A stretch of 64,000 nt of DNA from Fodinibius sediminis (GTDB lineage: Bacteria > Bacteroidota > Rhodothermia > Balneolales > Balneolaceae): assembly GCF_900182555.1 (NCBI RefSeq), contig NZ_FXTH01000001.1, positions 407,494-471,493 of the forward strand. The letters run 5' to 3'. Position numbers and translations under genes: made by a program. Positions 1 through 64,000 of this stretch are shown one piece after another. The notes under the pieces are model-generated. The model worked only from the letters and a program-made list of their open reading frames with translations. It was not told the origin of the DNA and ran no database searches. Numbering within the stretch: the first letter of the stretch is position 1; each line of letters starts with the position of its first letter.

Positions 1-1
1 T

Positions 2-79
2 GAAATAATTAGGAATATGTTAAACCGGAAATTAGATTGTGAAGGGAAGCCGAGTCCTAAAATTGAACCTTTAGCATAG
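2..79 (+). CDS. C-terminal end of a gene entering from the left edge, possibly DUF4160-like
   Basis: An open frame enters from the left edge and stops with TAG at 77-79, five bases before the next start codon. The last 25 residues contain a basic helix and end in a Pro/Lys/Ile-rich tail (KPSPKIEPLA). DUF4160 proteins commonly precede DUF2442 proteins and often end in a similar KIEPL tail, so a DUF4160 C-terminus is my best guess. Too little is present to be sure. Tight spacing to the next gene suggests a two-gene operon. Confidence 0.3.
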   Translation, partial: EIIRNMLNRKLDCEGKPSPKIEPLA

Positions 80-84
80 TCGCT

Positions 85-360
85 ATGGAAGACGAAATCG
101 TATCTGGAAAACCATTGCCCCCAAAGATTACAGCCGTAAAAGCACTCGAGGACTGGAAGCTCAAGCTAACCTTTACTGGTGGGCAGGAACGTATTTTCGA
201 TATGAAGACCTACCGCTATGGCGTGTTTGCCCGGCTGGAAGAACCCGAATATTTCCAACGGGTACGCATTGTAAAAGGCTCACTTTGCTGGCCACACGGG
301 CAAGACTTGCACTATGGAATGTTATATCATAATAGTAATCCGCTGTCTTTTCAGGAGTAA
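85..360 (+). CDS. DUF2442-family small protein
   Basis: This 91-residue protein has the features of DUF2442: an early 'PKITAVKALEDWKLKLTF' strand pair, a central 'RIFDMKTYRYGVFARLEEPEYFQRVRI' segment, and the closing 'GSLCWPHGQDL' motif, where Trp-Pro is typical. DUF2442 proteins are short and usually sit beside DUF4160 genes in a toxin-antitoxin-like pair; their biochemical role is not established. The start follows the preceding stop codon by five bases, consistent with translational coupling. Length is normal for the family. Confidence 0.75.
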   Translation: MEDEIVSGKPLPPKITAVKALEDWKLKLTFTGGQERIFDMKTYRYGVFARLEEPEYFQRVRIVKGSLCWPHGQDLHYGMLYHNSNPLSFQE

Positions 361-376
361 CTTTAAAAAAAATCTT

Positions 377-733
377 ATGGACAGCTATATAGATAAACAG
401 GAGTTGAATCGCTGGATTAGCGAACTGGAGAATCAAGAACAGCTGAAGGCATTACGTTCAATAATATTCAATGCCCAGGACCCCGAAGGATTGTGGAAAG
501 AATTGTCAAAGTCAGCCCAACAGAAAATCAGGCCAGACACTAAAGTTCCCAAGACTGAAATCCACATCACCATTAAACGGTTTTGGGAACTTGTTTGGTC
601 GATGAGAGAAAGCAGCAAACCTTGGAGCTGGGATGACCTATCAGAAGCTGAAAAAGCGGGGATTGATAGAGGTATTGCCGATTTAAAAGCAGGGCGAACA
701 ACCCCCAGTGAAGAAGTATGGAAAAAAAATTGA
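377..733 (+). CDS. Small hypothetical protein, possible antitoxin
   Basis: I place the start at 377, after an A-rich stretch, not at the upstream in-frame ATG that overlaps DUF2442. The 118-residue product has a charged N-terminal helix, a middle 'KTEIHITIKRFWELVWSMRE' segment and a C-terminal 'EAEKAGIDRGIADLKAGRTTPSEEVWKK' helix. That last helix resembles the tails of small antitoxins in which 'GIADLxxGR..PxEEV' follows a DNA-binding region. No cognate toxin is visible: an overlapping 28-codon frame (718-804) stops early and could be toxin debris. Function is inferred only from shape and context. Confidence 0.45.
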   Translation: MDSYIDKQELNRWISELENQEQLKALRSIIFNAQDPEGLWKELSKSAQQKIRPDTKVPKTEIHITIKRFWELVWSMRESSKPWSWDDLSEAEKAGIDRGIADLKAGRTTPSEEVWKKN

Positions 734-916
734 AGAGAGATTTGGATATAAACCAGATTATCTCGATAAGAAATAACCCAAAACTATCCAGGCATGGCAG
801 ATAAAGATTACAACTTTGAGGAATTCCTAACGAGGCCGAAATAATTTCAGTCGAGTAGTTTGACAATTTCTTTGAAAAATAAAACGGAAGAATCAGAAAA
901 AATAAAACCGAAGATT

Positions 917-1072
917 ATGAGTAATAAGAAAGAGGAGCCAAAAATTGATGCGTTAGCATTAAAACGAAAATTATCGCACCAATTTTCCAAAAAATATAGT
1001 ACTAAAGAGGGTTTAATTGATCGTAAAAAGCTTAAGAAAGACCTCAAGAAAATGAAAAAGGATAATATTTAA
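917..1072 (+). CDS. Very basic 51-residue hypothetical protein
   Basis: A lysine-rich small protein (about one third Lys/Arg), ending in 'KKLKKDLKKMKKDNI'. An in-frame ATG at 860 would add 19 residues, also charged; I prefer 917 only because the extension looks like low-complexity leader. No domain recognised. It could bind nucleic acid or be spurious. It lies alone between the antitoxin-like gene and a long non-coding stretch. Confidence 0.3.
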   Translation: MSNKKEEPKIDALALKRKLSHQFSKKYSTKEGLIDRKKLKKDLKKMKKDNI

Positions 1073-1471
1073 TTACCAATTCTGCCTGATATTTTCTTAG
1101 CGATTGAACGGGTGGGTTGGTTAGTATCTATTTATACCTTGACTTTCAATTTTTGACTTGTAATCGATTTATAAACATATTCGGGAATGTACGATTTTAA
1201 ACTAAAAACGGCTTTTGAGATCGATAATATGAGCTAATACATAGGATTAAAGGTCTGTATTATTTCTCCCTCTCCGCCCTATCACATCTAGCCTTCCTAT
1301 TTAGAAAAAATAATAGTTCCAGACATTAATAGGGTTGACATTATAGGCATCCCGAGGTAAAATTTCGTTGCATTTTAGTGATTCTTTCACTGAAAAGCAT
1401 AATTTTTGCTAGTTCCCAAAAACATTTCTATAATATATTTCGGGGTACAATTTTATATCAAAGTTCATCAG
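1073..1471. other. Non-coding stretch upstream of the BspA-like lipoprotein
   Basis: There is no convincing gene in this AT-rich stretch. A TTGACA hexamer at 1335-1340 followed by TAAAATTTCG at 1358-1367 loosely fits the Bacteroidota -33 TTG / -7 TAnnTTTG promoter pattern and is placed to serve the lipoprotein gene at 1472. That promoter reading is weak. Confidence 0.3.
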
Positions 1472-3877
1472 ATGAAAAAGCTACTATTCTTAACACTCCT
1501 GTTGAGCGGGATTGCTATGTTCACAGGTTGCACTTCCACCAATTCAACGACTCAATATAAAATTTCTCTAGAGGCCAAACCCGCTGTAGGTGGTAGTGTG
1601 TCACCCGCTGAGGGACAATACGACGAAGGAACTTCACTGCATATAACAGCAACCCCGGCCGAAGGATGGCGTTTTGTCCGCTGGGAAGGAGGCTACAACG
1701 GAACAAGCAGTTCAGCTACCCTGACTGTGAACAGTGATAAACAAATTGAGGCCGTGTTTACCCAAAAAGAATATCCGCTTACCGTAAATACCGAGGGCGA
1801 AGGCACCGTTGACGAGACCATAATTCAGACCAAGCCCAAAGACTATAAGTATGGTACGATCGTAGAACTAAAGGCAAATCCGGCTGAGGGATGGAGATTT
1901 GTAAAATGGAGGGGAGATATAACAAACGGAGAAAACCCTATCCAAATCACGATAGATGCCCCAAAAGAGGTTACCGCTACGTTTGAAAAAGCCTTTTATC
2001 TGGCTGAAAATGAAGTAACGATAAAATGCCCCAAGGCTGAGGTAGGAGATTCCGGTACTATTAATGGCATAACATATACCAAAAGAACCAGAGATCAGAT
2101 TACCCCTTCCAATGCTTCTAAAACCTGTACGAGTGAGATTAAAAGTATGAGATGGTTCTTTAGTAGTAATGCAAGCTCATTTAATGGCGAAATAGGCAGC
2201 TGGGATGTGAGCTCTGTTACAGATATGGCTTATATGTTTTCAGGTGCTGATGCCTTTAACCAAGATTTAAAGAACTGGGATGTGAGTAGCGTAACTGATA
2301 TGGAAGGAATGTTTTACTCAGCGGAGTCTTTTAACCAAGCTATTGCTAATTGGGACGTTAGTAATGTAGAAAATATGAGATATATGTTTGGAGCTGCTGA
2401 TTCCTTTAATCATGATTTAAATGGATGGGATGTAAGTGGTGTAATGAACATGAGTTTGATGTTCAGTGCTAAGTCTTTTAATGGAAAGATCGGGGATTGG
2501 AACGTCACAAGCGTAGCAAATATGGATTCAATGTTTTACAATGCCGATAATTTTAATCAACCTATTGGCAATTGGGATGTCAGTAATGTTAGAAGTATGG
2601 CCGGCATGTTTTTGGGGACCAGAAACTTTAATCAAGATTTAGATGGTTGGAATGTAAGTAATGTTACAAATATGGAAGTCATGTTTTATGGTGGCAAGTA
2701 TGGATCCACTCCCTTTAATGGTGATATAAGAAGTTGGGATGTGAGTAACGTTGAGGTAATGGAAAAAATGTTTTCCAACGCTACTAAATTCAATCAATAT
2801 ATTGGTGATTGGGATATAAGTAGTCTTACAAATATCAATGAAATGTTTGCTGGTGCAGAATCATTTAATCAGGATTTAAACTGGGATGTTAGTAACATTA
2901 CCAGTATGAACGGACTATTCAAGGGAGCGAAATCTTTTGATGCAGATATTAGCAATTGGGATGTCAGCAATGTAAGAAAAATGGAAAAAATGTTTCAAGG
3001 AGCTGAATCTTTCAATGTAAATATAGGCAACTGGGATGTAAGCAATGTTACAAATATGGAAGCAATGTTTGCTGATGCAGAGTTATTTAATCAAGATCTT
3101 GACAGTTGGGATATTAGTAATGTCAGAAGCATAAATAAAATGTTCTTTGGCGCAAGCTCTTTCAATGGTGATATAAGGGGCTGGGATTTTAATCATGTTA
3201 CCAGCATGTCCGAAATGTTTCGTGGGGCTGAATCGTTCAACGGCGATATAAGAAATTGGGACGTCAGTAATGTAGAAGTCATGGCGGCTATGTTTTATGA
3301 AGCACGTTCTTTCAATCAAGACCTGAGCGCATGGGATGTGAGTAATGTGACCCAAATGGCGGCGATGTTTGGTAGAACATCATCTTTTAATGGTGATATA
3401 AGTAATTGGAACGTTAGTAATGTCAAAAATATGGAATTCATGTTTCAGTCCAGTGTATTTAGCGGAGATATTAGCAACTGGGATGTAAGTTCTGTAACAG
3501 ATATGAATACCATGTTTTTTGGAGCAAGTTTTTTTAACAGTGATATAAGTAATTGGGATGTTAGTAATGTGACAAATATGAAGGATATGTTTTACGGCGC
3601 TAGTATGTTTAATCAAAATTTAAGCAATTGGAATGTAAGTAGTGTTACAAATATGGAAGCAATGTTTGTACATGCTACTGACTTTAACAGCGAAATAGGC
3701 AGTTGGAGTGTAGGTAGTGTTACTAATATGAAACAGATGTTTTATTCAGCAGAGTCATTCAATCAAGATATTAGTAACTGGTGTGTATCAAATATTTCCT
3801 CAGAGCCAAGTAATTTTTCATCCTATAGTCCACTGCAAGATAACTATAAACCAATATGGGGATCTTGTCCTGAATAA
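1472..3877 (+). CDS. BspA-like surface lipoprotein: two InlB B-type repeats plus 22 DUF285 repeats
   Basis: I choose the ATG at 1472 because it gives a classic lipoprotein signal: MKKLLFLTLLLSGIAM followed by FTGC. An upstream frame extension lacks such a signal. The 801-residue product then has two divergent InlB B-repeats (about residues 30-175, each with 'PAEGWRFVxW'). After a short linker with two Cys come 22 tandem repeats of about 25 residues with the core 'FNxDIxNWDVSNVTNMxxMFxGA' (BspA/DUF285, PF03382 type). These proteins are exported and usually surface-exposed; BspA-type proteins act in adhesion in some bacteria. The true ligand here is unknown. The C-terminus is short and Cys-containing, and I see no sorting domain. 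Confidence 0.85.
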   Translation: MKKLLFLTLLLSGIAMFTGCTSTNSTTQYKISLEAKPAVGGSVSPAEGQYDEGTSLHITATPAEGWRFVRWEGGYNGTSSSATLTVNSDKQIEAVFTQKEYPLTVNTEGEGTVDETIIQTKPKDYKYGTIVELKANPAEGWRFVKWRGDITNGENPIQITIDAPKEVTATFEKAFYLAENEVTIKCPKAEVGDSGTINGITYTKRTRDQITPSNASKTCTSEIKSMRWFFSSNASSFNGEIGSWDVSSVTDMAYMFSGADAFNQDLKNWDVSSVTDMEGMFYSAESFNQAIANWDVSNVENMRYMFGAADSFNHDLNGWDVSGVMNMSLMFSAKSFNGKIGDWNVTSVANMDSMFYNADNFNQPIGNWDVSNVRSMAGMFLGTRNFNQDLDGWNVSNVTNMEVMFYGGKYGSTPFNGDIRSWDVSNVEVMEKMFSNATKFNQYIGDWDISSLTNINEMFAGAESFNQDLNWDVSNITSMNGLFKGAKSFDADISNWDVSNVRKMEKMFQGAESFNVNIGNWDVSNVTNMEAMFADAELFNQDLDSWDISNVRSINKMFFGASSFNGDIRGWDFNHVTSMSEMFRGAESFNGDIRNWDVSNVEVMAAMFYEARSFNQDLSAWDVSNVTQMAAMFGRTSSFNGDISNWNVSNVKNMEFMFQSSVFSGDISNWDVSSVTDMNTMFFGASFFNSDISNWDVSNVTNMKDMFYGASMFNQNLSNWNVSSVTNMEAMFVHATDFNSEIGSWSVGSVTNMKQMFYSAESFNQDISNWCVSNISSEPSNFSSYSPLQDNYKPIWGSCPE
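2180..3798 (+). repeat. 22 tandem 75-bp coding repeats (DUF285/BspA type)
   Basis: Each unit encodes about 25 residues with an invariant Trp-Asp/Asn-Val-Ser core and a Met-Phe pair 10-13 residues later. The units differ by synonymous and conservative changes, so the array has diverged and is not a fresh expansion. Three units depart from the period: number 7 has an insertion (GGKYGSTP), number 10 lacks one residue before the Trp and number 4 is one residue short. The last unit has Cys in place of Asp/Asn and is a capping repeat. Confidence 0.85.
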
Positions 3878-3899
3878 ATTATAAATTGAAACAAAATAA

Positions 3900-4085
3900 T
3901 CACTTGGAAAGTAGTTTCTCCTTGACTCGTACTCCACTGAGTTTTTGCTCGGCATTGGCCTGGGGATCCGAGTCGATTAGTAGCACGGATTTCCCCAGCC
4001 GCTGCAGCCCCGCCGCAAGGTTTACGGCAGTGGTCGTCTTGGCTACCCCACCTTTTTGATTAGTAATAGCTATACATCTTTTCAT
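3900..4085 (-). pseudogene. Internally deleted parA relic
   Basis: The 61-residue frame starts like a ParA/Soj ATPase, with the deviant Walker A '[14 protein letters not shown]' and '[11 protein letters not shown]', then jumps directly to 'EQKLSGV', a region about 50 residues further on in the ParA gene near 56 kb of this window. The two copies are nearly identical on both sides of the gap. The remaining frame lacks the rest of the ATPase fold, so it cannot be a working partition protein. It lies downstream of mobA, the same neighbourhood as the right-hand module. A TGTAGTGCA half-site upstream (4125-4133) matches half of the palindrome upstream of the other parA. Confidence 0.8.
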
Positions 4086-4153
4086 ATTTGTATTCCCTTT
4101 AGTGTTTGTAATTTATGTAGTTATTGTAGTGCATTTCATACTCGTAGCGCGTG

Positions 4154-6250
4154 TTATCTCGAAAGCCCCTGATCCCGGTCGCGCTCCCGCTCGGCTTGGA
4201 GGCCGCCCCGGATGGCTTCAGTAATTACGTGTTTGGTAAGACTCACGGGGCCTTTACCTGGGTTGCGGAGCATCCGGGCCACGGCAACGCTGTATTTTAC
4301 GGCCCGGGCACTCATCGAAAAGACGACCCGGCCGGCTTCGGTCCCGCTGGCGCACCCCAACCACCGGCGGCTGGCTTTCATCAGCTCCAGCCCGGTAACA
4401 GTGACTCCTCCCGGTAGCTGGTGGCGGTGGGCCAGCTGTCCCTGGAGGCTATCAGGCAGCCCGTGGAAGTAGGCCGCCACTTCATCGGGCGAGAGCCCCG
4501 ACAACAGCTCCTGGTACTGGTTGCGAATTTGTGTGAGCCTCTTCACAGCTTCCCGAATCGTTGTTCTATTATAGGATTCTTTTAGGGGTCCAAATGCGTC
4601 CGGATACCGAAGCAACTGGTACAGCTGCTCGGTTTTGTCGGTCCACATGAACCCCCGAAGGGCCTGACGCGCCTGAGACGGGTCCTCATAGGCAATCTCC
4701 AGATGGTGGTCCAGCCGGGTAATCGTCTTTGCCAGGGTTTGGTCAAGCTCCTTGTTATGGCCTATCTTGGGGGCCTGGGGGCTATCAAACGCCTGATGAA
4801 TACGCTGGACCGCCCGGTACAGGCCCAGCGCCTCCTGGGACCCGTGGTAGAGCACTCGCCCGGCATCGGCCTCTTGGGTCTGTTCCTCCAGGTGACGGTA
4901 CAGTTTACGGCGTGCTCGTTTTAGGCGTGATGTCCATTTCTTTGCTTCGCCCCTGGCATGCCCCATTTCCTGCTGCCGGGCACCTTTGTCCAGCCCCTCA
5001 GTAAAATACTGTTGGTACTGCCCCGCAATACGTTCCATAGCCCGCAGGTCCCGCGTCATTTCGACCAGGGCATGCGGGTCAGTGACGACTCCAAATTGCT
5101 CCGGGGTATTGATTAGCTGATCTTGACCGTCCCGGATCCACTCATCCATCGGTTTGTCCTTCATAGCGGCAAAAAAAGTCTGTCGGGCCGCATCTCCATT
5201 GTCAAAGGCCTCGGCAAACTTCATGTCGAACAGCCGGTATTCCCTACTGATCTCTTCAGTAAAAGCCTTATCCATTTGCGCCAGGGTTTCGGCCCGCTGC
5301 CGGGCTGCTTGCTGCCGGCTGGTCAGCTGTTGCTCGCGGCGCTCTAGCGCTGCTTCCTGGAGCCCGCTTTTCCAATCCACGGCCAACTGCAGGCTCCCGC
5401 GCTCATCCACGTGCCCTTCCCTGCGGTCCACATATTTTGGCAATGACTCCCCATAGGTTTCTTCGAGTTTCGGTCCGGACAGCTGCCTGGACACGTCACT
5501 GGCTTTGATCCGGTGGCGTCCGTCGGTAATGAGCATGCCCTTCTTGTTGCGGGCCGTCTCCAGCCACAGCCCTTGCTCTGCTAAGGCCCGGTCAAATTCG
5601 GTAAAGGAATCCGCCCGAAACAACTGACCTTTAATAGCATTCGCCCGCTCCATCACCGAACGCCCGTCAATCTGGGCAGGGTCCAGCCCCAACTCTGCGG
5701 CCTGCCCTTTCACCTTTTGTTGCTGGTGGGTTTCCCACTGCTCCGGGGCCCGCCCGTCCATGTCTTGGCCGAGGTCCGGGTGGTGCTTCCCCGGGACCAC
5801 CTCCCAGCCAAACTCCTGCTCGAGTTCCTTCAGCAGCGTTTCACTGCGGGTCTTATATTGCCAGCGGTCCCATGCCGTATGTTTGGTCGGATGCACTCGG
5901 TTAATCGCCAGGTGCAGGTGGTGATACGGTTTGTCCTGGTGGGACGCAATTTGAACCTGATACTCCTCCAATCCCATATGCTCCAGCCAACGGTCGGCCA
6001 CCTCCAGCATCTGCTCCCTGGAGGGCGTATCTTCGTGCGCCCACGCGATTGCATAGTGAAACAGCGGCTTATTAATATTATTCTGGGACTTTTCGGAGGT
6101 CCATCTCATCATCTTCGCAGCCCGCACGGGGTCATCTGTGGGCAGGTTCCGGTACTCTACCCACGCGCATTTCTCCGGCTGCGCGTTATAGGTCAGGCAG
6201 GAATAAAAATGATGTCCTTCACCAGCGAGTGTTCCTATCATCCTGGTCAC
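4154..6250 (-). CDS. mobA: MobA/VirD2-type relaxase (mobilisation nuclease)
   Basis: This 698-residue protein has an N-terminal relaxase domain: 'PLFHYAIAWAHEDTPSREQM' near residue 62, followed by the metal-binding His cluster 'SHQDKPYHHLHLAINRVHP' (His104, His111, His113). Family members nick oriT and stay covalently attached through a Tyr; Tyr17 or Tyr21 in 'FYSCLTYN' are candidates. The 400-residue C-terminal part is Glu/Arg/Gln-rich and helical with no recognised domain, longer than in the right-hand relaxase of this window. The start overlaps the mobC stop by four bases, implying translational coupling. The gene is clearly more GC-rich than the defence genes to its right, so it has a different history. 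Confidence 0.88.
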   Translation of the reverse strand: MTRMIGTLAGEGHHFYSCLTYNAQPEKCAWVEYRNLPTDDPVRAAKMMRWTSEKSQNNINKPLFHYAIAWAHEDTPSREQMLEVADRWLEHMGLEEYQVQIASHQDKPYHHLHLAINRVHPTKHTAWDRWQYKTRSETLLKELEQEFGWEVVPGKHHPDLGQDMDGRAPEQWETHQQQKVKGQAAELGLDPAQIDGRSVMERANAIKGQLFRADSFTEFDRALAEQGLWLETARNKKGMLITDGRHRIKASDVSRQLSGPKLEETYGESLPKYVDRREGHVDERGSLQLAVDWKSGLQEAALERREQQLTSRQQAARQRAETLAQMDKAFTEEISREYRLFDMKFAEAFDNGDAARQTFFAAMKDKPMDEWIRDGQDQLINTPEQFGVVTDPHALVEMTRDLRAMERIAGQYQQYFTEGLDKGARQQEMGHARGEAKKWTSRLKRARRKLYRHLEEQTQEADAGRVLYHGSQEALGLYRAVQRIHQAFDSPQAPKIGHNKELDQTLAKTITRLDHHLEIAYEDPSQARQALRGFMWTDKTEQLYQLLRYPDAFGPLKESYNRTTIREAVKRLTQIRNQYQELLSGLSPDEVAAYFHGLPDSLQGQLAHRHQLPGGVTVTGLELMKASRRWLGCASGTEAGRVVFSMSARAVKYSVAVARMLRNPGKGPVSLTKHVITEAIRGGLQAERERDRDQGLSR

Positions 6251-6618
6251 CCCAAGGCTTTAAATATGAGGCCAGTGATTCGGTCCATGTCTTCCCGGAT
6301 CTTGGCTATTTCTTCGGTTTGCCGGGGCCCAATCTGGCGGGTTTCATTGACGTGGCGGGTCAGCTGATTTAAGTTGTTTCCAATCTTCGGCAGGTCATGG
6401 GTTAGCAACCGTTTTAACTGGTTGGCGGTAACCCCCTTGTTCAATTCCAACGGCCGGTCCTGCTGGTACATGGGCTCCGCTTGGGGGAGTTGCCCGAGGG
6501 CAACCATTCGAATGTAGCGGGTGTAGGAAATGCCTTCCTTTTCGGCCTGGGTTTTCAGCCATTGTCGCTCGGTAGCATCCATAGAAATGGATGGGGTATA
6601 TCGTTTTTGATCACTCAT
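6247..6618 (-). CDS. mobC: MobC-type mobilisation accessory protein
   Basis: The 123-residue protein begins with a ribbon-helix-helix-like segment ('YTPSISMDATERQWLKTQAEK') and has the MobC core 'IRMVALGQLP' and 'IGNNLNQLTRHVNE'. MobC proteins bind oriT DNA, help melt the nick region and recruit the relaxase. It is the first gene of a mobC-mobA pair with a four-base overlap, and a long inverted repeat lies about 100 bp upstream, where an oriT would be expected. Length and motif order are normal for the family. Confidence 0.85.
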   Translation of the reverse strand: MSDQKRYTPSISMDATERQWLKTQAEKEGISYTRYIRMVALGQLPQAEPMYQQDRPLELNKGVTANQLKRLLTHDLPKIGNNLNQLTRHVNETRQIGPRQTEEIAKIREDMDRITGLIFKALG

Positions 6619-6719
6619 AATAGATGTAGTATTTGTTTAAATTATAGGGCCAGCTCATGGCCCCATTGGTACCTTTGAGCAGTTGCCGGCAGGCAAGCTG
6701 CGAATAGGCAAGCTTAGGG

Positions 6720-6760
6720 ATGGCCACAGCAGAAATTCGGAGAATTCTGCTATGTGGCAT
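6720..6760. other. Candidate oriT hairpin of the left mobilisation module
   Basis: Arms GCCACAGCAGAAATTC and GAATTCTGCTATGTGGC can pair almost completely, with two unpaired bases, around a loop of a few bases. The hairpin sits in the 323-bp gap between mobC and the primase gene. A direct repeat (GGCAAGCT, near 6688 and 6707) lies beside it. oriT regions next to mobC typically carry such inverted repeats close to the nick site. No nick site is identified; the assignment is by position and shape. Confidence 0.5.
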
Positions 6761-6941
6761 ATACCTACCTGCTTGCTATCTGTCTGTTATTATTATTTTG
6801 AGGCCTGCTGTATACTTCACGACCGTACCCTCATCCGTATTGCTCGTACTGCATTTATTGCCCCCTTTGCACTTTCTGCATTTTCCAACGAACCAGCACA
6901 ACATGCAGAAAATGCAAGAAATGCAGAGAATGCAGATTGCA

Positions 6942-9341
6942 TTATGGGTCGCCTTTCTTGTACTTCCCGTGAGCAACTTTGATAAATTTGTCATCGTCTT
7001 TGGGGAGCCATTCCTTGACGGTTCGTTCCGGTACGGCCAATTCGCATTCGGCTCCAATTTGTACCGCCTCCCCGGTTGTAAATTCCTCCGGCAAGCTCCT
7101 ATAAAATTCGGTAAATCGACGTCCTCTCGGGTCACTCGCTGGCTCTGATTTTGGCAGGATGTGGTATAACCGTATGGCATGCTCGATAAAGGTTTCCGCT
7201 AACGTCAAGGCAACCGTTACATCAGCATCGCTGGGAGTCAAGCTCTGTTCCAACTTCAGCTGGTCAGGATCATCTTCAAAAACTTGCAGTACCACCAATA
7301 TGGAAATGAGGCGAAGGGCAATTACCCCCGTTCGATTGTTGGAAGCATGCAAATGTCGGGATAAACCAAGGGCTTCTATAAGCTCCATCTTTTTAGAAAA
7401 AATGGAGTCCAGCCTATCCCATTGATGAGACTGTACATTTATGTATAACGGCTTGCTTCTGTTTTTCAGCCGGTTATACATTTCATTTAACTTCCGGCTC
7501 GCCTCGGTAATCGATGCTCTTACCTTCCTGCTTTCCGTAGACGGCCGGTGTGATTCCCACCTTCGGGGCGTATCGAATGTATATAAGGCGTACCGTGAAA
7601 AGTGGCCGTTCTCGGCCGATCTAAACATTCTTTTGAACTGGTCAAAGGTCCCCGTTAAGCAAATGGATAACCGGGGGTTATCGATATAATATTCTTCATC
7701 GGTTCGTATAATGGAAAGCGGTTCATGCTGAAAGGCTTTTCTTACCGTATCCGTATAGTTGCCCCAGTCTTGTTCTGTGGCATTCAGCAACGTGTCGATC
7801 TCTGTTTCAAAGATAAACCCGTTTCCACCATTGGCCTCCAGCCGGTCCAACATTTTACGGGCGCTTGCATTGGCCGGGATAAAAAGGGAGCGTTTCTTCG
7901 GCCGTTCTATGTTGGCCTTCTCCTCATCAGGCAAGTGGGAATAGTTATCGATTTCCCGGCGGGCTTGTGTTCTAATTTCCTGGTCGGTCATCCGTGCCAG
8001 CCCCCGCCCGTTACTTGCCTCCCCTTTACCCGATCCCGGTTCGGCTATAATTTGGGTAAACAGGTCCGTGCTGTAGTAACAATCCCGATGTTCAGCCAGC
8101 ACGTTGGGCATTTGTGAGGCCACGGCCGGCAACGACGACACTAAGAATACATCGCGTCGATGCTGCTCATCTATCAGCAAACATATCTCTTTTAACAATC
8201 CCGGCAGGTTGGTATAAACGGTTTCACTGATAGGGGGAGCAGAGGCAAGATCTAACCTGTCCTCAGCATAGGCTTCGGTGGGAAGTGTTTCCTCACTCCT
8301 ATCTAACTCACGCTGAACGGGGCTGCTATTTGATATGATTTCCCAAAGCAGGTCTCCGGACATGCCCGCTTGCCTGCAATCGGTGACATCCTTGAATTTG
8401 CCTCCCGTTGCCTTACTAATATTGACCAATGCGACGGGCGTTGAAGCCAGCACATTGCTCACGCTCTTGCATAGTTTTTGGGCTATCCGGTGGGCACCCT
8501 TGGTATCACAATCGATCACAACAATAACACACTTATAGGAATGGGTGGAGACGATTTGTTTTATCCAGTCTTTTTGGGAGGCAGATAGAGTGCCCTGCTC
8601 TCCAGTCACTAACCCTACGGTGTCCGCCCGGTCGGGATATAGCTGGTGAAGAAGCATGGCTTCCCGCGGGCTTTTAGCGATCATGAGATCCTCGCCTTTG
8701 CCCCTAACTTTCGTTTTCCCAAAAAAGGAGGCGCCCGGCCTGCTTCCTTTCAAACTACGTATTTGTTTATCCCCTGCTTCTCGCCGGTATAATTGAGCGC
8801 CGGAATCATAGGGAAATAGTAACCAGTCACGCTTCCATTTGTGGATGATCCCCACTCCGAAGTGCACTAACGTGTCCAGCTTTATACCATCATAGCTGTT
8901 GATCGTTTCAAGCAGGGGGTGATCAGTAGCAGCTGTTAATTTCTCCTGGGCTTTTTTTAATGCGTCCCGATTTTTTGAAGTCCAAAAATTTGTATCCCTG
9001 GTAAGCTGCGCATCTTTTGGGGACTTAGGTGTACTTGACCCATTTGAACCGGTAAAAGAACTTGTTAAAGATACTTCTTTAACAAAGTTAATGGCTTGGG
9101 CTGTCTCCCAATTATGTACATGCTCGACTAGGTTTATCAAATCTCCGCTTTCGTCCGTGCCATGATCCTTCCAAGCACCGGTTTGAAGGTTAAGTCCAAA
9201 AGAGGCTTTCTTTTCCTCTCGAATAGGACTCAAAATTTTTACCCAACCTTCTTTGTTAGGCTTTTTATTAACCGGAATACCTAAGTTCTCTATTACCCTT
9301 TCTATATCTTGGGGGTTTAGGTTTTCACTAATGGGGCTCAT
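6942..9341 (-). CDS. Primase-helicase-like replication protein (primase N-terminus, TOPRIM, DUF3987)
   Basis: This 799-residue protein combines three regions. Residues about 10-95 resemble the DNA-primase zinc-ribbon region ('SPIREEKKASFGLNLQTGAW', 'DLINLVEHV') without its usual Cys/His ligands. Residues about 190-330 look like TOPRIM, with 'VTGEQGT' and the acidic 'VIDCDTKGA'. Residues about 370-799 match DUF3987, with Walker A 'AEPGSGKGE' and Walker B 'NGFIFETEID'. Such fusions are encoded on mobilisable elements and satellites and are thought to prime and unwind element DNA. Its position between the AlpA-like regulator and mobC fits a replication gene of this element. Confidence 0.75.
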   Translation of the reverse strand: MSPISENLNPQDIERVIENLGIPVNKKPNKEGWVKILSPIREEKKASFGLNLQTGAWKDHGTDESGDLINLVEHVHNWETAQAINFVKEVSLTSSFTGSNGSSTPKSPKDAQLTRDTNFWTSKNRDALKKAQEKLTAATDHPLLETINSYDGIKLDTLVHFGVGIIHKWKRDWLLFPYDSGAQLYRREAGDKQIRSLKGSRPGASFFGKTKVRGKGEDLMIAKSPREAMLLHQLYPDRADTVGLVTGEQGTLSASQKDWIKQIVSTHSYKCVIVVIDCDTKGAHRIAQKLCKSVSNVLASTPVALVNISKATGGKFKDVTDCRQAGMSGDLLWEIISNSSPVQRELDRSEETLPTEAYAEDRLDLASAPPISETVYTNLPGLLKEICLLIDEQHRRDVFLVSSLPAVASQMPNVLAEHRDCYYSTDLFTQIIAEPGSGKGEASNGRGLARMTDQEIRTQARREIDNYSHLPDEEKANIERPKKRSLFIPANASARKMLDRLEANGGNGFIFETEIDTLLNATEQDWGNYTDTVRKAFQHEPLSIIRTDEEYYIDNPRLSICLTGTFDQFKRMFRSAENGHFSRYALYTFDTPRRWESHRPSTESRKVRASITEASRKLNEMYNRLKNRSKPLYINVQSHQWDRLDSIFSKKMELIEALGLSRHLHASNNRTGVIALRLISILVVLQVFEDDPDQLKLEQSLTPSDADVTVALTLAETFIEHAIRLYHILPKSEPASDPRGRRFTEFYRSLPEEFTTGEAVQIGAECELAVPERTVKEWLPKDDDKFIKVAHGKYKKGDP

Positions 9342-9642
9342 TTGTTTCTGGTATTTAATCGTTGATAGAGTTATCCATATAGAAACAATGCTGTAGCAAC
9401 CTTCAGTTTTGGAAAATTGCTAATAGGAGAGAGATTGGCTACCTTGGAATGTCTTGTAACTCCGTCCAAAGATTTAAAAGACAAGTAGGCAGCCGGATCT
9501 CCTAAAGGTCTGGCTGTTTCTATTTATAAAAATTCATGGATATAATTCAGCCGCTGCTACCTATAAGACCATTGTTAAGTTGCAGTGGTATCCAGACTAA
9601 ATTATCATCTGAAAACCCATGAATCTATTCAGGTTTATGAAG
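9342..9642. other. Non-coding gap between the primase gene and the AlpA-like gene
   Basis: About 300 bp of moderately AT-rich DNA without a convincing gene. It holds the upstream region of the primase gene and could contain an origin, but I see no iterons or strong palindromes. Confidence 0.3.
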
Positions 9643-9843
9643 TTAAGTAGTAGATTTTCTTCTCCTCTGATCTTCAGTATTACTCTCTATCCAAGCCATG
9701 ATTTCGCTTTCTTTAAAACCTACAGCTTGAGAAGAAATTCGAACCTTACTCGGAAAATCAGGCTCTTTCATACGCTCATAGAGCGTACTCAAGCCGATTC
9801 CTAACTTCTTTGCTAATTTTTTGGGTCTAATAAGTTTATCCAT
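9643..9843 (-). CDS. AlpA-type excisionase/regulator (helix-turn-helix)
   Basis: A 66-residue protein with the AlpA/MerR-like winged helix: 'LIRPKKLAKKLGIGLSTLYERM' is a helix-turn-helix, followed by 'FPSKVRISSQAVGFKESEIMAWIES', which matches the AlpA pattern 'FPxxxxLgxravgWxesEvxaWi'. These proteins control integrase genes or act as excisionases. It lies about 1.3 kb downstream of the integrase on the same strand. The tail is basic. Length is typical. Confidence 0.8.
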   Translation of the reverse strand: MDKLIRPKKLAKKLGIGLSTLYERMKEPDFPSKVRISSQAVGFKESEIMAWIESNTEDQRRRKSTT

Positions 9844-9990
9844 AACTAACGGTTGTTTTTGTTGGGTTTAGTTCGTAACCGTTAGTAACCTAGCGGAAGG
9901 AGGGATTTTTACATATCAGTAGTTACCGATATTATACTGACATTTTACTTACATAGCATTTTATTGAAATAACCCGTGCGAATACTTACT

Positions 9991-11157
9991 TCAATTTATT
10001 TCTTTTCCTAGCGCTTCGTCCAACTTTCTTTGCCAGCCTGGACTACTCTCAGTTCCATTACCTATTACATTATGTCCCGCACTAGCTAACAACTCATGTG
10101 ATTTATCTTCCTTCTTAAGCTTGTTTACAGCTTCCTTTCTCCGGCTTTTTACACTTCTCAAACTTTTATCATAGTAATAGGTTTCTAGATAAGCTTTAAC
10201 ATGATGGAATTTATATTTACTTCTACCATCATCATGGATAACTTTTGCAATATTATGAATAAACTGGTCAACAATTCCAGTTCCGACAGTGGTATTCAAT
10301 TCATCTTTTTTATTCTCATAGTCCTCTAGAAAATAATTAAGCCCCACTCGATTCCCAGTGAACTTTAATTTTTTCATTTTTAAAAGGTGTTCTATGAGGT
10401 AAATTCTAAAATAGATTTTTGCTCCATTTAATCGGTGCTCATTAAATACATCATGCGAGTAATTAAAATTGTCATTTGCGGTTGGAGCAACCTTAATTAA
10501 GGATTTGTCAATTAAGTGCATAAAGCCTTTGCCTAATACTGGTCCACCATATAACCAAATCAGTATATTCGAGAATGTTTCTCTTTGATCCTTAATTTCT
10601 TCACTATTGGGAAATGATTTTGCAGTAACATTATCTAAGATATCAATATAAAACCTCACGTTATGTTGCCTTAAATCTTCTTCTAGGTCTGCATGAATTG
10701 CTTTTAAATCAGAATATGAATCTTCATTATAAGATACATAAAGTGCATTCATATTATCCCTACCATTATCAAATATATAGTCCTGGAAAGGATATGGATA
10801 TTGATCAAAATCATAATCATCCCTGTAGAAAAATTCATTATAACTGTGGGGCAAGTTTTTAATAAACGATTTTTCAGTTAAATATATATCGTAATGTACA
10901 TAAGGCAGTATGTCAGGTTTGAGTATATCTTTTTTAATTAGCGTATCTCTTTCATCCTCATTTAAACCTTTCACTTCCGCAAAAACAGAAAGCATAAATT
11001 CTTGATCGAGTAGTAAATCTTCATAAGACTTGACTCTTGATCTCTCCTTATATGGAAGCTCGTTAACTAGGTTTACTAATTTATCTACATAACCAGACAC
11101 TTTGTCGTATTGATTTTGACTTAATAGAATCTTTTTCCACTCATCTGGGTTACTCAT
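9991..11157 (-). CDS. Unrecognised 388-residue protein of the integrative element
   Basis: No domain recognised. The protein is rich in Tyr, Asp and Asn with a low-GC, acidic N-terminal half ('YRDDYDFDQYPYPFQDYIFDN') and a basic C-terminal region ('SLRSVKSRRKEAVNKLKKED'). No membrane segment or signal peptide is visible. It sits immediately downstream of the integrase (about 35 bp) on the same strand, the usual cargo slot next to int. Its AT-rich composition differs from the GC-rich mob genes. Cargo beside integrases is often defensive, but nothing in the sequence proves this. Confidence 0.6.
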   Translation of the reverse strand: MSNPDEWKKILLSQNQYDKVSGYVDKLVNLVNELPYKERSRVKSYEDLLLDQEFMLSVFAEVKGLNEDERDTLIKKDILKPDILPYVHYDIYLTEKSFIKNLPHSYNEFFYRDDYDFDQYPYPFQDYIFDNGRDNMNALYVSYNEDSYSDLKAIHADLEEDLRQHNVRFYIDILDNVTAKSFPNSEEIKDQRETFSNILIWLYGGPVLGKGFMHLIDKSLIKVAPTANDNFNYSHDVFNEHRLNGAKIYFRIYLIEHLLKMKKLKFTGNRVGLNYFLEDYENKKDELNTTVGTGIVDQFIHNIAKVIHDDGRSKYKFHHVKAYLETYYYDKSLRSVKSRRKEAVNKLKKEDKSHELLASAGHNVIGNGTESSPGWQRKLDEALGKEIN

Positions 11158-11192
11158 ATATTCTATTGGGTAATTATTTGTTTAAATAGTGA

Positions 11193-12464
11193 TTATCCTA
11201 TTTTACCGGCTATCTTTTCTTTTTCATCGTCATCAATGATACTCTGAAGCCGGTATGACCATCGATCCAATGCCTGCCGTCTCTCATCCATATATCCATG
11301 TCTATCATATATCGCTGTTACCAGATCATCTTTGGCCAAACCTTTGTGATTAAGAATCTTGCCTAATACCGTCCGGGTAACTCCCAACTTTGTCATGTAC
11401 GTCGCAACCGTACGTCGCAAGTCGTGAGGTCTAAAATCAGGAACATCACTTTCTTCCTGAATAGTTACCCTTGCCCTGGTAAGCCATTTCATAGGCGCAT
11501 TATCTTCTTTTGGTGAACAGAATACATAATCACTGTTACCGGTCGTCGGTCTTAGCTCTTCAATTATCTGTATGGCCATATCTGAAAGAGGAACAAGGTG
11601 CTCCTCTCCATTTTTTGCAAGATCAGCAGGTATCGTCCAAATACCTTCTCGAATATCATCCCACTTCATATGCATAGTTTCAGTTTTCCGTTGCCCTGTG
11701 ATAAGCAACATCTTTAAAACAGAACCTGTGGGCTCGTTCCAATTATCAAAATACTTCCAAAGCTCTTGGATTTCCTTAGGCTTATACCACCGACTCCGTT
11801 TTTTTTCAACATCCCCACCAGCCTTCGTCTTTTTGTACTTCGAAACATTACTAACTGGATTATCTTCGGCAAGACCTCGATTAATAGCAAAACTATAAAT
11901 TTTTGAAAGCCTTGCCCTTATACGATTTGCCATCACCGGTGCAGGCTTTTTACCAAAGGCCTTACTGTCTAAAAGATTTATAATCTGGTTACGGCTTATT
12001 TCTTTTATAGGATACTTGCCAAGTTTAGGAACTAACTCTACATCAATAATCCGGCTGTATTCATCACGGGTCTTTTTCTTTAAGGTGGGCAAGTACTTTT
12101 CTTTAAACTCTTCGGATATTTCTTTAAACGTTTTTGTGTCTGGAACTTGTTTTCGTTTCTTTTTTTCTGCTTGTGGATCTATTCCCCTGTCAACTTGAAA
12201 GGAAAGCTCTCTAGCTATTTCTCTTGCCTTCGAAACTCCAATATCAGGATAGCTCCCGATCTTATACTTTTTGGCTTTGCCATCGAACCAGTAGTTATAA
12301 TAAAAGTACTTATTACCTGCCTTTGTAAGACGTACCAAAAAACCTTTGACTCCCTTCTTTTTCAGTTGACCATCTTTGATAAAATGTTGATCATAATATT
12401 CTACACGCTTTTCCTGGGGTTTCAAGTTCCGGAGGAATTGTTCGTTTAATCGTTTTTTAGGCAT
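11193..12464 (-). CDS. int: Tyrosine recombinase (integrase) with DUF4102-type arm-binding domain
   Basis: The 423-residue protein has an N-terminal arm-binding domain ('KGFLVRLTKAGNKYFYYNYWFDGKAKKYKIG', DUF4102-like), a SAM-like core-binding domain (about residues 105-205) and a catalytic domain. The visible active-site residues are Arg in 'ITGQRKTETMHMKW', 'HDLRRTVATYM' (His-x-x-Arg) and the Tyr in 'TAIYDRHGYMDERR'. Integrases of this class usually recombine into the 3' end of tRNA genes. The 3' half of a tRNA-Asp gene lies about 180 bp from its start codon, which fits. The catalytic domain looks intact. Confidence 0.9.
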   Translation of the reverse strand: MPKKRLNEQFLRNLKPQEKRVEYYDQHFIKDGQLKKKGVKGFLVRLTKAGNKYFYYNYWFDGKAKKYKIGSYPDIGVSKAREIARELSFQVDRGIDPQAEKKKRKQVPDTKTFKEISEEFKEKYLPTLKKKTRDEYSRIIDVELVPKLGKYPIKEISRNQIINLLDSKAFGKKPAPVMANRIRARLSKIYSFAINRGLAEDNPVSNVSKYKKTKAGGDVEKKRSRWYKPKEIQELWKYFDNWNEPTGSVLKMLLITGQRKTETMHMKWDDIREGIWTIPADLAKNGEEHLVPLSDMAIQIIEELRPTTGNSDYVFCSPKEDNAPMKWLTRARVTIQEESDVPDFRPHDLRRTVATYMTKLGVTRTVLGKILNHKGLAKDDLVTAIYDRHGYMDERRQALDRWSYRLQSIIDDDEKEKIAGKIG

Positions 12465-12646
12465 ATCAGGGTATATTAATTCTGGTACTAGAATGGTACT
12501 AGGTTTATTCCCAAACCATCACTACTAGCCTGGATTAATCTGGAATTTAAAATACACCCTAACTCCATGAAATACAATAAATTATCTTAATATTACATAG
12601 TAGGTTGGCAGAGTATAGAAAACTTTGGAATAGCTATATTTTTTGA

Positions 12647-12690
12647 CTGTCACGCAGGAGGTCGCGAGTTCGAATCTCGTCCGGATCGCA
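12647..12690 (+). other. 3' half of a tRNA-Asp gene: probable attachment site of the integrative element
   Basis: The sequence holds the anticodon loop CTGTCAC (GTC, Asp), the 3' side of the anticodon stem, the T arm GCGAG-TTCGAAT-CTCGT and the acceptor strand CCGGATC plus discriminator G. No D arm, 5' acceptor strand or 5' anticodon stem precedes it, so it is not a whole tRNA gene. It lies next to the integrase gene on the outside of the element, as expected for the displaced end of a target tRNA after integration. The complete tRNA-Asp would then be at the element's other end, apparently left of this window. Confidence 0.78.
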
Positions 12691-12697
12691 AAACAAT

Positions 12698-12735
12698 AAG
12701 CCTCTGACTCGCATAGAGTTAGGGGCTTTTTTGTT
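12698..12735 (+). terminator. Rho-independent terminator after the tRNA-Asp fragment
   Basis: AAGCCTCTGACTC pairs with GAGTTAGGGGCTT (allowing G-T pairs) around a five-base loop, followed by a T run. It directly follows the tRNA fragment and is most likely the original terminator of the tRNA-Asp gene. Confidence 0.75.
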
Positions 12736-12856
12736 TTGATAAAATAAGTAAATTAATAGGTTTATATCTTCTCTGGGACAACATAGGGACAACAAAAGTT
12801 TTGAGACCCCTTCTTATTTTGGTGCTTTTCCAATGCGAAATGCTGTGCGTTAAAAG

Positions 12857-13771
12857 CTAATTATTCCTTGTTAATACTCCTTCCAATTTTTCTCCCATCT
12901 CTTGATGCTTCCGTTTATCCATCTTTTTAATATTAATAAGTTTCCACCGCACCCCAGGCAACTCTTTTAAGTGAGAAATGGGAATCGAGTCCCATTGGGG
13001 ATCTGCTTGCTGAAAAGAAATTAAGAATGCTCTCTCCTTTTCAGTTAGTTCTTCGAGTAATAATTCTGGCAGCTCATCCTGAACCTCTATCAACTTTTCT
13101 AAAGGGACGAGTTCATTAGTCATACCTTCGAACTCTTTTCTATAAGTTCCTTCAAGTTCTATGGGGTTGGGATTTAATAATTCATGAATGGGCCGCGAAT
13201 GACTGATTAAATAGCCGATAAAAGCTGTCCGAACCTGCTCTGTAATACCTTCATTTTCGAATAGCAATTTCACATCATACAAATCTCTGGGATGCTGGCG
13301 ATCAAGGGCTGCACAAATTTTCCCTCCATATAAATCTTCCAGGGAGAGCGTTTGTATAGCGGCAAATAACTCGAATCCATCTTGTATTTTTGGCTTTACC
13401 TCCCTTTCAACAGGATCAAATAGGGTCCCTCGAAGTACGGTATTTACTTCTACTTTAATCTGAGCATCGGTATCTCTTATAATTAGCTTGCTAAGGGTTC
13501 CCCCGCTTTTGTGCGTTGTTATTGTAGATTCCGGCAAATGTACCGAAACTTCTTCCGCAATGGTTCGCACTCCGTTTTTTATCTCCTGCAATGATTCATC
13601 CCTACCCTTAATCGGCAAATAAGCCAGATCAATATCTACTGAAAGTCTTGGGAAATCACGCCAGAAAAAATTGATCGCCGTCCCACCTTTAAGAGCAAAA
13701 AAGTCAATGTCTGCAATAATTGGCAATACGCTCAACAGCAGTCGAACCTGGTTTCGATATCGTTCGATCAT
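12857..13771 (-). CDS. abiEii: AbiEii-type nucleotidyltransferase toxin
   Basis: This 304-residue protein has the nucleotidyltransferase core: 'FALKGGTAINFFWRDFPRLS' followed by 'VDIDLAYL', giving the GG...DxD metal site, and a helical C-terminal half with 'LSLEDLYGGKICAALDRQHPRDLYDVKLL'. These match AbiEii/AbiGii toxins of type IV toxin-antitoxin systems. The toxins transfer nucleotides to RNA substrates and stop growth; the system can abort phage infection. The start overlaps the abiEi stop by four bases, the normal arrangement. Key residues are present, so the toxin looks functional. Confidence 0.9.
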   Translation of the reverse strand: MIERYRNQVRLLLSVLPIIADIDFFALKGGTAINFFWRDFPRLSVDIDLAYLPIKGRDESLQEIKNGVRTIAEEVSVHLPESTITTHKSGGTLSKLIIRDTDAQIKVEVNTVLRGTLFDPVEREVKPKIQDGFELFAAIQTLSLEDLYGGKICAALDRQHPRDLYDVKLLFENEGITEQVRTAFIGYLISHSRPIHELLNPNPIELEGTYRKEFEGMTNELVPLEKLIEVQDELPELLLEELTEKERAFLISFQQADPQWDSIPISHLKELPGVRWKLINIKKMDKRKHQEMGEKLEGVLTRNN

Positions 13772-14529
13772 TGATCTTCCCTCAACAGCTTGGGTACTAC
13801 AATTTTGTATTTCTTGTTAAGTTTTCCGCCCTTTATGATTTCTCTTTTGCCCTCCCCAAAATTTATGGTGGAGCTATCAAGCCGTTCAAACCAACGATGG
13901 TTATGATGTTCGGCCAGATACATAAACAGTCGCTTTACGCGTATTGACTCGCAACTCTCCAATAGCTGCTGGAGAGTGTTCGGACGCAGGGAAGATAATC
14001 CTTCCATGATATAATTGGCTTCATCGAAGCCTTCCTGCTTGGGTACATCATAGAGATATTCCAGTATTGCCCGCTCTGCAGAAGATATAGTGATATCTAT
14101 CTGATTTAATGTCTTCGTTGATAGCCCTTGATCATTCTTGAAAAAAAGCGTGGCTGACCGCACCTCCAAGTTGGCCTCCCAATCATATTCTTGAAACCAA
14201 GTAGGAAGTCGTACATCCGGAGTCTTCCATAATATTACCTGTTCACGATCAGCCATTTTGATATAGTGTCCATAACCCTGCAACTCCAATGCTGTTTTAC
14301 CTCCTACGTGCACAGGAAGATCTTGAAGCTTCTGAAGCGCATATAGCCCACCCTGCCACGATATTTCATCGCCTTTTCTTTTGTAGGCTCCTCTGCCTAC
14401 TCGTTCCAGCCAACCACTAGTTTCATAGACATTGGCCAGCTGTTTATAAACTCCTTTCTTTTTCAGCCAATCAGAAGTTATAACAGTTCCAGAAGGCCAT
14501 TCTTGTAGTATTTGGTTTATTTTTTTCAA
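13768..14529 (-). CDS. abiEi: AbiEi-type antitoxin/autoregulator
   Basis: The 253-residue protein begins with a winged helix ('SGTVITSDWLKKKGVYKQLANVYETSGWLERVGRGAYKR'), as in AbiEi antitoxins. The large C-terminal domain ('HVGGKTALELQGYGHYI') matches the AbiEi antitoxin fold. AbiEi represses its own operon by binding inverted repeats in the promoter and neutralises AbiEii without stable contact. It is the first gene of the pair. Two inverted repeats lie within 100 bp upstream of its start. Confidence 0.88.
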   Translation of the reverse strand: MKKINQILQEWPSGTVITSDWLKKKGVYKQLANVYETSGWLERVGRGAYKRKGDEISWQGGLYALQKLQDLPVHVGGKTALELQGYGHYIKMADREQVILWKTPDVRLPTWFQEYDWEANLEVRSATLFFKNDQGLSTKTLNQIDITISSAERAILEYLYDVPKQEGFDEANYIMEGLSSLRPNTLQQLLESCESIRVKRLFMYLAEHHNHRWFERLDSSTINFGEGKREIIKGGKLNKKYKIVVPKLLREDQ

Positions 14530-14534
14530 AATTG

Positions 14535-14621
14535 GTCAATAAATTATTGACTTATTTAAAAGATTATAAACTATAGGTTGGTTTAAAAAATACGGAATTA
14601 GTCTATAAAATATGGACTAAT
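14535..14621. promoter_or_regulatory. Inverted repeats upstream of abiEi, likely operators
   Basis: GTCAAT-N5-ATTGAC (14535-14551) lies six bases from the abiEi start, and ATTAGTC-N11-GACTAAT (14597-14621) lies about 70 bp upstream. AbiEi antitoxins autoregulate through paired inverted repeats, so these are the natural candidates. Binding is inferred. Confidence 0.5.
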
Positions 14622-14636
14622 TAATACTTTTTTAAA

Positions 14637-14665
14637 CTTGGTCAAGAAAAAAACCAAGCTTTTTT
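14637..14665. terminator. Terminator hairpin, probably bidirectional
   Basis: CTTGGT pairs with ACCAAG (14637-14642 and 14653-14658). A T run follows on the plus strand and a T-rich tract on the minus strand. It sits directly after the stop codon of the TIR-like/TRAFs-binding protein, so it probably ends the defence transcript coming from the right and separates it from abiE. Confidence 0.6.
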
Positions 14666-14666
14666 A

Positions 14667-16013
14667 CTAATCCCCAAATTCTTGAGCTGTCTTTTCTAAT
14701 TCACTAATTAACCCATCAATCCATTCTATACTGGAACTCCCATTGTTCTTGGCCCTTCGTAATAAATTTAAGTTACGAGCGGTTGTTTCAAGCTCCCAAC
14801 TTTCCCTGACTTCTACCAAACATTTAGGTAAAACTTGTTCAGATTCTTCCTTTTCTTCTGCTATTACATGAAGTTCAAGTAAAGTAGCAAAATCCCAGTA
14901 GTCGGGATTTCTTGTTTCCAAACGTCTTTTTACTGAGTACTTCACGACAGGTAAAATATCACTCTGTCGGGAGTCCTCTTCCTCTCCAATTTCCATTAAT
15001 GTAACTGCATTAACGCCCGGATAAGCATCACGCCAGTCAGTTTCGAACCCTTCCAAATAAGCATCAATTGATTTCTTAAGATACCCTACTGCTTTGGGTT
15101 TATTCCCGTTGTTTTTGGCCTTTTCCCAAAGATCTTTATATACCCTTCCGAGAATTCCATTAGTTTCTGAACTGGGACCATTTTCATCAACAATTTTAAG
15201 CAAAACTTTCTCAGCTTTTTGATGTTGTTCTAAACGGTTTAAGGCAAATCCGAGTTGCTCACGAATTAAAATTGAATTCGCAAGTTCAGGAGCCATTTTT
15301 TCGATCAAATCAACCATTTCTCGCCAGTTTTTAACTGCTCTGTGTGATAACAACAGATCTACCACTATGCCAGGATCTGTATCTTCAATAGATACTTTCT
15401 CTTCTAATTCTTTTTCTATTTCTGATACAGCCTTTGAACCTTTTTGCCTTGCTCCCTCAAGCTCATCTTTTATTTCCTGCGAATATTCTGCTAAATCCCG
15501 AAATGTATCTGTTTTCAAATGAGAAACATCGGGTCTCGGCATATCTGAAATCAATTGGAAAAGTGGACTATCCGTATCAGGATCTCGACAATCGAGTAAA
15601 CGTGCCCGGATCGATTTTTTTGCTTCTTCAACTTCCTCCGGCAACCCCAATGAATTTAATTCGTAAGGAATACCCCGCAACGGTTTTACATCAAACGGAA
15701 GTCGCATGCCTTTGGCAAAAGTCAATACTGTACTATGTGGTCTTATTCCATGCCTTACACCTAATTCGTAGAGCACATTTGGATTAGCAGTAGTTAAATC
15801 AGCTACCGCATAATCACAAAGCATTAATCTTTCAAACATAGGCTTATGAATGATGCCTCCGGCCAATTCCTCATCTGCTCGAATCGGTTTTAGATCAGCT
15901 TCTTTTATAGCTGGTTTAAATACCTTTTCATACACTTCATCAAACTCAATGATACGTCCATTACTTGCTTCTTTTTCTCCAAATGGCATCAATACAAAAC
16001 AATAAGGTTTCAT
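14667..16013 (-). CDS. TIR-like (deoxyribosyltransferase-fold) protein with TRAFs-binding-type C-terminus
   Basis: Residues 1-120 form a TIR/nucleoside-deoxyribosyltransferase-like domain: 'CFVLMPFGEKE', 'DEVYEKVFKPAIKEADL', 'RADEELAGGIIHKPMFERL' and 'CDYAVADLTTANPNVLYELGVRHG'. The rest is helical and TPR-like with charged linkers ('VSEIEKELEEKV'), resembling the TRAFs-binding (DUF4071) region found behind such domains. Proteins of this build are frequent in defence islands and are suspected NAD or nucleotide processing effectors. The conserved Asp/Asn/Glu of 'ADLTTANPNVLYELG' are present, so catalysis is plausible. It is 26 bp from the preceding TIR-like gene, so the two are probably co-transcribed. 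Confidence 0.7.
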   Translation of the reverse strand: MKPYCFVLMPFGEKEASNGRIIEFDEVYEKVFKPAIKEADLKPIRADEELAGGIIHKPMFERLMLCDYAVADLTTANPNVLYELGVRHGIRPHSTVLTFAKGMRLPFDVKPLRGIPYELNSLGLPEEVEEAKKSIRARLLDCRDPDTDSPLFQLISDMPRPDVSHLKTDTFRDLAEYSQEIKDELEGARQKGSKAVSEIEKELEEKVSIEDTDPGIVVDLLLSHRAVKNWREMVDLIEKMAPELANSILIREQLGFALNRLEQHQKAEKVLLKIVDENGPSSETNGILGRVYKDLWEKAKNNGNKPKAVGYLKKSIDAYLEGFETDWRDAYPGVNAVTLMEIGEEEDSRQSDILPVVKYSVKRRLETRNPDYWDFATLLELHVIAEEKEESEQVLPKCLVEVRESWELETTARNLNLLRRAKNNGSSSIEWIDGLISELEKTAQEFGD

Positions 16014-16039
16014 AAATGAAGGATTCCTCAGAATTCTAA

Positions 16040-16432
16040 TTATCGTATCGCTAAACCTTGTAAGGCTGATTCACTCCAGCCATGTACTTTTATATTATTT
16101 TCAAATAAAACAGGTGGTATTAAGCCAATAGAGTTTTTAAGCTTAATAGCATATACAGATTTATTGTTTTCTAATGTCATTTCTACCTCTTCCCGTACCC
16201 ATCTACTTGAATATGTAAGATTACCGACCAAAACAATAGTACGTGATGTCCCTTTCATTTTCTTCGATATTGCTTGACGTATTACTGAAACGTTATTTGT
16301 ATCCCATCTTTTCAGCAAATCTCTTACTCTAAAATTTAGATTTGAGTAATTTGGATTTACCGCTCTTCCTTTAATTGTTAATACCGTGTTCCGATCTGAC
16401 TCTGTAAAACTAAAGAAAACTACATTTGCCAT
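16040..16432 (-). CDS. Small TIR-like (MTH538/DUF1863, ThsB-like) protein
   Basis: I use the ATG at 16432, which gives 'MANVVFFSFTESDR', the usual start of this family. The 130-residue product is a single TIR-like domain: 'VVFFSFTESDR' (strand A), 'VRDLLKRWDTNN', 'IRQAISKKMKGTSRTIVLVGNLTYSSRWVREEVEMTLENN', where 'SSRWVREEV' carries the conserved Trp and Glu. This is the DUF1863 group that includes the ThsB sensors of Thoeris defence. No thsA-like SLOG or Sir2 partner is adjacent; the downstream partner here is the TRAFs-binding TIR-like protein. Confidence 0.72.
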   Translation of the reverse strand: MANVVFFSFTESDRNTVLTIKGRAVNPNYSNLNFRVRDLLKRWDTNNVSVIRQAISKKMKGTSRTIVLVGNLTYSSRWVREEVEMTLENNKSVYAIKLKNSIGLIPPVLFENNIKVHGWSESALQGLAIR

Positions 16433-16593
16433 AGTTATATACCCCAATGTACATTAAGATTAATTGACTTCACTATAAAAGGTTCAAAAACTATTCCACC
16501 CCAAAATATCACCTATTAAGCCCGAACACCCCTTACATAGGCATCAAAATAATTAATCAGGCATCAAAAACTGATACCTTATAAAAACAGCAC

Positions 16594-19500
16594 TTACCCA
16601 ACCTGCACTTCATTTAGCTTCTCTACCTTATCGATAAGCAGCTCAATGATATTTGCTTTATCATTAAATACTCCCTCAATGCCGTCTTCATTGATAAAGC
16701 TAAAGGGAGGCTCATAAAGATCAGCAACCTCCAAATGACCATTTTGAGTATAAAATTCGATCATTTGTTTAATAAACTGAATCTGAGTGGAGCTCAATCG
16801 TTTGTCTTGCAAAAATTCTTCAAACTCTTTCATTACTGCATCTCGACTGAGACCCGTAGAGGAACGTATAAAATTAATAAGCTCCATTCCTTCACCCAAT
16901 ATTTCGTGAAAATCATCGGTTGACACCTTGGGATCGACCTCCACCAGAAACTCTTCTAATGTCTCAACATCTTTATCTGTTAGTGGTTCGCCATTACGGA
17001 TTTTTTCGATGATGAGATGATTTTTATGCTCCTCAATAAATTTTATTAGCTTCCTTTTGTACCTTTTTGGGTCAACTGCAGATTCATTGACAGAATCAAT
17101 TACAGTTGGCTCACCAAAATTATCTTCGAAATTTGTATATACTGGCTCTCTTTTTTTCGCATCAATAAGATGCATTAGCTCACGGAGATTCTTTCGAACT
17201 TCGTCGAGCTGCAGTAACTGAGGAGCTTCCCAAAACTCCTCGCTGAGAACCTTTTCTAGCGTCGGCCTTACTTTTTTGACTGCAGGAATATGTCGTTTGG
17301 AGTAAAGATTTTCCGACAGCGCAATGACATTATTTTTTGTCGCCCTCTCTTGCAGAACACCATCTAAGAGTTCGTGCTGAATGGTCAACATCAATAAGTC
17401 GAACCTTCTGCTCATCTCATCCTCAGTAAGATCGACTGGCACTAACTCTGCCAATTTTCTTACTATCTCCTTTCTCTCATGCGATTCAAGGTGATCCCAT
17501 ACCCCACGGTTTTCCAAACGGTGAATTAATTTCAGATGAGGACGAACCTGAACGCTCTGTTTTTCAAGATTGGAAATTTGCTGATGCAACAGGTCAAGAA
17601 TTGAATTTCTATAGTTCTGCAGCTCTTCGTCCTGTTTGTATGGATCGTTCTGTAGCTTAGCCGTGAGTAATAGACGCTTTTCAAAATTTCTTGCGCTTAG
17701 AGACGCACTAGATGAGTTCTCATATCCCTCTGGATTCTCCTCGAAGAACTCAAAATTGCCACAGTAGTCAAAAATCAGAAATTTTTCTTTATGCTGTCCT
17801 GGTCCAAACAAATCAGGCCGCAATCTGGTACCACGACCGATCATCTGATAAAACTTTGCTTTAGATCGTACGGGTTTAAAAAAGACTAAGTTTACCACAT
17901 CCGGAGCATCGATTCCCGTATCCAACATATCCACTGATATAGCAATAGCTGGCATCTCCCCGGGAGCACAAAATTTATCAATCAGATCCTGCGAATAATC
18001 AACCTTATTGTCTATAACCTGAGCAAAGTGTCCGGCATAATGCGGATAATTCTCATCAAATATCTTTTGAATGTACGTGGCATGCCGGTGATTCTTAGCA
18101 AAAATAATTGTATCCCCAACACGATCACCTCCTTCAACCTTTATTCCGCCTTCCATCAACTGTTTTAAAACTTTTTCTACCGTATCACGATTATACAGCC
18201 AACTATTCAGTTTAGCAGGTGGAATATGATCCGGTATGGCACCTGTTTCATCATCAGCCAAAAGGTCATCATATTCTTTCTGTTCTTCGGGCGATAAATC
18301 AGAGTATTTAACGCCCTCAGTGAGAAATTTTCCCAATACAGATATTTTCTTAGGTGGAACCAAGAAGTTATCATCAACAGCCTGATCTAATCCATAAGCG
18401 AATGTAGGGTTCCCCTGTTCTGTTCTGAACAACTCATAAGTATCGTGATCAACATCACTCTTAGGTGTAGCAGTAAGCCCTAATAAGAGCGAATCAAAGT
18501 AATCAAATATGGCCTGATATTTATTATATACACTTCGATGAGCTTCATCGATGATAACCAAGTCAAAATATCCAGGATCAAATTTTCTTTCCCCTTCTTC
18601 AAGTTGCTCAATCTGATTAAGCATGGTCGGATATGTACTAAAAACAACCCTGGCCGAGGTATCATTTTTTTCTTCCACCAGATTGACAATAGGTATATCC
18701 GGAAGATGTTCGGCATAAGCCTTGTAAGCCTGGCGCACCAAAGCATTCCGGTCAGCTAAGAAAAGAACACGTTTAGCCCATTTATACCTAAGTAGTACAT
18801 CAGTAATAGAAATGGATGTTCTGGTTTTGCCCGTTCCCGTAGCCATGGTTAACAACGCGCGCCGATGTCCCTCCTGAAAGCGCTCAGAAACCTTCTGCAC
18901 CGCCATATTCTGATAGTAACGGCCTGAAATATCCTGGTCCACATCCACGAGATGAAGCTTCTCCTTTTCCCTCTTTTGAAAAAATAATTTCTGCAGACTG
19001 GATTTGGTATAGAATCCCAAAGTAGGTCTGGGTGGGTACTGTTTATCATCCCAGACCCATATTTCGTAACCATTGGAAAGAAAAATTATGGGACGCTGCC
19101 CAAACTCTTCTTCAAGACAATCAGCATATAATTTCCCTTGATGTTTCCCCTCTTCATAACTTCGTGTCGTTCGTTTGGCTTCCACCAAGCCCAGTGGCTT
19201 ACCATTGTCATCCCATAGTACATAATCGACATATCCCGTCTCAGATGGATTAGGCATACCATCAACTTCGTACTCACGGACATTGGGCATCCCAGGATCC
19301 CAACCAGCTTCCCGAAGCATGACATCAATAAGCAGCTCTCGCGTTTCGGCTTCATTATAATCGTGGTTGTCAGCAAATTTACGGGTCTGTAACCGCATCT
19401 GCTTAATCTCACGATTACGTTGTTTGAATTCTTCATCTTTCGCTTCAAGTGATTGCTGTAGCTCCCGAAGTTTCTCCGCCTTTTCTTCCATCTGCTCTTC

Positions 19501-19971
19501 CAGTACTTTTAACTCCTCAGAAGAAAGAAGGTTATCAAAATCGACTTCTGGAACCTTATTTGGGTCGAACTTAATCTCAGGTTTTGGTTGTTCATCTGTT
19601 GTATAGGTTCGATATAACCAGAACAGTACATGAAAGGTCTCTTTACAAATTTGAAGAGCCTTATCTTCCGTTACCTGTTTATTATCATGAAGGGCAAGGT
19701 TTCCAGCCTTTCGAATAACATGGATCTTGTTGTAAACCTTGTAATCAACAATCTTCTTAAATGGCATGGCATCGGTAATATTATAGAGACTCGTATCATA
19801 AGGAAGGGATAAATCCTCATCATATTCGTACATCCACAAGACTACCTGCTCTATCAAATACCGAGCTCGACCACACGCCCCTCTTGGGTCAAATCGTACC
19901 AATTGCTCAACCGCCTTTGCATCTTCTACAAATTCGGGCCAATCTGGCTGTAAAAAATCAAAATTTGACAT
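16594..19971 (-). CDS. hsdR: Type I restriction enzyme subunit R with N-terminal DUF4145 domain
   Basis: This 1125-residue protein starts with a DUF4145/HEPN-like domain (about residues 10-120, 'ARYLIEQVVLWMYEYD', 'IHVIRKAGNLALHDNK'), then a coiled coil (about 140-200). The HSDR_N nuclease follows, with 'GYVDYVLWDDNGKPLGLVEAKRT' supplying the Asp...Glu-x-Lys. The SF2 helicase motor has 'TGTGKTRTSIS', 'VIIDEAHRS' and 'GLTATPK'. The C-terminus is EcoEI-R type. It cleaves and translocates DNA with HsdM and HsdS, which lie upstream on the same strand but are separated from it by a TIR gene and unknown genes. All nuclease and motor motifs are intact. Confidence 0.93.
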   Translation of the reverse strand: MSNFDFLQPDWPEFVEDAKAVEQLVRFDPRGACGRARYLIEQVVLWMYEYDEDLSLPYDTSLYNITDAMPFKKIVDYKVYNKIHVIRKAGNLALHDNKQVTEDKALQICKETFHVLFWLYRTYTTDEQPKPEIKFDPNKVPEVDFDNLLSSEELKVLEEQMEEKAEKLRELQQSLEAKDEEFKQRNREIKQMRLQTRKFADNHDYNEAETRELLIDVMLREAGWDPGMPNVREYEVDGMPNPSETGYVDYVLWDDNGKPLGLVEAKRTTRSYEEGKHQGKLYADCLEEEFGQRPIIFLSNGYEIWVWDDKQYPPRPTLGFYTKSSLQKLFFQKREKEKLHLVDVDQDISGRYYQNMAVQKVSERFQEGHRRALLTMATGTGKTRTSISITDVLLRYKWAKRVLFLADRNALVRQAYKAYAEHLPDIPIVNLVEEKNDTSARVVFSTYPTMLNQIEQLEEGERKFDPGYFDLVIIDEAHRSVYNKYQAIFDYFDSLLLGLTATPKSDVDHDTYELFRTEQGNPTFAYGLDQAVDDNFLVPPKKISVLGKFLTEGVKYSDLSPEEQKEYDDLLADDETGAIPDHIPPAKLNSWLYNRDTVEKVLKQLMEGGIKVEGGDRVGDTIIFAKNHRHATYIQKIFDENYPHYAGHFAQVIDNKVDYSQDLIDKFCAPGEMPAIAISVDMLDTGIDAPDVVNLVFFKPVRSKAKFYQMIGRGTRLRPDLFGPGQHKEKFLIFDYCGNFEFFEENPEGYENSSSASLSARNFEKRLLLTAKLQNDPYKQDEELQNYRNSILDLLHQQISNLEKQSVQVRPHLKLIHRLENRGVWDHLESHERKEIVRKLAELVPVDLTEDEMSRRFDLLMLTIQHELLDGVLQERATKNNVIALSENLYSKRHIPAVKKVRPTLEKVLSEEFWEAPQLLQLDEVRKNLRELMHLIDAKKREPVYTNFEDNFGEPTVIDSVNESAVDPKRYKRKLIKFIEEHKNHLIIEKIRNGEPLTDKDVETLEEFLVEVDPKVSTDDFHEILGEGMELINFIRSSTGLSRDAVMKEFEEFLQDKRLSSTQIQFIKQMIEFYTQNGHLEVADLYEPPFSFINEDGIEGVFNDKANIIELLIDKVEKLNEVQVG

Positions 19972-20062
19972 GATGCAAATAGATTATTGCCGAGTAAAAA
20001 ATAACCAACGTAATTTTCAATTATAATGTAATAGATTCTTACTTAAATGAATAACTACTTGA

Positions 20063-20776
20063 CTAACCTGTATTTAGTTCATCACTACTAATCATATCCA
20101 GAAACTTATTCCCGAAATCAGTAGTCAATTTGTTAAGCTTGCCTGGCATATGCCGACCATCTTCAAAACTTTCAAAAGCTACAAATCCCAGTTCATAGAG
20201 CTCCTTCCAGCATTGAGTTATTAGCTTAGCCCGATCTCTATATTCTGGATATATATCGAAGAAAACATCTTTGGATTGCAAAGAATTAAATTCACTCCCT
20301 AAATCTATACCCTTTTCTCTTACTATGTCTTCTGGAGATTGAAAAGTTTTCAAAAGCAAAATATGAAATGGACTTATCCTTTCAATCACATTTAAAAAAT
20401 GATCAGCCCAGTCAAACATTTATTTATCTTTTGAAAGATCGAGAGAGGTATTGATCACAATCCCCTTTAGGGCGTTAATTTTTTCTTCTTGATGATGTTC
20501 TTGAGCTAAATTGGAGGCTTTAATCAAAATTGTATTGAATTCATCACTTCCTGCTAAATCTTCGAGCTTTATTTTATCCTGTTCTTCAAGTCTTAAAAGA
20601 CGAAGAGAGATATCTTTTATCCATTCCTCCCTTCTTTGTATATAAAGAGGTTTAGAAATTGCAGTAAAGGTCTTATAAGCTAGATTGCCAAAAGGGACAA
20701 GGTTAGATACAAGCTCAATGGTTTGATGTCTTGCCTCACTTTGTAACTCTTCTCTTTTGTCTCTACGAGAATTCAT
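20063..20776 (-). pseudogene. Split unknown protein: one frame interrupted by an in-frame TAA
   Basis: Two 118-codon segments lie in the same frame, joined by TAA (20420-20422) directly followed by ATG. The first ends in 'HHQEEKINALKGIVINTSLDLSKDK' and the second begins 'MFDWADHFLNVIERISPFHILLLKTF'. Read through, they look like one 237-residue helical protein of a kind I recall from other genomes, in which a 'QEEKLxALRNAV' helix leads straight into a 'FLxLIDxLTPxHLxLL' segment. So this is probably a recent nonsense mutation rather than two genes. Function unknown. It sits between the membrane-anchored protein and hsdR in the defence operon. Confidence 0.5.
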
Positions 20777-20808
20777 TTCAATAAGTATTAATTAAGCAGT
20801 TTATAAAA

Positions 20809-22290
20809 TCACAGACCAACATAATTAAGTATACTTTCCATGTTAATCGCATTAATAATAGCAACTAGAATCATAACAAAGGTAAAGATCAAGATCCAGA
20901 ACTGTAGCGTATTGTTAGATTCTGATAGTTTGAGGTTTACTTTAGTAGTAACTAACCTTGATAATCGATCACTAATCCTATTTACTTGTTTGCTGTTAGA
21001 TTCAATAGACTCAGCAGTTCTTTTTAAAACTTTTTTCCTGGCCTCTAAAAAACTGAAATCTTCTCCACGTCTCTCTGCTATCAAGTTGAAATCGTACATA
21101 TCAAATTCAAAATCTGGTCTATCAATACTTTGAAGTAATTCTCTGGTAAATGGCGATGAATTCATCTGGAGAGCTGAGATTTCATCATCGATAATCTGAA
21201 GTTTCTCCAATGCATCGGCTGGATTCATTGAATCAACTGCTCCCAGTTTATCTCTTACTTTTTTTAACTTTTGATCATACCCAAAGACTAAATCCGTTAG
21301 ACTCCAAAAACTTAAGGTCTTACTTAAGTAGTGAAGCCAACTAGAAATACTATCAATTCTCTTATCACCATACATCTTCAACTTTTCTTCAGACAAAACT
21401 TTTTCAATGTTACCTCCAATGGTTATAGTTGACCGCTTAGCAAGAAATTTTTCATCAATCGTCATATGTAACTCTTTGAGATCGATACTTTTATACACAT
21501 CATATTCTGTTTCAAACCCAACTATATTCAAATATGACTCATAAGAATTGTGTGTGTCCGTTAAAGGATCATCATTTTCTAATAATATCAATTCCACTGT
21601 TGGATGAGCTCTCTCCAAAAAATTGGAATCAAACAATCCCGGAAAGTGTGTTGAAATCCAATTCGTACACTTCGTTCTTAAAAATTCTAATTGGAGGTTG
21701 TAAGCTTCTTCTTTCTGATGAATAGGTGCATGATACCTCGTGCCATGCTTAACCTTTTCAGCATAAGTCTCATAATAATCCCTCAATGGTTTTTCTACGG
21801 AATTTCTCAACTCATCGACAAAATGAAATTGAGTTGCTAGTATTGTTGTGCTGGGGACAAACTGGTGTAAATACGAGGAAGCATACTTTACTCCTTCCGG
21901 TAAGGGAGCGTTAAGAAAAGAAGGTACATTGGGTGAATTATCGGGTTTAATAACACCTATATTATACCAACTACTTCGATATCCTGAAGAACGCATAATA
22001 TTTAATCGGTCTAAAATATTGCGGTGATGGCTGCGCTCTAACTGATCGACTAAATCTAATTTTTTTATACCATGGATTAAACCTTCGATATAAGAGGGGG
22101 GATACGCTTCAAAAACCCATAGAGATGGCAAGTAAATTCCTATGTCTTCTGAGGGTGTTGATCTTTTATTTTTTTCAGGGTCCCGTTTTCTGATATTTTC
22201 TATATCCTTCTTTACTATTTCATCAATTTCAGAATCTTCACTTCCCAGATAATTTTCAAGTTTGTCTCTATATTTGGAAAATGGATTCAT
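20809..22290 (-). CDS. Unrecognised 493-residue protein with C-terminal membrane segment
   Basis: No family recognised. The protein is soluble-looking for about 455 residues, with a charged N-terminus ('DEIVKKDIENIRKRDPEKNK') and a long helical region ('EARKKVLKRTAESIESNSKQVNRISDRLSRLVTT'), then a single membrane helix ('FWILIFTFVMILVAI', about residues 464-482) near the end. That makes it a tail-anchored type inner-membrane protein. It lies inside the type I restriction gene cluster between the TIR gene and hsdR, with 143 bp upstream that could hold its own promoter. A membrane-linked effector or sensor role is a guess from position. Confidence 0.6.
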   Translation of the reverse strand: MNPFSKYRDKLENYLGSEDSEIDEIVKKDIENIRKRDPEKNKRSTPSEDIGIYLPSLWVFEAYPPSYIEGLIHGIKKLDLVDQLERSHHRNILDRLNIMRSSGYRSSWYNIGVIKPDNSPNVPSFLNAPLPEGVKYASSYLHQFVPSTTILATQFHFVDELRNSVEKPLRDYYETYAEKVKHGTRYHAPIHQKEEAYNLQLEFLRTKCTNWISTHFPGLFDSNFLERAHPTVELILLENDDPLTDTHNSYESYLNIVGFETEYDVYKSIDLKELHMTIDEKFLAKRSTITIGGNIEKVLSEEKLKMYGDKRIDSISSWLHYLSKTLSFWSLTDLVFGYDQKLKKVRDKLGAVDSMNPADALEKLQIIDDEISALQMNSSPFTRELLQSIDRPDFEFDMYDFNLIAERRGEDFSFLEARKKVLKRTAESIESNSKQVNRISDRLSRLVTTKVNLKLSESNNTLQFWILIFTFVMILVAIINAINMESILNYVGL

Positions 22291-22433
22291 AAATTTAGTT
22301 CTATTAATTATTCAAACAGCTCGTGAAAAGATTCTTGAAGCAAAAGAATCAGACTATTAATTAAATTCCTGAACAATCAACTGTCTTTTTTCTTGAATTG
22401 AATCTGACATAATTCTAATCAGTTATGATTTCT

Positions 22434-23381
22434 TTAAAAAGGTAAATCGTCTTCCCACTCTTCGCTTTCTTTCTCTTCAAAGTCAGCCATAGAGACACTC
22501 GGCTTGCCAAAATCATCCATGAATGTGTTGAAAGCTTTTAGCAAATCCGTATCCTGTAGATTCTTGTTGTCAGTTATTCCTAAATGCAATGCTTCAACCT
22601 TCTCCTCGGGAAAATCATCAATTTTACTGATCGCTTTTATACGATTTAAAGCTGCTTCTGAATTGTTTGACATCAAAAATAAATCAGAAAGCTTATTGAT
22701 CAATTTGGATCGTGTTTTATCATGACTACTTAGTATCTGAAAAATTCCTTCTGCAACCTGCCCAATTGTTTTATTATTTGCCTGGAATCCCTGAAACTTC
22801 CCAATAAATCCATAGGGATCCATGTTTTTTCTAACCGGTATAACCAGTACTCCCCGTCCAATAGCAACACCGATCTCCTGATCAGTCCAATTGCTCTCTT
22901 TAAATCCAGGCATTAGAATAGCACATAATGCATCCATTGAGAAAAGCCCCTTCTCAATTTCTTTTTCCCAGAGCTTAGTTGGTTCAATATCTTCGTGAGC
23001 TACAAATGAACTGATACCATAGGGCTCAAGAGCTCTTTTCAATTGCGTAACCTTCACTTTAAATGAAGAAAGATGACTTAAAAACAACCTGAAATGCCCT
23101 GGTTTCCAGAATGTCGCTTCATCTTCTTCAACAATCGGAGTTTCAGATAAGGCCTTGTGTTTTATATCTAATTCTGATGCTATTTCCAGGACTATGTCAT
23201 CATCCACGCCAGCCAGTACTTCTTTTACATAAACCCATTTACTATTTTGACTTGGCTCGTGATCTGTCGGTATCCCATACTCTGTGAAATAGGCATCAAT
23301 ATCCATAAAAGTCATTCTCTCTTGAAGCTCACGACCAATAATACTAATCAGCTCTCTTTTTTCTAACTTATTCATAGTCAA
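22434..23381 (-). CDS. TIR-domain protein embedded in the hsd operon
   Basis: Residues about 1-75 are a helical N-terminal domain ('RELISIIGRELQERMTFMDIDAYFTEYGIP', 'NSKWVYVKEVLAGV') of a type I associate with AbiJ and other abortive-infection proteins. Residues 97-220 are a TIR domain: 'FRLFLSHLSS', 'GISSFVAHEDIEPTKLWEKEIEKGL' and 'KESNWTDQEIGVAIGRGVLVIPV'. The Trp-x-x-Glu region and the conserved Glu are present, as in NAD-cleaving TIRs. The tail is acidic (EEKESEEWEDDLPF). The start overlaps the hsdS stop by 14 bases, so it is translated with the restriction system. An NADase back-up effector is the likely role, by inference. Confidence 0.8.
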   Translation of the reverse strand: MTMNKLEKRELISIIGRELQERMTFMDIDAYFTEYGIPTDHEPSQNSKWVYVKEVLAGVDDDIVLEIASELDIKHKALSETPIVEEDEATFWKPGHFRLFLSHLSSFKVKVTQLKRALEPYGISSFVAHEDIEPTKLWEKEIEKGLFSMDALCAILMPGFKESNWTDQEIGVAIGRGVLVIPVRKNMDPYGFIGKFQGFQANNKTIGQVAEGIFQILSSHDKTRSKLINKLSDLFLMSNNSEAALNRIKAISKIDDFPEEKVEALHLGITDNKNLQDTDLLKAFNTFMDDFGKPSVSMADFEEKESEEWEDDLPF

Positions 23382-24585
23382 AAGCTCTTTGCATCAACGA
23401 TGAAAAAAGTTCCTTAGACTTCTCTTCTGACTTTTCAAGAGCTGATCTTTCTTCAATAATTCGCTGCCTAATTGCGCTGAACTTTTTTTGACGCTCCAGA
23501 CTAGGGACAAGTACCTTAATTTTCTTGACCTCCTTCATGCTCACATTAGGCTGCAAAGAGGTTGAGGCATATCTTTCGATCTCTCGCTTGAAATGTTGTG
23601 TATAGATAAATGATGTAATATAATCTTCCGTAACTTTATCGCTGTCTACACGAATTCTAGCAACCCTTTGATTCAATAGAGCTGGCAAGTCATCTTCATG
23701 TACAACCACTGCCTTAACTGCATCGAGACTATTAATGATTGGACGCGTTAGTGCCAACAATATGTCTCCCTCTTCCAAAGAGTACCTCTCATGCTCTTCC
23801 AAATATGATGAAGGTAAATACTGTACTTCTGACCAATCTATATCTATGTAATGGACATTGCCAATTTTAACAACCTTTATACCATCCTCAGCATCATCAA
23901 TAAAATTATCACTTTTGAAGGCATATCCTCCCTGCATATCAACCAAGTCACCAAATTCTACTTCGGTTAAGCCTTTTGGATTAGTCACTGGATCTCCAAA
24001 CATATCTAAAAATATGCTCTGGATTAGCCAGTCATAGCGATTTTGCATTTCATCATCGATATCGATAAGCCGTTGAACCTGATCTAGTTGAGTCGCAATT
24101 TCGTTTTGTCTTTTTACTTCCGGAAGTGGGATTTTCGTATTTTTTAAGTACCTATTTAGTTCAAGGTTTCGAATTCCAGTAGTTTTATTTTGGTATAATT
24201 CACTTTGACCTTTCAAATATGAATGGAGCAACCCATAATGGACATATTTTGGAACCACACTTTTCTTTGGTCTTAAAGCACTAGTAAAATTACTAAAGAG
24301 ATATTTATCCCCATTTTGAATATCAAAAAAAACGACCCTACCTACAGGTTGGTTTTTGCTACCTCCAGACTTTTCAATGATTATGTCACCAGGTTTGAGT
24401 TTCTTTTCCTTAATTTTCTCTTCAGAAATCTTCCGATAAGCAATATCCTCTAAATCGATGCGTCCATCTCCTGAAAAATTGGTATTCCTTATAACTGGAA
24501 CACCTTCACATTCTTCTTCAGGCTCGTCTCCCCATTCACCACTTACAGGATCCTCAATAATTTCTGAAACTTTGACCCTCTTCAT
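23368..24585 (-). CDS. hsdS: Type I restriction-modification specificity subunit
   Basis: The 405-residue protein has two target-recognition domains. The first ends in 'IPLPEVKRQNEIATQLDQVQRLIDI' and the second in 'VLVPSLERQKKFSAIRQRI', the usual central and C-terminal conserved helices of HsdS. The second domain opens with 'TEVEFGDLVDMQGGYAFKSDNF', the standard start of a recognition domain. HsdS sets the DNA target for HsdM and HsdR. It overlaps hsdM by four bases at its start and the TIR gene by 14 bases at its end. Length is normal. Confidence 0.92.
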   Translation of the reverse strand: MKRVKVSEIIEDPVSGEWGDEPEEECEGVPVIRNTNFSGDGRIDLEDIAYRKISEEKIKEKKLKPGDIIIEKSGGSKNQPVGRVVFFDIQNGDKYLFSNFTSALRPKKSVVPKYVHYGLLHSYLKGQSELYQNKTTGIRNLELNRYLKNTKIPLPEVKRQNEIATQLDQVQRLIDIDDEMQNRYDWLIQSIFLDMFGDPVTNPKGLTEVEFGDLVDMQGGYAFKSDNFIDDAEDGIKVVKIGNVHYIDIDWSEVQYLPSSYLEEHERYSLEEGDILLALTRPIINSLDAVKAVVVHEDDLPALLNQRVARIRVDSDKVTEDYITSFIYTQHFKREIERYASTSLQPNVSMKEVKKIKVLVPSLERQKKFSAIRQRIIEERSALEKSEEKSKELFSSLMQRAFDYE

Positions 24586-26057
24586 ATCAATTCCTCCAGT
24601 TCATCTAATATTTTTATTCTCTCCTCTGCCAATTGTCTAAGCCCTACACTCCCATTTGTTCCATTTATAATGTTTTTGGGATTTTCATATTCAACCTTTT
24701 CATATTCCTGTTCTTTATAACGACTAATAGACAAATCGTACTTTTGTTTGACAATTTCTTCTTTGGATACTAAAAAACTTTGATCTGTACGTTTTCGATT
24801 TTTTTCTTTATCAATATTTCTAAATCGATTTAGGATATCGGGGATATCATTTTCATCAGTTTTTTCTCTTTTATCATCTAAGGAAAACCCATCTGCTTTC
24901 ATATCATAAAACCAAACATCATCGGTTCCACCCGATTCAGTTTTCGTAAAGAGAATTACAGCAGTACTTACATTTGCATAAGGTTTAAATACCCCACTTG
25001 GCATTGAAACAATTGCATTTAGTTGTTGTTCATCAACTAAGATTCTACGAATTTTCTTGTGGGCCTTTGATTTTCCAAATAGAACCCCTTCTGGAACTAC
25101 TACAGCAGCACGCCCACCTGTTTTGAGTGCTTTTAAAAATAAAGCAAGGAAGAGCAACTCTGTCTTTTTAGTTTTTGTGGTCTGTAGCAAATCAGTAGCG
25201 ACACTATCATAATCGAGAGACCCCTTAAAAGGTGGATTAGCTAATATTAGGTCATACTTTTTTCGCAATTTATCAGTTTCAGTAGATAACGAATCTTTAT
25301 AATCAACCGTCGCCCCCTCAAAACCGTGCATAACCATATTCATATTTCCAATCCGCAACATGCTTCGGTCAAAATCATAGCCGGTAAACATATCCGATTT
25401 GAAGTGTTTGCGCACCTTTTCATTGATCATGTCCTGTGCATGATTCTCTCGGATGTATTCTCCGGCAGCCACTAAGAATCCAGCCGTACCACAGGCAGGA
25501 TCAGCAATCTTATCAAGAGGTTTGGGCTGTGTCAACTCCACCATCATTTTAATGATATGACGAGGGGTTCTAAACTGCCCGTTTTGTCCTGCCGTATTCA
25601 GCTTGGAGAGCATATATTCATAGATATCGCCCTTTGTGTCTCGGTTTTTCATGTCAAGCTGATCAATTAGCTCAACTACACGAGACAAAGTGGAAGCTTT
25701 GGGGAACATAAAAATGGCTCCTTCCATATGCTTGCGATAGGTATCCCCGTTTTTGCCACCCAATTCTTTAATAAAAGGGAATACTTCATCCCGAATACGC
25801 TCAAACATCGCCTTTGGATCGAGCTCTTTAATATTGCGCCAGCGCAAATGTTCTTCATCCGGTCCAAAAGTTGGATTTTTTATGGGTTCCCCCGTACGTT
25901 CTGCTTTCTTCTCTTGGCGAAGCTGTTTGTCATCTAATCCTTTGATAAAAAGTAAATATGTAAGCTGCTCGATAACCGTCAGCGGATTTGAGATCCCCGC
26001 CGTCCACAGGGTCTCCCAAATTTTGTCAACTTTATTGCGAATTTCTCCTGTAAGCAT
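24582..26057 (-). CDS. hsdM: Type I restriction-modification N6-adenine methyltransferase
   Basis: The 491-residue protein has the HsdM helical N-domain followed by the N6-methylase domain. SAM-binding motif I is 'IADPACGTAGFLVAAGEYI' and catalytic motif IV is 'YDLILANPPFKGS', both intact. It methylates adenine in the target chosen by HsdS and so protects host DNA from HsdR. It lies 20 bp downstream of the SbcC-like gene and overlaps hsdS by four bases. Its intact motifs contrast with the degenerate ones in the larger methylase-like protein at 30.6-33.4 kb. Confidence 0.94.
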   Translation of the reverse strand: MLTGEIRNKVDKIWETLWTAGISNPLTVIEQLTYLLFIKGLDDKQLRQEKKAERTGEPIKNPTFGPDEEHLRWRNIKELDPKAMFERIRDEVFPFIKELGGKNGDTYRKHMEGAIFMFPKASTLSRVVELIDQLDMKNRDTKGDIYEYMLSKLNTAGQNGQFRTPRHIIKMMVELTQPKPLDKIADPACGTAGFLVAAGEYIRENHAQDMINEKVRKHFKSDMFTGYDFDRSMLRIGNMNMVMHGFEGATVDYKDSLSTETDKLRKKYDLILANPPFKGSLDYDSVATDLLQTTKTKKTELLFLALFLKALKTGGRAAVVVPEGVLFGKSKAHKKIRRILVDEQQLNAIVSMPSGVFKPYANVSTAVILFTKTESGGTDDVWFYDMKADGFSLDDKREKTDENDIPDILNRFRNIDKEKNRKRTDQSFLVSKEEIVKQKYDLSISRYKEQEYEKVEYENPKNIINGTNGSVGLRQLAEERIKILDELEELI

Positions 26058-26077
26058 GTAATACCTGGTTTATAGCT

Positions 26078-28534
26078 TTACTCTAGTTCTATTAAATTTT
26101 CTACTTCCAAAACATCCTGGTAATAGGGATGGCAGGTGAATATAAGTACTTGGTGCTCTTCCGCAAACTTCTGCAACGCACTCGCCGCCTGCTTGCGACG
26201 GTCCGGATCCATATCTACCATAGGATCATCAAGTACTAACAAACTCGATTGGTCATTTAAGAAATATTCGGAAGCCGTTAACTTCCAAGCTAGTGCTGTA
26301 AGGTCTTTGGTCCCGTGTGAAAGTTTTTCAAAAGTCAATGCCGTCTGTTCAGGAGTTAAAAACGCATCGGGCAACTCACCATCCTGCTTAACCTCCTGAA
26401 ATCTACCATCGCTCATCTCACCAAGCCAACCTGTAAATGACTCTACCAAAGGCTGGTAGGTTTCATCTTCCAAACCAGCTAAGATATCAGTTGTTTCCTC
26501 CTTAACCTTAGCAATACTCTCAGCTTTCTGCTTAATCCTTTCAAAATTTGATGTTAGCTCATTGACTACCTCCTCGTACTCATCTGAACTCTCCTGAGGC
26601 GCGCCGCCGTTAAGCTCGGCAAGCTCTTCTCTTAGGTCTCCTCTCTGCTCCTTAAGGTCATCAATTGAACCATCCAGAGAACCCAGATAATTATTAAAGG
26701 CCTTAACTGAATCGAACTGCTCCGGCAAATCAGGAAGTTCTTCAAGGCGGCCTTCAATTTCTTTTTTGGAACTGGTCAGATCCGCTCTTTCAGAAAACAG
26801 ATTATCAATATCATCATCGTACTCATCCTTCCAAGTGCTGAGGGCTTCACGCATTTTGTCCAGTTCATTCTTCAACTCTCTGCGCTTTTCCTGCAACTGG
26901 TCACGCTCTTCTTGTATAACGCCCAACTCACGTACACCTTCGACATCACCGGCCTCTTCCAGCTTGGTTTTAAGATCTTCATACTCATCATCCCCCAGCT
27001 CGTCCTTAAACTGTCGGGTCGCCTGATTTAGCCTTTTCTTGTAATCTTCATAGAGCTTGTTATCGGAAACAGCATCTTCAAAGTCCTTAACTTCCAGTTT
27101 TTCCAATTTTCCTTTGAGCTGCTCCTCCTTAGCCTCAAGCTCTTCGATAACGGATTCCAAGTCATCTGTCGAAGACTTAACTGTTAGCTGAAGGGTATCA
27201 GTTTTAAGAGTAACAAACCCTTCCTTTTCTACCTCTAAATCTTCTCCTTTTGAAATTTCCCAGCTAGCTTCCTCCCCATCAATATTACTGACTGTTATTT
27301 CAGTATCTTGAAGGGCCGTAACGGAAAGCTTGAGTTTAGATGCTCTTATTGTGGTACGCAGATCCCGTATTGTACCTTTTAACTCCCTTAGCTCAGCAAT
27401 ATCCTTTTCGGTAATCTCCTTAGCTTCTTCCAGGTCTTTTCTTGCCTCCTTGATCCGATTTTCTAGCTGGCTGAGTTTCTCTACTCTTTGCTTCAGATTC
27501 TCAATCTTTGATTTTTTTGCAGCCTTTTGTTGCTCTTCGGCTAAATCGTCTAACTGCTCATTCAGTTCTTCAAGTTCTGGAGTCAGGTTCTCGATTTTAT
27601 CTTCATAAACAGGCCACTTCTTAGCAATCTCTTTAACCCGACCAAACTTTTCCTCAATGGTCTCAAGCTTACTCTCCAATACTTCTCGCTGTTGCAACTC
27701 TTCCTGGATCGGTGATAGGTTACTGTATTCTTGCTCTTTTTCACTCAACTCAGCATTTAATTCTTCGAGTTGGCTATTGAGCTCATCCAGCTGCTCTTCA
27801 TAGGAAATGATTTTGTCATAATGCTTCCGAGCGTTTGCCTTTTGATACCAAGCTTCAAGCACTACTCCAACACCCTGTTGCCAGGGGTTTTGAACTCCTC
27901 TGTCTCGGCCACTTGAATCTTTTTGAGGATAGTTTTTATCTCGATCCCATTTACCAAAGTACGTCTTAAATTCTGATTCCACTTTCTCACGGAATTTATC
28001 AACTGACATTCCTCCGGCTTCCATCACATTCTGACGCAATACATCACTGAGCTCCTGCTGTACTTCAGAATGCTGATCCATACGCTCCATAATCTCATGC
28101 AATCCAGACTGACGAGACATCATAACCTCTCTTACCGTTGAAGGACTTGCAGGAATCAGACTTTCAATAATACTTTGTACATTATCTTCGTCATTAACTT
28201 CAGTACCAGCCGGTTTAATTAGTGTAGCCTCCCCATTACGAAGCCCTGGCCTCCACGTCTTTCTGATTTCATAACAAGTATCAGGATCACTTTTATAAAT
28301 CATAAGCGTAACCCTGATAACATCTCCACCAATCGGTAAAAATGGATCCATTTTATCATCAAAATCTCGACTCGTTAAATTTGATGATGTCAAAAGCCCA
28401 TGGTGAATCGCATGAAAAATCGTTGACTTTCCAACTTCGTTGGGACCCAATACAAGGTTTAGTCCGTCAGTCAGATTCACTTCTTTCTCTTGAATACCTG
28501 CAAATGGATGTAGTTTTATGGACTTAATTTTCAT
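26078..28534 (-). CDS. SbcC/YhaN-like SMC-type ATPase without zinc hook
   Basis: I use the ATG at 28534 ('MKIKSIKLHPFAG'); a GTG at 28546 would add four residues. The 818-residue protein has an N-terminal ABC half with 'LGPNEVGKSTIFHAIHHG' (Walker A), a long coiled-coil middle (about residues 230-680) and a C-terminal half with 'LSHGTKDLTALAWKLTASEY' (signature), 'LLVLDDPMVDMDPDRRKQ' (Walker B) and 'FTCHP'. No Cys-x-x-Cys zinc hook is present, unlike Rad50/SbcC, so it is closer to YhaN-type proteins. It overlaps the SbcD-like gene by 11 bases; together they should form a DNA-end processing complex within the defence operon. Confidence 0.85.
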   Translation of the reverse strand: MKIKSIKLHPFAGIQEKEVNLTDGLNLVLGPNEVGKSTIFHAIHHGLLTSSNLTSRDFDDKMDPFLPIGGDVIRVTLMIYKSDPDTCYEIRKTWRPGLRNGEATLIKPAGTEVNDEDNVQSIIESLIPASPSTVREVMMSRQSGLHEIMERMDQHSEVQQELSDVLRQNVMEAGGMSVDKFREKVESEFKTYFGKWDRDKNYPQKDSSGRDRGVQNPWQQGVGVVLEAWYQKANARKHYDKIISYEEQLDELNSQLEELNAELSEKEQEYSNLSPIQEELQQREVLESKLETIEEKFGRVKEIAKKWPVYEDKIENLTPELEELNEQLDDLAEEQQKAAKKSKIENLKQRVEKLSQLENRIKEARKDLEEAKEITEKDIAELRELKGTIRDLRTTIRASKLKLSVTALQDTEITVSNIDGEEASWEISKGEDLEVEKEGFVTLKTDTLQLTVKSSTDDLESVIEELEAKEEQLKGKLEKLEVKDFEDAVSDNKLYEDYKKRLNQATRQFKDELGDDEYEDLKTKLEEAGDVEGVRELGVIQEERDQLQEKRRELKNELDKMREALSTWKDEYDDDIDNLFSERADLTSSKKEIEGRLEELPDLPEQFDSVKAFNNYLGSLDGSIDDLKEQRGDLREELAELNGGAPQESSDEYEEVVNELTSNFERIKQKAESIAKVKEETTDILAGLEDETYQPLVESFTGWLGEMSDGRFQEVKQDGELPDAFLTPEQTALTFEKLSHGTKDLTALAWKLTASEYFLNDQSSLLVLDDPMVDMDPDRRKQAASALQKFAEEHQVLIFTCHPYYQDVLEVENLIELE

Positions 28535-29636
28535 CTTGTACCTCACTAATTAATTCATATGCCGTTTGTAACGCCTCTTCTTGATCGTTTTCAATAAACC
28601 TTGATAATAATCGGTCAGGAAAAGATTCCTGCGGAAACTCTTCTTCAACCTGTTCTTTCGTAATTCTCCGCTTTAGGTCCGAGTCATCCAACTTTAGATA
28701 GAAGAATGCCTCTCGAAGCTTTGGGAAAATTTCTTCATGCCAACTTTTACAAGCCTCTTCTTCAAGCTTACCGTTAATAGTTAATCGACAGACAACCTCT
28801 TGGCTTTCCTCTTGTTCAGCCCTTTGCAGCAAGTTTTCTAGTTCTTCTTTTGAGGTTACATGCTCATCCCAATTTTCAAATCGATATTTGCCGGTCAATA
28901 ACTGTTGAACGTACACCTCTTTTGATTCCCCGATCTCTACTAACAATGCCGTTCCACCGTGCGGGCAATTTGCTGTGTCAGGTTCAGGAGTTCCTGAATA
29001 TAATATTCGGTCCTTCTGTCCTGGGTTATCTGGCCATGGCACATGGATATGTCCCAACAGCCAAAGGTCAACCCCACTATCGGACAACTCTTCTTGAGTC
29101 ATCGGATAGTGTTCATCATTCATATCAGGAGCAACGCCCGGGACACTTCCATGGGCAATCCCGATATTGATTAACTCGGAATCTTTTTCAACGTCGGCAA
29201 TCCAACCTATTTCGTTTTCTGATGAATGCTTTGAATGACATGGCGCCGGGTATATTGTTGCCGGCAAATCATAGTCTCCCAATGATTTTGGAGCTTTCTC
29301 ACCTAACACTATTACATGATCATCCTTGGCATCATTAACATATCGCCATAAATCACTTTCGGGCGTCACATAATCATGATTTCCAGGCAACAACAGTACT
29401 GGACCTCTTTCAAATCTGTTCAAAATTTGGATAACCCGTTCTACATCAGCTTTGTTCATCCTCGGGCGTTCAAACAGATCACCAGCAATAACGATCACAT
29501 CACATTGCTTTTCATTCGCTTTGGATATCAGATTTTCAAGTGTCTCATATCGCGCCTCACTTAATTCTTCCGAAACTTCTGCATACCCACTAAATCCCCG
29601 GCCAAGATGAACATCTGCAAAATGGAGTATTTTCAT
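28524..29636 (-). CDS. SbcD/YhaO-like DNA exonuclease (metallophosphoesterase)
   Basis: The 370-residue protein carries all calcineurin-like phosphoesterase motifs of Mre11/SbcD: 'FADVHLGRGF', 'VIAGDLFE', 'LLPGNHDY', 'IAHGSVPG' and 'LLGHIHVP', within residues 1-200. The C-terminal part is acidic and helical and probably docks on the SMC-like partner encoded next. SbcCD-type complexes cut hairpins and blocked DNA ends. It is 18 bp from the receiver-HEPN-like gene, so it belongs to the same transcript. Motifs are intact. Confidence 0.88.
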   Translation of the reverse strand: MKILHFADVHLGRGFSGYAEVSEELSEARYETLENLISKANEKQCDVIVIAGDLFERPRMNKADVERVIQILNRFERGPVLLLPGNHDYVTPESDLWRYVNDAKDDHVIVLGEKAPKSLGDYDLPATIYPAPCHSKHSSENEIGWIADVEKDSELINIGIAHGSVPGVAPDMNDEHYPMTQEELSDSGVDLWLLGHIHVPWPDNPGQKDRILYSGTPEPDTANCPHGGTALLVEIGESKEVYVQQLLTGKYRFENWDEHVTSKEELENLLQRAEQEESQEVVCRLTINGKLEEEACKSWHEEIFPKLREAFFYLKLDDSDLKRRITKEQVEEEFPQESFPDRLLSRFIENDQEEALQTAYELISEVQDEN

Positions 29637-29654
29637 AAAACTATTTTCTCTTGA

Positions 29655-30575
29655 TTAATTTTTCAGTTCTTGTAACCAGCTATAGTACCAATCCAAAATA
29701 TTAAGAAGGGAAAAGGTAGCTGACTTCAAAGTTATATTACTTACGTTATAAGAATAGTCATGGCTGCCAGCTTTACTACATAAGTTTCTTATTTGACTCA
29801 ATTCCCAACCAATATGATTAGGCACAATCCTATCATTTGCTTTGAATGTATTCTTTTTAGTATCACCATTTTCTTTCACTTCAATATCAACGCTCCGAAA
29901 TGTAACATAACGTTCACACCAAGTCGCAGCTATTTCATCTTCATCCGTGTCATAAAATTCTTTCGGTATAAATCCCAAATCTGCCATTCCCTTATATAAA
30001 GGTTCTAAGAATGTTCTAATAAGAGACAAGTTTGCTCTAATTACTGATTGTTCTTTACTATCTAGGGCATTAAGGATTTGTATCAAGTCAAGTGCTTTTC
30101 GATCTGGAAAATATTTGTTTACAAATAGGCTAAATACATTCGGATATTTCTTTTTGTATTTATACATATTAGAATTCTCAATCATACCCTTTAGAGTATC
30201 GAGCATCTCATCCTCTTCTTTAAACTTTTCAAAGATGTCAATATCCTCGTACTCAGTAACGTCCTGCATATCTTCGAAATAACCAGTATTAATTACTCTC
30301 GGAATTAATTTTCCTTCTTCTCCAAGTTCGCGTAATTTTTTTAATGCTTTATAAGCATGGACGTCCTTTTCTACTGGTTTATCAGCCGAAAGATGCCCTT
30401 TCCCATCTAATATTAAACCATCATAAAACGGAAAATTGTCGGTTAGTTCTGCAAGTCCATCTTCTAGATTGTCAAAGTGTATTAACTCAATATCCTTATA
30501 AGCTGCATTATCTTCTAAGGAATCAGCATAATCTTCTTCATTTTCAATAATCATAACTTTTAAAAAATCTGACAT
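29655..30575 (-). CDS. Response-regulator receiver fused to a HEPN-like C-terminal domain
   Basis: Residues 1-130 form a receiver (REC) fold: acidic pocket 'VMIIENEEDY', phospho-acceptor Asp57 in 'GLILDGKGH', switch Thr97 in 'IPRVINTGYFED' and Lys117/119 in 'DIFEKFKEED'. The acidic pair is Glu-Asn-Glu rather than the usual Asp-Asp, so phosphorylation chemistry may differ. Residues about 135-306 are all-helical with 'HIGWELSQIRNLCSKAGSHDYSY', which resembles the Arg...His region of HEPN/abortive-infection C-terminal domains but with a longer Arg-to-His gap (Arg263, His272) than the usual RxxxxxH. No DNA-binding output domain is present. It starts one base after the histidine-kinase gene stops, so they are a natural pair. 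Confidence 0.72.
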   Translation of the reverse strand: MSDFLKVMIIENEEDYADSLEDNAAYKDIELIHFDNLEDGLAELTDNFPFYDGLILDGKGHLSADKPVEKDVHAYKALKKLRELGEEGKLIPRVINTGYFEDMQDVTEYEDIDIFEKFKEEDEMLDTLKGMIENSNMYKYKKKYPNVFSLFVNKYFPDRKALDLIQILNALDSKEQSVIRANLSLIRTFLEPLYKGMADLGFIPKEFYDTDEDEIAATWCERYVTFRSVDIEVKENGDTKKNTFKANDRIVPNHIGWELSQIRNLCSKAGSHDYSYNVSNITLKSATFSLLNILDWYYSWLQELKN

Positions 30576-30576
30576 A

Positions 30577-33417
30577 TCAAATTCTCTTAGGAATTAGTAT
30601 TTCCATTTCAACATTGTAATAAGAAGGCTCTGTATCATCACCCACAATTCGATCCAAAGAGCCCTCATGTGATTCAATGACTTTATTAATTAAATATCCT
30701 CCAAGGCCAGTACCACTTTCTTTGCCAGCCTTTTCCTTAAACCCTTTATACTGTATATCGAAATTAAAACCAGGAGGAAAAGGCTTGCCATTATTCGCAT
30801 AATAAATTCTCACATTGCCATCTTCAGTATTAGATATCTCAAAAAATAACTCCAATTTTGGGTCTTTAATTCTTCCATGCCTTTCAGCATTAATAATTAA
30901 ATTTGAAATTGCTTCCTGAAACCAAAACCTATCAATTGGCGCTTCAATTTTATCTCCTTTGCATTTTATAAATGTTCTCTCTTTATCAATATTAAGTCCT
31001 TCGAACACCTCCTTGATGAACTGTCCAACCTTTACGAATTCAAGATCCAAAACCGATTTTTTTAGATCTATGATAGACTTCATCTTATGAAGGATATCAT
31101 TAAGCTCTTCAAACTTTCTATCTATTCTATCAAAAACCTCTGCTACCGATTTAACTTTTTCTTTGTCTTGACCAGTAACAGGCCGGATAGGCATCTCCCA
31201 ATTAAAGCCCTTTCCCTTTTCTTCCAAATCACTCAAAAATAACTTCGTAGTCGCAAAGTCATTTTTAATAGGGCCAATTTTGTTTTTAAGACTGTGTCGC
31301 ATATTAGCAAGGATTACCTTTTCCTTTTCTTCATAATCCCGCTCACTTTCTTCTCTTTTTAGCAGAGTTTGCTTGAATTCAAAAACTTGCTTTTCCTGCT
31401 CTTCAATTGGAGGAACAAAAAACTTCAGGTCTAATAAATCCCTCAAATTGAGTCTTTGCACAGTAGTTCCCCTCATATTAAGCTCTACCTGAACACGAGT
31501 TGTCTCTTGAGTTATCTGATAATGTAAATATTCAGGTAATATCTTGGTCTCATCTGGAATTAGGGCTACAACATCATTTCCAAGCAAAATTTCAGGATTT
31601 TTAGAATCAGGAGTAAATACCGTAGGATTCAAACTCTTTCCAATACGATTTACTAAAACAGCCTTAGAACTTATCAGGCTTTTCTTGACCTTGCTGTCTT
31701 CAACGGGATATGAAATTTTCTCTAACCCTGCATACCTGAGATGGACAAAGTTTTTTTGGGTGTTTAGATCACGTACCGTCACACAATTAATTCCAGAACT
31801 ATAATGCCAAGATTCCCAATTTTCACTTGTCTCAAATTTACCATCTTCTTTATTCTCTGCTTTTTTTATTCGAAACTTTCCAAGTACTCTATCTTTAACT
31901 AAATCTTTTAAGGATACTATTTTTTCCTTATCACCTGCTAAGAAATGCTTAACCTTTTCTAGTTCTGGATGTATATAATTGGATGGATTTAAACTGTTAC
32001 GGTTCTCGAAAACTTCTTCAGCGGCAACGAATCTTGAAAATCCCTCAATTTCAGTATGTGTCTCAAAATGTGATTTTGCTTTTTTTGACAACTCCTTAAA
32101 ATGAGTAGCACTAAATGAATCCATTTTTTGATCAAAATCAGCCAAGAATATTTCATTATGATACTTGCCCTTATCTAAGATAAAAATGAACGTTGGAACA
32201 GAGGTATTTTTGAAAACTTTATTAGGTAACTTAATGACTGCTTCAACCAAGCCTTCGTGTACTAACGTCTTTCTTATTTTACTACCACTATTATTTGTAA
32301 GAGGGGAGCTTGAAGTGATAGCAACGACTTTTCCATTCTTATTAACAGAGTTCAACATCTTTTGTATGTAATACCACTCAGCAGTCCGGCTATCCCCGTA
32401 TTTTAAGTAATAAGGGTTTTCATTAAATTTGGGCTTTCTCCTTCCAAATGGTAGCTGTGATATAGCTAAATCAAAATTGCTAGTCTCGTTTTCTTGTAAT
32501 GAATCACCCTTTATTAAATTAAAATCACGATAGTTTAAAGAAACAAAATTATGTAGGGCTAAAGAATAAATCGATTTATCATTAACATGACCAGCAAAGT
32601 GAATATCCTCTTTCCAATTGAAAATTTCCTTTAAAGTCTTGATAAAGAAATTTGGCTCACTAACTACTGGATTGTAAACGCTCTTAACATCTTCTATTTG
32701 AATAAACTTACCTATTAAAGAAAAGATCTCATTCGGGATAGAAACATGTAATTTTCCTTCTCCTGTTTTTAATAGATAATCTGTTATCTCTGAGTAGATA
32801 TCAGAGAAATCTTTATTAGAAAACTTCTCTTTTGAAAAATTAAATTCTGAAAAATCATGAATTATATTTAACAACTGATCACCTTCAATATCATTCAAAG
32901 CATCTTGTGAGATATCAAATATCTCGAAATAATCCTCATAAGCTTGCGAGAGATTGTTCTCAAGCTTATCAAAGTTTTTGGATATAGCAGTTTTTAGATC
33001 TGATGAATCATTCACGTAATGAAGCTTATTCAGTGGCATTAAGTAGTCATTAAATAAGTTCTTGGTACTACTGCCACTGTAAGTATCTTCAAATCTCTTG
33101 TATAGTAAGAGACTTAGAAAAATCTCGTAGTTATCGAAATTACTATTTCTGAAATATGAAAAAAGATTCCACAGCTTCGATGTGATTTCATTTACTGTTT
33201 TCTGCTTCTGGGACTTTCTTTGTTTTAACCTTATTTTCTCACCACGTACCGTGAACGTATCAGAATGCTCCCTTACTCTCATAAGTACTTTTGTCGGAGA
33301 AACAGATTTATAACTATCATACTTTTTGGACAGTATTTGAGCTATTTCTTCAGCAGTAAGACTTCTCTTACTGTCTTCCAAAACGTTAATAATATCAGTT
33401 TTAAAATCTTTACTCAT
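30577..33417 (-). CDS. Histidine kinase fused to an inactivated type I methylase and specificity domain
   Basis: This 946-residue protein has four parts. Residues 1-65 are a HARE-type winged helix ('LTAEEIAQILSKKY'). Residues about 75-480 follow the N6-methylase fold, but the SAM motif reads 'VYNPVVSEPNFF' where GxG is expected and the catalytic motif reads 'DLAISQLPFG' in place of NPPF, so methylation is unlikely. Residues about 498-680 are one HsdS-like target-recognition domain ending 'PPIEEQEKQVFEF'. Residues 695-946 are a histidine-kinase core: H-box 'NMRHSLKNKIG' (His708), N-box 'EAISNLIINAERHG', G1 'YANNGKPF' and G2 'GTGLGGYLINKVIESHEG'. It is the first gene after a sigma-54 promoter and pairs with the receiver gene. 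I infer a DNA-sensing kinase. Confidence 0.82.
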   Translation of the reverse strand: MSKDFKTDIINVLEDSKRSLTAEEIAQILSKKYDSYKSVSPTKVLMRVREHSDTFTVRGEKIRLKQRKSQKQKTVNEITSKLWNLFSYFRNSNFDNYEIFLSLLLYKRFEDTYSGSSTKNLFNDYLMPLNKLHYVNDSSDLKTAISKNFDKLENNLSQAYEDYFEIFDISQDALNDIEGDQLLNIIHDFSEFNFSKEKFSNKDFSDIYSEITDYLLKTGEGKLHVSIPNEIFSLIGKFIQIEDVKSVYNPVVSEPNFFIKTLKEIFNWKEDIHFAGHVNDKSIYSLALHNFVSLNYRDFNLIKGDSLQENETSNFDLAISQLPFGRRKPKFNENPYYLKYGDSRTAEWYYIQKMLNSVNKNGKVVAITSSSPLTNNSGSKIRKTLVHEGLVEAVIKLPNKVFKNTSVPTFIFILDKGKYHNEIFLADFDQKMDSFSATHFKELSKKAKSHFETHTEIEGFSRFVAAEEVFENRNSLNPSNYIHPELEKVKHFLAGDKEKIVSLKDLVKDRVLGKFRIKKAENKEDGKFETSENWESWHYSSGINCVTVRDLNTQKNFVHLRYAGLEKISYPVEDSKVKKSLISSKAVLVNRIGKSLNPTVFTPDSKNPEILLGNDVVALIPDETKILPEYLHYQITQETTRVQVELNMRGTTVQRLNLRDLLDLKFFVPPIEEQEKQVFEFKQTLLKREESERDYEEKEKVILANMRHSLKNKIGPIKNDFATTKLFLSDLEEKGKGFNWEMPIRPVTGQDKEKVKSVAEVFDRIDRKFEELNDILHKMKSIIDLKKSVLDLEFVKVGQFIKEVFEGLNIDKERTFIKCKGDKIEAPIDRFWFQEAISNLIINAERHGRIKDPKLELFFEISNTEDGNVRIYYANNGKPFPPGFNFDIQYKGFKEKAGKESGTGLGGYLINKVIESHEGSLDRIVGDDTEPSYYNVEMEILIPKRI

Positions 33418-33457
33418 AAGTCTGTATATCTGACTTTTATATCTTGGTTAGTATACC

Positions 33458-33473
33458 TGCAATTCTCAGACCA
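33458..33473 (-). promoter_or_regulatory. Sigma-54 (-24/-12) promoter for the defence operon
   Basis: On the minus strand the sequence TGGTCTGAGAATTGCA keeps the essential -24 TGG and -12 TTGCA of the sigma-54 consensus at exact spacing (GG, ten bases, GC). It ends 41 bp upstream of the kinase gene's start codon, leaving a leader of about 30 bases. A sigma-54 activator gene is divergent from it. The -24 CACG part is not conserved. Confidence 0.72.
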
Positions 33474-33483
33474 ACACCATAAC

Positions 33484-33551
33484 AGTTGATAAAAAGCAAT
33501 AAAAGGATAAATTTAGTATCAACTATTTTAAATAACTATCAATAATTGATA
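33484..33551. promoter_or_regulatory. Four TTGATA half-sites: candidate activator-binding sites
   Basis: AGTTGATA (33484-33491) and TATCAACT (33517-33524) form a separated inverted repeat. TATCAA-TAA-TTGATA (33537-33551) is a compact palindrome ending one base before the activator's ATG. All four share TTGATA and lie upstream of the sigma-54 promoter relative to the operon, where an enhancer-binding protein should sit. The palindrome over the activator start would also allow self-repression. Confidence 0.6.
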
Positions 33552-33552
33552 T

Positions 33553-35004
33553 ATGAAAATCCTTATCTCTTGGATTGCTTATAATAACGATTTCGATGCT
33601 GGGGAAGTAAATGAATCTGGCCCGACATATAATTTTCACAATTATTTCTACGAAGAAGAAGAAGGATATGATAAACACCTCTTATTAGCTGCAGAATCTT
33701 CAGAGAATCTCAGAATTACTCAGCTGCAGAATAAATTAGAGCGTGATTTTCCACAGCATCAGATCGAACCTAAGATTATTAAGATAAATGATCCTATTGA
33801 TCTTAGAGAAGTAAAAACGAAAGTTGAACCCATACTATTAGATCTTTCTGAACATCAAATAGATATCTTTTTCTCTCCAGGTACCTCAATTATGCAGGTA
33901 GCTTGGTATGTATGCCATTCATCTCTTGGTCTTAACACACGATTAATACAAGTTCGCCCTTCGAGATATTCAGAGAACGATGAGCCAGAACGCTTAATAA
34001 TGGACGTTGATACATCTGATATTCCAAAGGGTATAATTTTAAAACAAAAACACTTAGGATCTAAAACCTACGAACATGTAGAAGACTATCTAATTACCGA
34101 ATCAATTAAACCTGTTTATGAAAACGCCAGTAAAATTGCAGAAACCGATAATATAACCACCTTAATTCACGGCGAAACGGGAACTGGTAAAGAACACCTT
34201 GCCCGTTTCATCCACGACAATTCTATCAGAAGTGAAGAACCTTACATTCCCATAAATTGCTCCGCTTTTAATGACAACTTATTAGAATCAAGACTTTTCG
34301 GTCATAAAAAAGGGGCTTTTACAGGAGCAAATGAAGATAAAGACGGAATATTTAAAAAAGCTGATGGTGGTACTGTTTTCCTAGATGAAATAGGAGATAT
34401 ATCACCTTATATGCAGCAGGCTTTATTACGTGTGTTAGAAGAAAAGGAGATTACACCTGTTGGGGGAACTCCTGAGAAAGTGGATGTTAGAATTATTGCA
34501 GCAAGTAACAAAAACTTGGTACAACTTTGTAAAGACGATGAATTCAGGTGGGATCTTTTCTATAGGCTAAATGTAGCTCCACTAGAATTACCTAGCCTAC
34601 AAGAGAGAGGAAAAGAAGAAATTGAAAAGATGATCAACTTTTTCATCGATCAGAAAAAAGAGACGTTAAAAAAGTCTACTAAGCTTGAGTTGTCAAAGGA
34701 GGCAAAAAGTAAACTCGTCAATTATGGCTATCCAGGAAATATCAGAGAACTTGAAAACCTAATTGAACGACTCTATGTGTTTACTGAAGATGAAGTAACT
34801 GAAAATGACATTCCTCGATTTGTGAAAGAGAATGATAATGAAAAATCCCTTCTGCTTGACGATATAGAGAAAGGACATATTAAATATGTCATGGATTTGT
34901 ATAACGGTAATCAGTCCCGTTCGGCTGATGCCATGGGTATTGTAGTAAATACTCTTAAAAGTAAAATGGAGAAATATGGCTTGGTTAGGGAAGACTTCTT
35001 ATAG
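33553..35004 (+). CDS. Sigma-54 activator with CARF-like (RtcR-type) sensor domain
   Basis: The 483-residue protein has an N-terminal Rossmann-like sensor (about 1-160) with 'FFSPGTSIMQVAWYVCHSS', a motif like the nucleotide-binding loop of CARF domains such as that of RtcR. The AAA+ domain has Walker A 'GETGTGKEHLARF', the sigma-54 contact loop 'GAFTGA' (254-259), Walker B 'GGTVFLDEIGD' and the arginine-finger region 'FRWDLFYRLN'. The Fis-type helix-turn-helix covers about 440-478. In E. coli, RtcR turns on RNA-repair genes in response to RNA ends. Here it should activate the divergent defence operon when a nucleotide or RNA signal binds. It is slightly shorter than E. coli RtcR. All ATPase and GAFTGA residues are intact. 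Confidence 0.85.
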   Translation: MKILISWIAYNNDFDAGEVNESGPTYNFHNYFYEEEEGYDKHLLLAAESSENLRITQLQNKLERDFPQHQIEPKIIKINDPIDLREVKTKVEPILLDLSEHQIDIFFSPGTSIMQVAWYVCHSSLGLNTRLIQVRPSRYSENDEPERLIMDVDTSDIPKGIILKQKHLGSKTYEHVEDYLITESIKPVYENASKIAETDNITTLIHGETGTGKEHLARFIHDNSIRSEEPYIPINCSAFNDNLLESRLFGHKKGAFTGANEDKDGIFKKADGGTVFLDEIGDISPYMQQALLRVLEEKEITPVGGTPEKVDVRIIAASNKNLVQLCKDDEFRWDLFYRLNVAPLELPSLQERGKEEIEKMINFFIDQKKETLKKSTKLELSKEAKSKLVNYGYPGNIRELENLIERLYVFTEDEVTENDIPRFVKENDNEKSLLLDDIEKGHIKYVMDLYNGNQSRSADAMGIVVNTLKSKMEKYGLVREDFL

Positions 35005-35372
35005 CCTAAAATAATTTCTTCATCTCAAATTTGGTTTCTAAGCGGTGATATTTTCATTTAGCTTACCAAAACGTCGTAAAAAATCAGGTAACTTTTAGAA
35101 ATATTAGTAGAAAAGAAATCCGTGACGTAATTGACAGGCTTCCCGTCGACTATAAGTTATAGTTTTCTGAATATATTATGGAAAGCCTCTCCCCCGATGG
35201 CTCTGATATTAAGGAAGCTTGTAAGGATGAGGTTTAACGTCGCATCGACTTCGTTAATCAAGGCTCTTTCTGTTGCGCTCATTCCAAGCGAAGACTTATA
35301 TAACAAATTATCTCGCTTGTTTAAGACGAAAAGACGGGAGATACTCAGCAGCAATTCACCAATAAGGGGCCT
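35005..35372. other. Non-coding or decayed stretch after the activator gene
   Basis: No gene can be supported. Open frames exist on both strands between about 35130 and 35376, but neither gives a recognisable product. Together with the antitoxin gene that follows, this looks like decayed accessory DNA. Confidence 0.3.
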
Positions 35373-35570
35373 ATGACCTTAACAGAAGTCATAGAGGAAA
35401 TAGTAACCTATTCCGACACAAAACAGATTAAAATAAGAAAAACCATTCAAGAAACGCTCCGTCGACCCGATCGGGAGATTGAACAAGCTTGGGCCAATGA
35501 AGCGGAGCGAAGACTGGATGAGGTTGAGAACGGAGAAATTGAAACCATACCAGGCGAACGGAAATCATAG
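35373..35570 (+). CDS. Addiction-module antitoxin-like protein
   Basis: The 65-residue protein ends with 'EIEQAWANEAERRLDEVENGEIETIPGER', close to the pattern of 'putative addiction module component' antitoxins (PF09720-like), where 'WxxEixRRxxExxxGexxxipgeev' is typical. The expected RelE-type toxin does not follow: the next 300 bp contain no matching frame. It is probably an orphan antitoxin or a remnant. Confidence 0.55.
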   Translation: MTLTEVIEEIVTYSDTKQIKIRKTIQETLRRPDREIEQAWANEAERRLDEVENGEIETIPGERKS

Positions 35571-35866
35571 TAGATCAAATTCACCCTATGGGGGATAGGT
35601 ATTTTCACTTAAAAATTTTGAACGCCTTAGAAGCGAAATTTGGAAGCTGTTTTTTTGTTAGATTGGTAAAAATTCCAATTTAAGAGCAAAAGCCATGAAA
35701 AAGGAGGGAAAACCGGAGCGGGAGGGTTCCGAATTCAGCAAAGAGCAAATTGAAACAATCTGTGTAATCCTCATAATTAAGGGAAGGTAGGATAATTGAC
35801 GGAAAACTCCACTTTTAAAACCTCTTTCTAAGAATAAAGCCACAAGAAATTACAAAATTGTATTAA
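35571..35866. other. Gap with one doubtful 31-codon frame
   Basis: About 300 bp without a supported gene. A short plus-strand frame (35695-35790) encodes a charged peptide ending 'ICVILIIKGR' but has no recognisable relative. No terminator stands out. Confidence 0.25.
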
Positions 35867-37132
35867 TTATCTTGTTTTATCACCATACACTTTCATATAG
35901 ATATATAAAAAAAGAAAAGCAAAAGTAAGAAAAAGTGGGATAACTATAGTTGCTTCTATTACTTCAGGACCAGCGGCAATTTTAGCCTGAAGAAAAGCTT
36001 GTGCTTCACTGGTGCCGTCTGCAGCAGAACGGTAAACGTCAATATCAGCCCCTGTGGGTAAAGCTAATGCAATGAGTTTATCGTAATACTCACCCATAAA
36101 AAACATGTATACAGAAACAGAGAGAGTTCCCACACCTCCCAGTAAATTTAGTCCTAAAGCACCGGATTCAGGAATATTTTCAGAAACAAACCCTAACATA
36201 GTAGGCCAAAAATAAGTAACACCCAGCCCAAACACTATTGCCGCAATAAATATGGAATTACCGCTTAGGGTAGCCAATAAATATAGCCCTATTGTAGAAA
36301 AAACTGAAGATATCAATAACAATCCGGAAGGTGATATTCGAGTTACAATTGGTCCAGCTACTCCGCGTCCAAAAGCTTGAATAGCAGATATCAGTGCAAG
36401 AACTAAAATTGAACTATTAGTTACATTTTCTAGCAATACTCCTACCCATTGATTTATGAATAATTCCGTAACAGCGGTGCCTATCATACAAATAAACATA
36501 AAAATGAAAAGCGGTCTCAAAACAGCTCGATACATTTCTTTGGTAGGAACACCAGCGGATACACGTTCTGTAACTGGAACATCAAGCCTATAAAACATAT
36601 ATCCATATATAATAGTAGGTATAATCATCATAGCCATTTGCCATTCCCATCCCAAACTTACTTTGGCCATACCAAAAGAAATAAGCGTTCCAATTACTAT
36701 TCCACCTGGGAACCAGATATGAAAGTGATTTAATTTAGTTGTTTTGTTATCAGGATAGATAGTCGCTACTAAAGGATTCCCAGCTGCTTCCACAGTACCA
36801 TTTGCAACTCCTATAAATAGGGTAGAAATATATAAGCTATAAAATCCCGTTGAAAATATGGTAAACACAATTCCAACTAAATGTAAGAGGAAGGCAAATA
36901 TAAAAAGACGCTTCATACCTACAATATCCACAATCATTCCACCGACAACAATAGCTAATGGAAATCCCCAAAAAGCAGTACCTGCAATTAATCCCATTTG
37001 TGATGCATTTAGACGAAACTGTTCCATCAGATCGTACATAATACCCGCACGAATACCAAACGATAAGGATGTAACAAGTAAAGCTAGGCAACTAGCTATA
37101 AATAATTTATCTTGCTTGATTATCTTTTGCAT
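35867..37132 (-). CDS. MFS sugar transporter (FucP/GlcP-like)
   Basis: This 421-residue protein has about twelve hydrophobic segments. The early loop 'GGMIVDIVGMKRLFIF' matches the MFS loop-2/3 signature, and 'GNPLVATIYPDNKTTKLNHFHIWFPGGIVIG' resembles the FucP/nucleoside-symporter branch. It should carry a sugar across the inner membrane. It is the last gene of the sugar locus in transcription order, separated from the kinase gene by a decayed IS1595 element, so its co-transcription may now be broken. Length is typical. Confidence 0.8.
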   Translation of the reverse strand: MQKIIKQDKLFIASCLALLVTSLSFGIRAGIMYDLMEQFRLNASQMGLIAGTAFWGFPLAIVVGGMIVDIVGMKRLFIFAFLLHLVGIVFTIFSTGFYSLYISTLFIGVANGTVEAAGNPLVATIYPDNKTTKLNHFHIWFPGGIVIGTLISFGMAKVSLGWEWQMAMMIIPTIIYGYMFYRLDVPVTERVSAGVPTKEMYRAVLRPLFIFMFICMIGTAVTELFINQWVGVLLENVTNSSILVLALISAIQAFGRGVAGPIVTRISPSGLLLISSVFSTIGLYLLATLSGNSIFIAAIVFGLGVTYFWPTMLGFVSENIPESGALGLNLLGGVGTLSVSVYMFFMGEYYDKLIALALPTGADIDVYRSAADGTSEAQAFLQAKIAAGPEVIEATIVIPLFLTFAFLFLYIYMKVYGDKTR

Positions 37133-37192
37133 AGAATTTATTAGTAAATAAGTACTTTTTGTATAAATATAGTATCCAGTGTTAAATAAGAA

Positions 37193-37842
37193 GGGTCTAG
37201 TGATGCATAGGCTGATATAAGTCTTTGTAACATATTACTATGCAATGAATAACTAATGTTATAAGCGTTCAACACGAATCAATCGGGACTAAGTCTAAAT
37301 TTCGGCAATTGATTCGTTATTTTTCAATGGATTTTACGACCACAGATGCCGCTGAACTTACCGGTATTTCCCGACGGTCGGTCACTGATATTTACGGGCG
37401 GATTCGCCAGAAGATCGCCCGTTGGTCGGAGCAAGAAGCCCCACTGGCCGGAACCATTGAAGTTGATAAATCCTACTTTGGTACCAAACGTATTCCTGGC
37501 AAACGTGGTTGGGGGGGCGGAGGAAAAACGATTGTATTTAGGGTTTTTAAGTGCCAAGGTAAAATATATACGGGAATTGTCCCCGATGCTTGAAAAAAGA
37601 CACTTCAACGGGTTATACGAGGAAAAGTTGACCCGCAGAGCGTTATTCACAGCGACGGCTGGCATTGCTACGACGGACTGGTAGATGTCGGATATGACAA
37701 ACGCTACCGTGTTCAACATGGCGAAGATAAGTTTGCTAATTCGTCCAGTCATATTAATGGCATTGAATCTTTTTGGAGTTTTGCGAAGCGACGACTTTCC
37801 CAATTTAACGGGATCCCCTGAGGTGTTTGCTTCATAAGACCC
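37193..37842 (+). mobile_element. Decayed IS1595-family element with broken transposase
   Basis: Ends GGGTCTAGTGATGCATA (from 37193) and, inverted, GGGTCTTATGAAGCAAACAC (at 37842) flank a transposase frame. The protein reads 'GTIEVDKSYFGTKRIPGKRGWGGGGKTIVFRVFK', an in-frame TGA at 37591-37593, then 'VIHSDGWHCYDGLVDVGY' and 'HINGIESFWSFAKRRLSQFNGIP', then a second TGA. These are the DDE motifs of IS1595/IS1016-type transposases. The internal stop, missing C-terminus and absent zinc-ribbon N-terminus show it is dead. It sits between the MFS and PfkB genes of the sugar operon. Confidence 0.8.
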
Positions 37843-37879
37843 TTATTTAATAGGCTTTTCTTAGTAATTCTTCTCTCAA

Positions 37880-38782
37880 TTAATTGTCTTTTAAAAATTT
37901 GATATAGTCAGAAATTTCATAAGTAGGACAACCACCATTTTTACTAGCTATAAATGCACCCATAGCAGTAGCCCTTTTCAATATATCCTCAGGTTTTCTT
38001 TTGAAATAATGATCAGCAACAACAGATGCTAAAAAAGAATCCCCACAGCCAATCGTGTCGGATACATTGACTGATATACCGTCTGTATGATATGAGTTAC
38101 CTTGCGTATAATACGAAGCTCCCATGCCTCCTTTAGTAACAACAATATTCTGAATATTAAATACTTTTTGGACAAAAGAAATTTGTTCTCTTTCACTATT
38201 ATATCGGCCATCTAGCATTTTCTGTAAAAATTTAAGTTCAGACTGATTTATTTTGAGCAGGTCAGCCTTGGCTAGCAACTTTTCCAACAATTCATTTTCA
38301 TAAAAGGGGGATCTTAAGTTAAGATCAAGAACCTTATACTTAGCATAATTCAACAATTCGAATAGAGTATTTCTAGATACAGAATTGCGAGCTGACAAAC
38401 TTCCATAAATAAAATAGTCTGCCGCTTTTATTTCATTTATCATATCTTTATCCAATTCTATAAAATCCCATGCTGCAGGGTATACTATTTTATAGGCGAC
38501 CTCATCATTTTCATCTATATGAGCCCAAACCTGACCAGTAGAATTAACGGGATCAGATTGTAAAATAGATTTAACTCCCCAATTATCTATTACAATTTTT
38601 AGTTGCTCACCCAAAGGATCAGTGCCAATTTTGCTTATAATCCCTGCTGGAATCGTTAATTTTGTAAGATGATAAGCTACATTCAATGGGGCTCCTCCTG
38701 GATATTCTTCATATTCAGATAAAATATCCCATAAAATCTCACCGAAACAATATACTTTTGGGGTCTGAAAATCGGCATTCAT
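37880..38782 (-). CDS. PfkB-family carbohydrate kinase (fructokinase-like)
   Basis: The 300-residue protein starts 'KVYCFGEILWDILSEYEEYPGGAPLNVAYHLTKL', the ribokinase-family first signature, and has the second signature 'VNVSDTIGCGDSFLASVVADH' with the catalytic Asp (GCGDSF). It phosphorylates a sugar hydroxyl with ATP in the cytoplasm; bacterial proteins with this start are often fructokinases. It lies 30 bp downstream of the sugar isomerase gene. Motifs are intact. The exact sugar is not readable from sequence. Confidence 0.85.
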   Translation of the reverse strand: MNADFQTPKVYCFGEILWDILSEYEEYPGGAPLNVAYHLTKLTIPAGIISKIGTDPLGEQLKIVIDNWGVKSILQSDPVNSTGQVWAHIDENDEVAYKIVYPAAWDFIELDKDMINEIKAADYFIYGSLSARNSVSRNTLFELLNYAKYKVLDLNLRSPFYENELLEKLLAKADLLKINQSELKFLQKMLDGRYNSEREQISFVQKVFNIQNIVVTKGGMGASYYTQGNSYHTDGISVNVSDTIGCGDSFLASVVADHYFKRKPEDILKRATAMGAFIASKNGGCPTYEISDYIKFLKDN

Positions 38783-38812
38783 AATGCATTATTTATTATA
38801 AAGGATGATCCA

Positions 38813-39715
38813 TTAATCATCTGATACCGAATTCGACCAGTAATGGGATATTTTGTCTCTCAGGAAGGCAACACTCCGTTCCAGCTGGTCCATCCCTTCC
38901 ACCCCATCCTCAATACTTATCCACCCGTTAAATCCAGCCTTTTTTAATTCCCTGAAGATCGCATCGTAGTCGTTCAGCCCCTGGCCAATCTCCCCGTGGC
39001 TCAATCTGCGGGCATATCCCTCCACCCCTGATTCCTCTTTACGGAGATCTTCCAGCGTTCCTTCCGTCAGGTACCGGTCACTCGCGTGCATTGTTACAAC
39101 ACGATCCGAAACCCTGCGAAGGAGCTCGAGCGGATCCTCGCCAGCAAGATAGGTGTTGCTGGGGTCATAATTGACACCGAAATTCGGATGATGTATCCGA
39201 TCTACAAGTTCACAAAACACCTCCATCTTCTGGGCAAATTCAGGATACTCCCAGAAGTCGTCCTTGTAATGATTTTCCAATATGAGGGTAATACCCCGTT
39301 CGGCGGCGTATGGAAGACATGCCTTGATGCTTTCTGCCGCGAAATCCAGTCCCTCCCCCATAGACAATTCAGGGCGTCGCTGGCCCGACAAAACCCGGCA
39401 GTAGGAACCGCCCAGCTCATCTGTCATGTCGATCCAGTACTTCTGTTTTTCAATTTCTTTTTCCCGGAAGCCGGCATCAGGATGCGTGAAATCGGGTGAG
39501 CAGCACATCATGGGAATCTCTTTATCATGGCTGTGCACCTGACGGCGAAATTTTGCCCAGTTGGATTCATCGGCCATCTCCAGGAAACCGGAATACCATT
39601 CCAGGCCATCGACCTCCAGTTCTGCGGCAAGCGTAATCCACTCGGATACGCTCATCGTTCCATCTTTACATAGCTGTTGCATAAATGCTTTTGGAAATAC
39701 GGCTAATTTAGGCAT
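38813..39715 (-). CDS. Sugar phosphate isomerase/epimerase (TIM barrel, AP-endonuclease-2 fold)
   Basis: I take the ATG at 39715 ('MPKLAVFPKAFMQQL'), since the upstream in-frame extension runs into the SDR gene. The 300-residue protein has barrel motifs 'WITLAAELEVDGLEWY', 'ITLILENHYKDD' (metal-binding Glu), 'NFGVNYDPSNTYLAG', 'VVTMHASDRY' and 'GFNGWISIEDGVEG'. Such enzymes isomerise or epimerise sugars, and related ones act on 3-keto sugars. The gene lies 22 bp after the SDR stop in the sugar operon. Confidence 0.8.
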   Translation of the reverse strand: MPKLAVFPKAFMQQLCKDGTMSVSEWITLAAELEVDGLEWYSGFLEMADESNWAKFRRQVHSHDKEIPMMCCSPDFTHPDAGFREKEIEKQKYWIDMTDELGGSYCRVLSGQRRPELSMGEGLDFAAESIKACLPYAAERGITLILENHYKDDFWEYPEFAQKMEVFCELVDRIHHPNFGVNYDPSNTYLAGEDPLELLRRVSDRVVTMHASDRYLTEGTLEDLRKEESGVEGYARRLSHGEIGQGLNDYDAIFRELKKAGFNGWISIEDGVEGMDQLERSVAFLRDKISHYWSNSVSDD

Positions 39716-39737
39716 GGATTGGTGTTGGTTACAGTTC

Positions 39738-40535
39738 TCATTTTCCGGAAATGGTGCTCTCATCTTTTGGTGCGTTGCGGCCGATATACGGGTACTGCTC
39801 AATTTCCACAACCTGGCCTGAGACCGGCCCGCTCTCATCACTCAGCCAGTAAACAGCGGCAGCGGCCAACTCTTTGGGCCATAAAATACGACCGGCCGGA
39901 GCGTACATGGAGGGAATATTTTTGTACCAGTCGTCGGCTAATCCATGCTCCCGCTTGCGGGACGCTTCGTTTTCTGTAAGCACCCAGCCCGGGTTAATCT
40001 GATTGACCCGTACCCCCTCCTCCCGGAAAAGGACATCTCCAAGATTACGGGTCATCGTCATCATGGCCCCTTTGGACATACTATAGGCCAGCAAATCAGG
40101 TTCCCCGCTGTATGCGTTGACCGATCCGATATTAAGAATGCAGCCTTTCCTTTTACCAAGATGGGGCAAAGCAGCTTTAATAAGGGCAAAGGGCGCGGCA
40201 GCATTCACATCAAAGACCTGATGGAGGAGGTCTTTATCGGAACTATGAATGTTTGAGGATACAATCATCGCCGCATTATTGACCACCGCATCAAGCCGGC
40301 CGAAGGCCTCCAGCGCTGTTTTTACCAGGGCTTGAGGCATTTCGGGCTCGCTGATATCTCCTATACACGTGGCGACATGTTCCTTCCCCAGTTCATTGTG
40401 CAAATCTTTTCCCGCCTGGCGATTGCGCCCGTTAATCACCACCCGGGCGCCCTCTTCCACGCAACGCCTGGCAATAGCCTCGCCAATGCCAGTGGTACTT
40501 CCCGTTACGATAATTACTTTATCTTTTAATCTCAT
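39738..40535 (-). CDS. Short-chain dehydrogenase/reductase
   Basis: A 265-residue SDR with NAD(P)-binding 'IVTGSTTGIGEAIARR', structural 'NNAAM', the catalytic Ser in 'LNIGSVNAYSG' and 'YSMSK' (Tyr-x-x-x-Lys), followed by 'RVNQINPGWVLTE'. All catalytic residues are present. It should oxidise or reduce a sugar or polyol hydroxyl in the cytoplasm. It lies four bases after the zinc dehydrogenase stop, so the two genes are coupled. Substrate unknown. Confidence 0.86.
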   Translation of the reverse strand: MRLKDKVIIVTGSTTGIGEAIARRCVEEGARVVINGRNRQAGKDLHNELGKEHVATCIGDISEPEMPQALVKTALEAFGRLDAVVNNAAMIVSSNIHSSDKDLLHQVFDVNAAAPFALIKAALPHLGKRKGCILNIGSVNAYSGEPDLLAYSMSKGAMMTMTRNLGDVLFREEGVRVNQINPGWVLTENEASRKREHGLADDWYKNIPSMYAPAGRILWPKELAAAAVYWLSDESGPVSGQVVEIEQYPYIGRNAPKDESTISGK

Positions 40536-40539
40536 CGGT

Positions 40540-41571
40540 CTATACCGGTTTTAGAATACTTTTTACAATTTCACCGTTGTGCATTTTTTCAAAAGCGGTA
40601 TGCCATTCCGCGATTGGCCATATCCCCCCGATGATCGGCTTAACATCCAGTTGCCCGCTACCCATCAATGAGATCACCCGTTCCCATACCGGCCAGTTAT
40701 GGCTAAAGCTTCCCTGAAGCGTCACGTTCTTTTGGACCAGCGGGTCAAGCGAATACTCCAGTGGTTGTGGCCCCCATCCCACTTTGGTGATCTTGCCATT
40801 GGGTCGTACTAGCTGCAGGGCCGTTTGCAGGGTAGCGCTGACTCCCGCAGCATCAATAATACAGTCCGCACCAAACCCGTCATACCTGTTTGCCCACCTG
40901 GCCGCCTCTTCCTCCCCAATAATCGCCTTGCAGCCATATTGTTTAGCAATATCCAGGCGATGGCGGTCAGCCTCCAAGCCAACAACGGCTACCTGAGCTC
41001 CACAAATTTTGGCTACAGCGGCACATAAGATCCCAATCGTACCCGGACCAAGTATCATAACCCGGTCGCCGGGTTTAATGCGCGTGTTTTCAACCACGGC
41101 ATTGTAGGCCACGCTACATGGCTCCGTCAGGCAGGCATGCTCAAAAGAAAGGCCGGCAGGAATCTTGTGTAGACAACGGGCTGGCACCCGCACATAGCGG
41201 GTCATTGCTCCGTTGACTCCGTAGCCAAATCCCTTGCGGGTCGGATCGAGATTATACAGCCCCTGTCGGCTCAGCGGATTATCGGAATCAATGATCGCGG
41301 CCGTTTCACTGACAACCCGGTCACCCTCTTTCCAATTCTCGACCCCGCTCCCGACTTCTGCAACATGTCCGCCGAATTCATGGCCCAGCACCACGGGATA
41401 GTTGACGGGCCAGCTGTGGTCGGCGGTCCACTGATGCAAATCGCTGCCACAAACGCCTACATGCGATACCTCCAGCAGGACATCCTCTTCTCCTATGGGG
41501 GGTTGATCTATTTCACGAAGTTCAACAGCGCCTTTTTCAGGTGCATAATTAACAACTGCTGCTGTTTTCAT
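40540..41571 (-). CDS. Zinc-dependent alcohol/polyol dehydrogenase
   Basis: The 343-residue medium-chain dehydrogenase has the catalytic zinc site 'GVCGSDLHQW' and 'LGHEFGGHVAEVG', 'LTEPCSVAYNAV', and the Rossmann motif 'VMILGPGTIGILCAAVA' with an acidic residue after it ('GLEADRHRLDIA'), pointing to NAD+. The structural Cys cluster common in this family is missing, as in some sorbitol/idonate dehydrogenases. It probably oxidises a sugar acid or polyol. It sits mid-operon, 103 bp from the HUMPS gene. Confidence 0.85.
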   Translation of the reverse strand: MKTAAVVNYAPEKGAVELREIDQPPIGEEDVLLEVSHVGVCGSDLHQWTADHSWPVNYPVVLGHEFGGHVAEVGSGVENWKEGDRVVSETAAIIDSDNPLSRQGLYNLDPTRKGFGYGVNGAMTRYVRVPARCLHKIPAGLSFEHACLTEPCSVAYNAVVENTRIKPGDRVMILGPGTIGILCAAVAKICGAQVAVVGLEADRHRLDIAKQYGCKAIIGEEEAARWANRYDGFGADCIIDAAGVSATLQTALQLVRPNGKITKVGWGPQPLEYSLDPLVQKNVTLQGSFSHNWPVWERVISLMGSGQLDVKPIIGGIWPIAEWHTAFEKMHNGEIVKSILKPV

Positions 41572-41674
41572 AAAAAATGACTATAATATTCTGTTATAAA
41601 TCTAATTATACACGGCTTTTTGCAAAAGCCCTCTATTCGATCTCTTTGATTAGACACTCATATTTTGTCTATGG

Positions 41675-42379
41675 CTACTCGTTTATTATAACATCCTTAT
41701 AGGCGTGCACCTTTTCACATATCAGACGAAGTGAGCCCTCTAAATCACCCTCGGCCGTTTTAAACGCATCTGCGTCTATAGTCAATGGGGCTCCTAATAC
41801 CACGAGTGGAGCTCCATATTCCGGACATTGAACAGCCTGTTCAAGACTTAATCCCCCCACGGCCTGAACAGGCACATTTACCGCCTGAATAACTTCTTTC
41901 AGCTGGTCCATAGGGCTGGGCTTTGTTTTTCCTTGCGCAGCAATCCCTCGGCGCTCATCATAGCCAATGTGATGGATCACGTAATCGCAGCCCAAGGCTT
42001 CCAACCGCCGGGCCCCGGCTACCTTATCCGGGCAACCAAGATTATCCCCCATGACCTTGACTCCAAAGTCCCGGCCGGCCTGCACTACACATTTGATTGT
42101 TTCCTTGTGTGCCCGGGCCATCACAACTACATGGGTAGCTCCCGCTTTTGCCATCATTTCTGCTTCCAAATATCCCCCGTCCATGGTTTTCAGATCAGCA
42201 ACAATGGGCGTATCGGGAAAAGCTTCCCGAAGCTTGCGGACCCCATGAAGACCTTCTGCCAAAATTAACGGTGTCCCGGCCTCTATCCAGTCTACCCCGG
42301 CACGTAATGCTGTAGAAGCCGTTTCGAGGGCCTCATCAATATTAGTTAAATCAAGCGAAATTTGTACAATTGGTTTCAT
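41675..42379 (-). CDS. HUMPS-family decarboxylase/synthase (3-hexulose-6-phosphate synthase or keto-gulonate-6-P decarboxylase-like)
   Basis: I use the ATG at 42379 ('MKPIVQISLDLTNIDEAL'). The 234-residue protein has the OMP-decarboxylase superfamily strand motif 'PIVADLKTMDGGYLEAEMM' with Asp-x-Lys-x-x-Asp, and 'HHIGYDERRG' and 'VPVQAVGGLSLEQ' later in the barrel. In this family the Asp/Lys site binds Mg2+ and a keto-pentulose or hexulose phosphate. Whether it makes hexulose-6-phosphate from formaldehyde or decarboxylates a keto-gulonate phosphate is not decided; the sugar operon favours the second. Confidence 0.72.
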   Translation of the reverse strand: MKPIVQISLDLTNIDEALETASTALRAGVDWIEAGTPLILAEGLHGVRKLREAFPDTPIVADLKTMDGGYLEAEMMAKAGATHVVVMARAHKETIKCVVQAGRDFGVKVMGDNLGCPDKVAGARRLEALGCDYVIHHIGYDERRGIAAQGKTKPSPMDQLKEVIQAVNVPVQAVGGLSLEQAVQCPEYGAPLVVLGAPLTIDADAFKTAEGDLEGSLRLICEKVHAYKDVIINE

Positions 42380-42431
42380 TGATAAAATCAAATATTATAA
42401 TTACTAAATTTTTGTTTTTTAAAAAGCGTGG

Positions 42432-43088
42432 TCAATCATCAAGTGGTCTGACCTTGATATCCTTAAAATATATAACGCTATTCGGATCATGCCCCTGCAG
42501 TGCAAAGGTTCCACTCGACAGTATCCGATGTACGCGTTCTCCTTCACGCTCGGGATTTTCAGGTTCGGTATAATCTACCATTGTAATACCATTAATTTTA
42601 ACTATAACCCGATTGCTCTTTACCTTAATGTACTCAGTAAACCATTCATTATCTTTGACATACTGCTCCCTGACGTTCACAATATTATACAAACTACCGG
42701 TCCTTCTCCAATCCCTATGCGAATTATTCACTTGCACTTCATAGCCTTTTACCGGCCAGCCATCCGGTTTATATTCAGTATGAAAATAAATGCCTGAATT
42801 GGCCTGAGACCGAGTCATCACTCTGGCTTTTAACTCAAAATTTTCAAAATCATGATTCTCCACATCTCCCGCATAATACAAGTGCGCTCTGGGGCCCTCT
42901 ACTTTGATAGTACCATCTTCCACCGAAAAGGTCGAGGCATTTTCTCCCACTTTCCACCCATCGAGACTTTCTCCATCAAATAACGAAATCCATCCATCAT
43001 CCGATGAATCACTATTATTCTGACAAAATCCAACTTCGACTATTGCCAAACACAACAATGTCATTAAAAATAAACTAATTTTATTCAT
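42432..43088 (-). CDS. DUF1080 protein: exported 3-keto-glycoside hydrolase-like
   Basis: The 218-residue protein has a Sec signal (MNKISLFLMTLLCLAIVEVG) and then the DUF1080 start 'WISLFDGESLDGWKV'. Conserved elements 'NSGIYFHTEYKPDGWPVKGYEVQVNN', 'GSLYNIV' and 'GTFALQGHDPNSVIYFKDIKVRPL' match the concanavalin-like DUF1080 fold, now linked to 3-keto-disaccharide hydrolysis. It should act in the periplasm on an oxidised glycoside made by the GMC or Gfo/Idh enzymes of the same locus. It is a single-domain family member of the usual size. Confidence 0.84.
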   Translation of the reverse strand: MNKISLFLMTLLCLAIVEVGFCQNNSDSSDDGWISLFDGESLDGWKVGENASTFSVEDGTIKVEGPRAHLYYAGDVENHDFENFELKARVMTRSQANSGIYFHTEYKPDGWPVKGYEVQVNNSHRDWRRTGSLYNIVNVREQYVKDNEWFTEYIKVKSNRVIVKINGITMVDYTEPENPEREGERVHRILSSGTFALQGHDPNSVIYFKDIKVRPLDD

Positions 43089-43212
43089 GATCTTCTTTTA
43101 TGGTTATAATCTATTTCTTAAGTGGAATAAATGGGACGCAAAACTCATCGAGTTCCCCCACGATCAATCAGAAGGAGCGTCCGGCAAATTGTTTGTCACT
43201 TTTTAACCCGCC

Positions 43213-43228
43213 TCCCGAAAAATCGGGA
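43213..43228. repeat. Short perfect hairpin between DUF1080 and Gfo/Idh genes
   Basis: TCCCGA-AAAA-TCGGGA in the 186-bp gap is a perfect six-bp stem with a four-base loop. There is no T run in the direction of transcription. It may be an mRNA-processing or attenuating structure, or an intergenic repeat; I cannot tell which. Confidence 0.4.
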
Positions 43229-43274
43229 CAATTTCAGCATTGGGTGGAATGGTAAATCAAAGCCTCCACGTATG

Positions 43275-44741
43275 TTATACGCCTAAGGACCAACCATCTC
43301 GATAATCTCGTTTCACAAACCGGTTTGCCTCATCATAGTTGGTGACTTTCATATTGTCATTATCCCACAACAGCCGAATATTCGAACCTGGATAATAAGT
43401 ATGGATATCGCCATCCTCATCCTTACGCTGTTTGGGAATATCTGCGACCCGAATAGCCAGATTAGCCATCAATACCGCCTCGGTCAAAGGGCCGGATTTT
43501 TCAAAAGGAGCACTTAATTCCATGTTTCCATATCCGGCAATACATCCTTCTACCCACTGCGCATAGTGTCCATCGGCACCACCGGGTACCCGGTCAATTT
43601 TTTGCTCAATATTGACCTCTTCATTTCTTCTGAGAGGAATTAAACGAGGATTAGCGGCATATTCACTGGCCATCATCTTACCTTCTGTACCGATAAACAG
43701 TATGCCGCTATTGCCATCGCCAAATAGCTCTGTTGCCCCCAGTTCTTCGGGACGCTCGGGCTTGATGCCACCGTCCATCCAGTGAAATTTAACCGGTCCT
43801 TCAGTTTTGTCTGTTTTAGGAAACGTCAATATAGCATTACTTGAGGGAGGACAACTTTCCGGGAAGACTCCCCGATCCCAAAAATCGGTGTAAATGCTGC
43901 CTACGGTTGCCTGTACATCGGTTGCATATTTCAGATTTAGCACGCGAAAAGGGGCCTCCATTAAATGGCATCCCAGATCTCCCAGTGCACCAGTTCCATA
44001 ATCCCACCAACCGCGCCAGCTCCCGGGAATCAGGTTGTCAACATATTCTTTGTAGGGGGCCGTACCCAGCCACAAGTCCCAGTCCAGTTCATTGGGCACC
44101 GGTGGATTAACGGATGGCCAGGGTATTCCCTGGGGCCAGACCGGCCGGTTGGTCCAGCACTTTACCGTATGCACATCTCCGATAACTCCGGCATCATACC
44201 ACTCCTGCAATTGGCGTACACCGTCGCCCGATGCCCCCTGATTACCCATCTGCGTAACCACTTCATATTCTTTCGCTGCTTCTGTTAATTTACGAGCTTC
44301 ATAAATATCATGGGTCATCGGCTTTTGCACATACACGTGTTTACCCAGCTGCATAGCCGCCATCGCCATTACGGCATGGTTGTGATCGGGCGTGGATACC
44401 GATACCGCATCTATATGTTTGGCTTCTTTATCAAGCATCTCCCGCCAGTCCGTATAATATTTTGCATTGGGGAATCGCTTCCTTGACTCCACCGATTGCC
44501 GGTCGTCTACGTCGCATAAAAATCCTATCTCTGCTTTGCCACTCTCATAAAAATGACGCAAATCAGACCTCCCTTTCCCTCCGACTCCAATACCAGCTAT
44601 TACCAACTTATCGCTTGGAGCTCTATAACCTGAACCTCCTAAAACATGACGGGGTACAATGGTAAACCCGGCTGATGCTGCAGCTACCGTTTTAATGAAG
44701 TTCCTTCTCGAATTTCCCGGCTTCTTTTGTTCTTCTTCCAT
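43275..44741 (-). CDS. Gfo/Idh/MocA-family oxidoreductase with TAT signal
   Basis: The 488-residue protein begins with a twin-arginine signal ('NSRRNFIKTVAAASAGFTIV'). It then has the Rossmann region 'VIAGIGVGGKGRSDLRHF', 'VSVSTPDHNHAVMAMAAMQLGKHVYVQKPMTHDIYEA' (the EKP-like QKP motif) and a Trp-rich C-terminal domain ('SWRGWWDYGTGALGDLGCHLMEAP'). Exported members of this family oxidise or isomerise sugars with tightly bound NAD, often at C3. Its place beside the GMC oxidoreductase and DUF1080 fits a periplasmic 3-keto-sugar route. All motifs are intact. Confidence 0.87.
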   Translation of the reverse strand: MEEEQKKPGNSRRNFIKTVAAASAGFTIVPRHVLGGSGYRAPSDKLVIAGIGVGGKGRSDLRHFYESGKAEIGFLCDVDDRQSVESRKRFPNAKYYTDWREMLDKEAKHIDAVSVSTPDHNHAVMAMAAMQLGKHVYVQKPMTHDIYEARKLTEAAKEYEVVTQMGNQGASGDGVRQLQEWYDAGVIGDVHTVKCWTNRPVWPQGIPWPSVNPPVPNELDWDLWLGTAPYKEYVDNLIPGSWRGWWDYGTGALGDLGCHLMEAPFRVLNLKYATDVQATVGSIYTDFWDRGVFPESCPPSSNAILTFPKTDKTEGPVKFHWMDGGIKPERPEELGATELFGDGNSGILFIGTEGKMMASEYAANPRLIPLRRNEEVNIEQKIDRVPGGADGHYAQWVEGCIAGYGNMELSAPFEKSGPLTEAVLMANLAIRVADIPKQRKDEDGDIHTYYPGSNIRLLWDNDNMKVTNYDEANRFVKRDYRDGWSLGV

Positions 44742-44798
44742 GGTATTATACTCATAATTTATTTGTTGATTAATAACTAAGGGCCTTTACAAATCCAC

Positions 44799-45431
44799 TC
44801 AGGATCTTTCCAGATCGTATTCTGCCAGTACCTCTTCCGGCACGCCCTCCCAGTTATTGGGGGTATTCCCTTTGTATCCGATATCCTCAATCCCCATTTC
44901 GGTGGTATAAAAACCCGATGCCGTCAAGTTACGCATGCGATTAAAGAAGGTTACCCCCGGCTGCATTTCCGGTGCGGCCTCGGTCGGGTAGGCGATGGCT
45001 TCCACCATCTCCAGCTGCTGGTTTTCTGTACACTCTATAAACAAACCTTCATATCGCTTCAGGCACTGCGTGTCCAGCCATTTTAATCCTCCCCGCATGG
45101 GTAGCTGGTGTTCGGGCATATCTTTTACAATGAATGCTATAAACTCGGGTACATTAGCGTCAGAAGCACTGCCTGATACTTCATCCTCCGGAATGATAAT
45201 ATCAGCCAGAGCTGTAATGGTGAGCATCTCATGCTCCGTGAAGAACGGAGGGGCCTCCCGGAGGCGTTTCAATCGCTCAATCTCAAAATCCTGCCGCCCG
45301 GTTATTCCATCTAAATTATCTTTATCCACCACGGGCGAGGGATCCTCGCTCTTCTGTGTACATGCTTCCAGCAGTAACCCACTCCCTATTGTCGTAAGGC
45401 CCAATGCCTTTAAAGCTTCTTTTCTGTCCAT
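44799..45431 (-). CDS. Gluconate 2-dehydrogenase subunit 3-family protein
   Basis: I use the ATG at 45431 ('MDRKEALKALGLTTIGSGLLLEAC'), which gives an export or lipobox-like signal and begins five bases after the GMC stop; the longer frame lies inside the GMC gene. The 210-residue product has 'FFTEHEMLTITALADIIIPEDEVSGSASDANVPEFIAFIV', characteristic of the small subunit of membrane-bound gluconate 2-dehydrogenase-like complexes. It probably assists export or folding of the GMC flavoprotein. Confidence 0.82.
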   Translation of the reverse strand: MDRKEALKALGLTTIGSGLLLEACTQKSEDPSPVVDKDNLDGITGRQDFEIERLKRLREAPPFFTEHEMLTITALADIIIPEDEVSGSASDANVPEFIAFIVKDMPEHQLPMRGGLKWLDTQCLKRYEGLFIECTENQQLEMVEAIAYPTEAAPEMQPGVTFFNRMRNLTASGFYTTEMGIEDIGYKGNTPNNWEGVPEEVLAEYDLERS

Positions 45432-45435
45432 AGCG

Positions 45436-47178
45436 CTAAATATTTCGTTTCTTTCTCTGGTCAAGTATATATTCGGAAGTACGCATAGATAGGGCCAGAA
45501 TTGTCCACGTTGGATTCTTATCCCCCTGCTGCACGAAAGGTCCTCCGTCCACAACAAATAAGTTCTCGCAATCGTGGGCCTGGCACCATTTATTTAACAC
45601 CGATGTACTAGGATCATTCCCCATACGCGTAGTACCCACTTCATGGATAATATCTCCTGGCGGTTTCAAGCCATAATTGTCCTCTTTGCCTTTCGCCTTA
45701 TGAGTTACAACCGCGCCCATGGCATGCATAATGGATTCAAAAGTCTCCTGCATATGTTTGGCCTGCTTAATTTCGGCATCGGTCCATTTGTAGTTAAAGC
45801 GTAATACCGGGATTCCAAACTTATCCACAACATCGGGATCGATTTCACAATAGTTATCTTGGCGGGCGATGGCCATTCCCCGGCCGGCCATGCCTACCCG
45901 CGAGCCGTAGAAGCGTCGATAATCTTCTTTCAAAGATTTACCAAACCCTCCGGCCTTTTTTATGTTTCCATCCCGATCCGGTACCATGCCATTGATTTTG
46001 GGCACATCTCCTCCAAACCCATAGGATGGCATGCTAAACCCACCGCCATATTCAATGTGGTACCCGCGAGGGAAGTCTAAATCTTTATTATCGAGCCACC
46101 AGGGGGAAAGAATTTGAGCACTGCCTACCCCATCCTCATTATACCTTTTCCGGTCCATCAGCTCCGGCAGGAAGCCCGACATCGAAGAACCAGTCGAATC
46201 ATGCAGGTATCTGCCGACAAGACCGCTGCTGTTGGCCAGCCCGTCGGGATGAAGGGGGGATTTGGAATTAAGTAATATCCGCGCCGATCCACAGGCGCTG
46301 GCTCCCAAAACAACGGCTTTACCTCTAACCTTGTATTCCCTCATATCCTCTTTACTTATATAGGAAACCCCTTTAGCCAACCCATCTTTTCCCGTAATAA
46401 CCTCCCGAACCATGGCATTTGGAATTACCTTAAGGTTACCCGTTTTAATAGCCGGAATGACTAATACGTTAGAAGAAGAAAAATCCGCGGCAATTTTACA
46501 GCTTCTGTTACATTGTCCACAAAAAAAACAGGATCCCCGATCATTATTTCCAGGTAATGGTTTGGTGAGTACCGACCCACGACCCGGTATTACATTGACC
46601 CCGACTTCTTCTGCTCCCTTTTTTAGTAATAATTCGTTTAGCGTAGGTTCAGGGGGGGGTAAAAATATACCATCAGGCTCATTTTCTAATCCTTCCACCG
46701 TACCATAGACTCCAATCAAACGATCTACTTTATCATAGAAGGGCTTGATATCCTCATAACTGATAGGCCAGTCATCTGTCACACCGTCATAGGTACCTCC
46801 CTTGAAATCGCGGGGCCCCATCCGCAATGAAATCCTCCCCCAGTGATTGGTCCGGCCTCCCAGCATGCGCGAACGAAACCACGTAAACTCCGTATCATCT
46901 TTATGGGTATACGGTTCGCCGTCGATCTGCCATCCGCCATAGGCGGCGTCAAAATCACCGAACGGTCGGGTGGTAGAAGCCCCGCGGCGGGGCGATTCCC
47001 AAGGCCATTTAAGTTGATGAGAATCTTGTGCTGGATCAAAAAAAGGCCCCGCCTCAAGCATTAACACATTCACTCCAGCATTAGCCAGGATGTACCCGGC
47101 CATCCCCCCGCCAGCGCCAGACCCGACGATTATAACATCATAGGTTTCCGGGGACTCTTTAATTTGAAAATCTTTCAT
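45436..47178 (-). CDS. GMC-family FAD oxidoreductase (sugar dehydrogenase)
   Basis: The 580-residue flavoprotein has the dinucleotide-binding start 'YDVIIVGSGAGGGMAGYILANAGVNVLMLEAGP', the substrate-domain 'NHWGRISLRMGPRDF', a Cys-rich 'GSCFFCGQCNRSCKI' segment and the C-terminal 'GTTRMGNDPSTSVLNKWCQAHDCENLFVVDG', typical of GMC enzymes related to gluconate 2-dehydrogenase and glucoside 3-dehydrogenase large subunits. It passes electrons to a cytochrome or quinone rather than oxygen, by family analogy. The small-subunit gene follows within five bases. It is the probable sugar-oxidising enzyme of the locus. Confidence 0.88.
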   Translation of the reverse strand: MKDFQIKESPETYDVIIVGSGAGGGMAGYILANAGVNVLMLEAGPFFDPAQDSHQLKWPWESPRRGASTTRPFGDFDAAYGGWQIDGEPYTHKDDTEFTWFRSRMLGGRTNHWGRISLRMGPRDFKGGTYDGVTDDWPISYEDIKPFYDKVDRLIGVYGTVEGLENEPDGIFLPPPEPTLNELLLKKGAEEVGVNVIPGRGSVLTKPLPGNNDRGSCFFCGQCNRSCKIAADFSSSNVLVIPAIKTGNLKVIPNAMVREVITGKDGLAKGVSYISKEDMREYKVRGKAVVLGASACGSARILLNSKSPLHPDGLANSSGLVGRYLHDSTGSSMSGFLPELMDRKRYNEDGVGSAQILSPWWLDNKDLDFPRGYHIEYGGGFSMPSYGFGGDVPKINGMVPDRDGNIKKAGGFGKSLKEDYRRFYGSRVGMAGRGMAIARQDNYCEIDPDVVDKFGIPVLRFNYKWTDAEIKQAKHMQETFESIMHAMGAVVTHKAKGKEDNYGLKPPGDIIHEVGTTRMGNDPSTSVLNKWCQAHDCENLFVVDGGPFVQQGDKNPTWTILALSMRTSEYILDQRKKRNI

Positions 47179-47291
47179 AAATTTATGACAAGATTAGTCT
47201 TATATTATTAAACCAAGGTTAAGAAATTTTTTAAAAGACATAATAAACTGAATGCAACCTATATTGAACGTGCACAGGTTTAGACCGGATT

Positions 47292-47747
47292 TTATTCCTC
47301 TACTAAATCTACTCTTGCCTGGGCAGAAGCTGTCTCCCCTGCAAAGGTTATCACCACATAATCATCACCGGGATTCTCTAACTGAGCAGTTGTTCTTGTA
47401 TAAGTAACAGAAGCTTTTAGATCTTCACCAACTGTAACCGTTTTCTGAGTATCATCTAATGGAAGTAACTGTTCATTACCAGCCTCCGGGTGCGTTTGTA
47501 ATTTCAGTAATTCCGTCGTCATTTCATCCCCTTCACTAGAATTCGGAAGCGTTGCTATAACCGTAAATTCAACAACCTGCAGTGTAATTTCAGAGCTTGG
47601 CCTGACTTCTGTTTCGGAAACATCTGTAATTTCAACTTCTCCATCCGCATTTGTGGGGATGCTATAATATGGATTATCACTGCTGCAATTAGTTATGAAA
47701 ATCAAAATAAAACCAATCGTTAATACACTTAATTTATACGTATTCAT
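47292..47747 (-). CDS. Small lipoprotein of the SusCD locus
   Basis: The 151-residue protein has a lipoprotein signal ('LIFITNCSSDN', Cys21) and then a mostly beta region, Ser/Thr/Glu-rich, with a repeated 'VTVGEDLKASVTYTRTTAQLENPGDDYVVITF' strand pattern like an Ig-like fold. No named family recognised. It directly follows susD (26 bp), the position where surface glycan-binding proteins are encoded in SusCD operons. It is too small for a typical SusE, so a minor surface-binding role is a guess. Confidence 0.6.
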   Translation of the reverse strand: MNTYKLSVLTIGFILIFITNCSSDNPYYSIPTNADGEVEITDVSETEVRPSSEITLQVVEFTVIATLPNSSEGDEMTTELLKLQTHPEAGNEQLLPLDDTQKTVTVGEDLKASVTYTRTTAQLENPGDDYVVITFAGETASAQARVDLVEE

Positions 47748-47773
47748 AATATTTTCACTGGAGTTTTTATTGA

Positions 47774-49429
47774 TTATTGGGGGGTATAACCAAAGTTTTG
47801 TGTCATTTCAGGATTAACCTGCATCTCTGTTCCTCCTATTGGAGATAGTAAGTGTTTGGCACTTAACTGAAAACTAAAAGTCCTTGGTTGGTGCCCCATT
47901 AAATCTACAAGTTCAGAAAATTCACCATCGCCAACAACGAGTGCCTTGCGAGTCCGCCTTTGATCCCATAACATTTTATTTTCAAATACTAATTCATATG
48001 CACGTTCACTCAGAATGGCTTTTAAATCTACTTCAGAAGCATTATAGCCGCTAAGCCCGGCTCGTTCCCTTACCTCATTTATTCCTTTTACGATTTGATC
48101 ATTGGAAATGGCTGTTGCTCCCAATTCTTTTAATGCCCAATTGACTTCAGTTAACATTAAAAGTGCATCTGCATAACGATAAAATGTCCAGTTTATAGAG
48201 GATTGCCCTGTTTCTTTTATCGCTTCTTCATCATAGAATTTAGCAAGATAACGTCTGTCAAATGTAACAAACGGCTCACTGGCATCTTTTGATGAATGCA
48301 CCCTATCTTCTTTAAAAAAGTAATTGTCTTCTTCAAGGCGTTGATCATCAGGATCATATGAATTAATGTATCCCTCCGTTGGTATAAAAGTTCCGTATTC
48401 ACTGCCAAATGTTGATATACGAGAGTTAGAAGGCAATGCTGCCGCTACAATTTCATTATCTTCCTCGGTTCCGTTATAATGAGCTTGAAAGATTGCCTCA
48501 CCATTCAGATCATGAATATTCACATTTAATTCACCTAAACTGTACTGACCGTATAATGCCTGGAGTTGTTCTTGTGCGTTCAATAAAAATTGTTCGGCGC
48601 TATTACTTTGAACCGGATATCCCTCCATTTCCCACAATCCTTCTTCCGACCAATTTTGTTCCGGTGCAGTAGCTACTTCCTGGTAAGGATAACCTGCTGC
48701 AGTTAAATACACGTCAGCCAATATTACCCTCGAAACGTACCTCGTAAGTCTTCCATTCGCACCCACGGGAATATCTTCCAATCCACTTTCATTAACTGCA
48801 AACTCAAGGTCCGGTATAATAACTTCATCATATATGGTTTTTAAAGATGTTCTTGGTTTATCAAGATTCCCTAGGCCCTCATGATATGTAGTATCCAAAA
48901 CTGCACTTCCGTAATATCTAACAATATTGAAATAATAGAATGCACGCAATGTTCTAACTTCGCCAAGAGCTTTTCCAAGACTGGATTCACTAATTGCTAT
49001 ATCACTATTACTTCGAGCTTCTTTAATTCTTGTGATTGCAAAATTTGCATCCCGTATACCTTGATACCATCTTTCCCACGGCACATTAAAATCATCAAGT
49101 AAAGTTCCCGTAACGTTATCATTCTGGAACCTGAATAATAAAGGATGTGAATCTTCCGATGTAGCTTTACCCGTCTGAAATTCGATACTGCAAGGCATGT
49201 AATTACCATAATCTCCCGCACCTCCGGTCCATTCTGGTAAAGAGCGGTATGCCCCTACTACCATTGCGTTGAGATCCGATTCATTTTGAAGGGGTGTAGT
49301 TTGTACTGTTAGAGTCCCCGACGGATTTTCAGTTAAATCACAGCTACTTAATAAAATAATTGTAAATATTAGTACGAGTGGGGAAATAAAATATAAACTT
49401 TGGTTATTACTTTTTTTATGATTTCCCAT
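47774..49429 (-). CDS. SusD/RagB-type outer-membrane substrate-binding lipoprotein
   Basis: The 551-residue protein has a lipobox ('IILLSSCDLTENPSG') and SusD hallmarks: 'MVVGAYRSLPEW', 'WERWYQGIRDANFAITRIKEA', 'GEVRTLRAFYYFNIVRYYGSAVLD', 'RYADALLMLTEVNWALKELG' and the terminal 'ERAYELVFENKMLWDQRRTR'. It sits on the cell surface as the lid of the SusC channel and binds the sugar. It follows susC by 63 bp. Length is normal. Confidence 0.92.
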   Translation of the reverse strand: MGNHKKSNNQSLYFISPLVLIFTIILLSSCDLTENPSGTLTVQTTPLQNESDLNAMVVGAYRSLPEWTGGAGDYGNYMPCSIEFQTGKATSEDSHPLLFRFQNDNVTGTLLDDFNVPWERWYQGIRDANFAITRIKEARSNSDIAISESSLGKALGEVRTLRAFYYFNIVRYYGSAVLDTTYHEGLGNLDKPRTSLKTIYDEVIIPDLEFAVNESGLEDIPVGANGRLTRYVSRVILADVYLTAAGYPYQEVATAPEQNWSEEGLWEMEGYPVQSNSAEQFLLNAQEQLQALYGQYSLGELNVNIHDLNGEAIFQAHYNGTEEDNEIVAAALPSNSRISTFGSEYGTFIPTEGYINSYDPDDQRLEEDNYFFKEDRVHSSKDASEPFVTFDRRYLAKFYDEEAIKETGQSSINWTFYRYADALLMLTEVNWALKELGATAISNDQIVKGINEVRERAGLSGYNASEVDLKAILSERAYELVFENKMLWDQRRTRKALVVGDGEFSELVDLMGHQPRTFSFQLSAKHLLSPIGGTEMQVNPEMTQNFGYTPQ

Positions 49430-49492
49430 AATAACAAATTCGATAATTAGGTTACTGTTATGCTGCCTAAAAAACCGGCGCTATGATTAAAG

Positions 49493-52400
49493 TTAAATAT
49501 CTATATCTATTCCAAAAGTAAGCCTTACCGGCCTCGGATATTGATATTTATCAATATTTGGTGCTAAACTTTGTTGTTCAAGACCTCCCAATGAACTTCC
49601 TACAGGGTCATAACCGGCCGCATCGGTGATCAAAAGAAAATTACTGGCTTGTAAATACACTCTTAACCTTTTTAAACTCGGTAAATCGCCTACTAAATCT
49701 TGCGGAAGACTATACCCAAGTATTGCGTTTGAACCCCTGATGTAGGATCCATCACTTATAGTGTGAGAGTCAGGATAACTTTGATAATAGGCTCCGGCAG
49801 ACCCCGGCCGCATCTGTGCTACCGGAGTATCCTGATGATCCGGACGCCAAGCCTGAAGAACAGAATTTAATCCACCTGAAACCAACTGGCGGTCTTCACC
49901 GGATTCATACATAGATGCCTTTTCAACACCGGCTACGATAGTGAAATTGACACTCGCGTCAAAGTTCCGGTATGAGAATCTGTTTCCTATATCAATAGTC
50001 CAGTCAGGATAGCCATTTCCAATGATTTGACCGTCATCTAGTAAATCGATATTACCATCCTGATTTTTATCCTCGAATTTTAAATCTCCTGGTTTAAAAC
50101 CATATCTTGCAGCCAAAGACGCTTCTTCAGTACTGTAAGTGCCTAAGCGATTCACTCCCCAGAAAGAACCTATTGGGTCACCTTCTCTCAATACATATGC
50201 GCCTCTGCCGACGCTCAAGTTCTCGTATATCGGAGCTCCACCGGGTCCGAGTTTAATGATTTCATTTTTATTTGTGGCGGCTGTTATACTTGACTGCCAT
50301 TTAAAACTACTGCTTTGAATGTTTTGAGTCCTAAGTGTAAACTCAAAACCCTTATTTTCAATAGAGCCAAAATTATCTATAACACTTCCGGGCGTTGTCG
50401 ATCGGGGGAGAGGTACTTCAAGCAACATGTCATTTGTATCCTTAAAGTAATAATCCGCCGTAAAACTTAATCTATCTTCCCATAATCCCAAATCCAAGCC
50501 CACACCATATTGTGTTGTCTCTTCCCACTTTAAGTCATTGTTTGCAATGGTTGTTGGATACCTGCCACCAACAGTTTCGCTTCCCATCACAATAGGTGAC
50601 TCACCTACAAATCCCTGCGTTACATACGTTCCAATTGCTTCATTCCCGGTAATCCCCGCTTCAACTCTGATTTTGAGAAAAGATATCAGATCAATATTAT
50701 CCACAAAATTTTCTTCAGATAAATTCCACCCCAAAGCAACGGATGGGAAAAATCCAAATTTATTGTTTTCTCCAAATTTTGAAGAACCGTCGTATCGGCC
50801 TGTAACTGTCAGTAAATATTTATCCTTATAATCATAATTCAATCGCATGAAGTAAGAATTAAGTTTATTTTGGATAGAACTGCTATTTACGTTAGGCCTG
50901 TTCGCGGCAGCACCAAGATTATTCCATTTATAGAAATTCGTAGAAAAGCCTTCCACTGAAGCAGTGGAGAAATTGTTATCATTTACAGAATACGAAAGCC
51001 CTACCTGTGCTCTCACGTCATGATTTTCATTAAATGAATCTTCATAGGTCAAATAACTCTCAGTTTGCCAGTATAAGTTGTCCCCGCTTTCAATAGTTGC
51101 TTCGCCCAAACCACCGTAAAATAATCCTTCAAACTCTTTATCAATCGGACTATTATAATCAACCCCAAAATTAGATCTGAAATTAAAGTTACTTGACAAA
51201 TCGGCGTTTAATGAAACTACTCCATCTACTTTGTTATAACGTCTGATCCCTTCATTTTGGTCTCTTATAAATTGAGGATTATTCCAAAAACCTTCGCCAA
51301 TAGGAAAATCGCTGCTTGAACTAAATCTTCCTGCAAAGCCTCCATAGGTTTCATCATTAGGATAGCGCGTTGGAAGTAAACTCCAAACTTCCACTATATT
51401 ACGAGTAAGCCCCTCGTCATTGCTTTTATCACGCCTTGCAAAGCCAATTTGTGAGTTGACATCAAGCCAATCAAATACACCAATATCTGCGGTAACCTTC
51501 CCATTATAGCGTTCAGCATAAGATTTATTCATAAGTCCTTCTTCCTTATTATATCCAAGAGAGAGAGAATATGCTGCATTTTCATTCCCCCCTGAAACAC
51601 GCAAATATTGATTCGTTGAAAGGGATCTGTTATACATTTTATCTTCCCAATCTGAATAAAATCTCGGCTTATAATAATTTCCGTCAGCACCTAATAAGTC
51701 TAAAAAATAGTCTCCCTGACCAACCGGTTGAAATAAATGGGTTAAGTCATCCCAGGTATCACCTCCTGTAGAAGTAGCAAAATCAAAATCAAACATCCGA
51801 TTGGTACCGCCAAATTTATCACCATTTGCAAATGACTGTTGATAAACGTACATAATTTGGTCTGGCGTTAGCGTGTAAACATGACGATTTAAAAATCCTG
51901 TTGTTACACTGCCATTATAATTAACTTCAACCGGACCTTCTCTACCTCTTTTTGTCTCAACAATAACAACACCATTGGCACCGCGAGCACCATAAATAGC
52001 TGTTGCTGAAGGACCTTTCAATACATTAAGTGATTCTATGTCCTTTGGATTCAATGCGCTCAATGGGTTACTAACCCCGGCAACTCCGTCAACGACAAAT
52101 AAGGGTTCACTATCTGTATTTATAGAATTAGTTCCTCGAATTCGAATACTTGGGCGCCCGCCCGGTACTCCTCCGCCCTTTTGGATTACTTGTGCCCCCG
52201 CAACTTCTCCTCGAAGTGCCTGGCCAATATTTTCCACATTTTTTTCACTTAACTCTTGCGATTCTACCTGAGAAATAGAACCGGTTAAATCTTCTTGCCT
52301 TGTCTCTCCATATCCTATAACTACCAATTCTTCTCCGGCAATCGCTTGCGGTCGCAGGCCAATATCAATCTCCGTCCGTCCGTTAATCGGGACCTCCTGT

Positions 52401-52666
52401 GTCTGATATCCCACAAAAGAAACCACCAGCGTGTCCCGCAAGGAAGGCACGGTCAATTCAAAAGTACCGTTAGCATCAGTCGAGGCTCCGGTTGAAGTTC
52501 CTTTTATCAGAATATTGACTCCAGGCAAAGGCTGATTATCAACATTATCAGTTACCATACCTGTAATAGTATGCTGATCCGATGTTGATGTTTGACCCCA
52601 CACAGATTTAGCTAACAATAACATGCTCATTAGTAAAAGAAGTGAACCATAAAGTAACTTATTCAT
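49493..52666 (-). CDS. SusC/RagA-type TonB-dependent outer-membrane receptor
   Basis: The 1057-residue protein has a signal peptide, an N-terminal carboxypeptidase-regulatory-like domain ('ITGMVTDNVDNQPLPGVNILIKGTSTGASTDANGTFEL'), the plug ('VENIGQALRGEVAGAQVIQKGGG', 'IRIRGTNSI', 'PLFVVDGV', 'GPSATAIYGARGANGVVIVETKRG') and a long beta-barrel ending in an aromatic/hydrophobic strand ('RLTFGIDIDI'). It imports the sugar using TonB energy. It is the first gene of the operon, downstream of two LacI-type operator palindromes. Confidence 0.93.
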   Translation of the reverse strand: MNKLLYGSLLLLMSMLLLAKSVWGQTSTSDQHTITGMVTDNVDNQPLPGVNILIKGTSTGASTDANGTFELTVPSLRDTLVVSFVGYQTQEVPINGRTEIDIGLRPQAIAGEELVVIGYGETRQEDLTGSISQVESQELSEKNVENIGQALRGEVAGAQVIQKGGGVPGGRPSIRIRGTNSINTDSEPLFVVDGVAGVSNPLSALNPKDIESLNVLKGPSATAIYGARGANGVVIVETKRGREGPVEVNYNGSVTTGFLNRHVYTLTPDQIMYVYQQSFANGDKFGGTNRMFDFDFATSTGGDTWDDLTHLFQPVGQGDYFLDLLGADGNYYKPRFYSDWEDKMYNRSLSTNQYLRVSGGNENAAYSLSLGYNKEEGLMNKSYAERYNGKVTADIGVFDWLDVNSQIGFARRDKSNDEGLTRNIVEVWSLLPTRYPNDETYGGFAGRFSSSSDFPIGEGFWNNPQFIRDQNEGIRRYNKVDGVVSLNADLSSNFNFRSNFGVDYNSPIDKEFEGLFYGGLGEATIESGDNLYWQTESYLTYEDSFNENHDVRAQVGLSYSVNDNNFSTASVEGFSTNFYKWNNLGAAANRPNVNSSSIQNKLNSYFMRLNYDYKDKYLLTVTGRYDGSSKFGENNKFGFFPSVALGWNLSEENFVDNIDLISFLKIRVEAGITGNEAIGTYVTQGFVGESPIVMGSETVGGRYPTTIANNDLKWEETTQYGVGLDLGLWEDRLSFTADYYFKDTNDMLLEVPLPRSTTPGSVIDNFGSIENKGFEFTLRTQNIQSSSFKWQSSITAATNKNEIIKLGPGGAPIYENLSVGRGAYVLREGDPIGSFWGVNRLGTYSTEEASLAARYGFKPGDLKFEDKNQDGNIDLLDDGQIIGNGYPDWTIDIGNRFSYRNFDASVNFTIVAGVEKASMYESGEDRQLVSGGLNSVLQAWRPDHQDTPVAQMRPGSAGAYYQSYPDSHTISDGSYIRGSNAILGYSLPQDLVGDLPSLKRLRVYLQASNFLLITDAAGYDPVGSSLGGLEQQSLAPNIDKYQYPRPVRLTFGIDIDI

Positions 52667-52783
52667 AATCCCTTATATTCAGTTATTAATTTCCCTTATA
52701 AATATGTTAAAGCAACCTAGTATCAATAACATAGGCCCTGGAAATTTTAAAAATGCACCTACCAGAGCTCTCCTCCTTATTTA

Positions 52784-52871
52784 TGTAATCGAATACATCA
52801 ATAATTAAGCACTACATATTCAAAAAAGCAAATTTTTACCGGAAAAAATATTTTTTATGTATTCGTTTACA
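52784..52871 (-). promoter_or_regulatory. Two LacI-type operators upstream of susC
   Basis: TGTAATCGAATACA (52784-52797) and TGTATTCGTTTACA (52858-52871) are near-identical palindromes with the central CG step typical of LacI-family operators. Their centres are 74 bp apart, both lying between the lacI stop and the susC start. This fits looping repression or direct control of the sugar operon by the adjacent LacI protein. Confidence 0.68.
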
Positions 52872-52893
52872 CAAAACAGAAAAATTATTGATG

Positions 52894-53934
52894 CTATTTT
52901 TTTCTCTTAGAATACCCCCCACAGGATTTTCTTACTATAAGCTCGGGATTTAAAACTATGTCTGAAGCATTTCGAGTTGGATTAGAAATTCTCTTCAATA
53001 GTAAATCAGCTGCAGATATTCCGAGTTCATAGCCCGGTTGCCTCACTGCAGTCAAGGGAGGATTCAATGAGGTAGACCAAGGCATATCATCAAAACCGAT
53101 AAGTGCAATATCCTCAGGTATTTTAATTCCCCGTGAATTAAGTTCTTCCAAACAACCAAGGGTCATCAAATTATTTGTAGAAAATATTGCCGTTGGTCTC
53201 TGTTTAAGACTGAGGAGTTCCTTAGTACTCTGCCTCCCTCCTTCTTCTTTCGAATCTGATGGAAAAATCAATTCATCTTCTAGGGGCAATCCGTATGCTT
53301 CTAATGCCTCCTTATAACCTTCAAATCGTTCTTCCGTTGTAGATAATTTTTTGAGTCCTTTAATTACTGCAATCCTTCGATGTCCAAGTTTTATAAGACG
53401 TTCAATCGCACGAAAAGAACCCGATTTATTATTAACTGTAACACTATCTACGCGGATATCATTGTTACTAAATTTTCTATCTACAAAAACAACAGGGCAA
53501 CCATTGTTTATAATTTTTTTTACTAATTTAAAATTATAGGGAGTTGGTACAAGTATAACACCAGAGACCTGCTCATCCACAACTGTTTCCAAGTAAAATT
53601 TCTCTTTTTCTTTATCCTCATTAGAATTACAAACCATTACTGCGTTTTTATTCTTATAGGCAATCTCCTCAACGCCCCGGGCAATCTCTGAAAAAAAAGG
53701 GTTTTCCATATCAGTTATTATAAGACCTATTATCATAGAGTTTTTGCGCTTTCCCCTTAACCGTTGAGCAACTCTGCTTGGCCTATAATTTAATTCTTCT
53801 GCCGCTTTAAGTACCCTTTTTAATGTATCTTCATTTACTTTAGGAGATCTATTAAATACTCGAGATACTGTGGCCGTAGAAACATTTGCCATCTTAGCAA
53901 CATCCTTAGCAGTTGGATTATTAGAATTTTTCAT
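52894..53934 (-). CDS. LacI-family transcriptional regulator
   Basis: The 346-residue protein has the LacI helix-turn-helix start 'PTAKDVAKMANVSTATVSRVFNRSPKVNEDTLKRVLKAAEELNYRPS' with the hinge helix 'RVAQRLRGKRKN', then a periplasmic-binding-protein-like sensor ('MIIGLIITDMENPFFSEIARGVEEI', 'DIALIGFDDMPWSTSLNPPLTAVRQP'). It should bind the TGTAWTCG palindromes in front of susC and respond to a sugar. It is transcribed in the same direction as the operon, 227 bp upstream of susC. All motifs are intact. Confidence 0.92.
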   Translation of the reverse strand: MKNSNNPTAKDVAKMANVSTATVSRVFNRSPKVNEDTLKRVLKAAEELNYRPSRVAQRLRGKRKNSMIIGLIITDMENPFFSEIARGVEEIAYKNKNAVMVCNSNEDKEKEKFYLETVVDEQVSGVILVPTPYNFKLVKKIINNGCPVVFVDRKFSNNDIRVDSVTVNNKSGSFRAIERLIKLGHRRIAVIKGLKKLSTTEERFEGYKEALEAYGLPLEDELIFPSDSKEEGGRQSTKELLSLKQRPTAIFSTNNLMTLGCLEELNSRGIKIPEDIALIGFDDMPWSTSLNPPLTAVRQPGYELGISAADLLLKRISNPTRNASDIVLNPELIVRKSCGGYSKRKK

Positions 53935-54357
53935 ATAAATATATTTACATTATTATGCATTATTTCACTTAAATACTAACGAATATAACCAAATTTAATT
54001 TTAATCTTCATAGACTGTGTATTTATAAAGGAGAAGATTAATGTATTTCTATGTACTCATCTAACCGTACGACCAGCTTGCTCAGTCACTTGTTTCCCTC
54101 TTGAGCTAATACAGCCGACACAATTCAGTGTCATTTAGTTGCAAACTTCTTCTTCCAATTATACTACTGATTGGATTCTTCCGGCAAATGACACCAACTT
54201 TTAGCTATTGCTTATTGAGGATTGAGATAAGTTGTGATTCTTTACTTTTAACTAAGTGAATTATTGGGAGGGTGTCACTTGAAACAAGGGAATATTTGGG
54301 CGGCCTGACATAATTTGGATTTTTAAGACAAATCAATTTTAAGCACATTGTAGCAAA
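53935..54357. other. Non-coding DNA between lacI and the IS1595 remnant
   Basis: No supported gene. This stretch holds the upstream region of lacI and marks the boundary between the sugar locus and the second mobilisation module. Confidence 0.3.
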
Positions 54358-54600
54358 GGGTCTTATGAAGCAAACGACTTATAGAGAGTCCTCTGTGAGC
54401 CTTTGCAGCAAGACGTTATATAAGTTTTTATTTCGATGATTAAAACAAAATTCAGTTCTTCCAAATAGCAATAAAATTTATGTCTTGCCCCCATTAAACT
54501 TGGTCAACCGTCGTTTGGCAAAACTCCAAAAAGATTCAATACTATTAATATGCCGGCTACCACGAGCAAAAGCTTATCAAGCTATTGTGGATATTACATC
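54358..54600 (-). mobile_element. Fragment of a second IS1595-family element (opposite orientation)
   Basis: The end GGGTCTTATGAAGCAAACGA (54358-54377) matches the right end of the element at 37.8 kb, inverted. About 100 bp inside it a minus-strand frame reads 'FARGSRHINSIESFWSFAKRRLTKFNGGK' and stops at 54478-54480, the C-terminal part of the same kind of transposase. The rest is frameshifted or missing by about 54600, where the next module begins. Confidence 0.72.
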
Positions 54601-54606
54601 TAATCT

Positions 54607-55068
54607 CTATTCAGATTCGGCAACCAGTTTGGGCGGCTCCCCCTTTTTTCCCTGTAGAACATCGCGTGCTTTGTTCCAGGCTCGATTTATACGCCGTTGC
54701 TCTGCCGCGGCCCATAATTTTCGCATCGTTTCGCTTCCGCTTCTGGATATCTTTACTGGCCTGTACGCTTCATTGTTGGCGTCATATTCAAACCGGCCAT
54801 TAAACCACCTAAATGAGACCGTTCGATACGGGTCCTTTGGTTTCCTTAACTTACTCAAAGTCACACGCCTATCATCAGAAGGAAACAAGTAAAATAACCG
54901 AATACTATATTTAAATAATGGGATAGGATCGGGGATCCCTTCTTTATTAAAATAATGTTCCTTGTACTTTTCAAAACCTGGAGCTTGATGTTTAACCAAC
55001 ATCAGTAATGCCTTTCCAGCATTAACCGTAGTTATATCATCAATTGCCCATTCAACTTCACGATTCAT
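54607..55068 (-). CDS. Unrecognised 153-residue protein of the second mobilisation module
   Basis: No family recognised. It is a basic, aromatic-rich soluble protein ('FKYSIRLFYLFPSDDRRVTLSKLRKPKDPYRTVSFRWFNGRFEYD') with a basic C-terminal helix ('AAAEQRRINRAWNKARDVLQGKKG'). It lies 15 bp downstream of the RHH-type gene and probably shares its transcript with parA. Its left end abuts the IS1595 fragment. A role in partition or replication is only suggested by its neighbours. Confidence 0.55.
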   Translation of the reverse strand: MNREVEWAIDDITTVNAGKALLMLVKHQAPGFEKYKEHYFNKEGIPDPIPLFKYSIRLFYLFPSDDRRVTLSKLRKPKDPYRTVSFRWFNGRFEYDANNEAYRPVKISRSGSETMRKLWAAAEQRRINRAWNKARDVLQGKKGEPPKLVAESE

Positions 55069-55083
55069 AGTATGTACTCCTGT

Positions 55084-55398
55084 TTAATTTGATTGCTCAT
55101 GATACCTATTGGTTATTTCCGTTAGGCGTTCCTCGTTCATTTCTTCTAAGGCATAGCTAATGCAGTGTTCAATGAACTCCCGCTGGCTAATGCGCTTCCA
55201 CCAAGCCAGGGCTTTAATGGTCTCCACGTACTCCTGGTCCAGCCGGACCGAAAAAGGATGAAGCGTAGTTGATGCATTCTTTGTAGTAGATGTAGCACCA
55301 GTATTATTTGTATTGCATGTATTGGAGCCTGCTGTATCCTCACCAGATCCATCTGGTCCGGAAATCAGTTCCTCTATATTAAATTCATCATCGGCCAT
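55084..55398 (-). CDS. Ribbon-helix-helix-type protein, probable partition partner of ParA
   Basis: The 104-residue protein has a disordered Asn/Thr-rich N-terminus and then 'TLHPFSVRLDQEYVETIKALAWWKRISQREFIEHCISYALEEM', a ribbon-helix-helix-like pattern (strand 'FSVRL', two helices). Its start overlaps the parA stop by 11 bases, the position of the centromere-binding partner in small parA operons. It would bind the centromere and stimulate ParA. It appears intact although parA itself is interrupted. Confidence 0.62.
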   Translation of the reverse strand: MADDEFNIEELISGPDGSGEDTAGSNTCNTNNTGATSTTKNASTTLHPFSVRLDQEYVETIKALAWWKRISQREFIEHCISYALEEMNEERLTEITNRYHEQSN

Positions 55399-56158
55399 AA
55401 CGCTCCTCCACTTCTTTGGATAGGTTTAGGTAATCGATAGCTCCATGGGATTTAGGATCGTACTCAAAAATCGTTTGCCCCTGGGAAGTAGCATTGCTAA
55501 GCCGCGCATTGGTCCGGATGATCGTTTGGAATACTTTATCCGGAAATTTTTCTGTGATAGCTTTTCGGATGGCCTTATGCTGATTTTTGCGACCATCGTA
55601 ATTGGCCAGTAAATAACCGGACAAGTTCAGCTGGGGATTTATGCGCTCTTTAATCAAGTCCGCTTTTTCCGATATGCGCATGAGGCCCTCCAGGGCGAAA
55701 TACTCTGGCTTAATGACTACCAACATATCGGTGGCTGCCACCAAGGCATTCATCGTCAGAAATCCCAAATTGGGCGGGCAATCGATGATGATATACTCAT
55801 ATCTCTACCCGAGCTCGACCAGTCGCTCTGAAAGCAGAGTCTCTTTGACCGGCACGCCACTGAGTTTCTGCTCTGCGTAGGCCAGCGGCTCCCCGGCTGG
55901 AAGCACGTCCATCCCGGCGAAGCCGTCGCGGGCAATCAACACCTCCGAGATATCCAGCTCCGACTCATAATAGAGATTGTCCAGGGTCTTCCGCAGACGC
56001 TTGCGGTCAATTCCCAAATGCGAGGTCGCATTGGCCTGGGGGTCCGAGTCGATCAGGAGCACAGATTTCCCCAGCCGCTGCAAACCGGCCGCAAGGTTTA
56101 CGGCGGTCGTAGTCTTGGCTACCCCACCCTTTTGATTGGTAATGGCAATACACCTCAT
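55388..56158 (-). pseudogene. parA: ParA-family partition ATPase interrupted by an in-frame TAG
   Basis: From the ATG at 56158 the frame reads '[27 protein letters not shown]' (deviant Walker A) and '[16 protein letters not shown]', reaches '...ERLVELG', then TAG (55805-55807), and continues without a shift into 'RYEYIIIDCPPNLGFLTMNALVAATDMLVV' and the normal ParA C-terminus to 55388. The full length (256 codons) is right for ParA. The stop differs from AAG by one base, so this is a simple nonsense mutation of an otherwise intact gene. Without read-through the product lacks Walker B. A palindrome lies upstream of its start. Confidence 0.82.
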
Positions 56159-56190
56159 ATCAGTATTATTTGTATTAAAGGTATGGTGAT

Positions 56191-56214
56191 GCACTACAGT
56201 ATGACATGTAGTGC
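56191..56214. promoter_or_regulatory. Perfect palindrome upstream of parA: operator or centromere candidate
   Basis: GCACTACA-N8-TGTAGTGC, 33 bp upstream of the parA start. Par operons are commonly autoregulated through such repeats. One half (TGTAGTGCA) is retained upstream of the parA relic at 4.1 kb, which supports a functional role. Confidence 0.5.
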
Positions 56215-56220
56215 AAGTAA

Positions 56221-56598
56221 TTACGACCCCACAAATCGTAGGATGTAATTCCAATAGGAAGCACAAACTAATACCGCTGTAAATCCGCCTATAAAGGAAG
56301 CCAAAAGACAAGCCCCAAAGAATTTCCAACTCCGGCCCCGTTTAAACCGTTTGACCTCCTGCAGAGTTTTGTATTCAATGCTACTCAACTTACTTCCCAC
56401 CCTGTCGACTTTTCCATTGTAGATCTTCATTTGATTGATGGCATCTTTAATGACCCTGTGATTCTTGGACATAATCAGATTGGTCGTCGTCTTCCATTCA
56501 TCAAGCTGCTCCATGACATCCTGGACCATTTGCTGACGGAATTCTTCATGGTTTTGCTTTTTCTGTTCTCTAAGACGTTGCTTCATACTGTTAGCCAT
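56221..56598 (-). CDS. MobB-like small membrane protein of the mobilisation operon
   Basis: The 125-residue protein has a charged coiled-coil N-terminal part ('MKQRLREQKKQNHEEFRQQMVQDVMEQLDEW') and a C-terminal membrane segment ('FFGACLLASFIGGFTAVLVCASYW', about residues 93-116). It starts one base after the relaxase stop. Small single-pass proteins in this slot (MobB type) help couple the relaxosome to the transfer channel. Family identity is by position and build. Confidence 0.55.
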   Translation of the reverse strand: MANSMKQRLREQKKQNHEEFRQQMVQDVMEQLDEWKTTTNLIMSKNHRVIKDAINQMKIYNGKVDRVGSKLSSIEYKTLQEVKRFKRGRSWKFFGACLLASFIGGFTAVLVCASYWNYILRFVGS

Positions 56599-56599
56599 A

Positions 56600-57649
56600 T
56601 TAGTATCCTCTTCCTCTGGTTTGTTCGTGTTCGTTAATCTGATTGATAATTGTTTTTCCCATCATACTTACCGCTTTAAATGCCGGGTTTGATGGGCTGC
56701 TTATTGCTAGGAATGTCTTTAGGGTCTTATGGACCTTTCGGGCCGTACTTAATGCCTTTAGCGTTTTATGAAGTCTCTTCTTCATTCTGGCCGATTCTTG
56801 GCTATTACCCATACGGTATGCTCGCTCAAATTGGGCAAAGTCTCGTTGGATACCCGACAGGCCTACCTGGTGCTGCATTTCTTCTAAAGATCGGAACGTA
56901 CCAAATCGCTGCTCTAACCGGCCCATACTAAAGTCCCGATGCACCTTGGATAGGTTCGTATATTCATATCCGTCGGTTACCTTGCCACCCGCACCCCGGC
57001 TTCCCCGTTGGATGGTTAACCCTTTTTCCGCTAACCGCAGGTGCAGCTCTTCCCAGCTTTGAGCTTCCCGAAAATCCTGCTCAGCGTGCTCCCGGATGAG
57101 CATATACAACGGCATCTCTCCTCGCTTGACCTGGGTTGCTTCAAAGCGATTGAGACTTTGGCCATAATCGGGCTTCTGATGGCCCTCGAGCTGGCAGTGA
57201 TGTCCTGGGACCTCTTTCCAGCCATTGGCCCGCTCCAGGGCACGCAGGCTTTTCTCCAGCTTTTTATAATCCATTCTTCGGTTCCATGCCACGCCTTTCA
57301 CCGGATGCACCCGGTTGGCCATGACATGCAGATGCTTATAGTCATGATCGTTGTGAGCCACAATAAGGGCCTGGTGTTCTTGAAGTCCCAAATCTTCGAG
57401 GGTTTGAGTAGCCGCTGCCAACATCTCTTCGCGGCTGGGGTTATCAGACTCATCCCAGGAGATCGAGTAATGATAGATCGGTTGATCAGTCCGGCTCAGT
57501 TTTGCTACCTGCCGCATTTGAGTTTGCACGAATTCCCGGTCGGTACTGGCCAAGTTCTGCGCTTCCTTCCAGGCGACCCGATCCTCCTCGTTTTCAAGGT
57601 ACCTCAACGTGTTAGCGATGCTGGTGGAAGATCCTACTTTGGCAATCAT
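56600..57649 (-). CDS. mobA: Relaxase/mobilisation nuclease of the second module
   Basis: The 349-residue protein has the relaxase N-domain 'PIYHYSISWDESDNPSREEM' and the His cluster 'VAHNDHDYKHLHVMANRVHP' (His99, His102, His106, His108). Tyr17 in 'IANTLRYLEN' is a candidate nicking residue. The C-terminal region is short and basic. It is related in plan to the 698-residue relaxase at 4.2-6.3 kb but lacks its long helical tail and shares only the catalytic core. Its start overlaps mobC by four bases, as in the left module. Confidence 0.87.
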   Translation of the reverse strand: MIAKVGSSTSIANTLRYLENEEDRVAWKEAQNLASTDREFVQTQMRQVAKLSRTDQPIYHYSISWDESDNPSREEMLAAATQTLEDLGLQEHQALIVAHNDHDYKHLHVMANRVHPVKGVAWNRRMDYKKLEKSLRALERANGWKEVPGHHCQLEGHQKPDYGQSLNRFEATQVKRGEMPLYMLIREHAEQDFREAQSWEELHLRLAEKGLTIQRGSRGAGGKVTDGYEYTNLSKVHRDFSMGRLEQRFGTFRSLEEMQHQVGLSGIQRDFAQFERAYRMGNSQESARMKKRLHKTLKALSTARKVHKTLKTFLAISSPSNPAFKAVSMMGKTIINQINEHEQTRGRGY

Positions 57650-57975
57650 AACTGATTCAGAATGTTTATAATTTGTTGGTTAATGTTATCAAGCTGCTGC
57701 CGGGCCGGAAGCTGGCCTTGTTGATTGGCCACCTTGGCCAGTTGATTTACATTGACGCCAATCTTATTCGCCTGGTAGCGGAGCTTTCGGATCTCTACGG
57801 GATCCTCTTCAATTTCATATTCCAGCAAGACCGCGCGGGCAAAGGAGGAGAAGCTAATACCGATGGTATCAGCCATGTCCACCAGCTCCAGTTTTTCCTC
57901 TTTGGTCACATAGAGTTTCATCAGCTGGTCCAGCTTTTGATCCGGATCTTTGGTGCTGCTTCCGTTGTCTGTCAT
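57646..57975 (-). CDS. mobC: MobC-type mobilisation accessory protein of the second module
   Basis: The 109-residue protein has the MobC core 'FSSFARAVLLEYEIEEDPVEIRKLRYQANKIGVNVNQLAKVANQQGQ', with 'IGVNVNQLA' as the family hallmark. It binds oriT with the relaxase. It precedes mobA with a four-base overlap and lies about 60 bp from a large hairpin likely to be oriT. Confidence 0.84.
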   Translation of the reverse strand: MTDNGSSTKDPDQKLDQLMKLYVTKEEKLELVDMADTIGISFSSFARAVLLEYEIEEDPVEIRKLRYQANKIGVNVNQLAKVANQQGQLPARQQLDNINQQIINILNQL

Positions 57976-58033
57976 GATGACTATTGAGTGTTTAGGTTTT
58001 CATTTAGAGCATCGCAGATGCGAATAATCCCCT

Positions 58034-58073
58034 ACCTTTGGCCGATTCGCCTCGCGAATTTGGGCCCAAAGGT
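58034..58073. other. Candidate oriT hairpin of the second module
   Basis: The outer arms ACCTTTGG and CCCAAAGGT and the inner arms ATTCGC and GCGAAT (loop CTC) form a two-part hairpin directly upstream of mobC. A short inverted repeat, CATC-GCA-GATG, lies beside it. The 274-bp stretch from 57976 to 58249 has no other feature. Position and shape fit oriT; no nick site is identified. Confidence 0.5.
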
Positions 58074-58249
58074 ACTTGCTTGCCCCACTTTTCTCACCTC
58101 CTGTAGGCCTGCTAACTCCAATAGGTCCTATTCTGCCTTTCCTCGTACACGCCATGCTTACAATCGGGGCGCGGATCCAGGGAGGAGTTCCCCGGAGAGC
58201 TCCATGGATGCAAGCGGACGGATTGGATATATTGCCAAAGGAGGAAAGG

Positions 58250-58903
58250 CTACTCATACATACGCCACTTGGGTTGACTTTTCGAGTCTTCGGCATTGGG
58301 ATCTATTTCAAACCGTTTATCCGTTCCCTGTTGCTCGAGCTCACATTTCTTGCGGTAGGTAATAAGCTTATAAGGTCGACGATTCATATCATTTTTTATC
58401 GTCTGAGGATACTCAAAAAAGCTCTTGGGATTATCTCGTAAATGGGGGTAATCTTCCTTGTAGAACTTCGCTTGGCTCCGGTACTTGATAGCTTGTAAAA
58501 GGTCAGTAGTTGCAAAGTCTTCGATAGCCTTGGCAATAGCCTCCAATAGTTGTTGGTCAGAAACATCTACTACTACTTCAAATGTATCATTCCATGCCTG
58601 AATCACTTTTTCCATTTCTTTAGAAATGCCCACATTTGTTTCTTTAGTAGTAGTTCTTTTTTTGTTAATTCTTTTATTAGTACTATCAGTTTTAGTACTA
58701 TCTTTATTAGTATGGTTTGGGTTTTCCAATTTCGGGTTTTCCAATTTCGGGTTTCCCGACTTCGGGTTTTCCGATCTCGGTGATACATCATTCATAGTTG
58801 GGTTTTCAAAGACAAGGTATGTCCATCCTTTAAAGTGGCCTCGATCATTACGTCTTTTTTCTTTGTAGATGTAGTTCTTATGCTCTAATTCTTTTAGTCC
58901 AGC
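58250..58903 (-). pseudogene. Replication-initiator-like protein, N-terminus removed by the IS3-family element
   Basis: The remaining 217 codons start at the IS end with 'AGLKELEHKNYIYKEKRRNDRGHFKGWTYLVFENP', the second half of a winged helix seen in replication/HTH proteins (expected 'ALKELEEAGYIxRxRxRxxxGxFxGxxYxVFE'). A Thr/Lys/Asn-rich linker with short 'ENPK' repeats follows, then a C-terminal domain ('EKVIQAWNDTFEVVV', 'LLQAIKYRSQAKFYKEDYPHLRDNPKSFFEYP'), as in plasmid and phage replisome organisers. The first 50-60 residues are not found on the far side of the IS. Confidence 0.65.
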
Positions 58904-58961
58904 TGTAAGCTTCCCCGAAAGTTGACCGTTTGAAAGTAGATAAAATTCACTACTTTTAGCT

Positions 58962-59228
58962 ATGAAAAAATCACGATTCAGCGAATCCCAAATCATCTCT
59001 ATCCTCAACAAACAGGAGCAGGGACTGAAAGTCCGAGATATTTGTCGCGAGCACGGTATCAGCGACGCCACCTTCTACAACTGGAAAGCCAAATATGGCG
59101 GACTTAGTGTGAGCGAGTTGGCCCGAATCAAGGAGCTTGAAGCCGAAAATTCCAGACTGAAGCGCATGTACGCGGACCTGAGCTTGGTCCATCATGCGCT
59201 CAAAGATGCCGTAGAAAAAAAGCTGTAA
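58962..59228 (+). CDS. IS3-family transposase OrfA
   Basis: The 88-residue protein has the OrfA helix-turn-helix 'FSESQIISILNKQEQGLKVRDICREHGISDATFYNWKAKYGG' followed by the leucine-zipper-like 'LARIKELEAENSRLKRMYADLSL'. An A-run, A AAA AAG at 59216-59222, near its end is a standard -1 slippery site that would fuse OrfA to the OrfB frame. It binds the IS ends and regulates transposition. Confidence 0.9.
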   Translation: MKKSRFSESQIISILNKQEQGLKVRDICREHGISDATFYNWKAKYGGLSVSELARIKELEAENSRLKRMYADLSLVHHALKDAVEKKL

Positions 59229-59248
59229 GCTCTGGCCGCAAGCGGGAA

Positions 59249-60034
59249 ATGGTCACTTATATGCATCAGCAGCATAAGGTGAGCATCCGTCAGAGCTGCA
59301 AAGCCGTTGGTATTCCCCGCAGCACGTATAGTTACAAGAAAAAACCGAAGGATGATCAGCCGATTATCGACGGGTTGCTCAAACTAACCGAAACCCACCC
59401 GGCCATTGGTTTCTGGCAATGTCATCACCGCCTGCGGGCGATGGGCCGCCCCTGGAACCATAAGCGCGTGTATCGGGTCTATACAGCTTTACGGCTAAAT
59501 ATTCGGCGCCGAGCCAAGAAGCGGTTGCCAGCTCGTGCCAAACAGCAGCTGTTCCAGCCCGAAGGATCCAATGAGGTGTGGAGCCTTGATTTTATGCATG
59601 ACAGCCTCTGGGATGGACGCACGTTTCGCATGTTGAATGTGATCGATGACTACAACCGGCAAGTGCTTTGAATCGAAACGGATACCTCGCTGCCGGCCCC
59701 ACGGGTGATACGGGCGGGGGAAAACCTGAAAGAATCCCGTGGGCTCCCGGAGATGATTCGGGTAGATAACGGCCCGGAGTTTATCTCCCGCAAACTAGAC
59801 CTTTGGTGCAAAGACAATAATCTTACCTTGGCCTTTATACAGCCAGGCAAACCAACGCAAAATGCCTACATCGAACGGCTTAATGGCAGTATTCGCTCGG
59901 AGCTGCTCAACGCTTATATATTCAAAACCCTGAGCGAAGTGCGAGAGAAAACCCAGCAATGGAAATATGATTATAACCACAATCGACCCCACAAATCGCT
60001 GGGGTACAAAACACCGGTAGAACTACTACCTTAA
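59249..60034 (+). pseudogene. IS3-family transposase OrfB (DDE integrase) with an in-frame TGA
   Basis: The frame carries the rve-type integrase with all three catalytic positions: 'WSLDFMHD', 'IRVDNGPEF' and 'NAYIERLNGSIRSELLN'. It breaks at TGA (59669-59671) after 'DDYNRQVL' and continues unshifted with 'IETDTSLPAPRVIRAG'. The stop separates the first Asp from the second Asp and Glu, so the enzyme is inactive unless read through. Everything else looks normal. Confidence 0.85.
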
Positions 60035-60081
60035 CTGAAATCCTCTACTTTTGAATGGTCCGAAAAATGGGGAAGCTTACA

Positions 60082-60242
60082 GTATTTACAAAATCAACTC
60101 GGCCATCGTGATAATCGATCTCTACGACTTGGCGGGCATGGGTTTGGTTGTACCGGCGGGCGTAGGCAATAGCTTCGTTGCTGGAGGAGGGCTCAAGGAT
60201 TTCAAATAGCGTCTGTCCGTGAATGTCTTTGAAGGTCGTCAT
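60082..60242 (-). CDS. Truncated unknown protein cut by the IS
   Basis: From the ATG at 60242 the frame reads 'MTTFKDIHGQTLFEILEPSSSNEAIAYARRYNQTHARQVVEI' and runs into the IS right end after about 54 codons. The domain is not recognised; it looks like a small soluble alpha/beta protein. It does not resemble the missing N-terminus of the rep-like gene on the other side, so host DNA between the two has probably been lost. A hairpin with a T run lies about 90 bp upstream. Confidence 0.45.
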
Positions 60243-60675
60243 TATCACTGCAGTTAATTTCGGTTCAACCGTAGTGTGCAATGAATACCTGCTTATAGCA
60301 AGTTTTGGTGCCTTTTCCTCATAAAAAAAGGCCACCCAGTATCAGCCAAGTGACCCTAAATAAATGATCCTTTCATTGTGACTGAAATCATAGTGTTTTA
60401 AGAAGAAGCATAATGCCAATGACACTAAAAACTAACAGAACATTGAAATTCTCTATCAATAATAAGCAATCTACAACAGTTTTTCTTTCAATCCTAGCTT
60501 TTTTTACGCAATTACAAAAAACAATCATGAAATCTTGGAACTTCTTGTAGTAAATACCATTAGAGATGTCGGGTATATGTTAAATAATTGTATGGCATAA
60601 TTTATAATATCGCTTTTTCGTTATAGGGAAAGCACAAAAAATAGAACATCAGATGCTGGTCATCGGAGTGCAATA
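60243..60675. other. Non-coding stretch with one terminator-like hairpin
   Basis: On the minus strand, GGTCAC...GTGGCC followed by a run of T (about 60328-60352) could stop leftward transcription. The rest is AT-rich and shows no gene. Confidence 0.4.
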
Positions 60676-60927
60676 ATGGATAAACGACTAAAAGAATACT
60701 ACAAAACAAAAAAATACCGCGGCTTCTATAAAGTCGGGGAACATAGGCATAGGTGGACAGGTACCACCCACCTTACATTCTCTGATGGATCAAAACAAGT
60801 CCATGCAGTGGGACTATTCAGAGAAGGTGCTTTAGAAAAGGCCTTTAATAAAATTGACAAATTCCACAATACTCAGAATGGAGACAAGAGTACTCTGAAA
60901 GGAGATAAGAATTTTATTCTTGCTTAA
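60676..60927 (+). CDS. Small basic hypothetical protein
   Basis: The 83-residue protein is basic and aromatic ('MDKRLKEYYKTKKYRGFYKVGEHRHRWTGTTHLTFSDGSKQVHAVGLFREGALEKAFNKID'). Its centre reads like a compact beta/alpha fold, but no family is recognised. A GGTCATCGGAG sequence about 15 bp upstream could serve as a ribosome-binding region. Confidence 0.45.
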   Translation: MDKRLKEYYKTKKYRGFYKVGEHRHRWTGTTHLTFSDGSKQVHAVGLFREGALEKAFNKIDKFHNTQNGDKSTLKGDKNFILA

Positions 60928-61065
60928 AAGGGAGGGTAAAATATGACTACATTCATTCTGTAAAGTATTCCCCTACAAATTTTTGCAAGAAACTATTACA
61001 CTACCCCCACACTTTCTTTTTAACATTAAACACTTCATCACTGAAAAAAATAGTGGTCATTAGAG

Positions 61066-61099
61066 AGCCCCTACACTTTTCAAGATGCAGGGGCTTATT
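61066..61099 (+). terminator. Terminator-like hairpin
   Basis: AGCCCCT (61066-61072) pairs with AGGGGCT (61089-61095), followed by TATT. It is placed after the small gene at 60.7-60.9 kb. The T run is short, so strength is uncertain. Confidence 0.5.
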
Positions 61100-61184
61100 C
61101 ATCAAGAGAGACGCTTTAAGAGAGAGACGTCTTAAATAAGGTGGTACAAATTTGGTAAATTATTCTATACTTTAAAAGTATTTT

Positions 61185-61385
61185 TTACACTTTTTCGGAA
61201 AAATTCCTCCCCAGCTCCCATCTATCTACATTGTCGTCAATTTCTACTTCAATTGGCATCCACTTAGATATACCCCTTAAAAGCCCTTCCATCTGTTTGT
61301 GATATTTGGCACTCACATAAATTGTGGGATACCTTTTATTATTTAGGCGGTATTCCTCAATTGCTTTCATCAATTCTCTGTCCAA
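61185..61385 (-). CDS. Small hypothetical protein
   Basis: A 66-residue acidic-basic protein ('MDRELMKAIEEYRLNNKRYPTIYVSAKYHKQMEGLLRGI', ending 'VEIDDNVDRWELGRNF'). Composition and periodicity look protein-like (alternating strand and helix), but no family is recognised. Confidence 0.4.
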   Translation of the reverse strand: MDRELMKAIEEYRLNNKRYPTIYVSAKYHKQMEGLLRGISKWMPIEVEIDDNVDRWELGRNFSEKV

Positions 61386-61830
61386 ACAATCCCCTATTAT
61401 TTATATGCGAAACTAAAGACTTGCTATATACGAATAATGATACTCCTTTGGAGGAATTTTCTTGCAGAATATTTTTATCCTATCCCCCTGGAAGAAACAG
61501 TTGATGGTTCTGGGTAGCATCACAGAGGGCCTCCCCGTCATTGGTAACCACCTACCCTAAAAGAAGCTTTTTAATCCGCGCCTGGTTAGAATAACTATTT
61601 ATCTCCCAAGTGAATTAATCAATCATCCACATTTAAATCTTTCTGAAGAATCAGTATTCCTTAAAAAAATAGCTTCCAATCAAATATCTTGTCTGCTTCT
61701 CATTTATTAGTTAACCTTTCATTTTTAAAAAATTCCAACACGTTGGTGCCAGCTGCTTATGTGATAGGTCGTTAGGCATTTGAATAAGTGCTACATCAGT
61801 TAGTAATGACCATTATTATATCATAGAATT
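61386..61830. other. Non-coding stretch before the ferric-reductase-like gene
   Basis: About 445 bp with no gene I can support and no clear repeat. It contains the upstream region of the membrane protein at 61831. Confidence 0.3.
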
Positions 61831-62490
61831 ATGGTAAAACCGCGAAAAACTCAACGTTTAAAAACCAGACTCTGGAAACACCATCTGGCCTTGGGTATCG
61901 GCAGTTTATTGGCCGTTTACCTGGTGAACAGCATGATCCAAAGCGATTATGCTATGTACCGCTGGAGTATGGCCTCCGGTTATGTCGGACTTGCCCTTTT
62001 GGTCATAACATTGATTCTTGGCCCTGCTAAATTGTTATCCGGTAAAAGATATCCGAGATCCAATGACCTCCGTCGTGATTTCGGTATCTGGAGCGCTATT
62101 ATTGGCCTGATTCATGTGGTCGTGGGCATTCAGGTGCATATGGGAAATCCCTGGCTCTATTTTTTCCTCAAGGATCCGTTCCCCCAGCAACTCGTGCTCC
62201 GGGGAGATCTATTTGGATTTGCCAATTATACCGGGCTCGTGGCAGCACTGATACTGTTGTTTTTGTTATTACTCTCCAATGATCTATCCATGAAAAAACT
62301 GGGAGGCAAACGATGGAAAAACCTGCAACGGTGGAGTTATGGTATTTTCTTATTCGTAATAGCTCACAGCATTGCTTACCAGGTTATTGAAGAACGAAAA
62401 ATGCTGTATCTCATAATCTTTTCCCTCCTGGCACTTATAACAGTTACTTTACAGTTAGTCGGTTTTTTCAAGTGGCGAAGTACGAATTAA
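61831..62490 (+). CDS. Ferric-reductase-like six-helix membrane protein (MsrQ/DUF-type)
   Basis: The 219-residue protein has about six membrane helices ('HHLALGIGSLLAVYLV', 'GYVGLALLVITLILGPAKLL', 'FGIWSAIIGLIHVVVGIQVH', 'NYTGLVAALILLFLLLL', 'WSYGIFLFVIAHSIAYQVI', 'YLIIFSLLALITVTLQLV'). His in 'GLIHVVVGIQVH' and 'VIAHSIAYQV' could ligate haem, as in ferric reductase-like transmembrane domains. Members pass electrons across the inner membrane. No catalytic partner (MsrP) is adjacent. Confidence 0.7.
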   Translation: MVKPRKTQRLKTRLWKHHLALGIGSLLAVYLVNSMIQSDYAMYRWSMASGYVGLALLVITLILGPAKLLSGKRYPRSNDLRRDFGIWSAIIGLIHVVVGIQVHMGNPWLYFFLKDPFPQQLVLRGDLFGFANYTGLVAALILLFLLLLSNDLSMKKLGGKRWKNLQRWSYGIFLFVIAHSIAYQVIEERKMLYLIIFSLLALITVTLQLVGFFKWRSTN

Positions 62491-62545
62491 AACTACCGTT
62501 AAAGCAAAAATAGAATTTAATACCTGTTTTTCGGTATTGAATTGT

Positions 62546-62581
62546 CAGCTTCCCCATTTTGGGACCATTCAAAAGTAGTTG
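62546..62581. mobile_element. Solo IS3-type terminal repeat
   Basis: This stretch matches the right end of the IS at 58.9-60.1 kb almost base for base: CAGCTTCCCC, then GGACCATTCAAAAGTAG at near-identical spacing. No transposase frame accompanies it. The DNA that follows to about 62880 has no gene, so this is an end left by an excised or decayed relative. Confidence 0.65.
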
Positions 62582-62880
62582 TTTTCACCTGCGAAGGCCC
62601 TGTAGTAATATTCGCGACAATGATATCACAGAAAGTTCTATTTGGGAAGAAACGGTCATTCAGTACTATAAAAGTGGATAGAAAAAGGCAGTGCTGAATA
62701 CATGAAAGAATGTGAAAACACAATATCTACATGAGGCTATCATACCAAAGAGATACAGGATTAGCTCGCAGAATTCCCGCGAATCGGTGTCAGCCCCGAT
62801 ATGAACTTTACTCAACCTGTTTTTGAATTATATATCGATACGAAGAACCCTAAAAAAATTTAACGGCAACCAATCATATT

Positions 62881-63048
62881 ATGGCTAAGATCAATCTGGA
62901 AGGCAACATACCTAATACGAACAAAGAGCATATTACTTACTCCGTAGAAGGGGCAGAAGATATGACCATTGAAGAATTAGTAGAAAGTATCCGTAGTAAA
63001 ATTCAACCTATCCATAAAAAAAGCTCAACAAGAAAAAATACAAAATGA
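62881..63048 (+). CDS. Small 55-residue hypothetical protein
   Basis: The protein begins 'MAKINLEGNIPNTN' and has an acidic middle ('SVEGAEDMTIEELVESIRSKI') and a basic Ser/Lys-rich tail. No family recognised. It directly precedes the CsbD cluster on the same strand. Confidence 0.35.
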   Translation: MAKINLEGNIPNTNKEHITYSVEGAEDMTIEELVESIRSKIQPIHKKSSTRKNTK

Positions 63049-63103
63049 AAGATAATGTCTTCCAACATTCCCTAACCTTTTACAAAAGTACGAAGGTATA
63101 ATT

Positions 63104-63284
63104 AGCCTAACTATTGAAGACCATTGGCAGGAGAAGAAATGAAAACTCCAACAAAATCTCGCTGAACTGACCGATGATGATCTGCGATTTACCCAAGGAG
63201 AGGAAGAGAAATTCATTGGTCGAATTCAAAAGAGGTTGGAAGTGCCAAAAAGAGATTGCAATAAAAATAATTCGCTATTCCTGA
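63104..63284 (+). pseudogene. Decayed CsbD-family gene
   Basis: The frame reads 'TIEDHWQEKK', TGA (63140-63142), then 'KLQQNLAELTDDDLRFTQGEEEKFIGRIQKRL', followed by a shift that restores 'QKEIAIKIIR' in another frame. It parallels the intact CsbD gene 50 bp downstream ('HEKKGKLKQQFAELTDDDLQYQEGQEEELIGRIQQRL'). The stop is a GGA-to-TGA change at a conserved Gly. Confidence 0.75.
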
Positions 63285-63331
63285 TTTATAATTGACTACA
63301 GTCACTCATTAACTACAAAGAGGTAATCACT

Positions 63332-63517
63332 ATGGATAAGTTAAATATCAAAGGCAACTGGCATGAAAAGAAAGGAAAGCTCAAACAACAATTTGCTGAG
63401 CTAACTGATGATGATCTTCAATACCAGGAAGGTCAAGAAGAGGAGCTTATCGGTCGTATTCAACAACGACTGGGTACTACAAAAGAAAAGGCAAAAAATA
63501 TTATAAATAATGCCTGA
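63332..63517 (+). CDS. CsbD-family stress protein
   Basis: A 61-residue protein with the CsbD pattern 'LNIKGNWHEKKGKLKQQFAELTDDDLQYQEGQEEELIGRIQQRLG'. CsbD-like proteins are small, abundant, stress-induced and of unknown biochemical function. A GAGGTAATC sequence just upstream of the ATG could serve as a ribosome-binding site. It is the second of three tandem copies. Confidence 0.82.
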   Translation: MDKLNIKGNWHEKKGKLKQQFAELTDDDLQYQEGQEEELIGRIQQRLGTTKEKAKNIINNA

Positions 63518-63556
63518 CATCTAACCTATAATTTCCAAAAGCTAAGAGACCCTACA

Positions 63557-63742
63557 ATGGAAAATAAAAACTTGTTTAAGAATTGGCCAGAAAGAAGAAA
63601 ACGACTAAAACGAGAATACCCTGATCTGACAGAAGAAGACCTGGCTTATGTAGCCGGTCAAGAAGATGAACTATTTGGTCGCCTGAAACAACGGTTGGGA
63701 ACTTCCCGAGAGGAAACACGGAATATACTCCGCAAAATTTAA
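63557..63742 (+). CDS. CsbD-family stress protein (second intact copy)
   Basis: A 61-residue homologue of the preceding gene ('LFKNWPERRKRLKREYPDLTEEDLAYVAGQEDELFGRLKQRLG'). It keeps the same length and the Asp/Glu-rich 'DLxxxxGQEDELFGRLKQRLG' core but is more basic in its first half. Divergence from its neighbour suggests an old duplication. Confidence 0.8.
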   Translation: MENKNLFKNWPERRKRLKREYPDLTEEDLAYVAGQEDELFGRLKQRLGTSREETRNILRKI

Positions 63743-63983
63743 TGTTAACTGTTAGATAGATTAGAGAGCAGACGACAGTATTATCTTCCTGCTGCACGAT
63801 TACTGAGCAGGAAGTGCAGGCCAGGGTCCGAGAGTGTATATCCAAGTCTAGGTTGGTAACATAACACTTACTGACCTAGGCAAACAATGGCTACTTCAAT
63901 TTACATGAAGTAGTCACGATGAAATCTGACAGTTTAGTTAGATTAGAGTATCCAACAACCTAATCACTAAACGCAGACTCACC

Positions 63984-64000
63984 ATGACTACGCAAGACAA
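63984..64000 (+). CDS. Possible start of a further gene running off the right edge
   Basis: An ATG at 63984 opens a frame reading MTTQD to the window edge. Only five codons are visible, so nothing can be said about the product. The upstream 240 bp (63743-63983) hold no gene. Confidence 0.2.

What the first reader, a model, noticed from the sequence alone, without database searches (positions are those of the whole stretch)
16594..35004. Candidate undescribed defence system: CARF/sigma-54-controlled operon joining a DNA-sensing kinase, receiver-HEPN-like protein, SbcCD-like nuclease, type I restriction and TIR
Nine or more minus-strand genes follow a sigma-54 promoter with gaps of 1-20 bp or overlaps from 33417 down to 22434, and hsdR lies beyond. 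A conventional type I system is thus placed under a two-component-like pair and a nucleotide/RNA-sensing activator. I know the parts as families, but I do not know this combination as a named system.
Basis: partly seen in the sequence, partly recalled or inferred. Interest (0 to 1): 0.93.

Follow-up and report, generated by a model that had tools for sequence, protein, structure and literature searches.

The report
Dead-methylase sensor kinase heads restriction islands
Ahead of a set of restriction genes, this bacterium carries a DNA-methylase copy that has lost its usual catalytic motif and is fused to a predicted sensor kinase, followed at once by the receiver protein that it likely phosphorylates; the same gene pair recurs in other bacteria, so it would be a new kind of anti-phage alarm, although no function has been tested.

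Summary
The genes are as described, with corrections: seven, not nine, lie tightly packed from 33417 to 22434; with hsdR the run holds eleven ORFs. The pair is adjacent in all 22 loci I assembled, 20 with the methylase-like front half, one on a plasmid. In 395 phylum genomes the 11 receiver-first genomes are the 11 strongest kinase-first ones. The methylase motif is kept in 13 of 13 neighbouring HsdM but in 1 of 18 kinases. The only kinase of 22 that lost its histidine partners the only receiver that lost its aspartate. Regulator (WYL in 12 of 21 loci, CARF-sigma54 in 3) and cargo vary; SbcCD and TIR occur only here. A divergent pair sits inside a type III CRISPR operon.

Best reading: an immune two-component switch heading exchangeable restriction cargo. 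The TRD does not follow the neighbouring HsdS, and the methylase core is the fastest-changing part in two of three close pairs, so a decoy for phage anti-restriction factors is my preferred trigger. Output chemistry, the HEPN label and defence itself are untested.

The parts
33553..35004 (+). RtcR-type activator, 483 aa: CARF-like domain, sigma-54 AAA+ domain, Fis-type HTH
33515..33552 (.). AT-rich repeats ATCAAT..TTGATA / TTGATA, possible activator-binding sites, conserved in two sister loci
   Evidence: alignment; binding is inferred
33458..33474 (-). sigma-54-type promoter TTGGTCTGAGAATTGCA in front of the kinase gene (-12 GC not kept in sister loci)
   Evidence: rpoN present in genome
30577..33417 (-). 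sensor kinase, 946 aa: N-terminal region, HsdM-like domain (203-487) without the usual motif IV, one HsdS-type TRD (about 500-690), DHp helices with H708, HATPase
29655..30575 (-). response regulator, 306 aa: receiver (D57, T97, K117) plus helical C-terminal domain with conserved R187, E191, H272
28524..29636 (-). SbcD/Mre11-like metallophosphoesterase, 370 aa (cargo; no relative in the 21 other loci)
26078..28546 (-). SbcC/SMC-like ATPase, 822 aa (cargo)
24582..26057 (-). HsdM, type I methylase with intact NPPF
23368..24585 (-). HsdS, type I specificity subunit
22434..23381 (-). TIR-domain protein, 315 aa (TIR at residues 100-198)
20809..22290 (-). 493-aa protein with a hydrophobic C-terminal stretch; homologue directly after hsdS in L043
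20063..20776 (-). two consecutive in-frame 118-aa ORFs, related to single 231-243-aa genes in L025, L026, L043
16594..19971 (-). HsdR, type I restriction subunit with N-terminal DUF4145, 1125 aa
16559..16579 (-). terminator-like hairpin about 15 bp after hsdR
   Evidence: pattern match only

Best explanation
The island is headed by a conserved gene pair, a predicted histidine kinase whose front half is an HsdM/half-HsdS copy without the usual methylation motif and a receiver protein encoded directly after it; the kinase likely phosphorylates the receiver when a phage factor engages the methylase-like part, and the receiver's C-terminal domain would then act as the effector. Steps. (1) Shown: the two genes, their domain matches, their adjacency in all 22 loci and the loss of NPP[FYW] in 17 of 18 kinases. 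(2) Indicated by residues, not shown: transfer of phosphate from H708 to D57. (3) Inferred: the methylase-like part serves as bait, a decoy that type I anti-restriction proteins or a similar phage factor bind; the long helix joining the TRD to the kinase (671-733 in the model) would carry the change to H708. (4) Inferred: the receiver's output domain (helical with conserved R, E and H, or SLFN_AlbA_2 in the other class) acts on RNA or translation and halts growth. (5) Inferred: a WYL or a CARF-sigma54 regulator sets expression of the pair and of the exchangeable restriction genes behind it.
For: Adjacency: kinase-first, 8 of 8 loci (two of them, L062 and L063, were read as the same contigs L024 and L043; genes), one plasmid, and the 13 strongest hits in 395 genomes (the two weakest of these checked); receiver-first, all 8 near-full-length hits, 11 of 11, 2 of 2. 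These sets overlap and include the window; merged they give 22 loci. Gap -35 to +7 bp in 21 of 21, overlap 17 in L113. In the same 395 genomes the 11 receiver-first genomes are exactly the 11 strongest kinase-first genomes. Residues in 22 pairs: H708 21, D57 21, K117 22, T/S97 22, N843, N875, G877, G904 and G906 22 each; the one H-to-N kinase is paired with the one D-to-E receiver (L113; sequences). The kinase profile matches solved HsdM, HsdS and histidine kinases in succession; the receiver matches CheY-like folds. NPP[FY] in 13 of 13 HsdM, [NDS]PP[YFW] in 1 of 18 kinases. In L061/L060 the methylase core of the kinase falls to 46-52% identity in its three worst 60-codon blocks (dS 1.07 to saturated, against 0.10-0.30 in the kinase end), in L025/L026 to 45-70% (dS saturated in the worst block), while the neighbouring HsdM is 96% and 90% and the receiver 95% and 85% identical. 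The variable half of the kinase TRD stays at 84% and 85% though HsdS is 47% and 42%. The top PDB fold match by E-value is an intact type I methylase solved with the DNA mimic Ocr (7eew, E 1.7e-21). Other classes: 39 of 65 receiver relatives carry SLFN_AlbA_2, one of them seen next to a kinase (L059); one pair lies inside a type III CRISPR operon.
Against: No experiment. The third close pair, P0001/P0008, shows no faster change in the methylase core (90%; other parts 88-93%) and there the variable half of the TRD is the least conserved (81%). dN/dS nowhere exceeds 1, so the diversification rests on 2 of 3 close pairs and could be recombination plus relaxed constraint; recombination is clear only in L061/L060, since dS elsewhere in the L025/L026 kinase is already 0.5-1.5. 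In the four more distant pairs the methylase core is not consistently the most diverged part. The helical output domain matches no Pfam effector family and not DUF4145 by profile, so an RNase-type output is a guess; sources call several AlbA_2 receivers DNA-binding or RNA-binding. The 7eew match has low TM-scores (0.30/0.45, rmsd 26) and reflects the M+S parts; it does not show Ocr binding. 5 of 20 methylase-type loci show no hsdM in the DNA I held (L024, L059, L065, L067, L108). One kinase, L061, keeps NPPW. L113 could be a decayed pair. The genome searches scored only part of each genome's candidates (at most 5-6) and only one hit below the break was checked, so the 1:1 count is a sample.
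Confidence: 0.48

Rival explanations
1. The kinase reads DNA directly: its TRD finds the target site of the local R-M system and the methylase-like pocket senses unmethylated (non-self) sites, firing the receiver.
For: The M plus TRD layout is that of a DNA-reading methylase. As a dimer it would present two TRDs, as a bipartite type I site needs (inference).
Against: The kinase TRD is the best match of its own locus HsdS in 0 of 14 loci, 1 expected (all scores are low, 0-42 bits, so the test is weak). In two sister pairs the variable half of the TRD stays at 84-85% identity while HsdS has switched to 42-47%.
Confidence: 0.2
2. The pair is purely regulatory: it adjusts the activity or amount of the restriction enzymes (for example delaying restriction when unmethylated host sites appear) and has no effector of its own.
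For: It stands ahead of R-M genes and near WYL or RtcR-type regulators; a single operon-like run. Sources name some AlbA_2-type receivers DNA-binding or helix-turn-helix proteins.
Against: No convincing HTH-type output found by Pfam in 17 receivers. Five methylase-type loci have no hsdM in the held DNA, and one pair is in a CRISPR operon.
Confidence: 0.2
3. All eleven ORFs form one integrated defence system: CARF activator, kinase, receiver, SbcCD, HsdMSR, TIR.
For: Tight spacing of seven genes and a plausible sigma-54 promoter.
Against: Relatives of the window's SbcD, SbcC and TIR in 0 of 21 other loci; the 493-aa gene only in L043; the activator only in two sister loci.
Confidence: 0.1

Closest known systems
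Histidine kinase / response regulator two-component systems
   Same: DHp histidine, N/G boxes, receiver D-T-K, kinase gene directly before the receiver gene
   Different: Sensor half made of a type I methylase relative and a TRD; no convincing HTH-type output in the helical class of receivers
Type I restriction-modification (HsdMSR)
   Same: Intact hsdM, hsdS and hsdR follow; the kinase front half is an HsdM/half-HsdS relative
   Different: The kinase copy lacks the catalytic motif and is fused to a kinase
RtcR-like CARF-AAA-HTH activators beside R-M (Makarova et al. 2014, PMC4012209, passages seen)
   Same: Same architecture, beside restriction genes; the association with R-M is already in print
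   Different: Not beside rtcAB; the first gene after the promoter is the kinase
CoCoNuT superoperons with RtcR and type I R-M (PMC11090510, passages seen)
   Same: RtcR homologue with type I R-M in a long co-directional run; layered-defence idea. The authors also report REC domains in Type I-B CoCoNuTs and suggest regulation by histidine kinases
   Different: No McrB-type GTPase/coiled-coil CoCoNuT genes among the window proteins scanned; no methylase-kinase/receiver pair in the passages seen
Cam2, a REC-domain effector of type III CRISPR (PMC11229360, passages seen)
   Same: Receiver fold used as an immune effector part
   Different: [quoted passage not shown] here a kinase-receiver pair sits in a type III operon (L109)
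MADS and Lamassu (named from memory; PADLOC hits)
   Same: HsdM, SbcC and HsdS score against mad2, mad3 and mad5, SbcC also against LmuB
   Different: The six cluster proteins whose hit lists were shown in full have no mad or Lmu hit

Membership tests
Two-component system | DHp phospho-histidine plus HATPase N and G boxes | tested here: met
   H708 in 21 of 22, N843, N875, G877, G904, G906 in 22 of 22; profile matches solved histidine kinases
Two-component system | receiver fold with phospho-aspartate, T/S and K | tested here: met
   [not shown]
Two-component system | His-to-Asp phosphotransfer | not testable with these tools
   biochemistry needed; the H/D co-loss in L113 is indirect support
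Active N6-adenine methylase | motif IV [NDS]PP[YFW] | tested here: not met
   QLPF in the window kinase; 1 of 18 kinases against 13 of 13 HsdM
Type I R-M | hsdM, hsdS and hsdR in one cluster | tested here: met
RtcR regulator of RNA repair | CARF-like domain, sigma-54 AAA+, HTH | tested here: met
   GAFTGA (motif recalled) visible
RtcR regulator of RNA repair | adjacent rtcA/rtcB | tested here: not met
   the kinase on one side and an MFS transporter on the other; no RtcA/RtcB among the window genes scanned
HEPN ribonuclease | Rx4-6H motif | tested here: not met
   R 5-7 residues before the conserved H in 1 of 22 receivers (L108); in the window protein it is 9 before
HEPN ribonuclease | homology to a HEPN family | tested here: inconclusive
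   hhalign to DUF4145 E 0.18-0.23, like the controls; fold comparison covered mainly residues 2-139
CoCoNuT | McrB-like GTPase with coiled coil and CnuC/McrC | tested here: not met
   none among ten cluster proteins and ten flank proteins
MADS | mad1-mad8 gene set | tested here: not met
   mad2, mad3, mad5 models hit the methylase, SMC-like and specificity proteins; no mad hit in the six proteins with complete lists; four lists were capped at 25 rows
Lamassu | LmuA effector with LmuB SMC | tested here: not met
   LmuB-type hits to the SbcC-like protein only; no LmuA in the rows shown (four lists capped at 25); an SbcD-type phosphoesterase stands beside it

The most novel reading that the evidence does not exclude
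A new class of bacterial immunity that runs on a His-Asp phosphorelay with interchangeable sensors: a decoy type I methylase at restriction islands, a different sensor inside a type III CRISPR operon and a third short one beside a CARF gene, each wired to a receiver whose output domain (helical R/E/H or Schlafen AlbA_2) is a growth-stopping effector. The decoy class lets the cell notice a phage that disarms restriction.
Probability: 0.38. Interest if true: 0.93.

Novelty: categorically new. Interest (0 to 1): 0.85.

Why it matters
In the open-licence papers that I could search (calls named in the report) no defence system uses a two-component relay with a sensor made from a restriction methylase. 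If it works as proposed, it would show how cells detect phages that carry anti-restriction proteins, would join the two-component world to restriction and to type III CRISPR immunity, and would give a testable role to genes annotated 'N-6 DNA methylase' and 'hypothetical protein' (as on plasmid pFM-G13). H708, D57 and R187/E191/H272 are ready-made test residues.

Tried and rejected
Cognate-site reading by the kinase TRD: 0 of 14 best matches to the own HsdS, ranks 2 to 14, low scores; rejected as the leading trigger.

HEPN identity: Pfam on 17 receiver relatives, hhalign against DUF4145 with four control profiles and the motif spacing (1 of 22) gave no support; a resemblance by eye to DUF4145 was left as a lead. 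No HEPN chain was listed in the structural second look, which tested the receiver half only.

Motif I as a test of SAM binding: my pattern missed 7 of 13 true HsdM, so it decides nothing.

Viral contigs with the receiver alignment: 35 pattern matches, 0 confirmed. Rfam on 9000-40000: 0 matches. tRNA/tmRNA in the window: 0.

Dropped or partial rows: (P0001, 128 genomes) matched 25 genomes, mostly true HsdM; the 5 besides the window whose match reached the kinase half (G014, G018, G063, G087, G023) all have the receiver. One search also hit G013 (46 residues, E 3.2e-4) and G044 (two contig-edge fragments of 64 residues), not counted. One search matched 332 of 395 genomes, mainly ordinary kinases; I drew the line after the 13 strongest by the gap in E-values and checked one hit below it (G419, no receiver). 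Of 2825 plasmid records with a match 3, all of one size, covered 80% of the query and 1 was read. P0008, P0010 and most of the 65 receiver relatives have no context here. The WYL count used a model built from the same 12 proteins; 3 were verified by Pfam and one is annotated WYL. In 6 of 21 loci neither regulator was found; two of these kinases (L059, L064) begin near a contig end. L059's receiver was left out of the C-terminal profile because its output is AlbA_2. Pairs L030/L043, L055/L057, L058/L059 and L022/L024 were measured but are distant.

Literature: searches (listings) and passages gave no methylase-kinase/receiver defence pair. No paper was read whole. DefensePredictor (PMC13092281) lists HATPase and REC in the legend of its predicted systems; I could not see which genes these are, so an overlap is possible. 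Only open-licence papers were searched; the CARF survey PMC7498327 was not held and one search did not find a MADS paper.
Full report
What was checked. The finding covers 16594-35004 of a 64-kb window that lies in a 4.43-Mb genome. Two genomes listed as the same genus share contig lengths with Aliifodinibius salipaludis WN023 and an uncultured Aliifodinibius, so the host is of that genus or very near it (inference from the lengths). ORFs, Pfam and PADLOC confirm the gene list. Seven genes are tightly packed on the minus strand from 33417 to 22434: kinase, receiver, SbcD-like, SbcC-like, HsdM, HsdS, TIR. After a 143-bp gap follow a 493-aa gene, two 118-aa ORFs and hsdR. The activator at 33553-35004 is a CARF-AAA-HTH protein of the RtcR/PspF2 kind.

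Promoter. The 135-bp gap between activator and kinase holds TTGGTCTGAGAATTGCA (33474-33458, minus strand). Sites scoring 10 or more number 4 in both strands of the window, this one included, so about 0.004 are expected in this gap. Two sister loci have TTGGTATACCATTTGTA at the same aligned place and conserved ATCAAT..TTGATA repeats upstream; the -12 GC is not kept there, which weakens but does not remove the case. RpoN is encoded. Whether the genes share one transcript was not testable.

The kinase. P0001 matches HsdM (N6_Mtase, E 3.7e-36), type I specificity models and HATPase_c. Of 20 aligned relatives, at E up to 0.1, 19 match N6_Mtase, 19 HATPase_c and 9 Methylase_S. The family profile hits solved HsdM chains within positions 1-421, HsdS chains at 426-573 and histidine kinases from about 564-570 to 831. 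The model (mean pLDDT 75.9) has one long helix, 671-733, carrying H708 and a second helix, 758-787, before the ATPase domain, as in a DHp hairpin. The top fold matches by E-value are an intact type I methylase crystallised with Ocr (7eew, E 1.7e-21, TM 0.30/0.45), PacII and other HsdM chains. Motif IV, NPPF or NPPY in all 13 neighbouring HsdM, is QLPF here and is lost in 17 of 18 kinases compared; L061 keeps NPPW. So most of these methylase-shaped proteins probably do not methylate (inference from the motif).

Recurrence. Receiver-first searches gave 8 near-full-length hits in 128 genomes of the order, 11 in 395 of the phylum and 2 in 164 of another order. Kinase-first searches gave 8 loci in the species collection, a plasmid and, in the same 395 genomes, 332 genomes with a match, mainly ordinary histidine kinases. 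The 11 strongest (E 1.5e-54 or better) are exactly the 11 receiver-first genomes; the next two, G278 (1.8e-41) and G185 (5.3e-23), have the receiver directly downstream as well; the next, G419 (1.9e-20), has none and later ones were not checked. Each genome had at most 5-6 candidates scored, so these are samples. The sets overlap; merged they give 22 loci with the window, and the pair is adjacent in all 22. Gaps run from -35 to +7 bp in 21, with an overlap of 17 in L113.

Neighbours. hsdM follows on the same strand within the run in 13 of 20 methylase-type loci. In L058 hsdMS lie on the opposite strand, L056 has only HsdM pieces further off, and L024, L059, L065, L067 and L108 show none in the held DNA. 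Other cargo: GmrSD (L054, L057, L061), McrBC (L059, L060), an AAA_15 ATPase, UvrD-type helicase and radical-SAM gene (L024), AbiE (L043). In the two sister loci of the genus, activator, kinase, receiver and hsdM are shared while the genes behind differ, McrBC in one and GmrSD in the other. A WYL regulator lies near the kinase in 12 of 21 loci, as the next gene in 9 and two or more genes off in L057, L065 and L066; the CARF-sigma54 activator occurs in 3 of 21 and neither in 6. Relatives of the window's SbcD, SbcC and TIR were found in 0 of 21 other loci, of the 493-aa protein in 1.

Phosphorelay evidence. Among 22 pairs the only kinase without the histidine (L113, N) is paired with the only receiver without the aspartate (E). 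I read both sequences. One event is an anecdote, but it is the co-variation expected if H708 serves D57.

What it senses. If the TRD read the local restriction site, it should follow the local HsdS. It does not: 0 of 14 kinase TRDs are closest to their own HsdS, though all scores are low, and in two sister pairs HsdS has diverged to 47% and 42% while the variable half of the kinase TRD stays at 84% and 85%. The part that changes is the methylase core: 46-52% identity in its worst blocks in L061/L060 and 45-70% in L025/L026, against 96% and 90% for the true HsdM next door. In L061/L060 synonymous change is also far higher there (1.07 to saturated) than in the kinase end (0.10-0.30), which looks like exchange of alleles by recombination; in L025/L026 it is saturated in the worst block only. 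The third close pair, P0001/P0008, shows no such effect, and its TRD is its least conserved part. A core shaped like the target of phage anti-restriction proteins, unable to methylate, diversifying while its wiring stays fixed, fits a decoy; relaxed constraint plus recombination is the plainer alternative.

Other sensors. In L109 a kinase of the same family with an unidentified front half and its receiver sit between a RAMP (Csm5-like) gene and a Csx1-like CARF gene in a type III-A operon. In L113 a short kinase follows a protein with an RtcR-type CARF domain. The kinase-receiver unit may thus be a movable signalling part of immune loci (inference from 2 of 22).

Setting. The window continues with a TIR of ThsB type, a TPR-S protein, AbiEi/AbiEii and a phage-type integrase, then a DUF3987 protein and a relaxase, so the cluster probably lies on an integrated mobilisable element.

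Literature. Makarova et al. 2014 already report RtcR-like activators beside R-M (passages), and the CoCoNuT paper reports RtcR plus type I R-M superoperons with a proposed cyclic-phosphate RNA feedback, and REC domains in Type I-B CoCoNuTs (passages). WYL regulators beside defence genes are known (PMC9122601, passages). I found no description of the methylase-kinase/receiver pair in the searches; subscription papers were not searched, and one figure legend of PMC13092281 naming HATPase and REC in a predicted system could not be resolved.

Noticed in passing
L109 (G185:C124), 5758-8973: Kinase of the same family with an unidentified N-terminal half plus its receiver, inside a type III-A CRISPR operon between a RAMP (Csm5-like) gene and a Csx1-like gene.
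   Followed up: partly
L113 (G494:C98), 6776-10018: RtcR-type CARF-domain gene, a 435-aa kinase with the phospho-histidine replaced by N (its N-terminus resembles GIY-YIG by eye only; Pfam found just HATPase families) and a receiver with the aspartate replaced by E.
   Followed up: partly
L060 and L061, kinase columns about 120-480: A tract of 46-70% identity with high or saturated synonymous change in a gene whose kinase end is 95-100% identical: likely recombination of the methylase-like core.
   Followed up: partly
window 20063-20776: Two consecutive in-frame 118-aa ORFs where three relatives have one 231-243-aa gene; one in-frame stop separates them.
   Followed up: no
window 14667-16447: TPR-S / MAP3K-TRAF-binding-type protein (448 aa) next to a ThsB-type TIR protein (135 aa): possibly a separate TIR system.
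   Followed up: no
window 12857-14529: AbiEii toxin and AbiEi antitoxin-type genes; an AbiE pair also lies between hsdS and hsdR in L043, with relatives of both genes at the same place in L025 and L026.
   Followed up: no
window 4154-12464: Relaxase, DUF3987 protein and phage-type integrase: the defence cluster probably sits on an integrated mobilisable element.
   Followed up: no
window 1406-3877: 823-aa protein with seven DUF285 repeat matches and InlB-type repeats.
   Followed up: no
L069 (plasmid pFM-G13), 12750-27648: WYL, kinase, receiver, hsdM, hsdS, unknown, PLD-type gene and hsdR on a mobilizable plasmid; the receiver is annotated as hypothetical.
   Followed up: yes
L043 14262-15767: Homologue of the 493-aa window protein (E about 3e-151) directly after hsdS; no family known.
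   Followed up: no
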